From Geomonas silvestris (lineage in GTDB: Bacteria > Desulfobacterota > Desulfuromonadia > Geobacterales > Geobacteraceae), in NCBI RefSeq assembly GCF_014193515.1, contig NZ_BLXX01000006.1:62001-126000 (forward strand): a stretch of DNA of 64,000 nt, written 5' to 3'. Shown here one piece after another: positions 1-64,000 of the stretch (its first letter is position 1; every line of letters starts with the position of its first letter). The notes under the pieces are model-generated. The model saw only the letters and a program-made list of their open reading frames with translations. It ran no database searches and was not told the origin of the DNA. Position numbers and translations under genes: made by a program.

Positions 1-1086
1 TTCAGCGCCAAGGAGAAACTGGCGATAGCACGCGCCCTCGACGCCATGGGGGTGCACGAACTGGAGTGCGGCATCCCGGCCATGGGTGCGGAGGAGCGCG
101 CCTCGATCCGCGCCCTGGTAAACCTCGGGCTCAGCGTCCGGCTTATCACCTGGAACCGCGCCCTCATACCCGACATCGAGGCGAGCATCTCCTGCGGCGT
201 CGGTGCCGTGGACCTCTCCCTTTCGGTGTCAGACCTCATGATCGAGAGCAAGATCGGCAAAAGCCGGGAGTGGGTGAAAGAACAGCTGAAGCGCGCCCTG
301 GGCTTTGCCAAGGACCACGGCCTCTACGTCTGCGTGGGGGGCGAGGATGCCAGCAGAGCCGATCTCGGCTTTCTCTGTGAACTCATGGGGATTGCCCAGG
401 CGATGGGTGCGGAGCGCTTCCGCTTCTGCGATACCCTGGGGGTCATGGATCCCTTCGCGATGTATGAAAAAGTGGCGTCCCTGACTGCCGCGGCCCCCGG
501 TCTGGAGATAGAGGTGCACACCCATAACGACCTCGGCATGGCAACGGCCAATGCGCTTGCCGGCGTCAAGGGGGGCGCGACCTACATCAGCACCACGGTG
601 AACGGGTTGGGGGAGCGGGCAGGGAACGCCGCGCTGGAGGAGGTGGTGATGGCGCTCAAGGTGGCCTGCGGCATCGACGTCGGCATCGACACCCGCAAGC
701 TCTCCGCGGTATCCCGCCTGGTGGGCAAGGCATCAAACCGCGACGTGCCGGCCTGGAAGGCGGTGGTGGGGGAGCGGGTCTTTTCCCACGAATCGGGGCT
801 GCACACCGACGGCGTCCTCAAGAACCCCGCCAACTACGAGGGCTTTCCGCCCGAGGAGGTGGGGCTTACCCGCTACATCGTGGCCGGCAAGCACTCCGGC
901 ACCAACGGCATCGTGGAGAGCTACCGGCAGATCGGCATACGGGTAAGCCGTGCGGAGGCCCAGTCGCTCATGGCCACCGTGCGCAGCACCGCGCAGCGCC
1001 TGAAACGCCCCCTGGGCGCCGCGGAACTGGAGAACCTCTACCAGCGCCTGATCGGCTCCGAGATCTGCCGGCTCTCGGCCGCTTAA
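1..1086 (+). CDS. nifV: Homocitrate synthase NifV, 5' end cut off by the window
   Basis: Condenses acetyl-CoA with 2-oxoglutarate to homocitrate, the organic ligand of the nitrogenase FeMo cofactor. The frame is open from base 1 (reading FSAKEKLAIARALDAMG) and ends at TAA 1084-1086, so 361 residues are visible and roughly the first 20-25, including the expected DTTLRDGEQ-type motif, lie outside. The family metal-binding HTHNDLGMATANAL and the glycine-rich NGLGERAGNAALEEV are both present, followed by the C-terminal region with ESGLHTDGVLKNP and GKHSGTNGI. Internal ATG codons such as the one at 46 are not the start, because homology begins upstream. It is followed by the nifH leader. 2-isopropylmalate synthase is the main alternative, but the short length and nif context favour NifV. 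Confidence 0.93.
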   Translation, partial: FSAKEKLAIARALDAMGVHELECGIPAMGAEERASIRALVNLGLSVRLITWNRALIPDIEASISCGVGAVDLSLSVSDLMIESKIGKSREWVKEQLKRALGFAKDHGLYVCVGGEDASRADLGFLCELMGIAQAMGAERFRFCDTLGVMDPFAMYEKVASLTAAAPGLEIEVHTHNDLGMATANALAGVKGGATYISTTVNGLGERAGNAALEEVVMALKVACGIDVGIDTRKLSAVSRLVGKASNRDVPAWKAVVGERVFSHESGLHTDGVLKNPANYEGFPPEEVGLTRYIVAGKHSGTNGIVESYRQIGIRVSRAEAQSLMATVRSTAQRLKRPLGAAELENLYQRLIGSEICRLSAA

Positions 1087-1190
1087 TGAATTGCCCGGTG
1101 AATGACTAAAAGATAGGCAACTGCCTCGACAGATTGCGCCAGGAACGTAAAGTAGGGCGGTAAGACACGTAAAAACAGTAGTTTCAGGGT

Positions 1191-1206
1191 TGGCACGGTA
1201 GCTGCT
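1191..1206 (+). promoter_or_regulatory. Sigma-54 (-24/-12) promoter upstream of nifH
   Basis: TGGCACGGTAGCTGCT matches the RpoN consensus TGGCAC-N5-TTGCA with the required GG-N10-GC spacing (GG 1192-1193, GC 1204-1205). The predicted transcription start is near 1217, giving a leader of about 250 bases before the nifH ATG at 1470. nif promoters are classically sigma-54 dependent. No activator site was identified. Confidence 0.75.
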
Positions 1207-1229
1207 AAGAGTAAGGCAAAACCGAATAA

Positions 1230-2339
<1,110 letters not shown>

Positions 2340-2409
2340 ATCATTTCCCCGAGCGAGCCTGGAGGCGGTGGCGGATGAGCCCCGCCTTCCAGAAGATAAG
2401 GAGCAAGCT

Positions 2410-3849
2410 ATGTCTGAAGCGAGAAAGAAAGTAGAGGGGATCACCAAAGAATCGACCCAGGCCATGATCGACAAGGCCATGGAAATCTATCCGGAGAAGG
2501 CCAAGAAAAAGCGCGCGCCGCACCTGGCTCCCAACGAGGGCGAAGGCGCCTGCGTCAAGAGTAACCGCAAGACGGTTCCCGGCATCATGAGCGCCCGTGG
2601 CTGCGCCTATGCAGGCGCCAAAGGGGTGGTCTGGGGCCCGATCCGCGACATGGTGCACGTCTCGCACGGCCCGGTCGGCTGCGGCTGGTACTCCTGGGGC
2701 ACCCGGCGCAACATGATGACCGGCATCAACGGGGTCACCCAGTTCGGCATGCAGTTCACCTCCGACTTCCAGGAGAAGGACATCGTCTACGGCGGCGACA
2801 AGAAGCTGCGCACCCTGCTCGAGGAGGCCCACGAGCTGTTTCCGCTGGCCAAGGGTATCTCGGTACTTTCCGAGTGCCCGGTAGGCCTTATCGGTGACGA
2901 CATCAACTCGGTTGCCAAGGTTGCCTCCAAGGAACTGGACATCCCGATCATCCCGTGCAACTGCGAAGGTTTCCGAGGGGTTTCCCAGTCGCTTGGTCAC
3001 CACATCTCCAACGACACCATCCGCGACCACATCATCGGGACCCGTGAGTTTGCCGAGCCCGAGAGCCCGTACGATATCGCGCTGATCGGCGACTACAACA
3101 TCGGCGGCGACGTCTGGAGCGTGAAGCCCCTTTTGGAAGAGATCGGCCTGAACGTGAAGGCTGTCTGGACCGGCGACGGCGAACTGGAGAAGATCGCGGC
3201 CACCCACAAGGTGAAGCTCAACCTGATCCACTGCTACCGCTCCATGAACTACATGTGCCGCGTGATGGAAGAGAAGTACGGCATCCCCTGGATGGAGTTC
3301 AACTTCTTCGGCCCGACCAAGATCCGCGAGAGCCTGAGGAAGATCGGCGATTTTTTCGACGAATCCATCCGGGAGAAGGTCGAGGCGGCCATCGCCAAGT
3401 ACGACCCGATCATGCAGGCGGTCATCGACGAGTACCGTCCGCGCCTGGAAGGCAAGAAGGTGATGCTCTACGTCGGCGGTCTCAGGCCGCGCCACACCGT
3501 GAACGCCTACGCCGACCTCGGCATGACGGTTGTCGGTTCCGGCTACGAGTTCGCCCACGGCGACGACTACGAGAGAACCTCGGTCGAAATGCCCGAAGCC
3601 ACGGTTATTTATGACGACGCCTCTGAACACGAGCTCGAGGAATTCGTCAACGAACTGCGCCCCGACCTGGTCGGCTCCGGCATCAAGGAGAAGTACCTGT
3701 TCCAGAAGATGGGCATCCCGTTCCGCCAGATGCACAGCTGGGACTACTCAGGTCCGTACCACGCCTACAACGGCTTCCCGATCTTCGCCCGCGACGTCGA
3801 CATGGCGATCAACAGCCCGACCTGGAAGCTGGTGAAGTCGCCGTTCTAG
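2410..3849 (+). CDS. nifD: Nitrogenase molybdenum-iron protein alpha chain NifD
   Basis: Alpha subunit of dinitrogenase, 479 residues, carrying the FeMo cofactor and half of the P-cluster. Conserved P-cluster cysteines are Cys65 (ARGCAYAG), Cys91 ([11 protein letters not shown]) and Cys156 ([11 protein letters not shown]). The cofactor cysteine lies in [11 protein letters not shown] (about residue 277) and the cofactor histidine in [12 protein letters not shown] (about residue 443). The ATG at 2410 follows AAGGAGC and gives the expected N-terminus; upstream in-frame codons are noncoding. The protein is the ordinary Mo type, without the hallmarks of VnfD or AnfD, and no delta subunit gene follows. 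A repeat-bearing gap of 214 bases separates it from nifK. Confidence 0.99.
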
Positions 3850-3900
3850 AGGGATCCGATCCAAGAGATGTTGGCGTAACCACCGCGGCCGGTCCACAGG

Positions 3901-4004
3901 TCCCCTCCTTTGTAAAAGGAGGGACAGGGAGGATTCGCCTCGAAGGTAGTTGGCCAACTGACAAATGGCGAATCCCCCCATGCCCCCTGTTCCAAAGGGG
4001 GGTA
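3901..4004. repeat. Long intergenic inverted repeat, family A (nifD-nifK gap)
   Basis: Arms of about 38 bases (3901-3939 and 3967-4004) are imperfect inverted copies built on CCCCTTTG..AAAGGGGGACAGGGGGGATTCGCC-like segments. The 27-base centre holds a further palindrome, AGTTGGCCAACT. The same family recurs at 53991-54103, with a half copy at 50438-50466. There is no transposase, so it is REP or MITE-like. In the nif transcript it would fold into a long hairpin. Confidence 0.8.
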
Positions 4005-4063
4005 AAGGCCAAACATTTCCCAGCCGCTCGACAGATTGGTCGGCGGCCGAAAGGAGTACACCC

Positions 4064-5527
4064 ATGAGTGCAGAAACCGCCGTCAAATACGTAACCGAAA
4101 CCCCGCAGGAAGACATCGATCGTGTCTCTGCCTGGATCAATACCGAGGAGTACAAGGAGAAGAACTTCGCCCGCCAGGCGCTGGTGATCAACCCGCCGCA
4201 CGCCTGCCAACCGCTGGGCGCCGAGCTGGCAGCCCACGGTTTCGAAGGGTGCCTTCCCTTCGTGCACGGCTCGCAGGGCTGCGCCTCCTACTACCGCTCC
4301 ACCTTCAACCGTCACTTCCGTGAGCCGGCACCGGCGGTTTCCGACTCCATGACCGAGGACGGCGCCGTGTTCGGCGGCCAGAACAACCTGCACGAGGCGC
4401 TGGAGAACGCCTACACCATCTACAAGCCCAAGATGATGGCGGTCTTCACCTCCTGCATGCCGGAGGTGATCGGCGACGACCTGACCGCGTTCATCAAGAA
4501 CGCCAAGAACAAGAACATCGTGCCGCAGGAGTATCCGCTCCCTTACGCCAACACCCCGAGCTTTAACGGCTCCCACGTCCACGGCTACGATTCGATGCTG
4601 GTCTCCATCCTGCAGACCCTGACCGAGGGGAAGAAGATCGAAGGGCGCTGCACCGGCAAGCTGAACCTGATCCCCGGGTTCGACTGCAACACCGGCAACT
4701 ATCGCGAGTACAAGAGGATCCTGAAGGAATTCGGCATCCCCTACACCCTTTTGGCCGACATCTCCGACGTCTTCGACTCCCCGCTGGACGGCACCTATCG
4801 TCCGTACCCCGGCGGCACCAAGCTCGACGATGCGGCCGACTCGATCAACGGCAAGGTGACCATGACCGTGGCTCCCTACGCCAGCGCCAAGACCTTCACC
4901 TGGGTGAAGGAGAACTACTCCGGCAAGCACGTCGCCCTGCCGACCCCCTTCGGCGTCGCGAAGACCGACGAGTTCATCCTGCAGCTCTCCAGGCTGTTCA
5001 ACAAGCCGGTTCCCGAGTCGCTGAAGGAAGAGCGCGGGCACGCGGTGGACGCCATGACCGACGCCCACCAGTACATCCACGGCAAGAAGTTCGCCCTCTA
5101 CGGCGACCCGGATTACCTCTTGGGCTACATCTCCTTCCTCTTGGAGATGGGCGCCAAGCCCTGGCACATCCTCTGCTCCAAGGGGAGCAAGAAGTTCCAG
5201 AAGGAGGCCCAGGCGCTGCTCGACGCCTCCCCGGACGGCAAGGGGTGCACCATCTACCTCAGCAAGGACCTCTGGCACATGCGCAGCCTTTTGGTGACCG
5301 ATCCGGTCGACGCCATGATCGGCGACACCCACGGCAAGTTCGCCGCGCGCGACGCCAACATCCCGCTGTTCCGCTTCGGCTTCCCGATCTTCGACCGGGT
5401 GAACCTGCACCGCTCGCCGCTTATCGGCTACCAGGGTGCCATCAACATGCTGACCACCATCTGCAACAAGTTCATCGAGGTTAGAGACGAGACCTGCGAG
5501 GACAAGTACTTCGAAATGATGAGGTAA
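4064..5527 (+). CDS. nifK: Nitrogenase molybdenum-iron protein beta chain NifK
   Basis: Beta subunit of dinitrogenase, 487 residues, which with NifD forms the alpha2beta2 tetramer and holds the other half of the P-cluster. P-cluster cysteines are seen in NPPHACQPLGA (about residue 48), HGSQGCASYYR (about 73) and TSCMPEVIGDD (about 131). The start at 4064 follows AAGGAGTACACCC; longer in-frame extensions run into the repeat and are rejected. It is followed by a gap containing a different inverted repeat and then by nifEN, in the usual HDK-EN order. Confidence 0.99.
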   Translation: MSAETAVKYVTETPQEDIDRVSAWINTEEYKEKNFARQALVINPPHACQPLGAELAAHGFEGCLPFVHGSQGCASYYRSTFNRHFREPAPAVSDSMTEDGAVFGGQNNLHEALENAYTIYKPKMMAVFTSCMPEVIGDDLTAFIKNAKNKNIVPQEYPLPYANTPSFNGSHVHGYDSMLVSILQTLTEGKKIEGRCTGKLNLIPGFDCNTGNYREYKRILKEFGIPYTLLADISDVFDSPLDGTYRPYPGGTKLDDAADSINGKVTMTVAPYASAKTFTWVKENYSGKHVALPTPFGVAKTDEFILQLSRLFNKPVPESLKEERGHAVDAMTDAHQYIHGKKFALYGDPDYLLGYISFLLEMGAKPWHILCSKGSKKFQKEAQALLDASPDGKGCTIYLSKDLWHMRSLLVTDPVDAMIGDTHGKFAARDANIPLFRFGFPIFDRVNLHRSPLIGYQGAINMLTTICNKFIEVRDETCEDKYFEMMR

Positions 5528-5538
5528 AAGGCGTTTCC

Positions 5539-5615
5539 GCCACGGAGGCGCGGAGCACACGGAGAAAACCTTTGGTTTGGTGTTGATTTCCTCTGTGTAC
5601 TCCGTGCCTCGTGGC
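5539..5615. repeat. Intergenic inverted repeat, family C (nifK-nifEN gap)
   Basis: The left arm 5539-5567 (starting GCCACGGAGGCGCGGAGCAC) is complementary, with few mismatches, to the right arm 5586-5615 (ending CTCCGTGCCTCGTGGC). They are separated by about 18 bases. The CACGGAG-rich arms resemble a dispersed repeat type common in deltaproteobacterial genomes. No gene lies inside. Confidence 0.8.
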
Positions 5616-5661
5616 AACCTGTTGTTCTAGCCGCACGCTCTAACCACAAAGGAGTGGCCCC

Positions 5662-8418
5662 ATGGCAAAACCGGATTGGTACGACGTTGAAGAATGCGCG
5701 ACAAATGATGCGGGCGCTCCAAAATTCTGCAAGAAATCAGAACCTGGCGAGGGGACCGAAAGAAGCTGCGCCTACGACGGCGCCCGCGTGGTCCTCATGC
5801 CCATCACCGACGTGATCCACCTGGTGCACGGCCCCATCGCCTGCGCCGGCAACTCCTGGGACAACCGGGGTGCCCGCTCCAGCGAATCCCAACTCTACCG
5901 CCGCGGTTTCACAACCGAAATGCTGCAAAACGACGTCATCTTCGGCGGCGAGAAAAAACTCTATAAAGCCATCAAGGAACTGGCGGTACGTTACCCCGAG
6001 GCCAAGGCTATCTTCGTCTACGCCACCTGCGTCACCTCCATGACCGGCGACGATATCGAGGCGGTCTGCCTGGCGGCCAGCGAGAAGGTCCCCATGCCGG
6101 TGATTCCCGTGAACACCCCCGGTTTCATCGGCGACAAGAACATCGGCAACCGGTTGGCCGGAGAGATGCTCTTCAAGTACGTCATCGGAACCGCCGAGCC
6201 CGAAGTCGTCACCGACTACGACATCAACCTGATCGGCGAGTACAACATCGCGGGCGATCTGTGGGGCATGCTGCCGCTCTTCGACAAGCTCGGCATCAGG
6301 GTCTTGTCCTGCATCAGCGGCGACGCCAAGTTCGAGGACCTGCGCTACGCGCACCGGGCCAAGCTGAACGTCATCATCTGCTCCAAAAGCCTCACCAACC
6401 TCGCCAAGAAGATGCAGAAAAATTACGGCATCCCGTACCTGGAGGAATCCTTCTACGGCATGACCGACGTTGCCAAGGCGCTCCGGAACATCGCCCGCGA
6501 GCTGGACGACCGGGTCAACGGCCTGGAGAAGCGGATCATGCAGGACCGGGTGGAGCGCCTTATCGCCGAGAGCGAAGAGGCCTGCCGCGTCCAGTTGGCT
6601 CCCTACCGGGCCCGTCTGCAGGGAAAACGAGCCGTGCTCTTTACCGGCGGCGTCAAGACCTGGTCCATGGTGAACGCGCTTGCCGAACTGGGCGTGGAAA
6701 TTCTCGCCGCGGGCACCCAGAATTCGACGCTGGAGGACTTCTACCGGATGAAGGCCCTCATGCACGAGGACGCCTCCATCATCAAGGACACCTCGACTGC
6801 CGGGCTTTTGTCGGTGATGTACGACAAGCTCCCCGACCTGATCGTGGCCGGTGGCAAGACCAAGTTCCTGGCGCTCAAGACCAAGACCCCGTTTCTGGAC
6901 ATCAACCACGGCCGCTCCCACCCGTACGCCGGGTACGACGGCATGGTCACCTTCGCCAAGCAGCTGGATCTCACGGTCAATAATCCCATCTGGCCGGTAT
7001 TAAACGGCAAAGCACCCTGGGAGAAGGATGTCGCTGAGCTCGAGGCCGCCCTTATCGAAGCGACCGGCCTGGCCGGGCGTCTGGCCGCCGAGGAGATGAA
7101 GCTCTCGCGGGTAAAGGTGCCGGTGAAGAGCGCCACGGTGAACCCGCAGAAGAACTCCCCCGCGCTGGGCGCCACGCTTGCCTACCTGGGGATCGACGGC
7201 ATGCTGGGCCTGTTGCACGGCGCCCAGGGGTGCTCCACCTTCATCAGGCTGCAGCTTTCCCGGCATTTCAAGGAATCCATCGCGCTCAACTCTACGAGCA
7301 TGAGCGAGGAGACCGCAATCTTCGGCGGCTGGGACAACCTGAGGATTGGCATCAAGCGCGTCATCGAGAAGTTCTCCCCGAAGGTGGTGGGCGTGATGAC
7401 CTCGGGCCTTACCGAGACCATGGGCGACGACGTGCGCAGCGCCATCGTCAAGTTCCGCCAGGAGCACCCCGAGCACGACCTGGTGCCGGTGATTCACGCC
7501 TCGACCCCCGACTACTGCGGCTCCATGCAGGAGGGATATGCCGCGGCCGTCGAGGCGATCGTGGAAGGGATTCCCGAGGGGGGCGCCACGATCAAGGGGC
7601 AGGTGAACATCCTGCCGGGCTGCCAGCTGACCCCCGCCGAGGTGGAGCAGGTGGCGGAGATCTGCGAGGCCTTTGGCCTTGACCCTGTGGTGGTTCCGGA
7701 CATCTCGAACGCCCTGGACGGCCACATCGACGCCACCGTCTCCGCCCTGTCGGTGGGCGGGGTGAGCGTGGAGCGGATCCGCCAGGCCGGACGCAGCGAG
7801 GCGACACTCTTTATCGGCGACTCACTGGCCGACGCCGCCGGCATCCTGGAGAAGAAGTTCGGCATTCCCAGCTACGGGTTCACCTCCCTTACGGGAATCG
7901 CCGAGAGCGACCTTCTCATGGCGGCACTCTCCCACATCTCCGGCCGCCCCATCCCGGAGAAGTTCCGGCGCTGGAGAAGCCGGCTGATGGACGCCATGGT
8001 GGACAGCCACTACCAGTTCGGCCTCAAGAAGGTGGCCATTGCGCTTGAGTCCGATCACCTGAAGGGGATGACCAGCTTCCTCTCGGGACTGGGGTGCGAC
8101 ATCCAGGTGGCCATCGCTGCCACCCGGACCCGTGGCCTGGACGCCTTGCCGGTGGAAAACCTCTTCGTCGGCGACCTGGAGGATCTGGAGCATACCGCGG
8201 CGGGCGCCGACCTGCTGGTAGCCAACTCCAACGCCCGTCAGGCGGGCAAGCGGCTCGGCATCAATGCGCACCTGAGAACCGGCATGCCCGTCTTCGACAG
8301 GCTGGGCTCGCACCACAAAATGTGGATCGGCTACCAGGGTACCCTGAACCTGGTATTCGAGGTCGCCAACATCTTCCAGGCCAACGCCAAAGAGGCGCAG
8401 AAGCTGGCCCACAACTAG
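5662..8418 (+). CDS. nifEN: Fused nitrogenase cofactor scaffold protein NifE-NifN
   Basis: A single 918-residue chain combining NifE (about residues 1-460) and NifN (about 475-918), which are normally separate subunits of the scaffold that converts the NifB cofactor into FeMo-co precursor before transfer to NifDK. NifE-type motifs include KSEPGEGTERSCAYDGAR, HGPIACAGNSWD and YATCVTSMTGDD. The NifN half begins near VNPQKNSPALGATLAYLGIDG and contains HGAQGCSTFIRL and MTSGLTETMGDDV. No stop or frameshift occurs at the junction, so the fusion is real. The ATG at 5662 follows AAAGGAGTGGCCCC. nifEN fusions are known in Geobacter. Confidence 0.97.
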   Translation: MAKPDWYDVEECATNDAGAPKFCKKSEPGEGTERSCAYDGARVVLMPITDVIHLVHGPIACAGNSWDNRGARSSESQLYRRGFTTEMLQNDVIFGGEKKLYKAIKELAVRYPEAKAIFVYATCVTSMTGDDIEAVCLAASEKVPMPVIPVNTPGFIGDKNIGNRLAGEMLFKYVIGTAEPEVVTDYDINLIGEYNIAGDLWGMLPLFDKLGIRVLSCISGDAKFEDLRYAHRAKLNVIICSKSLTNLAKKMQKNYGIPYLEESFYGMTDVAKALRNIARELDDRVNGLEKRIMQDRVERLIAESEEACRVQLAPYRARLQGKRAVLFTGGVKTWSMVNALAELGVEILAAGTQNSTLEDFYRMKALMHEDASIIKDTSTAGLLSVMYDKLPDLIVAGGKTKFLALKTKTPFLDINHGRSHPYAGYDGMVTFAKQLDLTVNNPIWPVLNGKAPWEKDVAELEAALIEATGLAGRLAAEEMKLSRVKVPVKSATVNPQKNSPALGATLAYLGIDGMLGLLHGAQGCSTFIRLQLSRHFKESIALNSTSMSEETAIFGGWDNLRIGIKRVIEKFSPKVVGVMTSGLTETMGDDVRSAIVKFRQEHPEHDLVPVIHASTPDYCGSMQEGYAAAVEAIVEGIPEGGATIKGQVNILPGCQLTPAEVEQVAEICEAFGLDPVVVPDISNALDGHIDATVSALSVGGVSVERIRQAGRSEATLFIGDSLADAAGILEKKFGIPSYGFTSLTGIAESDLLMAALSHISGRPIPEKFRRWRSRLMDAMVDSHYQFGLKKVAIALESDHLKGMTSFLSGLGCDIQVAIAATRTRGLDALPVENLFVGDLEDLEHTAAGADLLVANSNARQAGKRLGINAHLRTGMPVFDRLGSHHKMWIGYQGTLNLVFEVANIFQANAKEAQKLAHN

Positions 8419-8449
8419 AGAAGCTGGGGCTGGCTTGGCCAGAGATGGC

Positions 8450-8630
8450 TGCCCCCTCACCCCGACCCTCTCCCGGCGGGCGAGAGGGAGTCTTCGGGAG
8501 TTTGTCAGAGATTGTGGTGGCCTGAGGGCTGCTGTGAAAACTACAAGAACGATGTCTTGCCTGCCTTTGATAGTCAGAAATCCAAATAACCCCTCGCCCG
8601 CCGGGAGAGGGGCAGGGGTGAGGGGGCGGC
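8450..8630. repeat. Long intergenic inverted repeat, family B (nifEN-nifX gap)
   Basis: The arms 8450-8491 and 8590-8630 are near-perfect inverted copies about 40 bases long, with the core CTCTCCCGGCGGGCGAG and CCCTCACCCC blocks, around a loop of about 98 bases with no gene. A degenerate half copy occurs at 17760-17806. It is a REP-like element that would make a very stable stem in the nif mRNA. Confidence 0.82.
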
Positions 8631-8677
8631 AGCTGGCGATCGGTAGCCAGAACCGCCACCAAGCCAAAGGAGCCAAC

Positions 8678-9067
8678 ATGAAAATAGCCTTTACCACCAA
8701 GACCGGCGAGATGATCGACATGCACTTCGGCCAGGCCGACTCCTTCCACGTCTGGGAAGTCGGCCCCGAGGAGGCCTACTTCCTGGAGACGGTGAGCGTG
8801 GGCGAGCACGGCAGCGACGAGGAGGACCGTATCTCGGCCCGCGCCAACATCCTCTCGGACTGCGCCGTGGTCTACACCATGCAGATCGGCGGACCCGCTG
8901 CGGCGAAGCTGATCGCCCGCAAGATCCATCCTATGAAGACCAACGTCGAGGTGGGCCTGAAAGAGTCCATCGAGCGCATGCAGGAGGTGCTGCGCGGCAA
9001 CCCGCCGCCTTGGCTGCGCAAAGCGATGAACAAGGCTGAAGCCGGATCGTTCATGGACGAGGACTAG
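8678..9067 (+). CDS. nifX: Nitrogenase cofactor carrier protein NifX
   Basis: A 129-residue protein of the NifX/NafY/NifB-C-terminal family (dinitrogenase iron-molybdenum cofactor domain). These proteins bind NifB-co or FeMo-co precursors and shuttle them between NifB, NifEN and NifDK. The fold opens with MKIAFTTKTGEMIDMHFGQADSF, typical of the family, and DCAVVYTMQIGGPAAAKLI matches the second half. The longer C-terminal tail (PPPWLRKAMNK) is common in NifX and missing from the second family member at 9760. The start at 8678 follows AAAGGAGCCAAC. It lies directly downstream of nifEN across a repeat-filled gap. Confidence 0.93.
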   Translation: MKIAFTTKTGEMIDMHFGQADSFHVWEVGPEEAYFLETVSVGEHGSDEEDRISARANILSDCAVVYTMQIGGPAAAKLIARKIHPMKTNVEVGLKESIERMQEVLRGNPPPWLRKAMNKAEAGSFMDED

Positions 9068-9079
9068 ACCAGAAAAAAA

Positions 9080-9272
9080 GTTCTAGGTTCTAGGTTCTAC
9101 GTTGATTGCATGAACCTGCGCGTGACGCATGTTGCCAGGTGATTACCTTGACGTACCTACCGGTTTAAGATGCTGCTCGACGCTGGGATGCTGGTGTCTG
9201 CATTCCCACGCTGGAGCATGGGAACGAGAATCAAAAGGTCAACGTAGAACATAGAACCTAGAACGCAGAACG
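9080..9272. repeat. Intergenic inverted repeat, family D (nifX-ferredoxin gap)
   Basis: The left arm 9080-9108 (GTTCTAGGTTCTAGGTTCTA type) and right arm 9235-9272 (GTAGAACATAGAACCTAGAA) are inverted copies of a TTCTAGG-repeat element. Between them, 9200-9228 holds a second small palindromic element around TTCCCACGCTGGAGCATGGGAA. The gap carries no gene. This is the fourth different repeat family in successive nif gaps. Confidence 0.75.
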
Positions 9273-9331
9273 GCTGTTAAAAAAAACAGGCAGTCTACCT
9301 GCCAAAACCCTAGGATAAAGGAGACGACCCC

Positions 9332-9595
9332 ATGGCTTACATCACCGGTTTGACCAAGAGCAAGAAGGAGTGGACCCCGCAGTTCATCACCTCCATCGAC
9401 GAGGAGGCCTGCATCGGCTGCGGCCGCTGCTTCAAGGTTTGCGCCCACGACGTGCTCAATTTCGAGGAGCTTGACGAGGACGATTCGGCGAAGATGTTCA
9501 TGAAGGTGGAGAACCCGGGGAACTGTATCGGGTGCCAGGCCTGCGGCAGGACCTGCTCGAAGAAGTGCTTCACCTTCGCACCCGTTGAGGCTTAA
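9332..9595 (+). CDS. fdxB: Nif-specific 2[4Fe-4S] ferredoxin (ferredoxin III type)
   Basis: An 87-residue ferredoxin of the nif-specific type, with one cluster motif CIGCGRCFKVCAHD (about residue 28) and a second CIGCQACGRTCSKKC (about 66). The long spacer between them and the N-terminus AYITGLTKSKKEW are characteristic. It probably donates low-potential electrons to nitrogenase or to NifB and NifEN during cofactor assembly. The start at 9332 follows AAAGGAGACGACCCC. It sits between the two nifX-type genes, an arrangement seen in other diazotrophs. The exact gene symbol is less certain than the family. Confidence 0.9.
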   Translation: MAYITGLTKSKKEWTPQFITSIDEEACIGCGRCFKVCAHDVLNFEELDEDDSAKMFMKVENPGNCIGCQACGRTCSKKCFTFAPVEA

Positions 9596-9601
9596 AGGCT
9601 C

Positions 9602-9733
9602 AGGTTAAGGTTGAGGTCAAGGTTGAGTGATCGGCAAAGCATTTGGAGCTCCTCCCAATCGGTTCTGAAGCACCTGCGGTTACTCAACCTTGACCTCACA
9701 ATCTGAAAACAGGGCTTTCTCAACCTAACCTCG
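9602..9733. repeat. Intergenic inverted repeat, family E (ferredoxin-nifX2 gap)
   Basis: The left arm 9602-9630 (AGGTTAAGGTTGAGGTCAAG type) is inverted in two pieces at 9680-9700 and 9720-9733. This is a dispersed AACCTTGACCTCAACC-type element. It fills almost the whole gap and holds no gene. Confidence 0.72.
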
Positions 9734-9759
9734 ATCTGCTCTACCTGGGGGGACATAGT

Positions 9760-10089
9760 ATGCGATTCGCCGTAGCATCCAAAGATGGCAAAGAGATCAA
9801 CCAGCATTTCGGCCATGTCGAGCGTTTCCTGATCTACGAGGTAGACGGGGACGAGGTGAGCTTTGTCGAAGAACGCGCTGTCGAGAAATACTGCCGTTTC
9901 GATCCCGACCACCCCTTGCGCAGCCATACCCTCAAAGGGACCGCAGACGTGCTCGCCGGCTGCCGAGCCGTGGTCTGCTCGATGATCGGCGAGGCGCCCA
10001 AGATCGAGCTGGAAAGGATCGGCGTGGAACCGTTCGTGGTCGAAGGCGATATCGCGACTGCCTTGCGCGACCTCGCCAAAGTGCTGTAA
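9760..10089 (+). CDS. Second NifX/NafY-family cofactor-binding protein
   Basis: A 109-residue single-domain member of the dinitrogenase iron-molybdenum cofactor family, starting MRFAVASKDGKEINQHFGHVE. It contains the conserved HFGH and the SMIGEAPKIELERIGVEPF half. This NifB in the window (13696) lacks the C-terminal NifX-like domain that many NifBs carry, so this stand-alone copy could supply it; that is inference. NifX paralogue, NafY-like or NifY-like are equally possible names. The start follows GGGGGACATAGT. It is followed after 67 bases by draT on the same strand. Confidence 0.85.
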   Translation: MRFAVASKDGKEINQHFGHVERFLIYEVDGDEVSFVEERAVEKYCRFDPDHPLRSHTLKGTADVLAGCRAVVCSMIGEAPKIELERIGVEPFVVEGDIATALRDLAKVL

Positions 10090-10156
10090 CCTGCCAGCCG
10101 CAAAGAAAGGCGGCGCAGAGTATTAGCCGAGTCCTGTCACAGCGAGGTGATGGCCC

Positions 10157-10948
10157 ATGCAGCAAACGTTCAATCACTGCAATCTGCCCCCGTGGGTCAT
10201 CGCTTCCCGTCACTTCAACGACAATCCCCAGTCCCTGGAGATCCAGGGCGTTCGCCTGGCCAACCGTTTTTTCTTCAAAAAGCTCGACTCCATCGACTGC
10301 GCCGAAGAGCGCGCCTTGGTTTTCAACGACTACATGTCGGTCAAGTTCCAGTTGCACCAGTGGCAGCAGGAGACTGCCACCGCCCGGAAAAGTCTCAAGA
10401 ACAGCTACCTGCGCTTCCTGCGCGGTTGGATGATGGACTCCAACTCCGTCGAGGGGGCCGTCTTGAAGGGATGGGTGGAAAGCCGCATGGGGCTGCATCC
10501 CACCTTCCACAACGTGCGCATCTCCGACATACACGATCCCGGCTACCAGCAGTTCGCCGTGGACCGCACCAAGGGGAGTGCCCGAACCTCCGCCATCAAT
10601 TCGCAGTTGGACCTGCTCTACGAATACTGTCAGTACGAACTGGCCAAGCGTTACCCGGACCGGGACTGCCTGACGCTCTACCGCGGCACGTATGAACGCT
10701 GCGAGCACGACGTACTGGAGACCGTCTCGAAGCGGGAGGAGATCGTCCGGCTCAACAACCTGAACTCCTTCACCACCGACGAGGAACGGGCCTGGGAATT
10801 CGGCTACATCGTCTGGGAGGTCAAGGTGCCGCTGCCCAAGATCTTCTTCTACAGCGAGCTTTTGCCCAACTCGATTTTGAAAGGGGAGGGTGAGTGTCTG
10901 GTGATCGGAGGGGAATACCGGGTGAAGCGTCTGCTCTGTACGGTGTGA
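10157..10948 (+). CDS. draT: NAD+-dinitrogen-reductase ADP-ribosyltransferase DraT
   Basis: 263 residues. Transfers ADP-ribose from NAD+ to NifH (Arg99 in this window's NifH) and switches nitrogenase off in response to ammonium or energy loss. The C-terminal half shows an R-S-E type ADP-ribosyltransferase layout: LYRGTYE near residue 175, the FTTDEERAWEFG strand, and KGEGECLVIGGEYRV with the expected glutamates near 245. The start at 10157 follows GAGGTG; an overlapping reading in another frame is a shadow. The antagonist draG lies 1.3 kb downstream on the other strand. A strong hairpin ends the transcript at 10991-11032. Confidence 0.93.
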   Translation: MQQTFNHCNLPPWVIASRHFNDNPQSLEIQGVRLANRFFFKKLDSIDCAEERALVFNDYMSVKFQLHQWQQETATARKSLKNSYLRFLRGWMMDSNSVEGAVLKGWVESRMGLHPTFHNVRISDIHDPGYQQFAVDRTKGSARTSAINSQLDLLYEYCQYELAKRYPDRDCLTLYRGTYERCEHDVLETVSKREEIVRLNNLNSFTTDEERAWEFGYIVWEVKVPLPKIFFYSELLPNSILKGEGECLVIGGEYRVKRLLCTV

Positions 10949-10990
10949 CCGACGGATAGGGAGACGTGAGATAGTTTCGTCTGTAACGAG

Positions 10991-11032
10991 AAAGGCCGTC
11001 AAGACCGGGCATCCCCGAACCTGACGGCCTTT
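10991..11032. terminator. Bidirectional terminator between draT and the SH3 gene
   Basis: AAAGGCCGTCA (10991-11001) pairs perfectly with TGACGGCCTTT (11022-11032) across a 20-base loop. The T tract is short on both strands. Its location between two convergent genes suggests it serves both. Confidence 0.75.
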
Positions 11033-11056
11033 GCCGTATCTGGACCAGGTGAAGGG

Positions 11057-11581
11057 TTATTTCTTGACCTGTTTTTTGTGGCCCTTCTTCTTGCCGAGAC
11101 TCATTTTGATCTTCTGGATTTCTTTGCCCATCTTGTCCATGTCGCGCTCGATGCCCAGAACGTTGAGCCGCAACTCGGTGATCTGCACGGCCAGTTTCTC
11201 GTTGGAAGGGACTTCCTTGGCAGCCGGAGCGGTTACCTGGAGGATCGGCTCGCTCTTGGGCGGTTCCGGCTGGACGGCAGCAGGGGGGGGGGAGGCTGCG
11301 CCGGTCACCTGCGGTGCGTTGGCGGTGAGGGCCCAACCGCCGACATAACCGGATACCCGGCCGTCACTGGAAGTCACTCGCACCCAACCGCCCGAGCACC
11401 CGCCCGAGGTGGTGACCTGCTGGTCCTTTTTGAGTACGGCAACGACGGGGGCCTTCTTGCTAGGGGATTTCCTCAGCCGCAGTTCCAGAGCATTCACGGT
11501 ACAGATGGACTCCGCCAGGGCAGGCGCTGCAATTGCGGTCACTGCTGCTGCAAGTATCAGGGTGCGTACGGTTTGGTTCAT
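11057..11581 (-). CDS. Exported SH3-domain protein, unknown role
   Basis: 174 residues. An N-terminal signal peptide (residues 1-23, ending ALA-ES) is followed by a bacterial SH3-like domain (about 25-90, with LRLRKSPSKKAPVVAVLKKDQQV and GGWVRVTSSDGRVSGYVGGWAL). A proline-rich linker (about 95-125) leads to a charged, possibly coiled C-terminus ending in lysine-rich KKKGHKKQVKK. Such domains usually bind cell-wall peptides. The start at 11581 follows AAAGGAGCTGTA. It is transcribed toward draT and shares its terminator. Nothing ties it to nitrogen fixation except position. Confidence 0.8.
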   Translation of the reverse strand: MNQTVRTLILAAAVTAIAAPALAESICTVNALELRLRKSPSKKAPVVAVLKKDQQVTTSGGCSGGWVRVTSSDGRVSGYVGGWALTANAPQVTGAASPPPAAVQPEPPKSEPILQVTAPAAKEVPSNEKLAVQITELRLNVLGIERDMDKMGKEIQKIKMSLGKKKGHKKQVKK

Positions 11582-11850
11582 TACAGCTCCTTTGGGAATA
11601 GTGCTATCGATATGTGTGCCGTAGTGAGTTAAGTCGGTGTTGTTTCTGTCACTGATTGTGGGGGACTGGCAGGATCCTGAGGCTCGGCCTCAAAGATTAG
11701 CATATGCTTGAAGAAATGCCAGTCCTTGATCGATAAGCAGGGTGAAGATGGACGACAAACCGAGTCGCATTTATTGCATAAAGCATCCTAATTAGCAATA
11801 GGTAAATGCCCGTTGGGGGAAGGCCCGTCGCGGCTCGTTGCCTTCGCAAC

Positions 11851-12155
11851 TCGAAGCTTCACTTCGGCGTCACGAAACTTCACTTCGCGTCACGAAACTT
11901 CATTTTCGACCTGCCAGGTTGCATGTTGGACCCGCGAAGCGTCAGGCGGTATGAAAAAAACTTCATTTTTATCAAAAAAAGCTTCACTTTTTGAAAAAAA
12001 GCTACGTTTTTTGGTGCTGAAATCGCGCGGTTGCCTAAAAACAAAGCATTATCGGGGCTGAAAGCGATGTTTTTTACTCGAAAAGCTTCACTTTTTACAA
12101 AAAAGCTTCACTTTTTACAAAAAAGCTTCACTTTTTACAAAAAAGCTTCACTTTC
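11851..12155. repeat. Helically phased 20-21 bp repeat array with CTTCA cores
   Basis: Degenerate units share a CTTCA core flanked by complementary bases. Cores start at 11857, 11878, 11898, 11961, 11982, 12086, 12106, 12126 and 12146; weaker units fit the same grid at 11940, 12002 and 12065. The spacing is 20-21 bases throughout, including the gaps (63 and 104 bases). The left units are GC-flanked (CGAAG-CTTCA-CTTCG) and the right ones A/T-flanked (AAAAAG-CTTCA-CTTTTT). The last three full units are nearly identical copies of AAAAAAGCTTCACTTTTTAC. The rest of the 11582-12268 gap contains no convincing gene. Confidence 0.8.
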
Positions 12156-12160
12156 TCCTG

Positions 12161-12194
12161 GGCACACCACGGCATATCGATAGTATGGTGTGCC
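12161..12194. other. Perfect inverted repeat next to the array
   Basis: GGCACACCA (12161-12169) is exactly complementary to TGGTGTGCC (12186-12194) around 16 bases. It lies between the 3' end of draG and the phased array. No T tract follows on the draG strand, so it may be a weak terminator or a protein site. Confidence 0.5.
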
Positions 12195-12268
12195 GCGGAA
12201 CGGCGGGTCCTTCCCAACGCAGGCAGTAGAGGGGGGAGTAGCGGGCTTGTGAATGCGGTTTGCCGGGT

Positions 12269-13183
12269 TCAGAAAGGGTGCAGGGCTCGGTAGAGTGGTG
12301 ATAGCCGGACGAGTGCTTCGGCAAGCCTGGCGATCTCCTCGGCCTGCCGCCGGTCCAGTTTCTTGCGCCAGCGCGCCGGGATGCCGCCTTCGCCGTAGTA
12401 CGCCCCGGCCAGGGCGCCCACGATGGCACCGGTGGTGTCGGCGTCGCCGCCCTGGTTCACGGTGTCGATGACGCAGGACTCGAAGCTGCGGTTTCTGAAG
12501 AAGCAGTGATAGACGGTCTGCATGGTATCGACTACGTAACCGGTCGCCAGCCCCTTGTACGGCTCGAAGCCGAACACCGGGAAGCGTACCAGCATCTCGT
12601 CCACCTCTCGGCGCATGCGGCTAAGGGAACGCCCCCACAGGGCAAGGTGGATCAGGGTACCGAAGTTGAGGCAGGCGGCGTCGGAGAGGGGATGGTTGTG
12701 GGTGAGGTGGGCCTGCTCTATGGCGCAGCGCTCGAGGCAGGCGGCATCGCCCACCGTGTAGAGCGCCACCGGCAGCATGCGCATGGCGGCGCCGTTGCCG
12801 CCGTCCCATTGGTTGGGCGGGGTCTCCAGCATCCCCTTCAACATATAGTTCCGGATGCCGCGGCGGCAGGTGTCCCCAACATCGATCGGCTTTGATTTGA
12901 GCCAGGTCGCAAAGTTGTCGGCAATGCCCTCCAGCGACCAGTCGCGCCGCTCCGCGATGCTGCGGGCGATGCACAGGGACATCTCGGTGTCGTCGGTAAC
13001 CTGGCCAGGTTTGAGCCGCAGCCAACCGCCACCGACCATGTCTCGCAAGACCTGGTGCTTCGCCTTGATCTCGCCGCGGGTCATGAACTCGACCGGCGCC
13101 CCCAAGGCGTCCCCGATGGCGAGGCCGAGAAATGCGGCCCGGGCCCGCGACAGCAACTCGTCTGGATGAGGTGGAGTAACCAT
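12269..13183 (-). CDS. draG: ADP-ribosyl-[dinitrogen reductase] glycohydrolase DraG
   Basis: About 304 residues. Removes ADP-ribose from the NifH arginine and restores nitrogenase activity. Dinuclear-metal glycohydrolase motifs are present: GDALGAPVEFM near the N-terminus, VTDDTEMS, and the C-terminal NQGGDADTTGAIVGALAGA. The ATG at 13183 gives the usual family length. An open extension to 13363 has no family similarity, and in-frame GTG codons just upstream (for example 13189) cannot be excluded because no clear ribosome site is seen. It is divergent from nifB and pairs functionally with draT. Confidence 0.93.
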   Translation of the reverse strand: MVTPPHPDELLSRARAAFLGLAIGDALGAPVEFMTRGEIKAKHQVLRDMVGGGWLRLKPGQVTDDTEMSLCIARSIAERRDWSLEGIADNFATWLKSKPIDVGDTCRRGIRNYMLKGMLETPPNQWDGGNGAAMRMLPVALYTVGDAACLERCAIEQAHLTHNHPLSDAACLNFGTLIHLALWGRSLSRMRREVDEMLVRFPVFGFEPYKGLATGYVVDTMQTVYHCFFRNRSFESCVIDTVNQGGDADTTGAIVGALAGAYYGEGGIPARWRKKLDRRQAEEIARLAEALVRLSPLYRALHPF

Positions 13184-13525
13184 GTCCACTTGGCCTGCAA
13201 TAACCACTCCCTCCCGCAGGCCCGCACCGCTGCACGCTCGGCAGCAAAACCGATCTCCCCATTTGCACAAAAAATAGTCGCCGGTCTGTTTACAGGGCAG
13301 TCTCGCTCGGCGCCAGGGGAATGTTGCATGTCGTGCCGACGCCTGGCGTGGGGCAGGCCGCACGGAAATTTAGCTCATGGCGACTGCGTTGCGCCGCGCC
13401 TTTGCAGAACTTTGCAAGTTGCCGAAATGAAACTGAAACCTGGCTGGTGGCTCCTGGCGCACGAACCAAGACAGGCGTGTCGTTCAGGCACGTCTCAGGC
13501 TCTTTCGACCGATGGTTTCCCAAAG

Positions 13526-13541
13526 TGGCATGCTCCATGCT
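13526..13541 (+). promoter_or_regulatory. Sigma-54 (-24/-12) promoter upstream of nifB
   Basis: TGGCATGCTCCATGCT has the invariant GG (13527-13528) and GC (13539-13540) at N10 spacing. The predicted start is near 13552, just ahead of the leader hairpin. Paired with the nifH element at 1191, it suggests shared RpoN control. Confidence 0.72.
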
Positions 13542-13555
13542 GAAGTCCGGTTACT

Positions 13556-13573
13556 TGATACAACGAGGTATCA
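13556..13573 (+). promoter_or_regulatory. Hexaloop hairpin in nifB leader (ANTAR-type target)
   Basis: TGATAC and GTATCA form a six-base-pair stem around the loop AACGAG, again with A at position 1 and G at position 4. The closing ATAC/GTAT pairs, the CGA in the loop and the following TCAC(C/T)TCCAGG are shared with the nifH leader. A terminator follows 13 bases downstream. Confidence 0.6.
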
Positions 13574-13586
13574 CTTCCAGGCAACG

Positions 13587-13620
13587 AAGCCCGGCGGAAA
13601 TTCAACCGCCGGGCTTTTTT
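13587..13620 (+). terminator. Intrinsic terminator or attenuator in nifB leader
   Basis: AAGCCCGGCGG pairs with CCGCCGGGCTT (13606-13616) across an 8-base loop and is followed by a run of T. It sits between the sigma-54 promoter and the nifB start with no gene upstream on this strand, so attenuation is the natural reading. Confidence 0.85.
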
Positions 13621-13695
13621 TATAGGCTCTCAACGGACCTGTGGCTTGAAGTGTCAAGCGATGCTTTAAGGACAGTGCGACAGAGGAGGATATCA

Positions 13696-14550
13696 ATGGC
13701 GACATCGTGCAAGAAAATGGAGAAGATCCAGGGGCATCCTTGCTTCGGCGGCAATCACCACAAAAACGGCAGGATGCACCTCGCCGTGGCACCCAAGTGC
13801 AATATCAAGTGCGGCTACTGTACCCGCAAACACGACTGCGCCAACGAGTCGCGCCCCGGCGTGACCAGCCGGCTGCTTACCCCCGCCGAGGCCATGGTCA
13901 AGGTGCGCGAGGTCATGGCGAGCCCCATCACCGGCCCCATGATCAAGGTGGTCGGCATTGCCGGCCCCGGCGACCCGCTCTTCAACGAGGAGACCTTCGA
14001 AACCTTCCGCATGGTGGGCGAGGAGTTTCCCCACCTGATCAAGTGCCTGAGCACCAACGGGCTTTTGCTGCCGGACCGGATGGCCCAGCTCAAGGAGATC
14101 GGGCTGCACAGCCTGACGGTGACCCTCAACGCCCTGGACCCCAAGGTGGGCGCCAAGATCTACTCCCACGTCTACTACGAAGGCAAGCGCTACTCCGGCG
14201 AGGAGGCAGCGGCTCTCTTGCTCATGAACCAGCTGGAGGGCATCGCCCAGGCGGCGGAGCTCGGGCTCACCATCAAGATCAACACCGTTCTGATCCCCGG
14301 CGTGAACGACGACCAGATCCCGCTCATCTCGCAGAAGGTGAAGGAACTCGGGGCTTTCGTGATGAACATCATGCCGCTTATCCCCAACGCGGATTTCGCC
14401 CACGTGGTGCCGCCCAGCCCGGAACAGATCGACGTGCTGCGCAAGGCCAACGAGAAGGTCATCGGCCAGTTCGCACACTGCAAGCAGTGCCGCTCGGACG
14501 CCATCGGCCTGATCGGCGAAAACCTGCAGCTGGAAAATCCGAAGCTATGA
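13696..14550 (+). CDS. nifB: Nitrogenase cofactor biosynthesis radical SAM protein NifB
   Basis: 284 residues. Fuses two [4Fe-4S] clusters with carbide and sulfur insertion to make NifB-co, the core of FeMo-co. The radical SAM cluster motif is Cys35-X3-Cys39-X2-Cys42 (CNIKCGYC). Further expected elements are GHPCFGGNHHKNGRMHLAVAP at the N-terminus and HCKQCRSDAIG near the end. This is the short form without a C-terminal NifX-like domain; two stand-alone NifX-type genes lie upstream in the window. The ATG at 13696 follows GAGGAGGATATCA. Its stop overlaps the next start as ATGA. Confidence 0.98.
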   Translation: MATSCKKMEKIQGHPCFGGNHHKNGRMHLAVAPKCNIKCGYCTRKHDCANESRPGVTSRLLTPAEAMVKVREVMASPITGPMIKVVGIAGPGDPLFNEETFETFRMVGEEFPHLIKCLSTNGLLLPDRMAQLKEIGLHSLTVTLNALDPKVGAKIYSHVYYEGKRYSGEEAAALLLMNQLEGIAQAAELGLTIKINTVLIPGVNDDQIPLISQKVKELGAFVMNIMPLIPNADFAHVVPPSPEQIDVLRKANEKVIGQFAHCKQCRSDAIGLIGENLQLENPKL

Positions 14551-15353
14551 GCGGGTGCGGGGCGTTCCTGCACGACGACATCGATCCCTTTCTCGCCCTA
14601 GCCACAGGCGAAGGGTGGATCAGCGGTCGCTGGGAGTTCGAATTCCTGCTTGGTACCTTTCCGCAGGGGTGTCTGGTCTGGCGCGAGGCGGGTGAGACGG
14701 TCGGCTACCTGACCTCGGTGAAGTACGGCAAAAGCGGCTGGATAGGAAACCTCCTGGTGCAGCCGCAGGCGCGCCGGCACGGCATCGGCCGCGCTCTCAT
14801 GGAACGGGCGGTTGCCGTACTTTTGAAAAACGGCGTGGAAACCATCTGGCTTACCGCATCGGAAGAGGGGGCCGGCATCTACTGCAGGCTCGGCTTTGCT
14901 CCCATTGACCACATCTATCGCTGGACCGGCCAGGGCGCCCCGCAACCTGGCGACCGGTCCGAACCTGTGGACCTCGAACACCTGCGGGCGGTGGACCGGG
15001 TAGGGTGGGGCGACCGCCGGGAAACGCTGCTGCAGCTTACCTGCTGCCGCGGCAGGCTGCACGCCAGTTCCGGCGGATTCATCTGCTGCCAGGATTGGGG
15101 CGACGCCCTGCAGGTCGGTCCCTGGAACTGTGTGATCGCCTCCCAGGCGCTGCAACTCTGGGACCGGATGCTGGTTCCAGGAGACCGGAAGATCTTCCTC
15201 GATGTGCCGGCGGGAAACTTTGCGGCACGGGAGATCCTCTCCAGCAGGGGCTTTTCAGTCAAAGGCTCCGCACAGCTTATGTATCTCGGTCATCATCCGC
15301 TCTACCAGCCCGGGAATATCTTCGCCCTTGCCAGTATGGGGAGCATGGGCTAG
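14547..15353 (+). CDS. GNAT-family N-acetyltransferase coupled to nifB
   Basis: 268 residues. The N-terminal half (about residues 30-150) is a GNAT acetyltransferase with the acetyl-CoA loop VQPQARRHGIGRALME and the GAGIYCRLGFAPIDHIYRW strand. The C-terminal half (about 160-268) looks like a second, degenerate GNAT-like domain ending in SSRGFSVKGSAQLMYLG. It starts inside the nifB stop (ATGA), implying translational coupling. The substrate is unknown. The tight link to nifB suggests acetylation of a nif protein or a small molecule under nitrogen-fixing conditions, which is inference. Confidence 0.85.
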   Translation: MSGCGAFLHDDIDPFLALATGEGWISGRWEFEFLLGTFPQGCLVWREAGETVGYLTSVKYGKSGWIGNLLVQPQARRHGIGRALMERAVAVLLKNGVETIWLTASEEGAGIYCRLGFAPIDHIYRWTGQGAPQPGDRSEPVDLEHLRAVDRVGWGDRRETLLQLTCCRGRLHASSGGFICCQDWGDALQVGPWNCVIASQALQLWDRMLVPGDRKIFLDVPAGNFAAREILSSRGFSVKGSAQLMYLGHHPLYQPGNIFALASMGSMG

Positions 15354-15465
15354 TGAACACTCCGGCGGCTTTTTTATGTCATCGATCAATCATATTGCCC
15401 GACGGATACGCGGATAAGCAAAACAGCCGGTATGTATCGGTGCAGATACTGTCAGGAGGTGCGCA

Positions 15466-16278
15466 ATGCTTGTAGTCGCCTGTATCAAGCAGGTTCCAGA
15501 TACGACACAGGTTCAGATAGACCCGGTGACCAATACGCTGATCAGGGACGGGATCCCTTTCATCGTCAACCCCTATGACAGCCACGCGCTTGAGGAGTCG
15601 CTTAGGCTTAAGGACAGCAACGGCTTCACCGCGGTTGCGCTTTCCATGGGGCCGCCCAACGCGGAGGCCACCTTGCGTAAGGCCCTGGCCCTGGGCGTCG
15701 ATCGCAGCATCCTGCTTTCCGACCGGGTCTTCGGCGGGGCCGACACACTTTCCACCTCCAACGTGCTTGCCGCCGCGATCCAGCGTCTTGCCGAGCAGGA
15801 CGAGATCGGCATTGTTTTCTGCGGCAAGCAGACCATCGATGGCGACACCGCCCAGGTCGGTCCCGGCATCGCGGTGCGGCTCGGCTTCACCCAGTTGACC
15901 CTGGTGGACCGTATCGAGAAACTCGACCTCGCCAAGAAAACCGTCACCGTGCGTCGCAAGCTGGAGGGGCGCTACGAGATCGTCGAGGCGCGACTGCCCG
16001 CCATGATCACCGTGGTCCGCGAGCTGAACCGTCCCCGTTACCCGACCGTCCCCATGCGGCTGGCCTCGGCCAAGGCCCAGGTGGAGGTCTGGAACAACGA
16101 GGTGCTGAAGCTGGACGTGAACAGTGTGGGCCTCAAGGGCTCGCCAACCTGGGTGAGCCGGATCTTCTCCCCGCAGCGCACCGAAGGGGAGATCCTGGGC
16201 GATGGCATGCGCGATCCCGTAGGGGCGGCCCTCCTCTTGGTGGACCGCCTGCTGGAAGAGGACCTGCTGGCGGTCTGA
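15466..16278 (+). CDS. etfB: Electron transfer flavoprotein beta subunit (FixA-like)
   Basis: 270 residues. The beta subunit of an Etf, which binds AMP or FAD and relays electrons between dehydrogenases and the quinone pool. Typical elements are the N-terminus MLVVACIKQVPDTTQVQID, NPYDSHALEESLRL, and the loop CGKQTIDGDTAQVGPGIA. It follows AGGAGGTGCGCA and precedes etfA by 91 bases. In diazotrophs FixAB supplies low-potential electrons to nitrogenase; the location just after the nifB unit fits that, but fatty-acid or aromatic catabolism is an alternative. Confidence 0.92.
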   Translation: MLVVACIKQVPDTTQVQIDPVTNTLIRDGIPFIVNPYDSHALEESLRLKDSNGFTAVALSMGPPNAEATLRKALALGVDRSILLSDRVFGGADTLSTSNVLAAAIQRLAEQDEIGIVFCGKQTIDGDTAQVGPGIAVRLGFTQLTLVDRIEKLDLAKKTVTVRRKLEGRYEIVEARLPAMITVVRELNRPRYPTVPMRLASAKAQVEVWNNEVLKLDVNSVGLKGSPTWVSRIFSPQRTEGEILGDGMRDPVGAALLLVDRLLEEDLLAV

Positions 16279-16369
16279 CAAAGCCGGGTGCTGTCCTTGC
16301 CTCGACCCGAACATCCTACCAACCGTGCTTTGCCCGCCTCTGGCGGTCAGGGCGAGGAGCTGTCCAATC

Positions 16370-17680
16370 ATGAGTGAACCCGTTAAACCGAAGAGACCCC
16401 GCGGCCGCGCCCGGGTGGTAGCCGGCAAGTGCGCCGCCTGCGGTGCCCGCTGCCAGAGCGCCTGTCCGGTCGACTGCATCGAGATGACCGACGCGGGCGA
16501 ACCGCTGGTAACTGCGGACAAGTGCATCGGCTGTCTTAAGTGCGTCAAGGTCTGTCCCGCCGGGGCATTGGAGATGTTTTTCACCCCCGAGGAGGAAAAG
16601 ATCCTGGCCCAGCTGGCGGGGACTGCGCTCCCCGAGGTGGACGAGGAGGAGCTGGAGCGGCGCAGGAGGATCGATCCCTATCGCGGGGTCTGGGTTTTCG
16701 TGGAGCAGAACGACGGGGAACCCGCGCGCGTTTCCTGGGAGTTGATGGGTTCCGGCCGCCAACTGGCCGACAGCCTGGACGTGGAGCTCTTCGCGGTCAT
16801 CATCGGCTCGAACGTGGGGCACCTGGCACAGGAGGCCTTCTGTTACGGTGCCGACTGCGCCTACGTTCTGGATCAGCCGGTCTTCGCCCGCTACCGCACC
16901 GAGCCCTACCTGGAGGCCATGTGCTACCTGGTCGACAAGTACAAGCCTGAGGTGGTGCTGATGGGCGCGACCGGCATGGGGCGCGACCTGGCCGGAGCGG
17001 TAGCCACCCGGGTGAAAACCGGGCTCACCGCGGACTGCACCGGGCTGGGCATCGATGACAAGCGCAATCTGATGCAGACCCGGCCGGCCTTCGGCGGCAA
17101 CATCATGGCCACCATCATGTGCGACAAGTTCCGCCCCCAGATGGCCACCGTGCGCCCGCACGTTATGCCGCTTCCCGAGCGCAATCCCGCCGCAACCGGC
17201 CTGGTGCTTCCGGAAGGTTTCGACATCTCCGAGGCCGCCATCTTCAGCCGGGTGCTCGAGGTGATCACCGACAAAAGCGGCAAGGACCGTGTCGATGTGG
17301 CGGGCGCTGAATTCATCGTCTCAGGCGGCCGCGGGCTCATGGCAAAGGAGAACTTCGCCATCCTCGAGGAGCTGGCCGGTGAGCTCGGTGCGGTGGTCGG
17401 CGGCTCGCGCAGTGCGGTCGATGCCGGCTGGCTGCCGCCGGACCGCCAGGTAGGGCAGACCGGGAAGACCGTGCGCCCGAAGATCTACATCGCCTGCGGC
17501 ATTTCTGGTGCGATCCAGCACCTGGTCGGGATGCAGGACTCGGACGTCATCATAGCCATCAACCGCGATCCGGAAGCCCCAATTTTTGAGGTAGCCACCT
17601 TCGGGATCGTGGGGGATCTGTTCGATGTGGTTCCCGCACTGACGATGCGCATCAGGGAGTTGAAGCAGGCGAGGGCATAG
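16370..17680 (+). CDS. etfA: Electron transfer flavoprotein alpha subunit with N-terminal ferredoxin domain
   Basis: 436 residues. Residues 1-75 form a 2[4Fe-4S] ferredoxin module ([16 protein letters not shown] and [14 protein letters not shown]). The canonical EtfA domain follows, with FAD-binding elements [31 protein letters not shown] and the C-terminal [14 protein letters not shown]. The ferredoxin fusion is typical of anaerobic Etfs that exchange electrons with iron-sulfur partners rather than only acyl-CoA dehydrogenases. The start at 16370 follows GAGGAG at a slightly long spacing. It is followed by a membrane iron-sulfur oxidoreductase that probably receives or supplies its electrons. 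Confidence 0.93.
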
Positions 17681-17759
17681 GACCTCGAAGGCAAAGGCAA
17701 AAACCTCGAACCTAGGGTCAAAAACCTTGAACGAAGGCAAGCCATTGAACCCAAATCGA

Positions 17760-17806
17760 GTCCGATATCCCTTGCCCTTTGGGAGATGGCCAGGGTGAGG
17801 GCGGTG
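17760..17806. repeat. Degenerate half copy of intergenic repeat family B
   Basis: The segment around CCAGGGTGAGGGCGGTG and CTTGCCCTTTGGGAGATGG aligns with one arm of the inverted repeat at 8450-8630. It lies in the 194-base gap between etfA and the membrane oxidoreductase, which otherwise holds only AACCT-type low-complexity sequence. Confidence 0.5.
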
Positions 17807-17874
17807 CCACAGGGCGCCATGAACTCTTCCTATTCATGTTACACGCAGCGACACTATTCAAAGGCGGGGAAACC

Positions 17875-19839
<1,965 letters not shown>

Positions 19840-19876
19840 CGCCGGACACCGGTTAGCGCGGCGACGACCTGAAGGG

Positions 19877-19914
19877 AAAAAGGGGTGGGCCAAATATGGT
19901 TCGCCCTTTTTTTT
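19877..19914 (+). terminator. Terminator of the etfBA-oxidoreductase unit
   Basis: AAAAAGGG (19877-19884) pairs with CCCTTTTT (19904-19911) and is followed by more T residues. Partial inner pairing strengthens it. It lies 37 bases after the oxidoreductase stop. Confidence 0.75.
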
Positions 19915-20022
19915 GCCCTTGTGCTTCGGCGGTAGCCGTCGTACCATCCGGCGGAAAAATCCTCATGAACGCGATTCCTGAAAGTGTCTCATGCGGAAAT
20001 CCCTCGCAAGACGGGTAGGGCG

Positions 20023-20820
20023 ATGCGTCGTTATCTCTTGAGTTCGTTTGCCGTTTTCATCTTTTCGGTTCAGGTTGTTTTAGCGGGTCCCCTCGAAGAT
20101 TGCCGAGAGTTCACCTCATTCGGGGTTCCCGGCCACTCCGGAGACCTCTTGTGCCGGAAAGGGTACCTGCTGGCCCACGACCCCGACAAGAAGACCCCGA
20201 TTTGGGTGGTCGAGCACCTGACCCGGGAAAAGCTGAAGCGCAAGATCACCGGGCGTTCCGACGACTTTCGGCCTGACGACGATCTCGCCGAGGGGAGACG
20301 TGCCGAACTCTCCGATTACCGCGGCTCGGGCTACGACCGCGGGCACATGGCACCTGCGGGCGATCTGTCCTGGGATGAGCAGGCGATGTCGGAGAGCTTT
20401 TATCTTTCCAACATGGTGCCGCAGGTCGGCGCCGGCAACAATCGCGGCATCTGGATGGAGTTGGAGAAGAAGGTGCGCAGCTGGGGAGTGGAGCGGGGTG
20501 AGTTATTCGTGTTCAGCGGCCCTATCTATCGTGCCGAGGACCTGGAGACTATCGGTAACAACCGCGTAGCCGTACCCGGTCGCCTCTACAAGGTCGTGCT
20601 GGATCCCGGGAAGAAAGAAGCGCTCGCCGTCATTCTCCCCAACCGGAAACTGCGAACCGAGGACTTGCCGAAATACCTGGTGAGCGTCCGCGAGGTTGAG
20701 CGAGAGACCGGTCTCGACTTCTTCTCAGTTCTTCCTGCGCAGGACCAGGAGCGCCTGGAAGCAACACCGGCTGCAAGACTCTGGAGGATCAACCAGAGCC
20801 TTGGTGAAGGATGGCAGTAG
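20023..20820 (+). CDS. Exported DNA/RNA non-specific endonuclease (NucA family)
   Basis: 265 residues with a signal peptide (about 1-23, ending VVLAGP). The catalytic beta-beta-alpha-metal signature DRGHMAPAGD is present near residue 107 and the metal-ligand helix NNRGIWMELEKKV near 140. These residues define the Serratia-type and mitochondrial EndoG-type nucleases. It probably degrades extracellular nucleic acid for nutrients or biofilm turnover. The ATG at 20023 places the signal peptide correctly; a GTG at 19984 would add 13 residues ahead of it. It is convergent with the S10 peptidase. Confidence 0.92.
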   Translation: MRRYLLSSFAVFIFSVQVVLAGPLEDCREFTSFGVPGHSGDLLCRKGYLLAHDPDKKTPIWVVEHLTREKLKRKITGRSDDFRPDDDLAEGRRAELSDYRGSGYDRGHMAPAGDLSWDEQAMSESFYLSNMVPQVGAGNNRGIWMELEKKVRSWGVERGELFVFSGPIYRAEDLETIGNNRVAVPGRLYKVVLDPGKKEALAVILPNRKLRTEDLPKYLVSVREVERETGLDFFSVLPAQDQERLEATPAARLWRINQSLGEGWQ

Positions 20821-20910
20821 AAAATCGAATAGATCCCGAGGTTGTCGTCATTCTGGCGGTGGTGCACCAGAAGCGCCGCCCTGACTACTGGTCCAACAGA
20901 ACCTGAAATT

Positions 20911-22461
20911 TTACTGGTTTGCTGCCTTAGACGACGCTGCGATGAAATCAGCCACGTCCCTCTTGAGTTGTGCCAGCGACTCCTTTTCCAGGTACATCAT
21001 GTGTCCCGAGCGGTAGCGGTGCGTGGTGATGTTCTGGCGCAGGGGTGGGGTAAGCCCCAGGTGGGCAAGGGTATAGTCCGTGGCGAAGTGCGGCGTCGCC
21101 AGGTCGAACAAACCTGAGGCGACGAAGACCTTCATGTACGGGTTCTTCGCCATGGTGTTGCGCAGGTTGTCGCTGGTGTCCGCATAGCCGTTCTTGGTCT
21201 CCCAATCCCAGTGCCCGATGCCGCCGCCCAGGGTGTAGTACTCGAGGTCGGATTTGAATCCCAACTCTTCGCGCAGGTAGTTGTTAACGAGTGAGGTGTA
21301 GGGTGGGCGGATGGTGGTCACGGTGGGGTCGAAACCGGAGGACGCAGCGGGATCTACGTTGGCTGCGTTGAAGCGGCTGTCCATGTACCCGACGGTGCGG
21401 CGCTGGTCGCGCAGCAGTTCGCGCACGAAGGTGCGGCCGTCGATCCTGAGGTTGAGGTTGTCTACCATGGCGGGCGAGAGCCCGGTGTAGCGGGAGAGCT
21501 TGGCGACCACCTCGCGGCGCTCGCCGGGGGTGAGCCGATCCCCCTTGTTGAGCGCCAACTGGTACTCGGACCCCGCCCAATTTTCCGCCTCGGTCACTGT
21601 CCGCTCCAGGTCCTGCATCAGCTCCGGTGCCAGTTTCTTGTGGTACCACGCGGTCGCCGTATAGCTCGGCAGAAAGAGCTGGTAGGGAAGGTCGTTGCCG
21701 TTATCGAAGGAGATGGTCTGGAAGTTGAGCACCGAGGAGATCAGGATGATGCCGTTCAGCGCCACGCCGTGTTCGGCAAGTTGATCCGCCATCCCGGCGC
21801 AGCGGAAGGTACCGTAGCTTTCTCCGACCAGGTAGACCGGAGAACTCCAGCGCTCGTTGCGGGTCAGGTAGAGCCTCACGAACTTGAGCAGCGACTCGAT
21901 ATCCCCGCGCACCGACGCGTACCCCTTGGCGAGGTCGGGCTTGCCGGCGCGCGAGTAGCCGGTTCCGACCGGGTCCACGAACACCAGGTCGCCCAGGTCG
22001 AGCCAGGAGGAGCCGTTGTCCACCAGGCGGAACGGGGGCGCCGGCAGGTTGCCGTCGGGGAGCATCTCGACCCGGCGCGGACCGAGCGCGCCCAGGTGGA
22101 GCCAGGCCGATGCCGCGCCGGGGCCGCCGTTGAACACGAACATAATCGGGCGCTTTGGGGCACCTTGAGGGGTATCGATGGTGTAACTGGTGGAAAAGAT
22201 TTCAGCCTCGGGCTCGCCGGCCTCGCTGGTCAGCGGCAGGAAGCTCGCCGTCGCCGTGTAGCTGTACTCTTTCCCCCCAATGCTCACCTTATGCCGGGTA
22301 ACCGCGGTCTTGGCGGTGATGGGTAGGGTCTTGCCCGGCTCCCCCTCTTTATCCGCGGCCTTGGTCTCGGATAACGGATGTGCCTGGGCCGCCTGAAGCT
22401 GGGGAACAGCCGCTGAGACAAAGATGAGCAGAAAAACTGTCACTAACCGTAATCTCGACAA
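20911..22461 (-). CDS. Exported serine carboxypeptidase-like peptidase (S10 family)
   Basis: About 516 residues with a signal peptide (ending AAVPQLQA). Alpha/beta hydrolase features of S10 peptidases are visible: NGGPGAASAWLHLGALGPR, the nucleophile elbow VGESYGTFR, DPVGTGYSR, and the C-terminal catalytic histidine in YRSGHMMYLE. S10 enzymes are common in eukaryotes and less so in bacteria. A TTG at 22461 sits 8 bases after GGAGG and is preferred; a GTG at 22470 overlaps the ribosome site. Its role may be scavenging of extracellular peptides. It is convergent with the nuclease gene. Confidence 0.87.
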   Translation of the reverse strand: MSRLRLVTVFLLIFVSAAVPQLQAAQAHPLSETKAADKEGEPGKTLPITAKTAVTRHKVSIGGKEYSYTATASFLPLTSEAGEPEAEIFSTSYTIDTPQGAPKRPIMFVFNGGPGAASAWLHLGALGPRRVEMLPDGNLPAPPFRLVDNGSSWLDLGDLVFVDPVGTGYSRAGKPDLAKGYASVRGDIESLLKFVRLYLTRNERWSSPVYLVGESYGTFRCAGMADQLAEHGVALNGIILISSVLNFQTISFDNGNDLPYQLFLPSYTATAWYHKKLAPELMQDLERTVTEAENWAGSEYQLALNKGDRLTPGERREVVAKLSRYTGLSPAMVDNLNLRIDGRTFVRELLRDQRRTVGYMDSRFNAANVDPAASSGFDPTVTTIRPPYTSLVNNYLREELGFKSDLEYYTLGGGIGHWDWETKNGYADTSDNLRNTMAKNPYMKVFVASGLFDLATPHFATDYTLAHLGLTPPLRQNITTHRYRSGHMMYLEKESLAQLKRDVADFIAASSKAANQ

Positions 22462-22547
22462 GGCCGTCACCTCCAGGTTCAGTCAAGGGTATTTCTATCC
22501 CGGCAGTAATAACAACTAACCGTGGAAATATCCAGCGCTATCGCAGT

Positions 22548-22588
22548 AAAAAAATAGCTCCCTGATCCGGAATCCGGATGAGAGAGCT
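22548..22588 (-). terminator. Intrinsic terminator after the DUF3443 gene
   Basis: On the minus strand AGCTCTCTCATCCGG pairs with CCGGATCAGGGAGCT with few mismatches and is followed by a run of T (plus-strand A run 22548-22554). It lies 33 bases beyond the DUF3443 stop. Confidence 0.82.
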
Positions 22589-22620
22589 TTGGGTACCCCC
22601 GAGGCTGCGTAGCCGCAGTT

Positions 22621-24087
22621 CTAGAAGGCCACGTAAGGACCGGTTCCCAGCGAGGAACTCTGTCCGCTTATGCCGATGTACACGTTGCGCCCCATGAAAA
22701 ACGGCAGACCCCAGTCAAAGCCGAAGTTGGAGGGACCGCCTACCTCGACGTAGACGCTGTTGTTGGTCGAGGTGAAAAGTCCCCTGAAGTTGCCTATGTT
22801 GAAGGTGACCGGCAGGGTAGGCGTGCCGTTGATGCCGACGTCGGTCGCCGAGAGGGTAAGGGTGCTCGGCGGGCAGTACCAGTTTGAGAAGACATCGTTG
22901 GGGTCGTTGGAGCAAAGCGGCAGGCTGCTCGGGAAGTAGAGCGCGTTGGAACCGGTATCCACGAAGGCCAGGTTCTGGACACCGTTGAAGATCGTCGTGA
23001 ACTCGCCTGCCTGGTCAGTCGGAAAGGTCGTCACACCGGACGGGGCGTTGTTGGTCCCGGTACCGATCCCCAAGAGCAGTGATCCGTCCAGTGAGGCGAG
23101 CCCGCCTAAGGAAACGCCGGGAAGCTGCACCACGACGCCGTTTCTATCCTGGGGGAGGCTGACCACCGGGTTGCGCACCTGGTTCGTGAGACCAACCGCG
23201 GTACCCGAGCAACTCGAGCCGACGCAGCTGAAATAGACCCCGCTCCGGGCGCTGTTGGCGCAACTCGGTCCGCAGTCCTCGGCCAGCGGGCCTACCCCGA
23301 GGATCCCGGTGTAGCCGGCGATGGCGGGGGTGGAGTCCGGCGTCCCGCAGGAGGTGGGTGTTGCGAACCCGGCATCGATCACCTGGACCGGAACCGTCAC
23401 CGGTTGCTCGGCTCCCAGCTGTACGTTGGCGAGCTGTACCGGCCCCCAGATGGTGGACTGGTCGGCAAACTGGATGCATTCGGCGAGGGCTCCTGAGCCT
23501 GCGGCGACCTGGGGGAGGCTCAGTCCGGGGATGGCCTGGCGGAAGATACGCAGACCGTAGCTCCCCGTGTCCAACAGGATGTCGCTTACCGTGCGGCACA
23601 CGGAGTTGTCGGGGTTGCAGATGGTGACGGCGACGCACGGCTTGTTGAAATAGCCGCCAGAGGTGGCGTCGGAACAGAGTGACCCGTTCACCGCGACGCG
23701 CATGACGTTTGCGCCGGCGCCGGTGCCGCCGGTTACCGTGATGAGCGTGGAGCCGGCAACCGCGCCGAGGGTGGCGGTAACGGTGGAGACCCCGGAGGTG
23801 TTGCCGGCTGTCGCCAGCCCGGTACCCGAGGCGATGATCACCACTCCGGAGGAGGCTGACCAGGTCACCTGGCTGGTAAGGTCCTGGGTGCTGCTGTCCG
23901 AGAAGGTTCCTGTTGCGGTGAACTGCTGGGTTCCTCCTGCGGTCACCGTGGTATTCGCCGGGGATACCGTGATAGAGGAGAGCGTCGGGCCTGCCGGCCT
24001 GCCGCCGCCACCGCCGCCACAGGCCACAGGGAGCAAGGGGAGCGTTACAAGAAGTACCAGCTTGGCTATCAGACTAACGTATCTCAT
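22621..24087 (-). CDS. DUF3443 lipoprotein with Ig-like domain and two DTGS motifs
   Basis: 488 residues. The N-terminus looks like a lipoprotein signal ending VACGGGGGG. A bacterial Ig-like (BIG2) domain covers about residues 34-120 (ITVSPANTTVTAGGTQQFTATG). The rest matches DUF3443. Two hydrophobic-DTGS motifs, LLDTGSYGL (about residue 170) and FVDTGSNAL (about 375), each precede beta-rich segments, as in two-lobed pepsin-like aspartic peptidases. Several cysteines (CGTPD, CGPSC, CVGSSC) suggest disulfides. Protease activity is inference. Its start lies within the DUF2844 gene (14-base overlap), so the pair is translationally coupled. Confidence 0.85.
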   Translation of the reverse strand: MRYVSLIAKLVLLVTLPLLPVACGGGGGGRPAGPTLSSITVSPANTTVTAGGTQQFTATGTFSDSSTQDLTSQVTWSASSGVVIIASGTGLATAGNTSGVSTVTATLGAVAGSTLITVTGGTGAGANVMRVAVNGSLCSDATSGGYFNKPCVAVTICNPDNSVCRTVSDILLDTGSYGLRIFRQAIPGLSLPQVAAGSGALAECIQFADQSTIWGPVQLANVQLGAEQPVTVPVQVIDAGFATPTSCGTPDSTPAIAGYTGILGVGPLAEDCGPSCANSARSGVYFSCVGSSCSGTAVGLTNQVRNPVVSLPQDRNGVVVQLPGVSLGGLASLDGSLLLGIGTGTNNAPSGVTTFPTDQAGEFTTIFNGVQNLAFVDTGSNALYFPSSLPLCSNDPNDVFSNWYCPPSTLTLSATDVGINGTPTLPVTFNIGNFRGLFTSTNNSVYVEVGGPSNFGFDWGLPFFMGRNVYIGISGQSSSLGTGPYVAF

Positions 24088-24538
24088 CGATATTCACCCC
24101 CTCCGGCAACATTGCGGGCAGATAGGCCCGTCCCTGCAGGTCGCGCATGTGGCCCCAGGTCTCCACGACCATGCGCTGGGTCACGATGCGCAGGCTCTTG
24201 CGGCCGTGCCTGCGTTCGGCCGCTCGTTTTGCGGTCCAGTATTCATTGGCGTAGGCACCCAGAATCGTGTCGAAATCCGGGTGGATCATTCCGTTCCAGG
24301 CGATGGCAAACACGATCCCCGAGGCGTTGATGTACTCCCGCACCGTGGTCGATTCGAGAGAGAGTTCCTGGATGGTGTAGGCTGCGGTCTTCGAAACGCT
24401 TTTCTGGGTGGCAGCCAGCGCTCGGCGGTCCCTGGCCACCGAATCGTACTTCTGGCCAAGGGTGGCCAGGGCTGGTCCTGTGCCTGCAAGAAATGCGGTG
24501 ATGCAGGCCAACAAAAGTACTGACGAGGTTCTTTTCAT
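24074..24538 (-). CDS. Exported DUF2844 protein
   Basis: 154 residues with a signal peptide (ending PALATLG). The body matches the DUF2844 pattern: YTIQELSLESTTVREYINASGIVFAIAWNG then DFDTILGAYANEYW. The function is unknown. DUF2844 and DUF3443 genes are repeatedly adjacent in bacteria, and here they overlap, so they probably act together in the envelope. The ATG at 24538 follows AAAGGAAC. The 322-base stretch upstream contains an AT-rich region at 24630-24670 (possible promoter) and the OmpH terminator, but no gene. Confidence 0.82.
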   Translation of the reverse strand: MKRTSSVLLLACITAFLAGTGPALATLGQKYDSVARDRRALAATQKSVSKTAAYTIQELSLESTTVREYINASGIVFAIAWNGMIHPDFDTILGAYANEYWTAKRAAERRHGRKSLRIVTQRMVVETWGHMRDLQGRAYLPAMLPEGVNIDEIR

Positions 24539-24798
24539 GGCGCACGTTCCTTTGCCGGCCTCTCGCATCCGGCGCTTTGGGCTGACCTGGTTGTTGCTGC
24601 ATTACAGGTAGTTTCGGCAGCCGCATTTAAAACCTTAGAAAAAACTAACCAATAAAAAATTAAATTTTGAGGCGCTGCAGGGAGCGCGGGGCGCCGGTTT
24701 TGGGTTGAAATCGGTAGAGGTTTTATTGCGGGACAGTTTCGATGGTTTCCGCGCCAATGGGGGGGACGGGACCGGAGGGAAAAGGGGAGGGGGCGGGC

Positions 24799-24831
24799 AA
24801 AAAAAAATCCCCCTGCGTTGAAGGGGGATTT
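24799..24831 (-). terminator. Intrinsic terminator after ompH
   Basis: AAATCCCCC and GGGGGATTT pair around a 9-base loop (24805-24813 with 24823-24831). On the minus strand the stem is followed by an uninterrupted T run. It lies 30 bases past the ompH stop. Confidence 0.9.
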
Positions 24832-24860
24832 CGGGGTGGCGCCGGTGCGGCTGTTATCTC

Positions 24861-25535
<675 letters not shown>

Positions 25536-25771
25536 GATGTATCCTCTCTGGTCGTTTGATGTGCGGATTAGATGAACCGAATGAGGATAAATCCTTTGCG
25601 GTATTTTGGCAATTAAAGAATAAAGGAAATACTGGGATAGTTCCGGTTTATCCAAGGCCGTGGCGCTGCCGGCGCTTTTATGCCTCAACCTTTCAGCGCT
25701 GCTGCCGAAGAACATCCGTATTGACTCCCCCCTGCGCCGCTGTTACCATGCCCGCCACGAAAGGAGCCAGC

Positions 25772-26062
25772 ATGACTGACATTCTAAAAAAACTGCAGGG
25801 GTGCCTTCCCACCGGGACCTGTGAACCGGGACTGCTCGACGAGGCGGCGCGCGAGATCCGGGAGCTCAAGGAGCGCAGCGACGCTCTCGAGGAGATCCTC
25901 ATCATGCTGGTGCGCACCAGCATCCCCTGGGATGCGGATGGCACTCCGACCGAGAATTTCCCCGCATTCCAGGAGCGGTACCAGCGCCTGATGCACGAAG
26001 CCGCCGACCTTTTGGGACTCGATGTCCGCAGCACCCTCACCCGCACCGAACCCAAGACCTGA
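25772..26062 (+). CDS. Small protein of unknown function (96 residues)
   Basis: I do not recognise the family. The sequence is hydrophilic with a helical central part (LLDEAAREIRELKERSDALEEILIMLV) and no signal peptide or membrane span. The start at 25772 follows AAAGGAGCCAGC; an ATG at 25748 is possible but lacks a ribosome site. It leads a run of three co-directional genes ending in the TPR-YhaV protein, 34 bases before the next gene. Confidence 0.65.
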   Translation: MTDILKKLQGCLPTGTCEPGLLDEAAREIRELKERSDALEEILIMLVRTSIPWDADGTPTENFPAFQERYQRLMHEAADLLGLDVRSTLTRTEPKT

Positions 26063-26096
26063 GCAGGTGCCGGGCTGGGCAATGGAGGCCCCGATA

Positions 26097-26363
26097 ATGC
26101 AGCTAGTGCAAGAGATCGCCTTTTACCTTGTCTTTTTCGCGATTCCAGGTGTGGTCGGCGCGCGCATCGCCTGGACCAAGGGACGCAACCCGCTTTTGTG
26201 GCTGGTGCTGAACGGCCTGTTCGCGCCCACCCTGATGGTCACCATCTTCCAGGGACCGACACGCGCCGTCCCGGGACATTATCGGCAGTGCCCGTCCTGT
26301 CACGGTTACAGTAAGTGGCGGGAGAGCGTCTGCAAGTACTGCCAAAGCGAGCTACCCCTCTAA
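26097..26363 (+). CDS. Small membrane protein with C-terminal zinc ribbon
   Basis: 88 residues. One or two hydrophobic spans (IAFYLVFFAIPGVVGARIAW and LLWLVLNGLFAPTLMVTIF) are followed by a cysteine pair arrangement CPSC-X12-CKYC typical of a zinc ribbon facing the cytoplasm. No named family is recognised. The ATG at 26097 is 8 bases after GGAGG; an earlier ATG at 26082 is less well placed. It lies 18 bases upstream of the TPR-YhaV gene and may be cotranscribed with it. Confidence 0.65.
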   Translation: MQLVQEIAFYLVFFAIPGVVGARIAWTKGRNPLLWLVLNGLFAPTLMVTIFQGPTRAVPGHYRQCPSCHGYSKWRESVCKYCQSELPL

Positions 26364-26381
26364 CCGCTTCGAGTCGCCCCG

Positions 26382-27713
26382 ATGATCTCCCAGACCCAGA
26401 TCGAGTTCCTGCAAGCGTTCGCTGAGTTGAACCGGTTCTCCCGCCGCGAACCGAGCCAGCGGATGAAGCTCTCCAAGTACCGGAACCTGGCGCAGAGTCT
26501 TTTGCGCCGGGACGAGATGTGCGGTTACACCCTGCTGGGGCTGCTGGCCTGCCTGGAGCGCGACATCCCGGCCATGCACGAGCACCACAAAAGGGCGCTC
26601 GAGCTGGAAGAGTCCTGCTTCTCCCTCATCTACTACGCGGTTTCCCTGGAAAAATCCTGCCTTTGGAGCGAGGCGATCCGCTACGGCCTCATCGCCCTCG
26701 ACTACGACCCGCACAATGGGAAGATCTTCGAAGCCATCCTGAAGCTGGTGCCGTTAAGCGGCCGGATCACACTCTACCAGCGCCTTTTAGCCCAGTGGCA
26801 AACCGCCAACTGCGGCGTTCCCCACACCTGTCACCTCGACGCGGTGATCATGCTCGAACTCCTGACCCGCCACGAACTGAAGGAGCGCGACCTGAAGGAG
26901 ATGCTCGACGCTCTCGGCGCCGCCCTTTCCGAGAGCAACCTCGTTCTGGATAACTTCCGCTACGAGATCGTCACCCGCCCGCGTCAGGCTCCGTTTTTGC
27001 ACTTCCGCTTCATCGTTCCCGATGACCTGGCTGTCGCTTCTTACGAGGACGCGGTCGACGCTCACCTCGCGCGGACCTTCTACCACCCGCGTCTGACCGA
27101 TGCCTTCTCCTTCAGTTTCGAGAATGCGGCCGTCTACGAACTGTACGCCAGCATGGAGCAGGAACTTGCCCTGGTCGGCGAGGAGTTGCGCGTTCCGGAC
27201 CCGGAAAAACTTCAGCTCATCGAGGAGTTGGTGGCGGGGGGCGGCGCTGTGACCGGTGCCGAACCGAAACTGAGCCGGTTGCGCTTCCACGCCGTTTTCG
27301 AGATGGTGCTCGACGAGCTGGTGGCCGTTGTCGCCAAGGAAAAGCAGCGCGACCCGGGAAACTACCGGAAGTCGCCCCAGACCAGGCTGCTGGCCCGGAT
27401 CTACCGCGCCCTACGGCAGGAGATCCCCGGCGACCCGCAACACGCGAGCTACTACCAGGGGCGCAGCGAGGGGCACAGCTACCAGTACTGGAAGCGCGCC
27501 AAGCCTTGCGACAAGTACCGGCTCTTCTTCAAGCACTTGAAGGAAGAGGACCTGGTGGTCTTCACCTGGATCACCAGCGAAATTTCGGCCGCCAAGTACC
27601 GCAGCCAAATGAACACCCACCGCGCCGTCAGGCAGGGGATCACCCTAGAGCCGCGCCCCGCGCCGGAAAGCGTCCCTGCGCTGGAGCCCCAAAAAGTGGA
27701 CCTGTTTTTGTAG
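26382..27713 (+). CDS. TPR protein with C-terminal YhaV-like toxin domain
   Basis: 443 residues. Residues about 30-130 form tetratricopeptide-like helix pairs (MHEHHKRALELEESCFSLIYYAV, WSEAIRYGLIALDYDP). A middle region (about 165-285) is unrecognised. Residues about 297-410 align with the YhaV ribonuclease toxin: KQRDPGNYRKSPQTRLLARIYRAL, DPQHASYYQGRSEG, YWKRAKPCDKYRLFF and VVFTWITSE correspond in order to the YhaV core. YhaV is normally a separate protein of about 150 residues paired with PrlF. No PrlF-like antitoxin is visible next to it, so either the N-terminus restrains the domain or it has lost toxicity. Both ideas are inference. Confidence 0.72.
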   Translation: MISQTQIEFLQAFAELNRFSRREPSQRMKLSKYRNLAQSLLRRDEMCGYTLLGLLACLERDIPAMHEHHKRALELEESCFSLIYYAVSLEKSCLWSEAIRYGLIALDYDPHNGKIFEAILKLVPLSGRITLYQRLLAQWQTANCGVPHTCHLDAVIMLELLTRHELKERDLKEMLDALGAALSESNLVLDNFRYEIVTRPRQAPFLHFRFIVPDDLAVASYEDAVDAHLARTFYHPRLTDAFSFSFENAAVYELYASMEQELALVGEELRVPDPEKLQLIEELVAGGGAVTGAEPKLSRLRFHAVFEMVLDELVAVVAKEKQRDPGNYRKSPQTRLLARIYRALRQEIPGDPQHASYYQGRSEGHSYQYWKRAKPCDKYRLFFKHLKEEDLVVFTWITSEISAAKYRSQMNTHRAVRQGITLEPRPAPESVPALEPQKVDLFL

Positions 27714-27755
27714 GTAGTCGTCGAGATGTTGAAAGGTAAACGGTTGAAGGTGCTG

Positions 27756-28505
27756 CTAAACCGGCTGGAAGCCGAAGAGCTTCAGCTCGGGGCGCTCGAC
27801 CTGCACCGCAACAGCGGCGCAGTACCCTGCCGGGGCCGGCACGTCGCGCAGGCTCCAGTGCCGGGGTGCCTCGGGATAGCCCTGGTGGGCGATAAGGGCG
27901 GCCGGGGCATCGGGGGCGAGGGAGACCTGGAAAAGGTTGGCGGGCTGGGAGAACCCGGCGCCGGTCCCTTTCAGGTAGGCTTCCTTGCGGGTCCAGCAGC
28001 GGTAGAAGGCGCTTCGTTGGCCAGCCGGATCCAGGGCGAAGAGTTGCTGCTGCTCCGCCGGCGCGAAGTAGCGCTCCGCCATGGGACGGTACTCGAGGTC
28101 CTCGCGGATTTCCTCAAGATCTACCCCCACTTCGCAACCTGCCGCGGTGGCGATGAGCAGGTAGCTGCCGGCGTGTGACAGGTTGAAGCAGAGTGCATCC
28201 GGCTCCAGGTGCTCCGACAGGTGCAACTTGCCGAACTCCCCCTCCGAAAGCAGTACCCTCCCTGGCGCTTCCCCCAGATAGCTTCCCAACAGTTGACGCA
28301 AAAGACCCCGACTGACGATCGCCTGGCGTCGCTTGGGCGGGTCGAGCAAACGCTCACTGCGGGCCAGCTCAGCCGGGGTGATAACGTCTTTTAAGCTCTC
28401 GAGTTCCTGGTCGGTGCAGTCGAGCGGCAGCAGGTGCAGGTGAACCTGATTCGCGCGGGGGAGTGCGGGGAGGTGTTGGGCCAAGGGCGTGGCCGGCCGG
28501 ATCAA
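27756..28505 (-). CDS. Sfp-type 4'-phosphopantetheinyl transferase
   Basis: About 249 residues. Attaches phosphopantetheine from CoA to carrier-protein serines. The family signatures VGVDLEEI (Asp near residue 129) and the downstream W-x-x-KEAYLK (WTRKEAYLKGTG) are intact, as is FNLSHAGSYLLIA. It is the last gene of the pfa-ole operon and almost certainly activates the five ACPs of PfaA, the role of PfaE elsewhere. No ATG fits. A TTG at 28505 lies 4 bases after GGAGG and overlaps the oleD stop as TTGA, the same junction seen between pfaD and pfaA. It is convergent with the TPR-YhaV gene. Confidence 0.9.
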   Translation of the reverse strand: MIRPATPLAQHLPALPRANQVHLHLLPLDCTDQELESLKDVITPAELARSERLLDPPKRRQAIVSRGLLRQLLGSYLGEAPGRVLLSEGEFGKLHLSEHLEPDALCFNLSHAGSYLLIATAAGCEVGVDLEEIREDLEYRPMAERYFAPAEQQQLFALDPAGQRSAFYRCWTRKEAYLKGTGAGFSQPANLFQVSLAPDAPAALIAHQGYPEAPRHWSLRDVPAPAGYCAAVAVQVERPELKLFGFQPV

Positions 28506-29497
28506 GGCCCCTCCGAACGGAAGCTCGCCTTGAGAAGCTTGAGCCCTTCCTCGATGGAGATGCGCGGCTGGTAACCGAGTTCTTCGCGGGCGGCGCTGAT
28601 ATCGAACCAGTGGGCGGTCGAGAGTTCGCTGGCGACGAAGCGGGTCATCGGGGGCTCGCCGGAGAGGCGCAGGGTCTTCCAGGCCACCTCGCAAAACGTG
28701 CCGATGGCGTGGGCCAGGGCCGGCGGGATGCTGCCGGTGACCGGCGCAACGCCGGCGGCATCGAGGATCCGGTTCACCATCTCCCACAGGGGCACCGGCT
28801 CGCCGTTGGAGATGAAGTAGGCCTTCCCGGCGATGGGAGAGCCGGGTTCCAGCCGATCGGCGGCGTTCAGGTGCGCCTGGGCCGCGTTGTCCACGTACAC
28901 CGTGTCGACGAGGCAGGGGCGCTTGCCGATGCGGCGCAGCTTGCCGGCCTTCCCCTTGGCCACGATGCGCGGCACCAGGTGGTTGTCGCCGGGGCCCCAG
29001 ATGAGGTGCGGCCGTAGCGCAACCGTGGCCAGGAACGAAGAGTTTGCCTCGAGCACGAGCTGTTCGGCGATCGCCTTGGTGTGCGGGTAGTGCGCCTCGT
29101 AGCTGGCCGGGTAGCGCAGCTTTTCCGTGCCCCCTTCGATGTCGGAGCCGTCAAAGACGACGCTTGGCGAACTGGTGTAGATGAGCCGCTTGATCTTAAG
29201 TGAGCGGCAGGCCTCCACCACGTTCTGCGTCCCCAGCACGTTCGCCCGGTAGAACTCCTTGTAGTCTCCCCAGATCCCGGCCTTTGCCGCAACGTGGAAC
29301 ACGACGTCGCACCCCTCGGCCGCCTCGTGCACGGCAGCCGGGTTCGCCAGGTCTCCAGGGAACTGCTCGACACCCAGGAAGGAGAGGTGGGGGTACTTCC
29401 CCCGGGCGAAGCTGCGCACCTCGTCGCCGCGCTCGCGCAGCTGGCGCACGATGGCGCTTCCCAGAAAACCGCCGCCACCGGTGACCAAAGCCCTCAT
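28502..29497 (-). CDS. oleD: OleD, NADPH-dependent 2-alkyl-3-ketoacid reductase
   Basis: 331 residues, extended short-chain dehydrogenase of the 3-beta-HSD type. Reduces the beta-keto acid made by OleA to a beta-hydroxy acid. It shows the Rossmann motif VTGGGGFLGSAIV at residues 5-17, VFHVAAKAGIWG, and the catalytic Tyr-X3-Lys in YPHTKAIAEQLV. It overlaps oleC by four bases (ATGA) and the transferase by four bases (TTGA), giving strict operon coupling. In many bacteria OleD functions downstream of OleA and ahead of OleC and OleB. Confidence 0.92.
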   Translation of the reverse strand: MRALVTGGGGFLGSAIVRQLRERGDEVRSFARGKYPHLSFLGVEQFPGDLANPAAVHEAAEGCDVVFHVAAKAGIWGDYKEFYRANVLGTQNVVEACRSLKIKRLIYTSSPSVVFDGSDIEGGTEKLRYPASYEAHYPHTKAIAEQLVLEANSSFLATVALRPHLIWGPGDNHLVPRIVAKGKAGKLRRIGKRPCLVDTVYVDNAAQAHLNAADRLEPGSPIAGKAYFISNGEPVPLWEMVNRILDAAGVAPVTGSIPPALAHAIGTFCEVAWKTLRLSGEPPMTRFVASELSTAHWFDISAAREELGYQPRISIEEGLKLLKASFRSEGP

Positions 29498-31134
29498 TGG
29501 AGCCTCCTCGCCGCCCAGACCGCCAGCTTCTCGCGGAAGATCTTGGCGTTGTGCCGGATGTCGACCGGAAATGCCGGGTGAAACAGTATGGTTTCTATGC
29601 TGTGGGTATGGATGTGGTCGCGGGCGATGGCCAGAAGTTCCGAGCGTACCGCTTCCTGGTCCACCTTGATCCCTTTTTCCAGCTCGACGCAGAGCACCGG
29701 GCGCTGCTCGCCGCGCGGGCCCACGCCGACCAGCGCGGTGCGGAACACCGCCGGGTGCGTGTTGAAGACCGCCTCGCAGGGGATGGTGAACAGGGTGCCG
29801 GAGGCGGTTTCCAGACGGTGCGACTTGCGGCCGCAGAACCATACCCGCCCATCCTCGTCGCGCCCGCCCAGGTCTCCCATGCGGTGGAAGAACGATCCGG
29901 TTTCCGGGTCGGCGATCTTCGAGAGGTGGTCGGCGTCCGGGCGGTTGTAGTAGCCGCGGGTCACCTGCGGTCCCTGGACGACGATCTCGCCGATCTTTCC
30001 GGTGGGGACGCGCAGCGATTCGTCCCAGTAGAAGATGGGATCGTCCGTTATCTCGATCACCTCGAGGCGGACCCCCTCGACCGGCCTCCCGATGCACACC
30101 CCGCCGCCGGCGTCGGTGATGCCGCGGGTGCTCCCGAGGATCTCGCCACTTCCTATGGAGCAGACCGGCAACGCCTCGGTGGCGCCGTAGGGGGTGAAGA
30201 CCTCGGTTCCCGGGGCGAGCAGCGAGGTGAATCGCTCGAGGACCGCGGCGGGGACCGGGGCGCCGGCGGAGATGGCGCGCTTCAAGGTCGGGAGCTTCAC
30301 GCCGTGCTTCACGCCGTAGCGGCTCACCCGGTTGATGAGCGCGGGGGAGCCGAACATGGTGGTGACGCCGTAACCGGTGATGGCGTCGATGATGCTGCGC
30401 GGGTTGACCGAACCGGGGCGGGTGAAATCCATCTCGGGGATCACCGCCGTCATCCCCAGCGCCGGCGCGAAGAGGGCGAAGAGCGGGAAGGTGGGGAGGT
30501 CGACCTCGCCGGGCTGGATCCCGTAGACCTGGCGCAGCGCCTCGACCTGGGCCGCGAAGTTGCCGTGGCTGTACACCGCCCCCTTCGGCGCCCCCGTCGA
30601 GCCGCTGGTGAAGAGGATGGCTGCCACGTCGTCGTGGCGGGTCGGTGCCGGGATGAACGGCTCGTGCGAGGCGTCGCGGTTGATTAGGTCGTTCAGCGTG
30701 CAGCCGCCCCAGAAAAGCCGCGGCCCCACCGTCACCAGGGTCCGGATCGACCCCTTGCCCCAGCCGAAGATGAGCCGGGCCAGGTGCGCCTTGGGGATGC
30801 CGATGAAGGCGTGCGGCTCGGCCTCGGCGAAGCACATCTTCAGGTTCTTGATCCCCAGCCCCGGATCGATGAGCACCGGCACCGCGCCGGCCTTGAAGAG
30901 GGCGAAGGTGAGGGCGAAGAACTCCGGGCTCGGGGTCACCATGAGCACCGTGCGGATGCCGCGGCAGATGCCGACGCTCAGGAGGTTGCGGGCGATCCGG
31001 TCGCTCATCTGGTTCAGCTCGGCAAAGCTCAGCCGGCGTCCCTGCTTGGGAAAGATGATCGCGGTGGTATCCGGCTGGCGGCGCGCCATCTCGGGGAGGT
31101 GGGCGGCGATATTGACCAGGGTTTCGTTCAGCAT
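29494..31134 (-). CDS. oleC: OleC, beta-lactone synthetase (AMP-ligase superfamily)
   Basis: 546 residues, ANL superfamily. Activates the 2-alkyl-3-hydroxy acid with ATP and closes it to a beta-lactone. The AMP-binding P-loop LFTSGSTGAPKGAVYSHGN (about residue 165), TPYGATEALP (about 310), and the C-terminal RMGDLGGRDEDGRVWFCGR hinge are visible. It is placed between OleB and OleD with overlapping stops and starts, as in other ole clusters, which distinguishes it from an ordinary fatty-acid CoA ligase. The start at 31134 lies within the last codons of oleB. Confidence 0.92.
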   Translation of the reverse strand: MLNETLVNIAAHLPEMARRQPDTTAIIFPKQGRRLSFAELNQMSDRIARNLLSVGICRGIRTVLMVTPSPEFFALTFALFKAGAVPVLIDPGLGIKNLKMCFAEAEPHAFIGIPKAHLARLIFGWGKGSIRTLVTVGPRLFWGGCTLNDLINRDASHEPFIPAPTRHDDVAAILFTSGSTGAPKGAVYSHGNFAAQVEALRQVYGIQPGEVDLPTFPLFALFAPALGMTAVIPEMDFTRPGSVNPRSIIDAITGYGVTTMFGSPALINRVSRYGVKHGVKLPTLKRAISAGAPVPAAVLERFTSLLAPGTEVFTPYGATEALPVCSIGSGEILGSTRGITDAGGGVCIGRPVEGVRLEVIEITDDPIFYWDESLRVPTGKIGEIVVQGPQVTRGYYNRPDADHLSKIADPETGSFFHRMGDLGGRDEDGRVWFCGRKSHRLETASGTLFTIPCEAVFNTHPAVFRTALVGVGPRGEQRPVLCVELEKGIKVDQEAVRSELLAIARDHIHTHSIETILFHPAFPVDIRHNAKIFREKLAVWAARRLQ

Positions 31135-32042
31135 CGGCTCTCGCTGGCGGGCACCGGGGAGGTGGTGTCCAGGAAGTTTTCGATAAGCGGGACCACGTCG
31201 TCCTTCATGTCTTCCAAAACGTAGTGTCCGGCGTCCGGGTAGCGGTGCACCTGGGCCTCCGGGAAGCGTTGGATCCACTCTTTCAGGAAGGTGGGGTCGA
31301 AAACGAAGTCCAGCTCCCCCCAGTAGATGGAGATGGGGAGACCGCGGAATTTTACCAGACTATCTGCCACCTGGCTCACCAGGTCGAAGTTGCGGTCCCC
31401 CGGGAAAAGCGGGATATCCTGCACAAAACGCAGGGTTGCGATCCGGTTTTTCCAGGAATCGTAGGGCGAGCGGTAGGCCTGCTGCAGGTCGCGGGGCATC
31501 GGGTTCTTCTTGCAGCCGACGATGGAGGCGCCAACGCTGAAGGCGTTGAAACCGCGCACCAGGAGCGCCCCCAGCGCGGTGTCGCGGCAGATCTTGAGCC
31601 CCAGGGGGAACTTCTTCTCCTTGGGGAGGTGGAAGGCTGCGGTGTTAAGGAGCACCAGGCGCCCGATCCGCTCCGGGTGCCGGGCCGCGTAGGCCATGCC
31701 GATCATGCCGCCCCAGTCGTGCAGGACCAGGGTAATCTTCTCGGTGATCCCCAGGTGGTCGATCAGGCGTTCCAGGTCGTCGACCCGGCGGGGGAGGGTG
31801 TAGTCGTAGCGCTCGTCGCCGGGCTTGTCCGAGAAGCCGCAGCCGATGTGGTCCGGCACGATGCACCGGTATCGGTCGCGCAGGGCCAGGACCAGGTTGC
31901 GGTAGTAGAAAGACCAGGACGGATTGCCGTGCACCATGACTATCGGGTCGCCGGCCCCCTCGTCCAAGTAGTGGTAGGAGAGTCCGTCGAGGTCGAGCCG
32001 TTTGCCGGTGAAGGTGTAGTAGTTTTTAAGCTCCGCAGTCAT
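31128..32042 (-). CDS. oleB: OleB, beta-lactone decarboxylase (haloalkane dehalogenase-like)
   Basis: 304 residues, alpha/beta hydrolase. Removes CO2 from the beta-lactone to yield the cis-olefin. The nucleophile is Asp109 in LHDWGGMIG, as in haloalkane dehalogenases. HGNPSWSFYYRN supplies the oxyanion region and the catalytic His lies in YPDAGHYVLED near the C-terminus. Taken alone it would be annotated as a dehalogenase; the operon identifies it as OleB. The ATG at 32042 shares its first base with the oleA stop (TGATG). Confidence 0.92.
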   Translation of the reverse strand: MTAELKNYYTFTGKRLDLDGLSYHYLDEGAGDPIVMVHGNPSWSFYYRNLVLALRDRYRCIVPDHIGCGFSDKPGDERYDYTLPRRVDDLERLIDHLGITEKITLVLHDWGGMIGMAYAARHPERIGRLVLLNTAAFHLPKEKKFPLGLKICRDTALGALLVRGFNAFSVGASIVGCKKNPMPRDLQQAYRSPYDSWKNRIATLRFVQDIPLFPGDRNFDLVSQVADSLVKFRGLPISIYWGELDFVFDPTFLKEWIQRFPEAQVHRYPDAGHYVLEDMKDDVVPLIENFLDTTSPVPASESRC

Positions 32043-33085
32043 CACCAATCCACCCCTAACATCATGCAGTTAAGCCCGCTGCCGATCCCCAGCATGGCGA
32101 CCCGGTCGCCCTTTTCCAGGATCTCGCGCTCGTCGGCCAAGGCCGCGGTCAAAGGCAGGGATACCGTTCCCATGTTCCCCAGGAACTCGTAGGTGGTGAA
32201 ATCCTTGTCCAGCGGGATCCCCAGCGTCTTCAGGATGGCGCTTTGGTGCGCGCTCCCGACCTGGTGGCAGACCACGCGGTCCACCTCCGAACTCTGCCAC
32301 CCCATCTCCGGGAGGAAGCGCTCCCAGGTGCGCATGCCGAGTTCCACGCCGTAGTTCATCACGTTCACCGCGTCGGTGCTCATCGACTGCACGAAGCCCC
32401 CCTTGCCGTCGGGAGCGACCCCCCAGAGGCACAGGGCGTGGTGTTCCGGAGCCGCCAGCGTCATGCCGCCGCGCAACTTGCGACGCTGCGATCCGGAGAA
32501 GGAGCCGTCGGTGAGCAGGACCGCCACCGCGCCGGAGCCGCCGGTCAAGGTGGCAAGCGAGGAGGCGAAGTTTTCCATGCGCTGGTCGGCCAGCATGCGG
32601 GCGATCATGATGTCGTTGATGTCGCGGGCGCTTTCGCAGGAGACCACGAGCCCTGCGCGGATCTGGCCCAGTTCGATGCGGTTTGCCACCTCGAGGATCC
32701 CGTTCAGGACGCCAAGGCAGGCGTTGGAGAGGTCGAAGACCGCGGCGGCGCCCGAAACCCCGAGCTTGGCGGCGACCCGGCAGGCCGTTGCCGGTTCGAA
32801 CTGTTCCCGGCAGACCCCGGTGTAGACTAGGGCGCCCAGTTCCGAAGCGGCGATGCCGGCTGCGGCGAGCGCCTTCTTGCCGGCAGCTGCGGCGCCTTTG
32901 GAGAGCGGGAAGCCCGGCTCCCACCAGCGCCGTTCGCGGATGCCGGTGAGCGCCTGCAGCTGCCCCGGTGCGAAGTGGAGCGCCTTGTAAAGCGGCTCCA
33001 GCCGCGACTCGAGCTCCGCCGAGGTGACCACCACCGGGGCAAGCTCATAGCCGAAAGACTCGATATATACCTTGGAATACTTCAT
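32042..33085 (-). CDS. oleA: OleA, thiolase-fold head-to-head acyl condensing enzyme
   Basis: 347 residues. Condenses two acyl chains (acyl-CoA, or acyl-ACP here) by non-decarboxylative Claisen chemistry to a beta-keto acid. The nucleophile is Cys123 (LSNACLGVLNG); the supporting His is in VCHQVGSAH and the Asn in FLGNMGTVSLP. A Glu in CREQFEPATA fits the OleA-specific glutamate that reaches into the partner active site. It resembles FabH, but the four-gene ole set settles the call. The ATG at 33085 follows AAGGTG, 65 bases after pfaC. Confidence 0.93.
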   Translation of the reverse strand: MKYSKVYIESFGYELAPVVVTSAELESRLEPLYKALHFAPGQLQALTGIRERRWWEPGFPLSKGAAAAGKKALAAAGIAASELGALVYTGVCREQFEPATACRVAAKLGVSGAAAVFDLSNACLGVLNGILEVANRIELGQIRAGLVVSCESARDINDIMIARMLADQRMENFASSLATLTGGSGAVAVLLTDGSFSGSQRRKLRGGMTLAAPEHHALCLWGVAPDGKGGFVQSMSTDAVNVMNYGVELGMRTWERFLPEMGWQSSEVDRVVCHQVGSAHQSAILKTLGIPLDKDFTTYEFLGNMGTVSLPLTAALADEREILEKGDRVAMLGIGSGLNCMMLGVDW

Positions 33086-33150
33086 TGAGCACCTTAACTG
33101 CTGTGTTGGTTATTTCAGTAATTCACCTAGCTGCTGCCAGAGGTTCCACC

Positions 33151-36100
33151 TTACCCCCGCACCACCTGCACGGTGAAATCGTTCATCTGGTAAATCGCCC
33201 GGCCGTCCACCAAAAGGAACCCGGCAGCGGTCAAAAGACGCTTCCCGTCGTCGGCCCCGGTGATCCAGCAGACCACGGTCACCTCCTTGTTGGTCGGCAC
33301 CACCTGGCCGCGGTAGAGCCAGCGATGACGCTTCTCAAGCGCCACGGAGGCGAACTGGTCCCCCTCCTGCCAGCCCCAGCGCTGAACCGCCGCAAACTTC
33401 ATGAGCTGCTGGAACGACTCGAGCCCCAGCGATCCCGGGGTAACCGGATCCTCGTAGAAATGGGCCTTGAAGAACCACTCCTCCGGGTTCACCACCTTGA
33501 TCCCCTTCACATAGCCAAGCCCGGCAGGACCGCCGTCCGGCACGTACTGGTCGATCCGGTCGATCATGCGCAGCATCTGCTCCGGGAAGGGAGTCTCGAC
33601 CGGGTAGGGGAGGCTCACGCTCCTCGCGACTTCCTCCGCCGTGGGCTGGTACGGTGCCGCCTCGCGGATGCCTACTTGGTTCGCCAGCGCTTCCTTGGCG
33701 AAGAAGCCGAACATGGTCTCGCCCTCGTAGAGGATCCCCTGGCGGTCGGCCACGCTGAAATCGAACTCCTGGATGATCATCCCGCCGCTGGTGGCGACCT
33801 TGGTGAGGGTTGCCGTCGCGGTCAGGGTGCCGCTTTGCGGGGTGACCGGGCGGTGCTGGACCGCGTTCCCTCCCAGGTTTCTAAAGGAGATGTCCGTCGG
33901 GCTGTTCAGCGCCGAGCCGACATAGGCGGCCAACCAGCCGCAGGGCTGCAGGGCGGCCTCCAAAAGGACCGAGAAGGGCATGCGCGGCTGGCGCTCGACG
34001 GCGAAGTACCACTCGTCGACCGGGATGTCGTACTGCGCCTCGGCCATGGCGCCCGCCACCATCTGCCACGGCTCACCCTTGAGCGCCGTGACCCGGTCCA
34101 TGAACTGGAACGGCGGGCCGGGGAGGCGGGCGATCTTGCGCTCGTTATCGAAAATCCGGTAACGCTCACCGAAGCCTTCCGACGGTTTGCCGTTACTGTA
34201 GGCGAGGATCTGCTCCTTGGTGTAGAGCGCCGGTTTGTGCTGGTAAAGGCTGGCCGGGTCGCTGGCAACGGGCTGTGCCGCTACAGCTCCCTGTTTCTTC
34301 CAGAGGTTAAGCAGCATCTCTTTATTGGTGCCCGAGAGTCGCGCCGACATGTTGGTGATCTCGACGATCGGCTTGCCGTCGGCGTACATCAGCGCGTCCA
34401 CGATGGCGTAGGGCTCGGGGCGGTAGCCCAACTCCCGCACGGTCACTTCGTAGCGCACCACCTTGGTGCTTTCCAGCACCTGCCCGCGGCAGCAGAGCTG
34501 GCTGGCGACACCGGGGACCGGCTGCCAGGTGGCACCCTGTGCCTCCGCCACCCATCCCATCCGCAACAGCAGGATGCGCAGGGTGTGCATGCAGCACTCG
34601 TACATGAGGGTGCCCGGCATGACCTTGTCGTCGACGAAGTGGCAGGTGATGAACCAGTCCTGGGGATGGATATCCGCCTCGGCCTGGATGAAGCCCATCT
34701 GGTAGCGCCCACCTTGCGGGTCGAGCTCTACCACGCGGTGCACCAGCTTCATGGCGCCGCCGGGGATGGTGAGAGGCCTACTGATCGAGATGCCGGCAAA
34801 GGCAGCGCCGAAGCAGCCGGCCAGGTCTCCCCGGCGCAGCTGGTCGAGCTGGGCCGCGCTGTAGCGCTCCCGGGACATCGGCACCAGGTCGGTCCAGTCC
34901 GTCGGGCGCTTGCCGTTACGGGGCCTCAGGTCGAGCGCCCCGCGCACGATCCCTTTCCCCGCAGCGAGCTCTTCCGCGCTGAAGAAGCCTGCGCAACCGT
35001 TGCGCATCGACATGAGCGGCTCGCCGTTCACCGTCGCCTCGAAGTGGAAACGGAACAGGTAGGTCTCGCCCTGGCGGAAGAAGCGCTCGATACGGATGTC
35101 GTAGTGGATGGTCTCTCCCGGTCCGGGGAGGTCCCGGTGGAAGGTTACCACTGCGTCAAGAAGCCGATAGACGGCGAGACCGCGGGTGATGAAGTCGATG
35201 CCGAGGTACCCGGAGAGGAAGAGGTCGGCCTGTCCTGCCTCGACCGCGATGCAGGTCGGGATGCGGCCGCCGTCCAGGTACCAGGCGCCGGGGAGCACGT
35301 CGTGCTCGGTGACCACGCGGCCGCTGGTCATCGACTTCGGCTCGCCCTCCACGGTCATGATCCGGTCCACCAGCATGAGCGGCTCGTCGGGGAGGCGCAC
35401 CCTGGTCGGGAAGCTGTCCGCCTCGGCGAAGGCCGGCCCGAGCATCTTGCCGACCGAACCGCGGGCGAACTCGAAGCACATGTCGCGATCAAACGCCGGC
35501 GCCGGTTTGGCTGGCTGGGGCGGAGTCGGTGCGGCGAAAAGCTGCGCTGCGGCGGCCGCGCTGGCAGCAGTATTCGCAACCGCGGCGGCAGGCTCGCTCG
35601 CGGCTGCGGCCAGGACTGCAGGGCCACCGGTCGCCAGAAGCTGCTCCTGAAGCAGAACCTGCAGCTTTAGTGCGTGAGCCATCGAATCTGCTAGGTTTTC
35701 GGCAACCTTCAGGTAGGCCTCGTGCGCCTTGAGGCGCGCTTCCTGCGCTGCGGCAAACTCGGCCAGAAGCGGAGCCAGGGAACCTGCCGAAGCAGAACCG
35801 GGCGCCGAGGTGGTTTCGCCACCGGTTAGGCCAGCGGCCGGATGAAGCTGTAAGGGTTGAGTAGGAGCGATAGCTGCCTCTGGCCGAGCTGCTGTCTGAA
35901 GCTGGACCGCGGCAGGTGCAATGGAAGGACCTGCTTGGGTCGCAACAGCCGCAGGAGCAGCAGGAGCCTTCCCGGCTGTGACGGGTACCGGCGTAGGGTG
36001 TCGTGTCGGTGCTTGATTCACCGGTATTTCCATCCTTGTTGCGGTTACGGTGGTGACAATTCTGTCCGACGGCTCGGCCGACACCATGTCGCCCATTCCG

Positions 36101-39100
36101 GATGTTTGGCCGGCAGGAAGCGTCGGGGAGAACGGTGCGCCGCCGGTGCCGAACCTGAGGCTGTTCCCCTGGCCGGCAGTGCTGCTCATCCCGAGTGTCA
36201 GGGGAGCCGTTGCAAAGAGCGGCTCGAGGTTTACCGGGACCCGCTCGGTCACCAGGTGGGCCAACAGGCGCATGATGGCCGAGACCGGTTCCACGCCGGG
36301 GAGGCACGCAGAACGCGCCACATGGGGCCGACCGGCCAGGATCCGGCCGATCATCCTGCTGCAGGATCCGCCGGGGCCCATCTCGAGGAAATAGCGGACC
36401 CCTTCCTGGTATGCCGCCTCGATCACCTTCGGGTAGTCGATACCGTCTATCGCCTGGTTCAGGATCGACTCGGCGGCACTGCGGCGGTTCACCTGGTAGG
36501 CGCTCCCAGCGGCACCGCTGTAGAAGGTGAGGGCGGGGGCAGGCTGCGTGGTGAACAGGTGCAGGTCGTGGTAGGCCTGCGCCACCTCGCGCGCCACCTC
36601 GCAGTGCACGGTGGTTACACCCTGCAGCGGGAAGAACCGGCAGTCGAGCATGGCGACCAGGTGCTTCACCCACTTGGTGTCGCCGCCGATCACGCACTCC
36701 TCCGGGGTGTTCACGATGAGGAGATAGACCCGCGAGGTCTTCTTCAGGGCACGGCGCACTTCGCGTGCCGAAGCGTCGACCACGCCGATGCTCCAGCTGA
36801 TCTCCTTGCCGGCCGCCTCGCCCCAGGCCCTGCGTGCCGCACGGCATTCGCCGGCCAGGTCGTGGGTGAAGAGCGAGGAAGCGCGCATGCGGGCCAGCAT
36901 CAGGTCGCGCTCCTGCCAGGTCCGCGAGGCGAAGAGGCCTGCCGATTCCCCAAGGCTGTAGCCGATGATGGAGCCGGGGGCGATGCCGAAGCTGCGCACC
37001 AGGTCGCTGACGGCGCAACCGGTGGCTACCTGCCCGAAGATCACCGCCAGGTGGTTCTCGTGCACCGACTCGATCGGAGTGCCGTTCCAGAACTGCTCCG
37101 GCTGGAACTGTTCCCTCAGGTAGAGGTTCTCGGCGTCCTGGCGGCGGAAAATCTCCGGCCAGCGCGCCGAGAGCTCCATCCCCATGCCGGCGAAGTGGTT
37201 GCCGGATCCCGGGAAAATAAAGCCTATTTTGCCGGACGCCCCTATCGGGTTCGCGCTGAAGAAGACCCGGTCGCGCAGCGCCGGAGGGATCAACGCTTCG
37301 GCCTGGGCTGCGGTTGCGTTCAAGAGGCGCTCGCCCTGCGAGATGAGGGCGGAGAGTTCCTCGTGGTTGCGTGCCACCAACGAGACCGCCAGGGGATGCT
37401 GGGCATCCTGTCGGCTCTGTTGCCAGCTGGCGGCCAGGTTGTAAAGGTCGGCGCCGGTAGAGGCTGCTGCCTGGCGGCGCAGTTCGGCGAGCCCTTTCTC
37501 CAGCTCTTTCTGGTCCGAGCCGGTGATGCAGAAGAGGCATTCCTTCAGCGGGCCCAGCGGGGCGACCCGGTCCGGAGCCGCGGGGAGGGGTGCCGCATCG
37601 CATCCTTCCAGCACCACATGGCTGCAGCTGCCGTCCACGCCGAAGACGGAGACCCCGGCGTGGCGGGTTCCCTCGGCGCGGTTTCTGAGCCAGTAACGCG
37701 ACCCGGAGGGGAGGAAAAGCGCGCCGTCTCCCGAGACCTTGGGAAGCGGCCTGGCGACCGCCTTGTGAGGCGCCGGGATGATCTCCTGGTACAGCGCGAG
37801 GCAGCCGCGCACGAACGCCGCGAGGCCAGAGGCCGCACCGGTGTGGCCGATCTCCGATTTCACGCTCCCGACTGCAATGCTGCGCTGCATCGCCGGTTGA
37901 GCCGCCTGATCATCGCTGCCTGCGTCGCAGGCCGGGGTCTGGCCTCTCTGGTCGAAGAATGCCGACAGAGCTGCCGCTTCCATGCGGTCCTCGGCTGCGT
38001 TGCCGCTGCCGTGCGCCTCGAGGTAGCCGACCTGGGCCGGCTGGACGCCTGCCTCGCGGTAAGCACGTTTCAGCGCTTCACCGTAGGCTTCCGCTCCCGG
38101 GAGCATCGCGTTGCCGCTGGTCGAGCCGATCCCCTTGATGACCGCGTAGATCCGGTCGCCGTCACGTTGGGCGTCGCTGAGCCGTTTCAATACCAGGCAG
38201 GCCGCACCTTCACCGACGGTGCTGCCGTCGGCGCGATCGTCGAACGGCGTTGCGGCACCGCTGGGCGAGTAGGGGCGCCCGAGGTGGTGGCCGAGTGCAG
38301 CGCGCAGGTCACCCGCAAGGTCAACGGCACCGGTCAGGGCGCGGTCGATCTCTCCGGCCTGCAGCTGGCGCACCGCGATCTCCAGGGCACGAAGCCCCGA
38401 GCTTTCTTCGCTGGAAACGGTGAAACTGGGGCCGCCCACCTTGAATTCGCGGGCCACCCGGCTCGCAACCACGCTCCCCAAGGCACCCATGGTGCGGTTC
38501 GCGGTAAGGGCCGGACCGCTTTGCTCGCGCAACTGGTCCACCCACCGGGCAAAACCCTGCTCGTCGAGAGTAAGCCCCAGCTCCTTGGCCCAAACTTTTG
38601 CCTTTTCGGCGATCGACCAGCGGAAGGCGAAGTTGGTCGAGTTGAGGTCCAGGGCGATGCCGATGAAAACGCCGGCTCGCAGGTTGTCGGAGCGGTCCAT
38701 TCCGGCGTCGGCCATGGCAGCAGCAGCCGACTGCAGCATGAGGAGCTGCTGCGGCAGCATCTCCTCCATCTCGCGCGGCGGGATCCTAAACGCGGTGGGG
38801 GGGAGTTCGAACTCGTCCAGGTAGTAACCGGAAAACGGCGTCCCCTTCAGCTGTTCCTCGGCGAACCAGTCGCTTTTTTCCGCGCCCCACCAGTCCTTCG
38901 GTTTGGATGCCGCAACGGAGCTGTCGCCGCCGAGGACCCGGCGCTGGAAGGCGCTCAAGGACTGCCAGGAGCCAAACCGCGCATCCATGCCGACCACGGC
39001 CACCAGCTCGAGCTCAGAATCCTCGCGAATCTCGATGGTCTCCGAAGCGGCGCTTTCCTGCGGCGCGCTCTGCGGCAGCCACTCCTCGATCAACAGGTGG

Positions 39101-40413
39101 GCGTTAATGCCACCAAAACCAAAGGCGCTCACCCCGGCCCGGCGCGGGGCCGTCGCGGAGCGGCGTTTCCAGGGCTCAGTCTTCTGCAACACCCGGAAGG
39201 GGCTCTGCTCCAGCCCGAAGCCGGCAGGTGCCGCCTGGAATCCGGCGGTTGGGGGCAGGCTTTCCTGAGCCATGGCGAGGAGCACCTTGGTAAGCGCGGC
39301 GCCGCCGGCAGCCGTCAGGAGGTGCCCGATGTTGGACTTCACCGAGCCGATGACGCAGCTTCCGCCACCCTCGGCCTCTTTCCAGAGTTCCTTCAGGCTT
39401 GCCACCTCGGTCGCGTCGCCCACCGGGGTGCCCGTCGCGTGGCACTCGATGAGGTCGACATCTTCGGGGCGCCACCCTGCCTGCGCGTAGGCCGCCCGCA
39501 TCGCGCGCAGCTGCCCCTCCGACATCGGAGCGAGAAGGCTTCCTCCCACGTCGTTGGAGAGGCCGATCCCCCGGATGATTCCGTAGATGTGATCGCCTTG
39601 GGCGATGGCGTCCTCGGTCCGCTTCAAGAGGAAGATGCCGGCCCCTTCGCCGACCACCAGGCCGTCGCCGGCCGCGTCGAACGGCGAGCAGATGCCGCGC
39701 TTGGAGAGGGCGCGCAGCTGGGAGAAGCCCATCTGGGTGTAGAGCGGGTCGGGGCGCGACACGCCGCCGGTCAGCATGGCGTCGGCGCGGCCGGAGAGGA
39801 GTTCCTCGGCGGCGAGCTTGATGGCGTAAAGCGAGGAGGCGCAGGCGGCGTCCAGGGTGCAGCAACCGCCCCCCAGCCCGAGCGCGGCGGAGAGGATCCC
39901 GGCGGGAAGCCCGGCTACGTAACGGTTTAAGGGGTCGACCGCAGCCGCAGGGAGGGCGCGCCCCAGGAGTTTTTCCTCGAAGGTGCGCCCCAGGAACAGG
40001 CGGGAGAGCTCTGCCGATTTTTCGCTGGGAAGGGCGAGGTTGCCGATGATGACGCCGACCCGGGAGCGGTCCAGGCCGCTCGTCACCGCGGAGCCGAAGG
40101 CCCGGGAGCCCGCGTGCAAAAGGAGGTGGAAGAGCGGGTCCAGCCCCTTAAGAAATGCCGGATCCAGCTGCAGCCCGGAAAGTTCGGATGCCGAAGGGAG
40201 GTTGTCGATGAAACAGCCGTGCCGGGAGTAGACGTGGTCCGCCTTGCCCGGCTCCGGATGGAAGGCCTGTTCTGCGGGGAGCTGCCAGCGTCCCGGAGGA
40301 ACTACCCGGGTGGCGCTTCTGGCGTTACTGATGTTATCCCAGAACGTACTGAGTTCGGGCGCGTCGGGAAAGATCCCGCCGATGCCGACGATCGCAACGG
40401 ATGGGGACTGCAT
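33151..40413 (-). CDS. pfaC: PUFA synthase subunit PfaC: KS, chain-length factor, acyltransferase, two FabA-type dehydratases
   Basis: 2420 residues. A catalytic ketosynthase (about 1-440, Cys191 in DAACASS, later ECHATGTPVGD and GHLLTAAG) is followed by a KS-like chain-length factor (about 465-915). In the latter, the nucleophile position reads SSEESSG near residue 669, so it has no Cys. An acyltransferase follows (about 1060-1345, Ser1153 in GYSLGES), then an alanine/proline-rich linker (about 1420-1560). Four hotdog units forming two FabA-like dehydratases occupy about 1670-2000 and 2080-2420, with HFVDDKVMPGT and HFYEDPVTPGS as active-site segments. These dehydratases introduce and isomerise cis double bonds during PUFA synthesis. 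The acyltransferase inside PfaC replaces a separate PfaB. It starts 2 bases after the pfaA stop. Confidence 0.93.
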   Translation of the reverse strand: MQSPSVAIVGIGGIFPDAPELSTFWDNISNARSATRVVPPGRWQLPAEQAFHPEPGKADHVYSRHGCFIDNLPSASELSGLQLDPAFLKGLDPLFHLLLHAGSRAFGSAVTSGLDRSRVGVIIGNLALPSEKSAELSRLFLGRTFEEKLLGRALPAAAVDPLNRYVAGLPAGILSAALGLGGGCCTLDAACASSLYAIKLAAEELLSGRADAMLTGGVSRPDPLYTQMGFSQLRALSKRGICSPFDAAGDGLVVGEGAGIFLLKRTEDAIAQGDHIYGIIRGIGLSNDVGGSLLAPMSEGQLRAMRAAYAQAGWRPEDVDLIECHATGTPVGDATEVASLKELWKEAEGGGSCVIGSVKSNIGHLLTAAGGAALTKVLLAMAQESLPPTAGFQAAPAGFGLEQSPFRVLQKTEPWKRRSATAPRRAGVSAFGFGGINAHLLIEEWLPQSAPQESAASETIEIREDSELELVAVVGMDARFGSWQSLSAFQRRVLGGDSSVAASKPKDWWGAEKSDWFAEEQLKGTPFSGYYLDEFELPPTAFRIPPREMEEMLPQQLLMLQSAAAAMADAGMDRSDNLRAGVFIGIALDLNSTNFAFRWSIAEKAKVWAKELGLTLDEQGFARWVDQLREQSGPALTANRTMGALGSVVASRVAREFKVGGPSFTVSSEESSGLRALEIAVRQLQAGEIDRALTGAVDLAGDLRAALGHHLGRPYSPSGAATPFDDRADGSTVGEGAACLVLKRLSDAQRDGDRIYAVIKGIGSTSGNAMLPGAEAYGEALKRAYREAGVQPAQVGYLEAHGSGNAAEDRMEAAALSAFFDQRGQTPACDAGSDDQAAQPAMQRSIAVGSVKSEIGHTGAASGLAAFVRGCLALYQEIIPAPHKAVARPLPKVSGDGALFLPSGSRYWLRNRAEGTRHAGVSVFGVDGSCSHVVLEGCDAAPLPAAPDRVAPLGPLKECLFCITGSDQKELEKGLAELRRQAAASTGADLYNLAASWQQSRQDAQHPLAVSLVARNHEELSALISQGERLLNATAAQAEALIPPALRDRVFFSANPIGASGKIGFIFPGSGNHFAGMGMELSARWPEIFRRQDAENLYLREQFQPEQFWNGTPIESVHENHLAVIFGQVATGCAVSDLVRSFGIAPGSIIGYSLGESAGLFASRTWQERDLMLARMRASSLFTHDLAGECRAARRAWGEAAGKEISWSIGVVDASAREVRRALKKTSRVYLLIVNTPEECVIGGDTKWVKHLVAMLDCRFFPLQGVTTVHCEVAREVAQAYHDLHLFTTQPAPALTFYSGAAGSAYQVNRRSAAESILNQAIDGIDYPKVIEAAYQEGVRYFLEMGPGGSCSRMIGRILAGRPHVARSACLPGVEPVSAIMRLLAHLVTERVPVNLEPLFATAPLTLGMSSTAGQGNSLRFGTGGAPFSPTLPAGQTSGMGDMVSAEPSDRIVTTVTATRMEIPVNQAPTRHPTPVPVTAGKAPAAPAAVATQAGPSIAPAAVQLQTAARPEAAIAPTQPLQLHPAAGLTGGETTSAPGSASAGSLAPLLAEFAAAQEARLKAHEAYLKVAENLADSMAHALKLQVLLQEQLLATGGPAVLAAAASEPAAAVANTAASAAAAAQLFAAPTPPQPAKPAPAFDRDMCFEFARGSVGKMLGPAFAEADSFPTRVRLPDEPLMLVDRIMTVEGEPKSMTSGRVVTEHDVLPGAWYLDGGRIPTCIAVEAGQADLFLSGYLGIDFITRGLAVYRLLDAVVTFHRDLPGPGETIHYDIRIERFFRQGETYLFRFHFEATVNGEPLMSMRNGCAGFFSAEELAAGKGIVRGALDLRPRNGKRPTDWTDLVPMSRERYSAAQLDQLRRGDLAGCFGAAFAGISISRPLTIPGGAMKLVHRVVELDPQGGRYQMGFIQAEADIHPQDWFITCHFVDDKVMPGTLMYECCMHTLRILLLRMGWVAEAQGATWQPVPGVASQLCCRGQVLESTKVVRYEVTVRELGYRPEPYAIVDALMYADGKPIVEITNMSARLSGTNKEMLLNLWKKQGAVAAQPVASDPASLYQHKPALYTKEQILAYSNGKPSEGFGERYRIFDNERKIARLPGPPFQFMDRVTALKGEPWQMVAGAMAEAQYDIPVDEWYFAVERQPRMPFSVLLEAALQPCGWLAAYVGSALNSPTDISFRNLGGNAVQHRPVTPQSGTLTATATLTKVATSGGMIIQEFDFSVADRQGILYEGETMFGFFAKEALANQVGIREAAPYQPTAEEVARSVSLPYPVETPFPEQMLRMIDRIDQYVPDGGPAGLGYVKGIKVVNPEEWFFKAHFYEDPVTPGSLGLESFQQLMKFAAVQRWGWQEGDQFASVALEKRHRWLYRGQVVPTNKEVTVVCWITGADDGKRLLTAAGFLLVDGRAIYQMNDFTVQVVRG

Positions 40414-40415
40414 GA

Positions 40416-43400
40416 TCAGGCTGCCCCCAAGTTGACGGACACGGGGCGCGGCAGCTGGTTACGCTGGAAGGCCTGCTTAAGCGACGGATCGATGACGCAC
40501 TCGTACCCTTCGAGGCGCGCCACCAGTTTGCCGGTGTTGCGGTCCAAAAACTCCATGTCGGCAGCGGCGCCGTGGGCGCTCTCCGAGGTGACCCGGATCA
40601 CGACCTGCACCCCTTCGCGCGGGAACGCCTCCTGGAACTGGCGGTAACGGCCGGCGAAGCAGGGGAGGGAACCGGCGCCGAAGCGCTCGAAGCTCCAGAG
40701 GATCATCATCTGGAAGGCGCTGTCGATGACCAAGGGATCGGTGAGCCAGGCGCTTCTCAGCGGCTGCTTGATCCAGGAACCAGGGGCGGGTGCCCCTTTG
40801 ACGAACGCGGCGATCCCCTTGGCGGAGCAGCCGTCTACCTGCTCGATGCCGTGCAGGTCCGGGCCGTGGAACAGGCGCTCGCGGTTGTAGATCACCCCGT
40901 TTTCCGGGAGGTACGGCGTGCTGGGGAGCTCGGTGATGGAGCGGATCCCCTCCGGGAGGCGGGTCGCCAAAACGATCTCGGCCTTCGCGTGCAAAAGGAA
41001 CCGGTCGTTGGCGCCGCGGCTGGAGAGCTCCACCGGAACCAGGTAGGACGACTCGCGTTTTACCGCGCGGCCGGCCATCACGTTCAGGGTGATGCTGCTG
41101 TTTCCTTCGAAGACGACCCCTTTGCAGATGCGCAGGTCGTTGAAACCGTGGAAGCGGAACCCGGGGTTGCCGTGCAGCGCGCCGTGGGCCAGCCACTCGA
41201 CGATGACCGCCATGGGGAGCACCGCCTTGCCGTCCAGGACGTGCGAGCGCAGGAACGGGTAGTCGGAGATCTTCAGGGTGAGCGAGAAGGCCTCCTGGAG
41301 GGTCTGCTGCTTGGCCGGGGTCGGTGCCGGAGCGGACAGGTCGGGAGTGCCCAGGGTAGCGAGGCAGACGATCTCCACCGGGGCGTCGGCGGCGGCAATC
41401 TCGCGGGCCAGGAAGGCACCCCCTTGCTGCAGGCCGATGACGCCGATCCCTTCCTCGGCGAACACCTTCTTCAGGGCGGCATTGACCATCCCGCCGTCCC
41501 AGGGACCCCAGTTGATGCTGACCGCGCGGCAGTTCTCGCGGCGGCGCGCCTCGGCCTGGGCCAGCTTGTTCAGGACCTCGTTGGCGACCGCATAGTCGAC
41601 CTGCCCCACGCGACCGTAGCGGCCGGTGCTGGAGGAGAAGAGGGCGATGAAGCGCAGGTCGTCGTGGTGGGTCACGTTGAGCAGGGTGCGCAGGCCGTCC
41701 ACTTTGGTGCTGTAGACCTGCTCGAACTGCTCGGGAGTCTTGTCCACGATGAGGCGGTCGGCGAGGACACCGGCGCCGTGTACGATGCCGCGGATCGGTC
41801 CGTGGCTGCGGCGCACGTCGTTAAGCAGGAGTTCCATGGCGCCTTCGTCGCGGATGTCGACCGACCGGTAGCTCGCCTTGGCGCCTGCCTTGGCGATTCT
41901 GGACAAGGTGGAGCGCAGTTCGCGGGCGGCCAGGATGGCGCGGTAGCGCTCCTCTATCTCGCGCGGATGCAGCTTTCCGGGGGCGTTTTGCAGGATGGCG
42001 CGCTTGATCTCGGCTTCCTCGGCGAGGCCGGAAAGCCACTGCGGCTCCTCCGCCGGTTCCGGGCTGCGGCCTAAAAGGACCAGGTAGGGGCGATAGGCCT
42101 CGGCAAGTGCCAGTGCGGCTTCCGCGGTGACCCCGCGACCGCCGCCGGTAATGACGACGACCTCGCCCTCTTTGACCGGCGCGGTGGCGGCAACAGGGGC
42201 AGCCGGCAGCACGGTCTGATTCAGCGCGTAACGGCCGGCAGGAAGGAGCCCGACCTCAACCGGTCCGCGGCGGAACAGCTCCACGGCAACCGCGCCGGCA
42301 GCTTGTGGGGCGTTGGGGAACTCGCCCAGGTCGATCGCCTTGCAGCACACCGCGGGCCACTCGCGGGCCGCCGTCTTGGCGAGGCCGGCCAGACCACCGG
42401 AAAGCGGATCCTTCAGCTTGCTTCCTTGGGTGAAACCGAAGGTGCCGTCCAAGCGGGATGCCGTGACGCACACGGCGCCGTCGGACTCGGCAGACTGGTT
42501 CAGGGCCTTGGCAGCGTTCTTGAAGAGCTGGAAGGCGTTTTTCAGGAATTCGTCGTCGGTGCCGGTGACCGGCGCGCAGATCACCAGGCCGGAGAGCTTC
42601 CCGGTCGGGACAATCTGTGTGACGTTGTGCGCGTCGATCTTGCGGACCGTGCAGCCGTGGTCCAAAAGGATGCTGCAGAGCTCGGCGGTGAAGGCGGAGT
42701 CGTCGTTGGTGACCCAGATCTCCCCGTCGTTGGCGAGGATCACCGCCTCCTGGTTCGCTTCCTCATCGAGCAGGACCGGCACCACGGCGCTCCGCTCCAG
42801 ATCCGGGAGTTCGGCCTGGACCGGCGCCGGAGCTACAGGGGGGGTAACCGGTGCTGCCGCCGGCGCTACGGCGATTTCGGGTGTGCTTGCCGGTGCGGCG
42901 GTCAAAAAGGCTGCGATGTCCCCCAAGGTGCGCAAGGTCCCCAGGTGCTCAGGTCCGATGACCGGTGCTCCAGGCAGGCGCTCCTGCAGGGTGGAGAGGA
43001 TCTCGACCCGCTTGATGGAGTCGATCCCGAGATCCGAATCCATCCCCATTTCCAGCTCCAACATGTCGACTGGGTAACCGGTTTTTTCGCTGACCACCTC
43101 GAGAAGCACGCCGGTCACTTCTGCACCACTCGTCGTGGCAGCGGCAGGAGCGACAACAGCCGCCTGAGGCGCAGACCCGGTTGCCAGGTGGCGAGCAATT
43201 TCGCCCAAGGTGCGCAGGGTTCCCAGGTGCTCCGGGCCGATCGCCGGGGAACCGGGGAGCCGCTCCTGGAGCGTGGAGAGGATCTCGACCCGCTTGATGG
43301 AATCGATGCCGAGATCGGAATCCATCCCCATCTCGAGCTCGAGCATCTCCTGCGGGTAGCCGGTCTTCTCACTCACCACTTCGAGGAGCGTCGCGGTGAC

Positions 43401-46400
43401 AGTATCAAGGTCGCTGCCGGTCTGAGCGGCAACCGGAGCAGAAACCGGAGCCGAGGCCGGTACGGCGGCAGCGACGGGGAGACCGGCGGCCAGATGGCCA
43501 GCGATGTCGCCCAGGGTGCGCAGGGTCCCCAGGTGCTCGGGGCCGATGACCGGAGAGCCCGGCAGGCGCTCCTGCAGGGTGGAAAGGATCTCGACGCGCT
43601 TGATGGAGTCGATCCCCAGGTCCGAGTCCATCCCCATGTCGAGCTCCAGCATCTCGACCGGATAGCCGGTCTTCTCGCTGATGACCGCCAAAAGGGTCTC
43701 GGTGATGGGGAGCGTGGGCGCGGCAGCGCTGGCGGTTGCCACCTGCGCCGCAGCAGGTGCGGCAGGTGCAGCGGCGACGGCGCCGGCCGAAAGGTGTGCG
43801 GCGATCTCGCCCAGGGTGCGCAAGGTACCCAGGTGCTCGGGGCCGATGACCGGGGAGCCGGGGAGGCGCTCCTGCAAAGTTGAGAGGATCTCGACGCGCT
43901 TGATGGAGTCGATGCCCAGGTCGGAATCCATACCCATGTCGAGTTCCAGCATCTCGATGGGATAGCCGGTCTTTTCGCTGATGACGGCTAAAAGGGTCTC
44001 GGTAACGGGGAACGCAGGCGCGGCTGCGGCCGCGGGTGCAGGCTGCACAGCCGCCACGGGTGCGGCAGCCGACGCGGTTGCGGTCGTGGCGGCACCTGCG
44101 CAGAGGTGCGCAGCAATCTCGCCCAAGGTACGCAGGGTGCCCAGGTGCTCGGGACCGATGACCGGGGAGGCGGGGAGGCGTTCCTGCAAAGTTGAGAGGA
44201 TCTCGACGCGCTTGATGGAGTCGATGCCCAGGTCGGAATCCATCCCCATGTCGAGCTCCAGCATCTCAATCGGATAGCCGGTCTTCTCACTGATTACAGC
44301 GAGCAGTGTCTCGGTGACCTGGCCGGAAGTTGCCGCCGGAGCGGCCGGAGCGGCAACCGGGCGTGCCGGTGCAGGCGCCGCAGCTGCAACGGGGGCGGCA
44401 ACCGGTACAGGCGCAGCAGTCGGTATCACGGTGCTTGCAGCCGGGGCGTAAACCGGTGCGGTGAAAGCTGTCGGAGCGGTAGCAGTTGCCATCGGTGCGA
44501 CGGGCTGAGCAGGAATAGCGGCGGCCGGCTGGATTGCAACGGGGAGACCGGAAGCGGTGCCCATCAGCAACTGGTGCTGCTGTTCCAGAAGCGTCTGGAA
44601 GGTCTTCGCGGCTTGCTCCTGGCCCTCGAGGAACCGGCGGTGCAACTGCGCGGTTTCCTCCTGCATCTTCTGCAAGAGCGCCATGCTGTCGCGGGTGACG
44701 CGCAGCGATTCGGAAAGCGCAGTTGTGGAGGCAGCCGGTGCCGCAACAGGCGCCTGGACGTACTGGGGCGCGCTTGCTGCCGGTGCCGGGCGAGGAGTGG
44801 CCTGGGGGGCCACCGAAGCAACCTGGGCCGCCTGAACAGCGGGTGCCGGGGGAGCCACATCTGCAGCTGGCGCTGCCATTATCGGCTTGGGTGCAGCCGG
44901 TGCCTTCTTCGGCTTCGGCTTGACGTAGTTGGCGCCGCTTAGCGGGATGGTGAGCGCGGGCTTTTTGCCGGAGGGCTGAACCGGCCGGTAGTCGCCGTCC
45001 CAGGCGCCCAACCGCACCGGGTAGCCGAGGGTGGCAAGCTGGGCCAAGGTCCGGGCCAGGTCGAGGACGCCGGAGCGTTTGCCGGAGGAGGCGTCCAGAG
45101 CCAGGGCCTGGTGCGGCCGCTCGCCCAGGATCGCCTGGACCAGACCGGTCAACCGGCTGCCGGGGCCCACTTCGACGAAGGTGCGGATGCCGGCTGCGTA
45201 CATCGCCTCGATCTCGGCTACGAATTCGACCGGCTTGGCCAGTTGGTGGGCCAGAAGTTCTTTGGCCTTTGCGGCGTCGCTGGGGTAGAGATCGGCGCTG
45301 GTGTTGGCGTACACCGCAGTATGTGCCGGCTGCCAGTCAAGTTCTTTCAGGGCTGCCAGGAACGGCTGGGCCGCATCGGCGACCAGGCTGCTGTGGAAAG
45401 CGGCGGCTACCGGAAGCTGCTTGTTTGTGATGGAGCGCGCGCTGAAGACGGCAGCGGCGCGGGCGATTTCGGTGCTCTTGCCCGAAAGGACGCACTGCGT
45501 CGGGGCGTTGCGATTGGCGATAACCAGGTCGAGCTTTTCCTGCTCGAGGACCTCGCTCACTTTGGCAAGCGGCGCGGAGACCGCGAGCATGCTCCCCTTG
45601 TCGCCGCTGCCGTCGCCCATCAGGCGTCCGCGCAGCCGGGAAAGGGTGTGCAGGTCGGCCGGCGCGAGTACGCCGGCGGCGCACAGCGCGGTCAACTCGC
45701 CGTAGCTGTGGCCGGCGACGGCGTCCGGGGCAAGCCCGAAGGTGCGCAAGATCTCGAGGGCGCCGAGGCTGGTGGCGCCGATCGCGGGCTGTGCGGCCTG
45801 GGTGGCACGCAGCGCGGCTTCCTGGGCGCTCTTGGTCTCTGCGTCAAAGGCTGATGCGGGGTAGATGAGGTCGGAGAGGAGCTCGCCGCGCTCGGCGAGG
45901 AAACCTTCGTTGGCCTCGGTGAGCGCGTCGATCAGCTGCGGGAACCGGCAGGCCAGATCGTTGAGCATCCCGGTGTACTGAGAACCCTGGCCCGGGAAAA
46001 GCACCCCAAGCTGGCCCGCCTCGGCTGCGCAGGCGTAAAAGGCGCCGTCGGGGGTCTGCCAGGAACCTTGGGGATTTTTCGCGAGCATTGCCTGGGCGTT
46101 TTTCACCAGGGACGCGAGGTTGGTCTTCTTGCGCTCAACCACAAGGGTGAGCCGGCAGGCACCGTTGGCGTCGAAAGAGGCGCGCGAGGCTGCCGCCAGG
46201 GTGCGCAACGCGGTCCAGTTCGCCTCGGCTGGGATCTCGCCGAGCTTCCCGGCAAGGGCAGCCGCGTCGGCACCGGAGAGGGCGATGATCTGGGTGTTGC
46301 CGTCCCAGTCGGTGGCGCTTCTACGGGAGCCGTATTCCTCGAGGACCACGTGGAAGTTCGATCCGCCGAAGCCGAAGGCGCTCACCGCCGCGCGGCGCGG

Positions 46401-47735
46401 GGTTTCGGCGTGGTTCAGCCAGGGACGTTTCTCGGTCGCGAGATAGAAGGGGGAACTGGCAGAAACCACCTCTTTTTGCGGGGTCTGCACCTTTATAGTT
46501 GGCGGAATCACTTTGTGGTACAGCGCCAGGGCGGCCTTGATGAGCCCTGCGGAGCCGGCTGCAGCCTTGGTGTGGCCGATCTGCGACTTTACCGAGCCCA
46601 GGCAACACCAGGGATGCTCGGCCTCGCCGTACACCTCGCGCAGCGCACTTATCTCGACCGCGTCGCCCACCTTGGTGCCGGTGCCGTGAGCTTCCAGAAG
46701 CCCGATGCTCTGCGGGGTAACCTCGGCGTTACGGTAGGCGTTCAGGAGGGCGTTTTTCTGCCCGGAGGCACTCGGGGCGTAGATGGCGTCTCCTTTGCCA
46801 TCGCTGGAGGAGCCGACCCCGCGGACTACCGCGTAGATCCTGTCGCCGTCGCGCTCGGCGTCGGCCAGCCGCTTCAGGACCACGATCCCCAGACCTTCAC
46901 CGAGGATGGTGCCGTCCGCGGAGACGTCGAAGGGCTTCGCGTTGCCGGTCGGGGAGAGTGCCGGAGTCTTGCTGAAGCACATGTACATGAAGATGTCGTT
47001 GAAGGTGTCGATGCCGCCGGTCACCACGATGTCGGCCTTACCCGAGGCGAGCTCCATGGAGGCCAGGTGCAGTGCGCTGAAGGAGCTGGCGCAGGCCGCG
47101 TCCACGACGCAGTTGGTTCCTCCCAGGTCGTACTGCTTGCTGATCCGGCCGGCTACCACGTTCCCCAAAAGGCCGGGGAAGGAGTTCTCCTGCCAGGGGA
47201 CATAGGAGTCGGCGATGCGCTCAACCACGTCCTCGGCGACCGCGTCCTCGACGCCGGCGTCTTTCAGCGCCGAGCGCCAGATCGGGTGCCCAAGGCGCGC
47301 GCCCAGGGGGATGACCAGCTCGAGGGTGCCGGTTACGCCCAAAATGACGGAGGCGCGGGCCTTGTCGAAGGTGCTCCCCGGCCCGTAACCCGCGTCCTTG
47401 AGCGCCTGGCCGGCCGCTACCAGTCCCAAAAGCTGCGAGGTGTCGATCGCCTCCATGATGTTGGGCGGGATGTTGAACTCCATCGGGTTGAAGTCGACCG
47501 GGGTGAGGAAGCCGCCACGGTGGCCGTAGGTGTGGTCGGGGGTCTTCTGGTCTTTATTAAAGTAGGCGTCGACGGACCAGTGGGTCGGCGGGATCTCGGT
47601 GATGGCATCCACTCCCTCCATGATGTTGGTCCAGTAGGCCTGCCGGTCCTCCGCCTGCGGGAAGAGGCAGCCGATGCCGATGATTGCCAGGTGAGTGCCG
47701 TTGCTGGTGCCGGTTTTCGTCTCGTCAGTTTTCAA
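40416..47735 (-). CDS. pfaA: PUFA synthase subunit PfaA: KS, AT, five ACPs, KR, DH
   Basis: 2439 residues. Order: ketosynthase (about 12-465, Cys215 in DAACASSF), malonyl acyltransferase (about 577-895, Ser677 in GHSYGE), an alanine/proline-rich linker, and five acyl carrier domains with phosphopantetheine serines at about 1173, 1277, 1377, 1479 and 1573 (each in DLGIDSIKRVEIL). A ketoreductase follows (about 1848-2135, VVVITGGGRGVTAE), then a C-terminal PKS-type dehydratase fold (about 2150-2430, FLRSHVLDGKAVLPM). This is the carrier and elongation subunit of a polyunsaturated fatty acid synthase. The TTG at 47735 is 8 bases after AAGGAG and overlaps the pfaD stop as TTGA; the open frame upstream of it is not coding. 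Confidence 0.94.
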   Translation of the reverse strand: MKTDETKTGTSNGTHLAIIGIGCLFPQAEDRQAYWTNIMEGVDAITEIPPTHWSVDAYFNKDQKTPDHTYGHRGGFLTPVDFNPMEFNIPPNIMEAIDTSQLLGLVAAGQALKDAGYGPGSTFDKARASVILGVTGTLELVIPLGARLGHPIWRSALKDAGVEDAVAEDVVERIADSYVPWQENSFPGLLGNVVAGRISKQYDLGGTNCVVDAACASSFSALHLASMELASGKADIVVTGGIDTFNDIFMYMCFSKTPALSPTGNAKPFDVSADGTILGEGLGIVVLKRLADAERDGDRIYAVVRGVGSSSDGKGDAIYAPSASGQKNALLNAYRNAEVTPQSIGLLEAHGTGTKVGDAVEISALREVYGEAEHPWCCLGSVKSQIGHTKAAAGSAGLIKAALALYHKVIPPTIKVQTPQKEVVSASSPFYLATEKRPWLNHAETPRRAAVSAFGFGGSNFHVVLEEYGSRRSATDWDGNTQIIALSGADAAALAGKLGEIPAEANWTALRTLAAASRASFDANGACRLTLVVERKKTNLASLVKNAQAMLAKNPQGSWQTPDGAFYACAAEAGQLGVLFPGQGSQYTGMLNDLACRFPQLIDALTEANEGFLAERGELLSDLIYPASAFDAETKSAQEAALRATQAAQPAIGATSLGALEILRTFGLAPDAVAGHSYGELTALCAAGVLAPADLHTLSRLRGRLMGDGSGDKGSMLAVSAPLAKVSEVLEQEKLDLVIANRNAPTQCVLSGKSTEIARAAAVFSARSITNKQLPVAAAFHSSLVADAAQPFLAALKELDWQPAHTAVYANTSADLYPSDAAKAKELLAHQLAKPVEFVAEIEAMYAAGIRTFVEVGPGSRLTGLVQAILGERPHQALALDASSGKRSGVLDLARTLAQLATLGYPVRLGAWDGDYRPVQPSGKKPALTIPLSGANYVKPKPKKAPAAPKPIMAAPAADVAPPAPAVQAAQVASVAPQATPRPAPAASAPQYVQAPVAAPAASTTALSESLRVTRDSMALLQKMQEETAQLHRRFLEGQEQAAKTFQTLLEQQHQLLMGTASGLPVAIQPAAAIPAQPVAPMATATAPTAFTAPVYAPAASTVIPTAAPVPVAAPVAAAAPAPARPVAAPAAPAATSGQVTETLLAVISEKTGYPIEMLELDMGMDSDLGIDSIKRVEILSTLQERLPASPVIGPEHLGTLRTLGEIAAHLCAGAATTATASAAAPVAAVQPAPAAAAAPAFPVTETLLAVISEKTGYPIEMLELDMGMDSDLGIDSIKRVEILSTLQERLPGSPVIGPEHLGTLRTLGEIAAHLSAGAVAAAPAAPAAAQVATASAAAPTLPITETLLAVISEKTGYPVEMLELDMGMDSDLGIDSIKRVEILSTLQERLPGSPVIGPEHLGTLRTLGDIAGHLAAGLPVAAAVPASAPVSAPVAAQTGSDLDTVTATLLEVVSEKTGYPQEMLELEMGMDSDLGIDSIKRVEILSTLQERLPGSPAIGPEHLGTLRTLGEIARHLATGSAPQAAVVAPAAATTSGAEVTGVLLEVVSEKTGYPVDMLELEMGMDSDLGIDSIKRVEILSTLQERLPGAPVIGPEHLGTLRTLGDIAAFLTAAPASTPEIAVAPAAAPVTPPVAPAPVQAELPDLERSAVVPVLLDEEANQEAVILANDGEIWVTNDDSAFTAELCSILLDHGCTVRKIDAHNVTQIVPTGKLSGLVICAPVTGTDDEFLKNAFQLFKNAAKALNQSAESDGAVCVTASRLDGTFGFTQGSKLKDPLSGGLAGLAKTAAREWPAVCCKAIDLGEFPNAPQAAGAVAVELFRRGPVEVGLLPAGRYALNQTVLPAAPVAATAPVKEGEVVVITGGGRGVTAEAALALAEAYRPYLVLLGRSPEPAEEPQWLSGLAEEAEIKRAILQNAPGKLHPREIEERYRAILAARELRSTLSRIAKAGAKASYRSVDIRDEGAMELLLNDVRRSHGPIRGIVHGAGVLADRLIVDKTPEQFEQVYSTKVDGLRTLLNVTHHDDLRFIALFSSSTGRYGRVGQVDYAVANEVLNKLAQAEARRRENCRAVSINWGPWDGGMVNAALKKVFAEEGIGVIGLQQGGAFLAREIAAADAPVEIVCLATLGTPDLSAPAPTPAKQQTLQEAFSLTLKISDYPFLRSHVLDGKAVLPMAVIVEWLAHGALHGNPGFRFHGFNDLRICKGVVFEGNSSITLNVMAGRAVKRESSYLVPVELSSRGANDRFLLHAKAEIVLATRLPEGIRSITELPSTPYLPENGVIYNRERLFHGPDLHGIEQVDGCSAKGIAAFVKGAPAPGSWIKQPLRSAWLTDPLVIDSAFQMMILWSFERFGAGSLPCFAGRYRQFQEAFPREGVQVVIRVTSESAHGAAADMEFLDRNTGKLVARLEGYECVIDPSLKQAFQRNQLPRPVSVNLGAA
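42898..44300. repeat. Five tandem ACP-encoding repeats within pfaA
   Basis: Five highly similar segments of about 200 bases (near 44100-44300, 43790-43999, 43490-43700, 43193-43400 and 42898-43100) encode the ACP domains, separated by variable Ala/Pro linkers. The serine codons are 282-312 bases apart. ACP1-3 share ETLLAVISEKTGYP(I/V)EMLELDMG, while ACP4-5 use LLEVVSEKTGYP and LELEMG, suggesting two duplication groups. Confidence 0.9.
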
Positions 47736-49396
47736 CAAAGGTACTCCTTGATCTGTGCGATTTCGAGGGGGTGCTGGTCGAGGGCCTCCTGCGGCAGGGC
47801 GATCCCCTGGCTGCGCAGGAAGTTGGCGCGGTTCAGCCCGGCGGCTCCGTGCAGGATGTTGAGTGCCACGGTGACCACCTTGCGCTGTTCCGGTGCCGCC
47901 AGGAAGGTCTCGGCGGTCCACTCGTTGAACGCGCCCATGGAAGGGCCGCACCAGACCTGGTAGTCCATGCGGCGCTCGCTCTTGCCGTCCTTGGCCCAGT
48001 GTGCAGCCATCCCCAGGTACCAGCGGAACACCAGCGCCATCTGGTGTTTGGGATCCCGCTCGCTGCGCTCGACCTGCGCGGGATCGCGTTTCAGGAAGTA
48101 GGCGCGGGTGTCGCGCCAGATGTCGTCAAAAGATGCCTGGAAGAAGGTCTTCTCCAGTTTCTCGCGCTCGGCGGCCGGGATCTCGTCCAGGCTCCTGTAG
48201 CCGCGGTAGACCTCGTAGAGCTTCTGGGCGCGCATCGGGAACATGGTGCCGCGCTTTAAAACCTGCACCGTGACCCCCATCTCGAACATGTCCGCTGCGG
48301 GAGCCATGGTGACGTCGGCCTGGCGGGTTTCGGCGAGCATGGTGCGCACCAGGTCGGAGGTGCCGGATTCGACGCAGGCTTGGTTCACCGATCCGGTCAT
48401 GATGTATGCGGCGCCCATGGCAAAGGCGGCCGAGGCGGAGGCCGGAGTGGAGATGCCGCCAGCCAGGCCGACCCTCAGCTTGCAGTCGTAGCCGTATTGG
48501 CGCTCCAGCTTGTTGGCGAGCGAAAGGATGGTCGGGAAGAGCGCGATGGCCGGGCGGTTGTCGGTGTGGCCGCCGGAGTCTGCCTCGGCGGTGACGTCCT
48601 GGGCCAGCGGCACCTGTGCGGCGAGCTCAGCCTGCTCGGCGGTGAGCGAGCCGCTCGCTACCAGCTGGCGCAGCAATTTTTCCGGTGCCGGCGAGAAAAA
48701 CTTGGCCGCCAACTCCTCTCGGGAGACCTTGGCGATGATCCGGTTCGGGGTGATGATGCGGCCGTCCGGGGCGCGCCTGATGCCGTGCAGCCGGTAGCGC
48801 ACCAGGGGGAGGGTAAGCGCCAGGAAGGCCGAGGCCTCGACGATGCGCACACCTTTGCGGATGAAGAGTTCGGCAAGCTCGCGCTCGAGGTCGGGCTCGT
48901 GCGGCGAGTGGATCAGGTTGAAACCGTAGGGAATATCGCCCAGGGAGGCGTGCAGGCGGTCTGCTGCGGCCTCGACCTGGGAGAGCGGCAGCCCTGCGGC
49001 ACCGAAGAACCCGAGCATCCCGGCGCGACCGAGTTCCTCGGCGATGGCGGCGGAGCTGATCCCCTTCGCCATGGAGCCTGCGATGTAGGGGTAGCGGATG
49101 CCGATCTCGCGGCAGAAGCTGGGATCGCCCAGGTGCTCCGGCAGGCAGGGCGGGGCGAAGCCGGCCAGCGTGTGACCGTTTTCCAGGCCGGTTCCGAAGT
49201 GGCCGACGCCGCCCAACTCGGCGGTGACGGTCCCTTTCTGCTCGACGAGGTACAGGGGGCGGCGCACGTGGCGCAGTGCCTCCTTCAGGCTTAACTGGCC
49301 GGTGCCGGGGGAATCGGCAGGGGCAGACCAGGATCCGAGACGCTCTTTTCTGTCAGCGTGCTCGGAGGTGTCACACCAGGGCGAAAAACGGTTCAA
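47732..49396 (-). CDS. pfaD: PfaD, FMN-dependent enoyl reductase of the PUFA synthase
   Basis: 554 residues of the 2-nitropropane dioxygenase/enoyl reductase type fused into the PfaD family. Saturates selected double bonds during PUFA chain extension, working in trans with PfaA and PfaC. It shows YPYIAGSMAKGISSAAIAEELGRAGMLGFFGAAGL near residue 105, the FMN-phosphate region GLAGGISTPASASAAFAMGAAYIMTGS, and a long C-terminal tail (WCGPSMGAFNEW). The start is TTG at 49396, 8 bases after GGAG. It is the first gene of the eight-gene pfa-ole operon. Confidence 0.93.
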   Translation of the reverse strand: MNRFSPWCDTSEHADRKERLGSWSAPADSPGTGQLSLKEALRHVRRPLYLVEQKGTVTAELGGVGHFGTGLENGHTLAGFAPPCLPEHLGDPSFCREIGIRYPYIAGSMAKGISSAAIAEELGRAGMLGFFGAAGLPLSQVEAAADRLHASLGDIPYGFNLIHSPHEPDLERELAELFIRKGVRIVEASAFLALTLPLVRYRLHGIRRAPDGRIITPNRIIAKVSREELAAKFFSPAPEKLLRQLVASGSLTAEQAELAAQVPLAQDVTAEADSGGHTDNRPAIALFPTILSLANKLERQYGYDCKLRVGLAGGISTPASASAAFAMGAAYIMTGSVNQACVESGTSDLVRTMLAETRQADVTMAPAADMFEMGVTVQVLKRGTMFPMRAQKLYEVYRGYRSLDEIPAAEREKLEKTFFQASFDDIWRDTRAYFLKRDPAQVERSERDPKHQMALVFRWYLGMAAHWAKDGKSERRMDYQVWCGPSMGAFNEWTAETFLAAPEQRKVVTVALNILHGAAGLNRANFLRSQGIALPQEALDQHPLEIAQIKEYLC

Positions 49397-49571
49397 AGAT
49401 GCTTCTCCTGTTGCCAGCGAATCTGAACGGACGCGTTTGATTTTACGGCGACTCTTAAGGGACAGAGTTCGGGGTGTGAAGTGGCTCGGAGCAGGAAGGT
49501 GCGCTTCGCTTTGCAGTACTGCCTGACCTTTTGACCATGAAGGTGCCGCCCACTATAAACAGAGCATTTTT

Positions 49572-49599
49572 ATATTAAATCGCACCAAAAGGCAAGCAA
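49572..49599 (-). promoter_or_regulatory. Possible sigma-70 type promoter of the pfa-ole operon
   Basis: On the minus strand TTGCTT (49594-49599) and TAATAT (49572-49577) are separated by 16 bases. The predicted start is about 170 bases before the pfaD TTG. It is the only good candidate in the 253-base gap between pfaD and tesA, which otherwise shows no gene. Confidence 0.4.
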
Positions 49600-49649
49600 A
49601 GACGCAGCTTAAGCGCTCTTTTTTTCGATCTCTGAATGATGCTTCGCGG

Positions 49650-50312
49650 TTAGGGTATTCGCGTTTTTCTCTTAAGATCGATCGCCTTTGTCACATAGGG
49701 ATACACCCGGTTCGTGATGATCTGGTAGCCTCTGGTAACGGGATGGATGCCGTCTTGCTGGTTCAGTGCGGGGTCCCCGGCTACTCCTTCCAGGAAGAAG
49801 GGAATGAGGATGAGGTGGTGCTTCTTGGCAATGGCAGTGTAATTGGCGGCGAAATCCCTGGTGAAGGTGGGGCCCATGTTGGTCACCATGCGCATCCCGG
49901 CCAGCACGACCGTCACCCCTTTCTCCTGCAACCGGGTGACCGTCTTGTCGAGGTTGGCCCTGGTGACTTTCGGATCGACCCCGCGCAACCCGTCATTGGC
50001 GCCGGTCTCCAGGATGACGATATCCGGCTTGAGCTTGAGGATCCAGTCGACCCGGGACAAGAGCCCGCTGCTGGTCTCGCCGCTGATCCCCGCGTTGACC
50101 ACCTTCCAGCGGTAGCCGTTTTGGTTGAGCTTCCGCTCAAGTTGCGCCGGGTAGGCATCCCGCTCCGGCAGACCGTAACCTGCGGTGAGGCTGTCACCGG
50201 CCGCCACGATGGTCCCCTCGAACGGTGCTGCCTGGGCAGGTTCGACCAGGAAGAAGCAGAAATGGCCAACGGCAAGGGAAACCAGTGCGGCAACGAGGTT
50301 GCTGAGTTTCAT
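49650..50312 (-). CDS. tesA: TesA-like periplasmic SGNH esterase/thioesterase
   Basis: 220 residues with a signal peptide (ending AQAAPFEG). SGNH hydrolase blocks are complete: GDSLTAGYG (Ser), NAGISGETS (Gly), ETGANDGLRG (Asn), and DGIHPV with the catalytic Asp-X2-His near residue 200. The E. coli homologue is a multifunctional acyl-CoA thioesterase I/protease I/lysophospholipase. Its neighbours upstream, ybbA and ybbP homologues, reproduce the tesA-ybbAP association known from enterobacteria. It also lies just upstream of the pfa-ole operon on the same strand, but separated by a promoter-sized gap. Confidence 0.9.
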   Translation of the reverse strand: MKLSNLVAALVSLAVGHFCFFLVEPAQAAPFEGTIVAAGDSLTAGYGLPERDAYPAQLERKLNQNGYRWKVVNAGISGETSSGLLSRVDWILKLKPDIVILETGANDGLRGVDPKVTRANLDKTVTRLQEKGVTVVLAGMRMVTNMGPTFTRDFAANYTAIAKKHHLILIPFFLEGVAGDPALNQQDGIHPVTRGYQIITNRVYPYVTKAIDLKRKTRIP

Positions 50313-50437
50313 GAGATGACTCCTGAAAGGCGTTTATCGCCCATTGGTGTGACGAGTTGTTCCCTTTGCGAGAGGTTTCATCCGGGAAAGACCGGAACGC
50401 TCAAATTCTTTTTCAAGAAGCGCTACGGCTGGCATCA

Positions 50438-50466
50438 CGTTCCCCACTTTGCAAAAGGGGGGGAGC
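50438..50466. repeat. Half copy of intergenic repeat family A
   Basis: GTTCCCCACTTTGCAAAAGG plus a G run matches one arm of the inverted repeats at 53991-54103 and 3901-4004. It lies in the 258-base gap between ybbP and tesA, where no gene is seen. Confidence 0.65.
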
Positions 50467-50570
50467 GCACCAGCCATGTTGCCGACTAAAGGTCGTGCCT
50501 CCCCGGATTCCTGAATCACCTTGCAGAAGAGAGGACTGTTGGCTTCGGCTGGGGATGCCCCGCTTCGTGG

Positions 50571-53066
50571 TCACTCGTCGCTCTGCTCGCGCAAAAATCC
50601 AGCCGGCTTGTGCCTGAGAACCGGCAGCGAGGCGCCAAGCCCGACCACCAGGACCAGTGCTGCCGTGGCTGCGAGAAGGCCGAGGCTCGTGCCGGGGTAG
50701 GGGTGATAATCGAGGTCGAGCCCCTTGCTGCAAATTGTCCAACTACCCACCTGCGCGATCAGGAGCGCGATGCTGCCGCTGGCCAGCCCCAAGATAAGAC
50801 TTTCCGCCGCAAAAACCGTTGCCACGAAGCGTCTGCGGGCCCCGAGGATGGTGAAGTAGACCGCCTCCTGGATGCGGGCGTACCTCGTCGCGAAGATCGA
50901 GCTGACGATGATGAGGATGCCGGCTACGATGCTGAACGAGGTGAAAAAGCGCACGATCATCGAGAGCCTCCCCATCAGGTGGCCGAATACCGAGACCGTC
51001 TCTTCCATGTTGATCACGCTGACGTTCGGGTAGCGGGCCACCAGTCGGTTCTGGAGATCCGGGATCCGTCCCTTGGGAACCCGCACCGCACAGAACAGAC
51101 TCTGTGGCGCATCCGAGAGGAGCGCTGGCGGGAAGACGAAATAGAAAAACGGGGTAAGCCCGCTGCCGGTCCGGGTCCGGATGCTGGCGATACGCGCGGT
51201 AATGGGCATCCCCTGGATCTTGAAGCTGATCCGGTCCCCCACACGCATCTCATGCATCTTCACCACGATGTCGAGCACCGATACCTGCGGTTCCGTCCAG
51301 TCCGCGCGAAACAGGCTCCCTCCCTGGCTGATCTTCTCGTCGCTGAGCAGCCGCTCGTAGTACGTGAGGTTGAACTCGCGTCCCAGGTTGTCGCCCCGGG
51401 AGCGGCGCTCCTGCTCGGGGTCGATGGGGCTGTCGTTAATAGCGGTCACCGTGCCCCTGATTATCGGGTAGAAGCGCGCTCCGCTTCCCACCAGGCCCGC
51501 CATGGCGGCTTTCTGGTCGGGCTGGATATCCACCAGGAAGAGGTTCGGGGCGTCCGGCGGGTAGGAGTCGATGAACGAAGCGTCCAGGTTGCGCTCCACC
51601 AGGCTTATCGTGAAGATGACCGCGAGGGCCGCGGAGAGGGTGACCATGATGGAACGGGTGGCGCTACGGGGGCGAAAAAGCCCCTTGATCGCCTGGCGCA
51701 GCGCCAGGGTGCGCGGTACCTGTCGTTTCAAAAGCCGCAACACCCCGGAACTGAGCAGGAAGGCGACCAGGATGAGTCCGGCCAGGGAGAGGATGAAGTA
51801 GAGCCCGGTCTTCAGTTCCCTGATCCGCAAAAGGACCAGCGACAGGAAGAACACCGTACCGAGGGCGGTGATCACCCAGGTGGAGCGGTTCGAGAAGCCT
51901 GGGGATTCCTCCTTGCCGAAGATGGCGCGCGGCTTCACTTCCTTCAAGCGGTACAGGGGAAGGGCGGTGAAGAGCAGCACCACCACCAGGCCGATCAGCA
52001 TCCCTTCGCCGATGGCCCAGGGGGACAAGGTCAGTTCCACCCGTGCCGGGACCAGCCCCCGGAAAAGCGCCGGCAGAAATTCCTGAAGAAGCAGGCTTGC
52101 CGCCAGCCCGACCACGGTTCCCACGAGGCCCAGGACCAGGGTGAGCGCGCAGAAGTGGCCGGTGATGTAGCGGCTGCGGGCACCGACCGCTTTCATGACG
52201 GCGATGGTCTTCTCCTGCTGTTTCAAGAGCGCAAAGAGGGTGCTTTGAATGCCGAAACCGGCCAGCAGCAACGTGAAAATGCCGCTTAAATCGAGGAAGA
52301 ATAGGAGGTTGTCGAAGAAGCGCTTCACCCGCGAGTCGGCGCTTTGGTAGCTGTCGATGCGGATGCGGCTCTCGGATGTCTGGGCGCGCAACTGGGTGAG
52401 TAGAGTGTTCAGCTCGCCGGGGTGCAGCACCTTCGCAAGGGTTATGTATTCGACGCGGCTGGCAAAACCGATAAGACCCAGTGATTCGAGGTCGGCTGAG
52501 GGGACGAAGACCCTGGGGCCCAGCGCGAAGAGGTTCACCGGCCGGTCGGGCTCCTGCAGCACCACATCTTTTATGGTGAGGGTAGCATTGCCGACCGAGA
52601 GCCGGTCACCGACCCGGACCTGCAGTCGGTCCAACAGCCCCTGCTCTACGACGAGACTTCCCGGGGTGAGCACCTCCCGGAAGTCGCGTCCCGAAGCGAG
52701 AATTACCTTGCCGTAGAAGGGGTATTCCGGCTCGACGACCTTCAGGTCGCACAGAAGCGACCTGTTGCCGGTGACGGTGCGGACCACCGAGTAGAAATCG
52801 TAGTAACGGGCAGTGGCGATGCGTCCCTGCCGGGTAAGTTCGTCCAGGCTCTTTTGCAGGGAGGCGGGGAGCGGGGCGTGGGCGTGTACGATGAGGTCGC
52901 CGGCATGGAGCGCCCGGGCATCACGTAACAAAGAGGCCTTGACGCTGCGGCTGAAACTCCCGAGCGAGACCAGCGAGACCATGGAGAGCGCCACGCACAT
53001 GACGAAGATGGCGGCCTGCCGACGGGCGCCGGCGATCTGGCGGATGACGAACCAAAGGCTAGACAC
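50571..53066 (-). CDS. ybbP: YbbP-like FtsX-family ABC transporter permease
   Basis: About 831 residues. Large MacB/FtsX-type permease with an N-terminal span (QAAIFVMCVALSMVSLVSLG), a periplasmic domain, and two clusters of membrane spans near 265-400 and 710-815, totalling about eight to ten helices. The coupled ATPase gene overlaps its start by 8 bases (GTG at 53066 inside the ybbA stop region). With TesA it forms the conserved ybbA-ybbP-tesA set, thought to move or release lipophilic molecules from the inner membrane. The precise substrate is unknown. Confidence 0.88.
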   Translation of the reverse strand: MSSLWFVIRQIAGARRQAAIFVMCVALSMVSLVSLGSFSRSVKASLLRDARALHAGDLIVHAHAPLPASLQKSLDELTRQGRIATARYYDFYSVVRTVTGNRSLLCDLKVVEPEYPFYGKVILASGRDFREVLTPGSLVVEQGLLDRLQVRVGDRLSVGNATLTIKDVVLQEPDRPVNLFALGPRVFVPSADLESLGLIGFASRVEYITLAKVLHPGELNTLLTQLRAQTSESRIRIDSYQSADSRVKRFFDNLLFFLDLSGIFTLLLAGFGIQSTLFALLKQQEKTIAVMKAVGARSRYITGHFCALTLVLGLVGTVVGLAASLLLQEFLPALFRGLVPARVELTLSPWAIGEGMLIGLVVVLLFTALPLYRLKEVKPRAIFGKEESPGFSNRSTWVITALGTVFFLSLVLLRIRELKTGLYFILSLAGLILVAFLLSSGVLRLLKRQVPRTLALRQAIKGLFRPRSATRSIMVTLSAALAVIFTISLVERNLDASFIDSYPPDAPNLFLVDIQPDQKAAMAGLVGSGARFYPIIRGTVTAINDSPIDPEQERRSRGDNLGREFNLTYYERLLSDEKISQGGSLFRADWTEPQVSVLDIVVKMHEMRVGDRISFKIQGMPITARIASIRTRTGSGLTPFFYFVFPPALLSDAPQSLFCAVRVPKGRIPDLQNRLVARYPNVSVINMEETVSVFGHLMGRLSMIVRFFTSFSIVAGILIIVSSIFATRYARIQEAVYFTILGARRRFVATVFAAESLILGLASGSIALLIAQVGSWTICSKGLDLDYHPYPGTSLGLLAATAALVLVVGLGASLPVLRHKPAGFLREQSDE

Positions 53067-53739
53067 GGTTTTGTTCCGAAACGATCCTGCCGTCTTTAAG
53101 GGTGATGACTCGATCGGCGCGCCCGGCAATCTCCGGACTGTGGGTCACCATGAGCAGCGTCGTGCCGCGCTCGCGGTGCAGTTCGAGCAAGAGGTCGAGT
53201 ACCGCCGTGCCGTTCACCGAGTCGAGGTTACCGGTAGGTTCGTCGGCAAAAACGATGCGGGGGGTGTTGATGAGGGCGCGGCAGATGGCGCAGCGCTGCT
53301 TCTCCCCGCCGGAGAGCTGGTTCGGGAAGCTGGTGAGGCGCTCGGCAAGTCCCACGCGTGACAGGAGTGCCTGCGCCCCCTGGCGCGCCTGGGGATCGCC
53401 GCGCAGCTCGGCTGGGAACATCACATTTTCCAGGACGTTGAGCGAGGGAACCAGGTGAAAGGACTGGAAGACGAAGCCGAAGGTGCTGTTTCTTAAGGGG
53501 GCGAGCGTGTCCTCGTCGAGGTCGGTTATGTCGCGGTTCTCGATGAAGACGCGGCCGGCGTCGGGCCGGTCCAGGCCGGAGAGCAGGGTGAGCAGGGTCG
53601 ATTTGCCGCTGCCGCTTTCGCCGGTGACCACGACGAATTCGCCGGGTGCCACGGTCAAGGAGACCGAGTCCAGGACACTGATACTCCGTTCTCCGATCCG
53701 GTAGTTCTTGGTGAGCGCTTTGGTTTCGATGCTGTGCAT
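53059..53739 (-). CDS. ybbA: YbbA/LolD-type ABC transporter ATPase
   Basis: 226 residues. Walker A GESGSGKST (about residues 40-48), the ABC signature LSGGEKQR, Walker B RIVFADEPT and the switch His in VTHSPEIA are all present, so it should hydrolyse ATP. The class matches LolD/MacB/YbbA partners of FtsX-type permeases. The ATG at 53739 follows GGGAAG; a longer frame to 53799 adds residues with no family match. It is transcribed with ybbP and probably tesA. Confidence 0.93.
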   Translation of the reverse strand: MHSIETKALTKNYRIGERSISVLDSVSLTVAPGEFVVVTGESGSGKSTLLTLLSGLDRPDAGRVFIENRDITDLDEDTLAPLRNSTFGFVFQSFHLVPSLNVLENVMFPAELRGDPQARQGAQALLSRVGLAERLTSFPNQLSGGEKQRCAICRALINTPRIVFADEPTGNLDSVNGTAVLDLLLELHRERGTTLLMVTHSPEIAGRADRVITLKDGRIVSEQNRV

Positions 53740-53990
53740 GCTGATCTTCCCGGTGCTGGTTGAATCTCGCAAATTCCCCACGGCAAAGCCGCAGTGCACT
53801 ACTGTAGCACAGACACCAGGTATTGGCTAAGGTTAGGCTTTCCGAGGTTCAGATTAAGTAGCAGAAGGGGAAGGCATGACTCAGCGCTTTGGGAAGGTCA
53901 CCGGGAACGTCGGTGAAGCGTGGATCGTTGGTCGTATGATACTTGGCACTTTTGAAAGGGTGAATCTTAAGTCGATACCAGCGCCCCTAC

Positions 53991-54103
53991 GTTCCCCACT
54001 TTGGAAAAGGGGGACAGGGGGGATTCGTCTCTGTAGCAAGGTGGAGTGGGAAGCTGCCTGTGGCAAATCCCCTCTGTCTCCCCTTCGCAAAAGGGGGGGG
54101 GGA
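53991..54103. repeat. Long intergenic inverted repeat, family A (second full copy)
   Basis: The arms 53991-54030 and 54062-54103 are imperfect inverted copies of the same element found in the nifD-nifK gap (GTTCCCCACTTTGGAAAAGG, GACAGGGGGGATTCGTC). It occupies the 422-base gap between ybbA and rubredoxin, in which no gene is seen. Confidence 0.8.
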
Positions 54104-54161
54104 CGTGTGTCAGCTGCGGTGCTTCTGGAGTAATGTCTCCTGGTTTGCGGGAAGCAGATCC

Positions 54162-54329
54162 TTACTCCGGGCTAAACGGTATGAAGAAGCTCTTGTCGGT
54201 TTTGCAGACCGGGCAGGTCCAGGCGTCGAGCAGGTCGTCGAAAGGAGTTTCAGGCGGGATTTCGTTGACGGGGTCACCAACTGCAGGGTTGTAGACGTAT
54301 TGGCAAACGGTACAGATCCATCGTTCCAT
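54162..54329 (-). CDS. Rubredoxin
   Basis: 55 residues. One-iron electron carrier with the two knuckles CTVCQYVYNP and CPVCKTDKSFF that bind Fe through four cysteines. Conserved GDPVNEIPPETPFDDL and the aromatic core (W4, Y11, W37) are present. It probably serves oxygen or peroxide detoxification in the cytoplasm. The ATG at 54329 follows AAAGGAGAGTCCG; a frame extending to 54404 is rejected because it adds 25 unrelated residues. It lies downstream of the universal stress protein gene. Confidence 0.96.
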   Translation of the reverse strand: MERWICTVCQYVYNPAVGDPVNEIPPETPFDDLLDAWTCPVCKTDKSFFIPFSPE

Positions 54330-54370
54330 CGGACTCTCCTTTCGGTGCCGTGGCCGTTTTATGGCGGGCT

Positions 54371-54402
54371 GAGGTCCCGGCCTCTTGTGGAGCCAGGACC
54401 TC
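54371..54402. other. Hairpin between the universal stress gene and rubredoxin
   Basis: GAGGTCC (54371-54377) pairs with GGACCTC (54396-54402), with further pairing of GGCCTC-like inner bases. No T tract follows, so it may slow rather than end transcription from the stress-protein gene into rubredoxin. Confidence 0.45.
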
Positions 54403-54415
54403 ACTCCGGCGCCAC

Positions 54416-54886
54416 TTACCAGTCAACGCGACCCGGTTCGCGCTTCACCAGCAGTATGGAACACGGCATGCGGCGGATCACCGCGTCGTTGTCCCGGCCG
54501 AACAGCAGGTGCTCCAGCCGACCTTCCTCGTGTGCCAGCAGCACCATCAGGTCTATCTTCTCGTCGTTTACCACCTTCACGATCTCGTCGATGGGCCGCC
54601 CGTCCTTAACCAGTACCTTCAGGGGGAGCCCTGCGTTCATCTCCCTTTTGAGGAGCTGATCCAATTCCTCGCGCGCCTCGTCCTGCACGCTCGCATAGGT
54701 TTTGTGCCGGCTGTCCGGGAAGGGGAGGGGGGCGTTCAGGGCCTCCATGGTCACCGGGTTGGATACCAGGTGCAGCACGGTTATCTGGGACCCGTACTTT
54801 TTGGCCAAAGAAATACCGATCCCGACTGCATCGCGGCAGTACTGACTGAGTCTGCTGACTACCAGTATGTGCTTGATCTGTTCCAT
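54416..54886 (-). CDS. Universal stress protein (UspA family)
   Basis: 156 residues. Starts IKHILVVSRLSQYCRDAVGIGISLAKKYGSQITVLHLV, the typical UspA fold beginning, and ends in CSILLVKREPGRVDW. The ATP-binding G-X2-G-X9-G(S/T) motif near the end reads HEEGRLEHLLFGRDNDAVIRRM and is degenerate, so this is likely a non-ATP-binding member. The ATG at 54886 follows GGAGGATGTC. The role is probably stress survival; it precedes rubredoxin on the same strand. Confidence 0.88.
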   Translation of the reverse strand: MEQIKHILVVSRLSQYCRDAVGIGISLAKKYGSQITVLHLVSNPVTMEALNAPLPFPDSRHKTYASVQDEAREELDQLLKREMNAGLPLKVLVKDGRPIDEIVKVVNDEKIDLMVLLAHEEGRLEHLLFGRDNDAVIRRMPCSILLVKREPGRVDW

Positions 54887-55168
54887 GACATCCTCCTGTA
54901 CCGGCTGCCATCGAAACTCTCGCGTCCACATGAGAAGTGCGGACCGGAAAGCGGGGTGATATCGCCCCCCTAGGTGGTGTCCGGCAACTTATTTCGATCT
55001 TTTAATTATTAAGACCCTCCAAGTATAGTTCATTGCCAACCTGCAGCAACTTGATATAACTATTTTGGTCCTGATGGCCATACGGGCGCAAGATCGATCT
55101 GGTGCAGTTGCCAGTGACCGCTAGCCGTTGCCTGCTTCGGAAAGGGGCTCGGCACAGAGGAGGTTCAC

Positions 55169-55792
55169 ATGCATCGCTCTCTCAAAATCGCCGGACTCCT
55201 GTTCCTCGCTGCCCTGACCCTTTGCTCCTGCTCCTCCATCTCCGTAGTCCAGACCTGGCGCAATCCGACGCTGCATCCGCCACGTTTGCACAAGATCCTG
55301 GTGGTCAGCATCACCAAGAAGGATGTGAACCGGCCGGTGTACGAGGATGTCCTGGCCGGGGAACTGGCGAAGCACGGCATCGCCGCCGTCCCGAGCCATA
55401 CCCTGATCCCGAGCGGCGAGAGGTCTGGCCGCGATGCATTGGACCGGGCGGTGAAAAAGTCCGGCGCCGATTCGGTGCTGACCCTCCAGACTATCAAGGT
55501 CGAGCGCCAGACTACGGTAGAGCCGGGGCTGGTCAACCCCTACCCGGGATACTGGTATCCCGAGGCCTTCCCGGCCTGGGATCTCTACGGCTATTACGGC
55601 TCCATGCCGGGACCGACCTACATCTCGACCTTCGATATCGCGACCATGCAGGTCAACATCTTCGACACCGTGACCGGGAAACTGATCTGGGCCGCCACCG
55701 TCACCAGTTCCGAGCCGGGGAACGTGATCAGCGTCGCCAAGGACGTTGGCAACATGGTCTACGAGGCCCTCGCCAAGGAGCAACTTCTCTAG
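55169..55792 (+). CDS. Lipoprotein of the DUF4136-like type
   Basis: 207 residues. The signal sequence ends in a lipobox-like LTLCSC (Cys22), so it is probably lipid-anchored. The body contains ILVVSITKKDVNRPVYEDVLAGELAKHGIAAVPSHTL and QVNIFDTVTGKLIWAATV, a pattern of outer-membrane lipoproteins such as DUF4136 or GNA1162-like proteins. The function is not known. It follows GGAGGTTCAC and is 43 bases ahead of a second lipoprotein gene on the same strand. Confidence 0.75.
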   Translation: MHRSLKIAGLLFLAALTLCSCSSISVVQTWRNPTLHPPRLHKILVVSITKKDVNRPVYEDVLAGELAKHGIAAVPSHTLIPSGERSGRDALDRAVKKSGADSVLTLQTIKVERQTTVEPGLVNPYPGYWYPEAFPAWDLYGYYGSMPGPTYISTFDIATMQVNIFDTVTGKLIWAATVTSSEPGNVISVAKDVGNMVYEALAKEQLL

Positions 55793-55835
55793 TGCGGGAT
55801 CCGGTTTCGCGAAGTTTCGCTGCCAAGGAGGCCTG

Positions 55836-56312
55836 ATGCTCCGTTTCTCCGGTCTGCTGCTTTTAGTGGTGGCCGCCGGCTGCGGGTCTGGGGAGAACGC
55901 GGTCGCCGTGACTTCGGTGATGGCGGATACCCGGGGCACCTACCGGCTGGTGGCCTCCCGCCTGGTGATCACCGGGGCATCCGGCGCCACGCGTTTCGCC
56001 TCCTTCAGCAGCGGCACGTTGCGTCTTCAAGAATCCGACTACAACATGAACCTTGCCGACAACGGCGGTTTCGCAGCCGCAGGTACCTATCATCTCGGGG
56101 CCTCAGCCAACACCGTTCTTAACAGCCGGCGCGGCACCTTTTCCCTCTCCACGAACCGAACCCCCTCGCTTTTCTCCGGAAGCTATTTTGCCCAGCCTGA
56201 TTTCTATCTCTCCTTGAACTACGATTCGTATCCGCTTGCCGATAACTCCACCGTGCAGAGAACCGAAACCTGGCTCAAGCTGAGCGACTCGCCGCGTCAC
56301 GGCCTGGATTGA
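55836..56312 (+). CDS. Small lipoprotein, unknown function
   Basis: 158 residues. Signal peptide with the lipobox VAAGC (Cys16), then a beta-rich body (TRGTYRLVASRLVITGASG, RGTFSLSTNRTPSLFSGSYF) with no recognised family. The start at 55836 follows AAGGAGG. It ends 3 bases before the DNA glycosylase start, so the three genes from 55169 to 56885 probably share a transcript. Confidence 0.72.
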   Translation: MLRFSGLLLLVVAAGCGSGENAVAVTSVMADTRGTYRLVASRLVITGASGATRFASFSSGTLRLQESDYNMNLADNGGFAAAGTYHLGASANTVLNSRRGTFSLSTNRTPSLFSGSYFAQPDFYLSLNYDSYPLADNSTVQRTETWLKLSDSPRHGLD

Positions 56313-56315
56313 CCG

Positions 56316-56885
56316 GTGGAGCCGGTGGATCTCTCCAAGCGGCTGCAGCTCTCTTTTTACCAGCGCGATACTCAACTGGTGGCACGCGAACTGTTGGGGA
56401 AACTACTGGTACGTAGGGTGGGAGATGAGCTGCGGGTGGGCCGGATCGTCGAGGTGGAGGCTTACCTTGGGCCGCAGGACCTGGCGGCGCATTCTTCCAA
56501 AGGACTCACCAAGCGCACCCGGGTGTTGTTCGGGCCGGCCGGGCACGCCTACGTTTACCTGGTCTACGGGATGTACTGGTGCCTCAACGTGGTGACCGAG
56601 GCGGAAGGGAGCGGCACCGCGGTGCTTTTGCGTGCGCTTGAGCCGGTGCGGGGAATCGGGGCAAGGACCCAGGGGCCGGGGCTGCTGTGCAGGGCGCTGG
56701 GGATCGACGGGGAGCTGAACGGTCAGGACCTGACCAGCGAAGAGCTGCACCAGGTCGATGCGCCGCTCGCCGATCCAGCGTTGATCGTGGCCAAATCACG
56801 CATCGGTGTCGAGTACGCGAAGGAGTGGGCCCGGCTCCCGCTCAGGTTCTACCTGGCAGGGAACCCGTACGTCTCACGGAGTTGA
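56316..56885 (+). CDS. 3-methyladenine DNA glycosylase (AAG/Mpg family)
   Basis: 189 residues. Excises alkylated purines. Family motifs are LLGKLLVRR near the N-terminus, the catalytic-Glu segment IVEVEAYLGPQDLAAHS, the DNA-probing YVYLVYGMYWCLNVV, and GTAVLLRALEP. A GTG start at 56316 gives the usual family length; no strong ribosome site precedes it, consistent with coupling to the lipoprotein gene that ends 3 bases upstream. It is convergent with the histidine kinase gene. Confidence 0.93.
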   Translation: MEPVDLSKRLQLSFYQRDTQLVARELLGKLLVRRVGDELRVGRIVEVEAYLGPQDLAAHSSKGLTKRTRVLFGPAGHAYVYLVYGMYWCLNVVTEAEGSGTAVLLRALEPVRGIGARTQGPGLLCRALGIDGELNGQDLTSEELHQVDAPLADPALIVAKSRIGVEYAKEWARLPLRFYLAGNPYVSRS

Positions 56886-56903
56886 CGCGAGAAAGGTTAA
56901 GCC

Positions 56904-58325
56904 TTAGTTTCTGGATACCAGCGGCAGGCGGATCTCCACCTCGAGCCCGGCCTCCGGCAGGTTCCGCGCCGCGACACTGCCGCCGTGCAGTGCCACGGTC
57001 CGTTCGGTAATGGCGAGCCCGATCCCTGTCCCGCCGCTTTGCCGGTCGCGCGCCTCGGCGACGCGGTAGAAGGGGCGGAAGATGTCGCTTAGCTGCTCCT
57101 CGGGCACACCGGGCCCGAAATCCTTCACCCGTACCAGCGCCTGCTGTCCCGGGGTCCGTTGCAGGGCCACCTGGACCGAGCTTCCCACAGCGGTGTAGCG
57201 GACCGCGTTGCGCACCACGTTCTCCAATGCCCGCCGCAATAATTCTCGATTCCCCAGTACCATGATTCCTTCGGTTGGCAGGTACTCGACGTGCCGGTTA
57301 CTCGCGCACGCTTCAAAATCCGCGTCCTGGACCACCTCTGCGGCCAATTCGGCCAGATCGACTTCGCTGCGCTCGGTTCCAGCATCCCCGTCCAGGCGGC
57401 TGAGTGCCAGCAACTCGCCGATCAGCTGGTCCAGGCGCTCTCCCTCTTGCTGGATGCGCTGCAGGGGCGGTTCAGCAGACTCCGGCGACTTCTGACGCGC
57501 GATCTCCAGTGCCACGTTCATCCGGGCCAGCGGGGAGCGCAGCTCGTGACTTACGTCGCGCAAAAGCTGCCGGTGCGCGTTGACCAGTTTCTCCAGCCGG
57601 CTCGCCATCTGGTTGAAATCGTTACCCAGATCAACGATCTCGTCACCTCTTCCCTTGCTTTTGACGGCGACCCGGGTCGCCAGGTTCCCGTTGGCCAACT
57701 CCTGGGTCGCGGACCTGAGCCGGCGCACCGGCGCGGTAAGCCGCCAGGAGAGCCCGTAGCAGACCGCCCCGCTCACCACGAAGGTGATCAGCATCTGCAG
57801 CCAGAACTCGGGCGGGAAGGGCCTGGGGAAATGGGGAGGTGGCGCATTGCCGGGGCCAGGGCCGGTCCCGCTCTCGCTGGCCACCAGGTAGCGGGCTCCC
57901 GAGGGGCCGGTGATCGGCAACACCAGTGCCCCGCGTCCCGGCGCCGTTGCCGCTCCGGGAGCACCTAACTGCCGCTGGACCGCATCCCGGATCTGCGGAG
58001 GGACTTCGCTACTGAGAGCGCTGCCGTCGGCTTTGAAGAAAAAGGCCTGGAGGTGATGCGCCGGCCCCGGCGCTCCGGTTGCTTTGGGCGGGATGGTGGG
58101 CGGCGGCGGGAGTTTTCCATTTTTTTCGTAGCTTGCAACGCTCGCCGTACCGTAGATGGTGAGAACCTCGCTCATAAAACCGGCACGTTCGGCGTCCCAG
58201 CGCCGGCGGTGTTCCTCGTGCAGTGGCGCCAGGCGCAGGTTGAAGGCCAGCAGGAAAAACACCACCCCCGAGAGGATGGTGGCGAGCCAGAAGGAGAAGA
58301 AGAGCTTGCTGAAAATGCTGTGCAT
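56904..58325 (-). CDS. Membrane sensor histidine kinase, CpxA-like
   Basis: 473 residues. N-terminal membrane span (about 9-29), a periplasmic sensor region (about 30-165) with proline-rich and glycine-rich stretches, a second span (about 175-195), HAMP, then HisKA with DVSHELRSPLARMN (phospho-His) and HATPase with ENVVRNAVRYT, DFGPGVP and GGTGIGLAI. The partner regulator ends 8 bases upstream. With a divergent Spy/CpxP-like gene beyond the regulator, the set resembles the Cpx envelope-stress system. Confidence 0.92.
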   Translation of the reverse strand: MHSIFSKLFFSFWLATILSGVVFFLLAFNLRLAPLHEEHRRRWDAERAGFMSEVLTIYGTASVASYEKNGKLPPPPTIPPKATGAPGPAHHLQAFFFKADGSALSSEVPPQIRDAVQRQLGAPGAATAPGRGALVLPITGPSGARYLVASESGTGPGPGNAPPPHFPRPFPPEFWLQMLITFVVSGAVCYGLSWRLTAPVRRLRSATQELANGNLATRVAVKSKGRGDEIVDLGNDFNQMASRLEKLVNAHRQLLRDVSHELRSPLARMNVALEIARQKSPESAEPPLQRIQQEGERLDQLIGELLALSRLDGDAGTERSEVDLAELAAEVVQDADFEACASNRHVEYLPTEGIMVLGNRELLRRALENVVRNAVRYTAVGSSVQVALQRTPGQQALVRVKDFGPGVPEEQLSDIFRPFYRVAEARDRQSGGTGIGLAITERTVALHGGSVAARNLPEAGLEVEIRLPLVSRN

Positions 58326-58333
58326 GAAGATCC

Positions 58334-59050
58334 CTACTGGGCGCGGCGCTCGGCCGCAGAAAAGCCGTACAGGTAGCCGATGCCGCGGATCGATTTGATG
58401 CGGTCGTTGCCGCCGACCCCGGGCCCCAGTTTGCGGCGCAGGCTGCTGACGTGAACGTCGATGCTGCGGTCGAAATTGCCGAACTCCCGCCCCAGCGCCT
58501 GCCGGGTCAGGTCTTCCCGGCTCAACACGGTCCCCGCCTGGCGCAGCAGGGCTTCGCACACCGAAAATTCGATCGAAGTCAGTTCCACCGGTTTCCCGGA
58601 ACACACGACGGTGCGCATCCCCAAGTCCAAGGTCACGTCGCCTACCTCGAGGATGTTGGGCCTCGGCTCGCCGGCCGCAGCCTGCGCCTGGCTGCGGCGT
58701 TGGATGGCACGCAGGCGCGCCACCAGTTCACGGGGGTTGAACGGTTTGGGAAGGTAGTCGTCGGCCCCCATCTCGAGGCCGACGATGCGGTCCACCTCGT
58801 CTCCCCGGGCGGTGAGCATCAGGACAGGCATCTCCGATCCCTGGCGGATGCGCCGCAGCACCTCGAAACCGTTGAGCGACGGAAGCATGACGTCCAAGAC
58901 GGCCATGGCATAGTCGCCGCTCAAAGCGCGTTCTGCCCCTTCGGCTCCGTCATTGACCGAGTCGACCCCGAACCCCTCGGTCGCCAGGTAGCTGCCGAGC
59001 AGCTCACAGAGTCCCGTGTCGTCATCAATGATTAAGATCTTCTTCTGCAT
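58334..59050 (-). CDS. OmpR-family response regulator, CpxR-like
   Basis: 238 residues. Receiver domain (about 1-118: acidic pair IDDD, phospho-Asp in AVLDVMLPSLNG, Lys in PKPFNPREL) and a winged-helix DNA-binding domain (about 140-235, with ISxx-type SSLRRKLGPGVGGNDRIKSIRGIGYLYGF). The start at 59050 follows AGGAGCCAACTGG. It is followed by its kinase and divergent from the Spy-like gene across a 235-base intergenic region that probably contains its operator. Confidence 0.94.
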   Translation of the reverse strand: MQKKILIIDDDTGLCELLGSYLATEGFGVDSVNDGAEGAERALSGDYAMAVLDVMLPSLNGFEVLRRIRQGSEMPVLMLTARGDEVDRIVGLEMGADDYLPKPFNPRELVARLRAIQRRSQAQAAAGEPRPNILEVGDVTLDLGMRTVVCSGKPVELTSIEFSVCEALLRQAGTVLSREDLTRQALGREFGNFDRSIDVHVSSLRRKLGPGVGGNDRIKSIRGIGYLYGFSAAERRAQ

Positions 59051-59285
59051 CCAGTTGGCTCCTACCGTTAAGAATGCCCGCAGTATAACCAGAAACCCTC
59101 TTCGGTATCTGTTAAGAATTGTAAAGAACGTCGGGCCAGTATGACACAAATATCCATATCTCTTGACCCAAATTTACCCCGAAGTGGCGTAGGCTTCGAG
59201 CATCGTATGAGCTTGAATGACTCAGCAGGTCCGAACTTGAAGAGACTGAAGCCGAGGGGAGAGTTCATACAAAGGAGGGTTGAGC

Positions 59286-59798
59286 ATGAAAGGTAGATTG
59301 GCTGTTGTCGTCGGTTCAGCGCTGCTTTTGGGAGGAGCCCTGCTCTGTCAGGCGCACCCTGGTGGGGATTTCTTGGCTCAGGAGAGGGAGGACCGGATGC
59401 CACCGGGCCCTTTTCCGCCCTTTGTCGGCCGTGCCCTTGACCTGAGCGATGCACAGAAAGGACAGATTGAAGCGATTATGAAGGAAGCGCGGGACAAGGA
59501 ACATGCACGGCGTGGGGAGGCCGAGGACCTGCACGAAAAACTGCGCCAGGCAGAGCGAGCCGCGAGTTTCGACGAAACAGCCGTCCGTGGAATTGCCAAC
59601 GCCTTGGCCGGACTCGATGCCGAGCGCCTCGTTGCGCGGATCAAGACGCACTTTCGAATCTCCGCGGTGCTGACACCAGCACAGCGCACCTTGGCGGAGC
59701 GGATGCTGCCGCGCCCTGGTGACCTGCCGGTTCCGCGGCACTGCCGTGACAGAGGTCCGGGCCGAGAAGATGGCCCGGGGGAAAGGCCGCTCTTTTAA
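59286..59798 (+). CDS. Spy/CpxP-like periplasmic protein
   Basis: 170 residues. Signal peptide (about 1-24, ending LLCQAHPGG), followed by a helical body with the LTxxQ-like blocks LDLSDAQKGQIEAIMKEARD and ISAVLTPAQRTLAERM characteristic of Spy/CpxP/CnrX proteins. These are periplasmic chaperones or metal sensors that feed back on Cpx-type kinases. The start at 59286 follows AAGGAGGGTTGAGC. Divergent placement from the Cpx-like regulator suggests direct control by it. The 309 bases after its stop, up to 60108, contain no gene I can support. Confidence 0.85.
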   Translation: MKGRLAVVVGSALLLGGALLCQAHPGGDFLAQEREDRMPPGPFPPFVGRALDLSDAQKGQIEAIMKEARDKEHARRGEAEDLHEKLRQAERAASFDETAVRGIANALAGLDAERLVARIKTHFRISAVLTPAQRTLAERMLPRPGDLPVPRHCRDRGPGREDGPGERPLF

Positions 59799-60107
59799 GG
59801 AGCCGTGTCGGCAGTGGCGCTGTCGTTGTTTACCGAAAATCGAACCTCAATCCGCCGCTATACCTAGCGCGTTATCTTTCATAAAGGATGCTCACATCGG
59901 GCTGAATGCCACCGAGTGTGTGGACTTCGAGGCTGCTTCAGCAACGAACTTGCCGTTGTTGCCGGCCGAGACGGCGCCTGCTCGATAGTGCACGCGGTGC
60001 TCACGTTCCACTGTAAAAACTATGTCGGGACTCACAACATCACGATTACCAGTATCCCTGCAGGTACCAGAACCGGTCGGCAGGGTACTGACAAAGACGG
60101 AGTATCC

Positions 60108-60539
60108 ATGCGAATAGATCCGATCCTTTTTGTTGACGACGATGAACTCTACCTCCGGTTGGTGGAGAGCATTGTCCGGCAACGGGGCATCTACGCCCAC
60201 TATGCAACCTGCGGCGAACAGGCCCTCGAGCTCATGCAGAAGCACCACTTTGAATCCATGGTTACCGACCTCAACATGCCGGGAATGAATGGCTTCCTGC
60301 TCTCGGAAGAGGCGAAACTGCTGCTCCCCGACCTGCGTATCATCATGGTGACCTCCGATGCCACCCAGGAGGTCCGCCGCCTGGCGGCACGCTCCGGCAT
60401 CGAGGAGGTTCTCGAGAAACCTGCCTGCGTAAAGCAGGTTCAAGCGGTGCTTCAGGTTGCCGCGCCGGGGATGGGCCTTTTCTTCCGCCCTCCGACAAGT
60501 CCTGGTATTGATAACCGGCTACCGATGCCCAGTAGATAA
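60108..60539 (+). CDS. Single-domain response regulator
   Basis: 143 residues. Only a receiver domain is present: acidic residues in FVDDDELYLR, phospho-Asp in MVTDLNMPGMNGF, Thr/Ser in IMVTSDA, and Lys in VLEKPACVKQ. A short basic/proline tail follows. There is no output domain, so it acts by phosphotransfer or protein contact. The start at 60108 follows GGAG. Its partner may be the cytosolic kinase at 60766, which lacks a receiver. Confidence 0.9.
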   Translation: MRIDPILFVDDDELYLRLVESIVRQRGIYAHYATCGEQALELMQKHHFESMVTDLNMPGMNGFLLSEEAKLLLPDLRIIMVTSDATQEVRRLAARSGIEEVLEKPACVKQVQAVLQVAAPGMGLFFRPPTSPGIDNRLPMPSR

Positions 60540-60656
60540 CCGCGTGAGCGGGCACCTTTCGGTGACAGTCCTCGCGGCATGCTCCAGTTCCTGCAGCTCC
60601 CCCGTCAATCGTTTTCCACCTCGCTCGTCTCTCCCCGCACCACTCCCGCCCGTCTC

Positions 60657-60684
60657 CTTCCGCCTTGTTGCTGCAAGGCGGAAG
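60657..60684. other. Perfect 11 bp hairpin upstream of the sensor kinase
   Basis: CTTCCGCCTTG (60657-60667) and CAAGGCGGAAG (60674-60684) are perfectly complementary around the six-base loop TTGCTG. No T tract follows on either strand. It sits 82 bases before the kinase gene and could be a terminator of the upstream gene, an operator or a leader structure. Confidence 0.6.
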
Positions 60685-60765
60685 AGTCTCAACTGTGTTA
60701 GTGCAAATTAACAATGCTCCGTTATAATCTGGAAGCGCTCACGGCTCGATAAAGGATGGCTCCGG

Positions 60766-62391
60766 ATGCTTGAAGCAAATCAAAGCGATAGCTGCGCTGC
60801 AGTTGCCGAACTGTATCGACTCTTCTTCAGCCAGATGCAGGAGCCCGCCCTGATTTTAAGGCTCACACCCGGCGAGAAGGAGCCGCGCGTCGTGCCGCTC
60901 GATATGAATGATGCGGCCAAACACCTGACTGGCCGGGTTACTGCCGCGCTTGATGAGACTGCGAGGGGTTCCCTGCTTCCCCAGTCTCTCGAGGTTCCCA
61001 TTCTGGAACACGCCGGGGCTGTGCTTGAGACGGGGCGCCCCGCTGCGTTTCTGCTACAGTCAGCCTCGCTGTGGCACCAGGTGCGCATCCAGGCGTTGGG
61101 CGATGGGGTTATCGGGGTACTGCTGAGCGATGCCACCGCGCAAAAACGTACGGAAGAGACGCTGGCCACGCTGAGGACGCTGAGCGCTGCGCTGCACGCG
61201 ACCGCAGACCTGGAGCTCATCATGGACAAGGTGGCGTGGGAGACTCTTAAGTTGTTAAGCGCTGAGAACAGTCTCATCGCCCTGTGCAGTCCGGACGGCT
61301 TTTCCAGCTACCGCTTCCTGCGGCTGGGAACTGTAGCCCCTGCCGACGCTGCATGGCAGCCGGGGCAGGAGTTGCCGGGGCGCGTGGTCTTCAGCCCCGT
61401 GCCGTACCTAAGCTCCGATGCTCTGCACGACCCGCACATCGATCCCGGTCTGGCGGCACGACACCGGGTGCGCAACGTGATCAGCACACCGCTTTGGGCA
61501 GGGGACGGCAGCATGATCGGTTACCTCGAACTCCAGAACAGGCTGGACGGCGGCGTATTCTCCGAGTTCGACCTGGAGCAGTTAAGCTCGGTGGCCCAGA
61601 TGGCCGCCCAGGCCGTGAAGAATGCCCAGGACTTCCAGAAGATCGCCCAGAACGCCTCACAACTTGAGGAGCGGGTGGCCGAGCGCACCGCACAGCTGCA
61701 AGAGGTGAACGAGGAACTCGATGCCTTCGCCTTTTCGGTCTCCCACGGTTTGCGGGCTCCGCTGCGCGCCATCGTGAGTTTTGCCGGGATCCTCCAGGAC
61801 CAAGGGGAGGGGGGAGGGGACCCCGAACGGGACGCATTCCTAGCGAGAATCATCGCCGTCGGGCAGGACATGGACCAGCTGATCCAGGACCTGCTCGCCT
61901 ACAGCCGGCTCAGCAGCGACGAGATCGCGCTGCAAACGGTGCAGTTGGCTGCTGTGCTGCAGGAGGCTGTGCTGCAACTGCGTCACGCCGGGCAAACCGG
62001 GGATATCGTCCTGGAAGGTGCCCAAAGCTGGCCTTCTGTGCGCGGCAACTTTACGGTACTGGTCCAGGTTGTCTGGAACCTGCTCTCCAACGCACTTAAG
62101 TACGTGGCATCCGGGTGCTATCCCAAGGTGCGGGTATGGACGGAACCGGCGCAGGATGTAGTGCGGCTTTGGGTGCAGGATAACGGCATCGGCATTGCCC
62201 CGGAAAACCAGGAGCGGATCTTCCAGGTCTTCGAGCGTCTGCACGGCGTGGAAAGCTATCCGGGCACCGGAATCGGGCTCGCCATTGCGCGCAAGGCGGT
62301 GCAGCGGTTGGGCGGGCGCATCGGGGTCATCTCGTGCCCTGGCGAGGGAAGCCGGTTCTGGATTGACCTTCCGGCAACCCCCGACCGCTGA
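60766..62391 (+). CDS. Cytosolic sensor histidine kinase with GAF domain
   Basis: 541 residues. An N-terminal region (about 15-130) resembles a PAS-like sensor, then a GAF domain (about 145-300: LSAALHATADLELIMDKV to EFDLEQLSSVAQMAAQAV), a coiled linker (LEERVAERTAQLQEVNEEL), HisKA with SVSHGLRAPLRAI and HATPase with NLLSNALKYV, DNGIGIAPENQERIF and GTGIGLAIARK. The H-box and linker are of the phytochrome/bacteriophytochrome kinase type, but no chromophore Cys context is seen. It lacks transmembrane spans. The next gene is an Rcp1-like receiver, the usual partner of such kinases. Confidence 0.92.
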   Translation: MLEANQSDSCAAVAELYRLFFSQMQEPALILRLTPGEKEPRVVPLDMNDAAKHLTGRVTAALDETARGSLLPQSLEVPILEHAGAVLETGRPAAFLLQSASLWHQVRIQALGDGVIGVLLSDATAQKRTEETLATLRTLSAALHATADLELIMDKVAWETLKLLSAENSLIALCSPDGFSSYRFLRLGTVAPADAAWQPGQELPGRVVFSPVPYLSSDALHDPHIDPGLAARHRVRNVISTPLWAGDGSMIGYLELQNRLDGGVFSEFDLEQLSSVAQMAAQAVKNAQDFQKIAQNASQLEERVAERTAQLQEVNEELDAFAFSVSHGLRAPLRAIVSFAGILQDQGEGGGDPERDAFLARIIAVGQDMDQLIQDLLAYSRLSSDEIALQTVQLAAVLQEAVLQLRHAGQTGDIVLEGAQSWPSVRGNFTVLVQVVWNLLSNALKYVASGCYPKVRVWTEPAQDVVRLWVQDNGIGIAPENQERIFQVFERLHGVESYPGTGIGLAIARKAVQRLGGRIGVISCPGEGSRFWIDLPATPDR

Positions 62392-62513
62392 CCGAACCTG
62401 CCACGTCGCGCGCGGCTGCCGGCCTGCTGTGCCTCAGCCGGGAATGCGCAAACGGGAGACGATAGGCTTGAAACGAAGGATTTTGCTGGAGCGAGAACTA
62501 CCGGAGACGGTCT

Positions 62514-62972
62514 ATGAGCTACGTACACCACACCATCCTGCTTTTGGACGACAACCTCGACGATTCCCGTTTTACCCGGTTGGCACTGCAGCGCGTCGGG
62601 GTCATCACCCCGATCCAGGCGGTCGGACGCCTGGAGGAGGCCCAGCAGTACCTCTGCGCTGAAGGGTGCTACGCCGACGGCGAGCAGTATCCCCCGCCGG
62701 TACTGGTCATGCTCGACATGATGCACTGCAGTTCCGGTCTGGAATTCTTGAGCTGGCTGCGCAGCCAGCCCGCGCTGCGGCGCCTCCCGGCCGTGGTGCT
62801 CAGCTCCTGCAACGACATCGCCGAGATCAACCGGGCCTACGAGCATGGCTGCAACTCGTATTTGGTGAAGCCCCCCTCGTTCAACACCCTTTTGGTCATG
62901 ATGCAGACCCTCACCCAGTACTGGCTCGGGATGAACCAGACACCTGAGCGCAGCACAGGCTTCAGGAGCTGA
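62514..62972 (+). CDS. Rcp1-like single-domain response regulator
   Basis: 152 residues. Receiver with ILLLDDNLDDSRFTRLAL, phospho-Asp in VLVMLDMMHCSSGLEFL, Ser in VVLSSCND and Lys in YLVKPPSF. The insertion-containing layout matches Rcp1/phytochrome-partner receivers. It lies 122 bases after the kinase and 2 bases before the next receiver-PAS gene, so it probably forms one phosphorelay unit with them. Confidence 0.9.
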   Translation: MSYVHHTILLLDDNLDDSRFTRLALQRVGVITPIQAVGRLEEAQQYLCAEGCYADGEQYPPPVLVMLDMMHCSSGLEFLSWLRSQPALRRLPAVVLSSCNDIAEINRAYEHGCNSYLVKPPSFNTLLVMMQTLTQYWLGMNQTPERSTGFRS

Positions 62973-62974
62973 CC

Positions 62975-64000
62975 ATGGATCGCTTGAACCTGCTGCTCGT
63001 CGACGATAACCCGGACGACCGCACCCTGGTGATCCATGAGCTGCAAAAGGAGTTCGCAGGGTTGGCTGTCGAGCAGATCTACCAGGCGGACGCCCTGGAA
63101 CGAGCCCTGCTGGCGCGCCGGTTCGATCTGGTCATCACCGATTACCGGCTCAACTGGAGTGACGGGCTCGAGGTACTGCGCCGGGTGCGTGCCATCCTGC
63201 CGGACTGTCCGGTCATCATGTTCACCGGCACGGGAAACGAGGAGATCGCGGTCGAGGCGATGAAATGCGGGCTGGACGACTACGTGGTCAAGCATCCCAA
63301 GCACTTCAAACGACTCCCCGCAGCGGTTAGTGCAGCGCTGGAAAAGAAACGCCAGCGTTTGGCCCTGGTCTCCAGCGAAGAGGAGTTCCGCCGGGTGATC
63401 CGCTGCTCGCCGGTCCCCATGGCCATCTACGACGACGAGGAGCGCTTCACCTTCTTAAACGAGAAATTCCTGAGGGTTTTCGGCTACACCCACGACGACC
63501 TTCGGGACCTCGACGACTGGTGGGAGCGCGCCTTTACCGATCCCGCCTACTGGCAGCAGGTGCGTCTTACCTGGCAGCACGCCCAGGAAAAGGCGCAGCG
63601 CACCGGCAACGACATCGAGCCGCACCGCTACCGGGTGACGTGCAAGGACGGCACCCAGCGGGTCGTGGAGATGCTCGGCTCCATCATCGGGAACAAGCAC
63701 CTGATCATCCTCAACGACATCACCCAGCAGCGCTATGCCGACGAGCAGCTCCTGCAGCTGGGGGCCATCGTCGAGTCCTCCGACGACGCCATCATCGGGA
63801 TGGACCTGGAAGGGGTGGTGCTGAACTGGAACCGCGGCGCCGAGAGGATCTACGGCTACAGCCGCGACGAGATGAAAGGGCACTGGTACGGGCAGGTACT
63901 CCCGGAAGGGGCCGACAACGAACTGCAGCAGATCCTGGAGAGCACGCGCCAGGGCGAGCACGTTGAACACTTCGAGACACTGCACCGCAGAAAAGACGGC
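62975..64000 (+). CDS. Receiver-PAS-PAS signalling protein, 3' end beyond the window
   Basis: 342 residues visible, still open at base 64000. A receiver domain (about 1-125: LLVDDNPDDRT, phospho-Asp in LVITDYRLNWSDG, Lys in DYVVKHPKHF) is followed by a first PAS domain (about 135-255: FRRVIRCSPVPMAIYDDEERFTFLN) and a second (about 260-342: LGAIVESSDDAIIGMDLEGVVLNWNRGAERIYGYSRDEM). The second PAS is the type that usually precedes a histidine kinase or a GGDEF output, which would lie outside. The ATG at 62975 follows AGGAGCTGACC. Confidence 0.88.
   Translation, partial: MDRLNLLLVDDNPDDRTLVIHELQKEFAGLAVEQIYQADALERALLARRFDLVITDYRLNWSDGLEVLRRVRAILPDCPVIMFTGTGNEEIAVEAMKCGLDDYVVKHPKHFKRLPAAVSAALEKKRQRLALVSSEEEFRRVIRCSPVPMAIYDDEERFTFLNEKFLRVFGYTHDDLRDLDDWWERAFTDPAYWQQVRLTWQHAQEKAQRTGNDIEPHRYRVTCKDGTQRVVEMLGSIIGNKHLIILNDITQQRYADEQLLQLGAIVESSDDAIIGMDLEGVVLNWNRGAERIYGYSRDEMKGHWYGQVLPEGADNELQQILESTRQGEHVEHFETLHRRKDG

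Follow-up and report, generated by a model that had tools for sequence, protein, structure and literature searches.

Type I PUFA synthase and OleABCD genes in a probable polyunsaturated hydrocarbon operon of Geomonas silvestris

Results

Gene Layout

A Type I PUFA (secondary-lipid) synthase and the OleABCD enzymes probably form one operon in Geomonas silvestris and, judging from gene content, would together make a long polyunsaturated hydrocarbon. The likeliest product is C31:9 (hentriacontanonaene) or a close homologue, chain length and product both being predictions for this species. The gene arrangement is already described, the same order being in print for Geobacter (Geomonas) bemidjiensis, and we therefore rejected the view that the cluster is of a new type. 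The window, the whole stretch of 64,000 nucleotides that we analyzed, comes from an iron-reducing soil bacterium and carries the operon on the minus strand from 49396 to 27756, with these features:

47732–49396, minus strand: pfaD, enoyl reductase-type subunit, 554 aa from TTG 49396, AGGAGA upstream of the TTG; TIGR02814 (pfaD_fam) 637 bits, cut-off 449
40416–47735, minus strand: pfaA, 2439 aa from TTG 47735; KS, malonyl transferase, five ACPs, KR and PKS-type DH; TIGR02813 1849 bits, cut-off 1010
33151–40413, minus strand: pfaC (pfaBC fusion), 2420 aa from ATG 40413; KS, CLF-like KS, acyltransferase and four FabA-like domains, from Pfam searches of the whole protein and by segment
33086–33150, minus strand: pfaC–oleA gap, 65 bases, the largest in the operon; no promoter or terminator found in it by a consensus scan
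32042–33085, minus strand: oleA, head-to-head condensing thiolase, 347 aa from ATG 33085; NF006720 503 bits, cut-off 285
31128–32045, minus strand: oleB, alpha/beta hydrolase and expected beta-lactone decarboxylase, from GTG 32045 or ATG 32042; Abhydrolase_1 match and position after oleA
29494–31134, minus strand: oleC, expected beta-lactone synthetase, 546 aa from ATG 31134; NF006754 780 bits, cut-off 478
28502–29497, minus strand: oleD, expected 2-alkyl-3-oxoalkanoate reductase, 331 aa from ATG 29497; NF042422 453 bits (cut-off 580), 3Beta_HSD 201 bits
27756–28505, minus strand: Sfp-type phosphopantetheinyl transferase (pfaE-like), 249 aa from TTG 28505; PF01648 66 bits and AASDHPPT_N 28 bits, both above cut-off

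Six junctions are overlaps or 2-base spacings, and one spans 65 bases. The likely start of pfaA is TTG 47735 (or 47738), which gives a 4-base (or 7-base) overlap with the pfaD stop and was preferred over the upstream GTG 47951, to which the open frame extends. Downstream, pfaC begins 2 bases past pfaA, oleB overlaps oleA, and the overlaps of oleC with oleB, oleD with oleC and the transferase gene with oleD are 7, 4 and 4 bases, respectively. Profile matches and start calls thus confirm the sequence-only reading in its description of eight genes on one strand, mostly overlapping or 2 bases apart with a single gap of 65 bases. We detected no sigma-70-type promoter or intrinsic terminator in the scanned regions 49380–49720 and 27600–33200, and the dense packing suggests that the eight genes share one transcript.

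Domain Content and Proposed Route

We assigned the synthase to Type I on domain content, while the definition of Shulse and Allen also includes proximal KS phylogeny. PfaA has the KS, MAT, KR and several ACPs typical of the class, with five PP-binding stretches and a PS-DH domain among its Pfam matches. The pfaBC fusion combines KS, CLF, AT and DH domains, although the PfaB model itself (TIGR02816) reached only 94 bits, below its cut-off of 144. The second KS-like domain, read by eye, has Glu in place of the first KS's cysteine, i.e., is CLF-like, and weak and strong matches alternate among the four FabA-like domains. The Sfp-type transferase is of the kind expected for PfaE; the genome holds just one further PF01648 match, a 201-codon frame on contig C4. 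Among the Ole proteins, OleC fell below the cut-offs of the olefin beta-lactone synthetase models (686 bits against 900 and 669 against 850) but passed the broader NF006754, and OleD stayed below the cut-off of 580 in each of its specific models (453 and 417 bits), its top match still being an OleD model. Matches of OleB to haloalkane dehalogenase models were below the model cut-offs.

In the proposed route, the terminal transferase would arm the five ACPs of PfaA, and PfaA, PfaC and PfaD would build a C16 tetraene on ACP. OleA would then receive two of these chains, probably by direct transfer from the ACP, and join them head to head, after which OleD would reduce the product, OleC close the beta-lactone and OleB release CO2.

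Co-occurrence of PfaD and OleA

We surveyed genomes of the class and phylum for PfaD and OleA, with E-value limits of 1e-80, 1e-40 and 1e-60 for the listed matches. In the class (n = 146), 95 genomes have both proteins, none has OleA only, 3 have PfaD only and 48 have neither. These counts leave out one PfaD each, the second, in G090 and G157, score G067, G078 and G150 as lacking PfaD (weak matches only, 19.5–30.7 bits) and include G116 (275.6 bits) and G038 (split), both below the curated PfaD cut-off. The three PfaD-only genomes are contig-end cases, one with oleA cut by the contig end and two being contig-end pieces. As counterexamples, we rejected G092, which has both genes, its oleA being cut at the contig end directly after pfaC, as well as G112 and G053, whose contigs stop inside pfaA, and G116, whose contig begins inside pfaD; these last three count neither as having nor as lacking oleA.

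The genes are linked beyond chance, as oleA lies on the same strand as pfaD and 14.0–23.9 kb downstream in 62 of the 95 class genomes having both; pfaC is directly upstream of oleA at 71 of 80 loci. The pairing is also found without proximity: oleA is more than 100 kb from pfaD in three genomes of one or two contigs, the pfa and ole loci of G068 and G074 are separate and both well within contigs, and three Acidobacteriota and one Verrucomicrobiota MAG have PfaD with no adjacent pfaC. Outside the class the pairing breaks, with 24 of 345 phylum genomes having both proteins, 6 PfaD only and 17 OleA only. One of 14 control genomes, that of Bacillus subtilis, also gave a PfaD match above cut-off, and PfaD alone is therefore no proof of a Pfa synthase.

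An OleA Clade from pfa Genomes

The OleA of the window carries Cys123, Glu97, His274 and Asn304. All 67 aligned OleA rows keep these four residues, which match those of the X. campestris enzyme and which we take to be catalytic; Glu117 is reportedly catalytic, according to the title of a cited study. The catalytic Cys of OleA is documented in PMC6463001. The nearest named OleA is that of Geomonas limicola (97%), and the nearest solved structure is 3fk5.

In a tree built without Shewanella sequences, one clade of 42 rows (two of them identical) covers five phyla and comes entirely from pfa genomes, defined by PfaD or an adjacent pfaC. The clade has common residues at 20 columns, among them Gln42, Gly182 and Trp221, which are found in 42 of 42 rows and also in the OleA studied here. 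Sixteen of the 17 OleA-only phylum rows fall in other clades, and the remaining one is among family f96. With the clade's two gap columns excluded, 4 of 18 distinguishing columns coincide with the 27 contact sites listed for 3FK5 (PMC11040732), a weak signal from a one-off, uncorrected test (hypergeometric P = 0.046). One listed contact site, R178, disagrees with the sequence letters of 3fk5.

Relation to Published Systems

Yoshida et al. 2016 print the order pfaD,A,B,C-oleA,B,C,D-pfaE for G. bemidjiensis Bem, which makes C31:9 (PMC4882568) and was moved to Geomonas by a 2019 proposal (PMC6773877). The gene order and content are the same as here, and we found no difference in kind, species aside; the review prints pfaB and pfaC as separate, whereas the window has one fused gene, as in the Type I of PMC3098273. 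There, Shulse and Allen 2011 proposed the Type I synthase as supplier of the ole pathway and reported C31:9 in G. bemidjiensis; their pfaBC fusion, deltaproteobacterial hosts, suggested supply of olefin precursors and frequently linked ole genes are all alike. The layout is thus not novel, being already in print (PMC4882568, PMC3098273).

In Shewanella, too, OleA joins Pfa-made chains to give C31:9, and in Photobacterium profundum SS9 the pfa and ole operons are adjacent (PMC6463001). These systems differ in their separate pfaB and pfaC (Type A), an associated pfaT thioesterase and the production of EPA. The hydrocarbon of S. oneidensis is Pfa-dependent, and Allemann et al. 2019 obtained a 31:8 ketone from S. 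pealeana OleA with pfaA-E in fadD-minus E. coli and argued for direct contact with the Pfa ACP (PMC6463001). The contrast with other bacteria made in the sequence-only reading, a separate pool supplying their PUFA chains, does not hold, since in Shewanella, too, OleA seems to receive its chains from the carrier protein of Pfa (PMC6463001). SS9 makes EPA, with C31:9 undetected despite its adjacent operons (PMC6463001), and a pfa and ole pair is hence no guarantee of product. Physical coupling as a strong statement about supply is likewise not supported, given this case and the pairing that persists with the loci apart. Xanthomonas-type OleABCD has the same four enzymes and chemistry, with the OleA catalytic residues kept, but is fed by type II fatty-acid synthesis instead of Pfa (PMC6463001).

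Dedication of the Synthase and Alternatives

In Geomonas, the hydrocarbon is probably the main or only product of the synthase. The synthase looks dedicated because PfaD and OleA co-occur strictly in the class sample, the OleA clade in our sample is Pfa-only, and Table 3 of PMC6773877 has no polyunsaturated fatty acid at or above 0.5% in five strains of the group, G. bemidjiensis included, although its 0.5% floor, three unidentified peaks and cells grown at 30 C leave room for small amounts. Together with the C31:9 of the same-order G. bemidjiensis, this upholds the dedicated assembly line, the part of the earlier interpretation that stood.

The PfaA, PfaC and PfaD domains do match PUFA synthases, and the synthase could make free or membrane PUFA as in Shewanella or Moritella, with the hydrocarbon a side branch; Shewanella yields both EPA and C31:9, and SS9, despite ole, only the former at detectable levels (PMC6463001). 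We consider this unlikely in Geomonas, as the fatty-acid table and the confinement of PfaD without OleA to contig ends in the class sample argue against it.

Earlier work gave acyl-CoA as the OleA substrate (discussed in PMC6463001; also the abstract of PMC7064751), and the phylum has OleAs without PfaD, so OleA might use the ordinary fatty-acid pool for saturated or monounsaturated olefins and the operon be merely co-regulated. That is very unlikely considering that the PfaD-less OleAs sit outside the Pfa-associated clade, from which they differ at 20 columns, and that G. bemidjiensis makes C31:9. Linkage and co-inheritance would also arise in a neutral hitch-hiking cassette with no functional dependence, as the linked class genomes and the correlation of PfaC and OleA distances (Mantel r = 0.92, 61 loci), which shared descent alone would equally yield, allow. 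With the pairing kept where the loci are apart, from the class to the Acidobacteriota and Verrucomicrobiota, such a cassette is hardly credible.

We tentatively propose, as a real possibility a little short of probable, that a distinct, Pfa-associated OleA subfamily, marked by Gln42, Gly182 and Trp221, alone unloads a PUFA synthase that serves this single purpose. The subfamily would be specialized for ACP-bound polyunsaturated C16 chains and would have travelled together with its synthase, whether or not the genes are linked, into at least five phyla, strict anaerobes among them. A PUFA synthase would there mean hydrocarbon, not membrane fatty acid.

The Geomonas silvestris window is a further copy of a known anaerobic route to polyunsaturated hydrocarbon. 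What the comparison adds is a testable rule, namely that membership in the OleA clade predicts which genomes should make polyunsaturated hydrocarbons, and Geomonas and other strict anaerobes may offer a PUFA synthase for study in cells free of PUFA lipids.

Genes and Packing of the Operon

The operon and the features around it are as follows (window coordinates):
49396 to 27756, − strand: eight genes in a row, pfaD, pfaA, pfaC, oleA, oleB, oleC, oleD and a transferase gene
35857–39930, + strand: one of several long antisense frames within the operon
49650–50312, − strand: GDSL lipase/esterase gene, 253 bases upstream of pfaD and outside the packed operon
26382–27713, + strand: convergent gene whose end is 42 bases from that of the operon, its C-terminal part matching the YhaV toxin family (82 bits)

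The sequence-only reading had described a row of eight genes joining a PUFA synthase, the olefin pathway and a transferase, and the genes, their strand and their families were found as described. In profile searches, PfaD scored 637 bits against TIGR02814 (cut-off 449), PfaA 1849 bits against TIGR02813 (cut-off 1010) and OleA 503 bits against NF006720 (cut-off 285). OleC and OleD stayed below the cut-offs of their specific models (686 vs. 900 and 453 vs. 580 bits), OleC being above that of the broader NF006754 (780 vs. 478 bits). The third gene fuses pfaB and pfaC (pfaBC); its product carries a KS and a CLF-like KS together with an acyltransferase domain and four FabA-like ones, the latter giving weak and strong Pfam matches in alternation. 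Five ACP stretches occur in PfaA, along with a DH domain of the PKS type, and in neither PfaA nor PfaC did the Pfam search find a thioesterase or an acylglycerophosphate acyltransferase domain. The final gene encodes an Sfp-type transferase; apart from it, PF01648 matches only once more in the genome, on contig C4.

Packing from the likely starts agrees with the earlier description of genes mostly overlapping or 2 bases apart, with one gap of 65. Overlaps are found at pfaD/pfaA (4 bases), oleA/oleB, oleB/oleC (7 bases), oleC/oleD (4 bases) and oleD/transferase (4 bases), and the spacing is 2 bases from pfaA to pfaC and 65 bases from pfaC to oleA. Neither of the two stretches scanned showed a promoter or terminator consensus, so it is from this packing that we infer a single transcript for the eight genes. 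The GC content of the operon is 65.6–67.6% per 4-kb step over 28001–48000, compared with 57.9–62.9% in the other steps of the window, and the long antisense frames in this region probably result from it.

Pairing of Pfa and Ole Genes

Among the OleA matches listed (the best 80 of 143), from which entries for the window's own genome may be missing, the closest named sequence, at 97%, belongs to Geomonas limicola Red745 and the next is at most 89%. Its gene (L002, 281538–282578 of contig 7) occupies the position of the OleA gene of G008, a genome labelled as congeneric with the window, which makes Geomonas the most likely genus; in the classification used, this genus also includes Citrifermentans bremense, L005 coinciding with G006 in like manner. 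In a sample of 58 relatives, own genome included, a strong PfaA match (E under 1e-260) was found in 46, with 40 above the curated cut-off, and OleA was above cut-off in 45; 45 genomes hold both, one PfaA only (G053) and 12 neither. Across 146 genomes of the class, PfaD was present in 98 (96 above cut-off, one split and one a fragment) and OleA in 95, giving 95 with both, none with OleA only, 3 with PfaD only and 48 with neither, counts that do not represent independent events because the class genomes are akin to each other; a Fisher test on them ignores this kinship and is given no weight here. All 3 PfaD-only genomes are contig-end cases, and one of them carries the start of oleA. When 14 well-known control genomes were searched, one of them, Bacillus subtilis, gave a PfaD match above the model's cut-off, and none gave such a match to the OleA model. 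One genome of the sample has a second PfaD-family match (G090:C1:3671000–3672313, locus L096), lying in a 798-codon frame with several KS domains alongside, which we take to be probably a trans-AT polyketide cluster.

Downstream of pfaD and on the same strand, oleA lies 13,964–23,871 bases away in 62 of the 95 genomes with both. The two genes share a contig at more than 100 kb in 3 and are on different contigs in 30, some through contig breaks. In genomes G094, G095 and G155, pfaC is 10–11 kb from oleA, and pfaD with its adjoining pfaA is 109–137 kb away. Genomes G068 and G074 have pfaD–pfaA–pfaC at one locus and oleABCD with the transferase at another; at these split loci (L090–L093) the transferase is beside ole, not pfa, and thus stays with ole.

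Among 345 genomes of the phylum, PfaD occurs together with OleA in 24 and without it in 6, and OleA occurs without PfaD in 17; Pfa and Ole are therefore separable in general. In 71 of the 80 named loci found through OleA alone (the best 80 of 143), pfaC is upstream of oleA at a distance of at most 400 bases; among these are loci of Elusimicrobiota, Verrucomicrobiota and Planctomycetota. For the 9 loci without an adjacent pfaC, 8 genomes were searched (those of L047, L053, L061, L065, L066, L069, L071 and L072, the last being the same organism as L073), and PfaD was above cut-off in all 8. The Pfa of the Acidobacteriota L069 and L072 is a looser relative: PfaD matches several times in these genomes, in part within frames of at least 800 codons, and the best PfaC-like match is just 39–40% identical. 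A PfaD search over 16 genomes of named loci gave 15 above cut-off and one fragment (L077).

Within the same 80 loci, oleB follows oleA in 79, and pfaD–pfaA–pfaC–oleA–oleB is a steady core. The distance to oleC is at most 500 bases in 48 of the 79 and 617–7743 bases in 12; oleC was not found in 14, and a further 5 loci are too short. It is followed by oleD in 51 of 60 loci, some of the remaining 9 ending too soon, and the transferase is present in 31 of the 51 loci with oleD and absent from 14, with 6 too short. Often, oleC, oleD and the transferase have other genes in between or were not found in the vicinity; the genes after oleB in 15 loci look, by eye, mutually unlike. Two Planctomycetales MAGs (L077:2930–8188 and L081:1–4047) have a short pfaC overlapping oleA, of 1753 amino acids where complete. 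It seems to be without one FabA pair, because its alignment with the window pfaC is good only as far as about residue 2044 of the latter.

An OleA Clade Associated with Pfa

Our OleA tree has 67 rows, two of them identical, and includes X. campestris. One clade unites 42 rows (support 100/100), and each of their genomes has PfaD or an adjacent pfaC. Outside it are X. campestris, 16 rows of genomes without PfaD, 7 rows of PfaD genomes belonging to families f96 and f55, and a single f96 row whose genome has no PfaD. Membership of the clade thus implies Pfa in this sample, but PfaD does not imply membership. The occurrence of PfaD with an out-of-clade OleA in f96 and f55 is possibly a second origin of the pairing. 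The OleA genes at L078:8748–9908 and L080:10001–11161 are about 40 codons longer than the window's; in that of L078 the added codons are near position 225, and no oleB match was found at that locus.

The clade is distinguished from the 16 no-PfaD rows by 20 alignment columns, in which one letter reaches at least 90% in the clade and at most 10% in the 16. Position 42 (window OleA numbering) is Gln in 42/42 clade rows and Arg in 16/16 others, position 182 is Gly (42/42) and Ile (16/16), and position 221 is Trp (42/42) and Gly (14/16) or Ser (2/16). Cys123, Glu97, His274 and Asn304 are kept in all 67 rows. Position 182 aligns with Leu183 of 3FK5, the nearest solved structure, a residue that presumably lines an acyl channel. 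Leu183 is one of the 27 contact sites of 3FK5 given in a figure legend (PMC11040732), and 4 of the 18 testable distinguishing columns fall among these sites (P 0.046), an overlap that we take as a hint only.

Relation to Published Work

The operon route is most likely the pathway to hentriacontanonaene (C31:9). Shulse and Allen 2011 assign the pfaBC fusion of Geobacter and others to Type I, propose Type I as the source of ole precursors, describe ole genes as often linked and name G. bemidjiensis as a producer of hentriacontanonaene (PMC3098273). Yoshida et al. 2016 give the tandem order pfaD, A, B, C, oleA, B, C, D, pfaE for G. bemidjiensis and C31:9 as its product (PMC4882568). According to Allemann et al. 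2019, OleA connects the Pfa and Ole pathways in Shewanella, with an ACP-bound OleA substrate favoured, and in P. profundum SS9 the operons are adjacent and C31:9 is not detectable (PMC6463001). For the product, these papers cite Sukovich et al. 2010, where OleAs may be grouped as well. For G. bemidjiensis and four Geomonas strains, Table 3 of PMC6773877 gives no fatty acids having two or more double bonds, with a listing limit of 0.5% and three unidentified peaks; according to that paper, Geomonas strains are strictly anaerobic iron reducers.

The arrangement, the product and the idea of supply are thus already published for a Geomonas member. A limited literature search, covering parts of the sources, found no published statement of a Pfa-associated OleA clade, which says little. 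What is added here is the breadth of the Pfa/Ole pairing, its persistence without linkage and the OleA clade that marks it. Where pfaC is shortened, as in the two Planctomycetales MAGs, the synthase should yield a different pattern of unsaturation.
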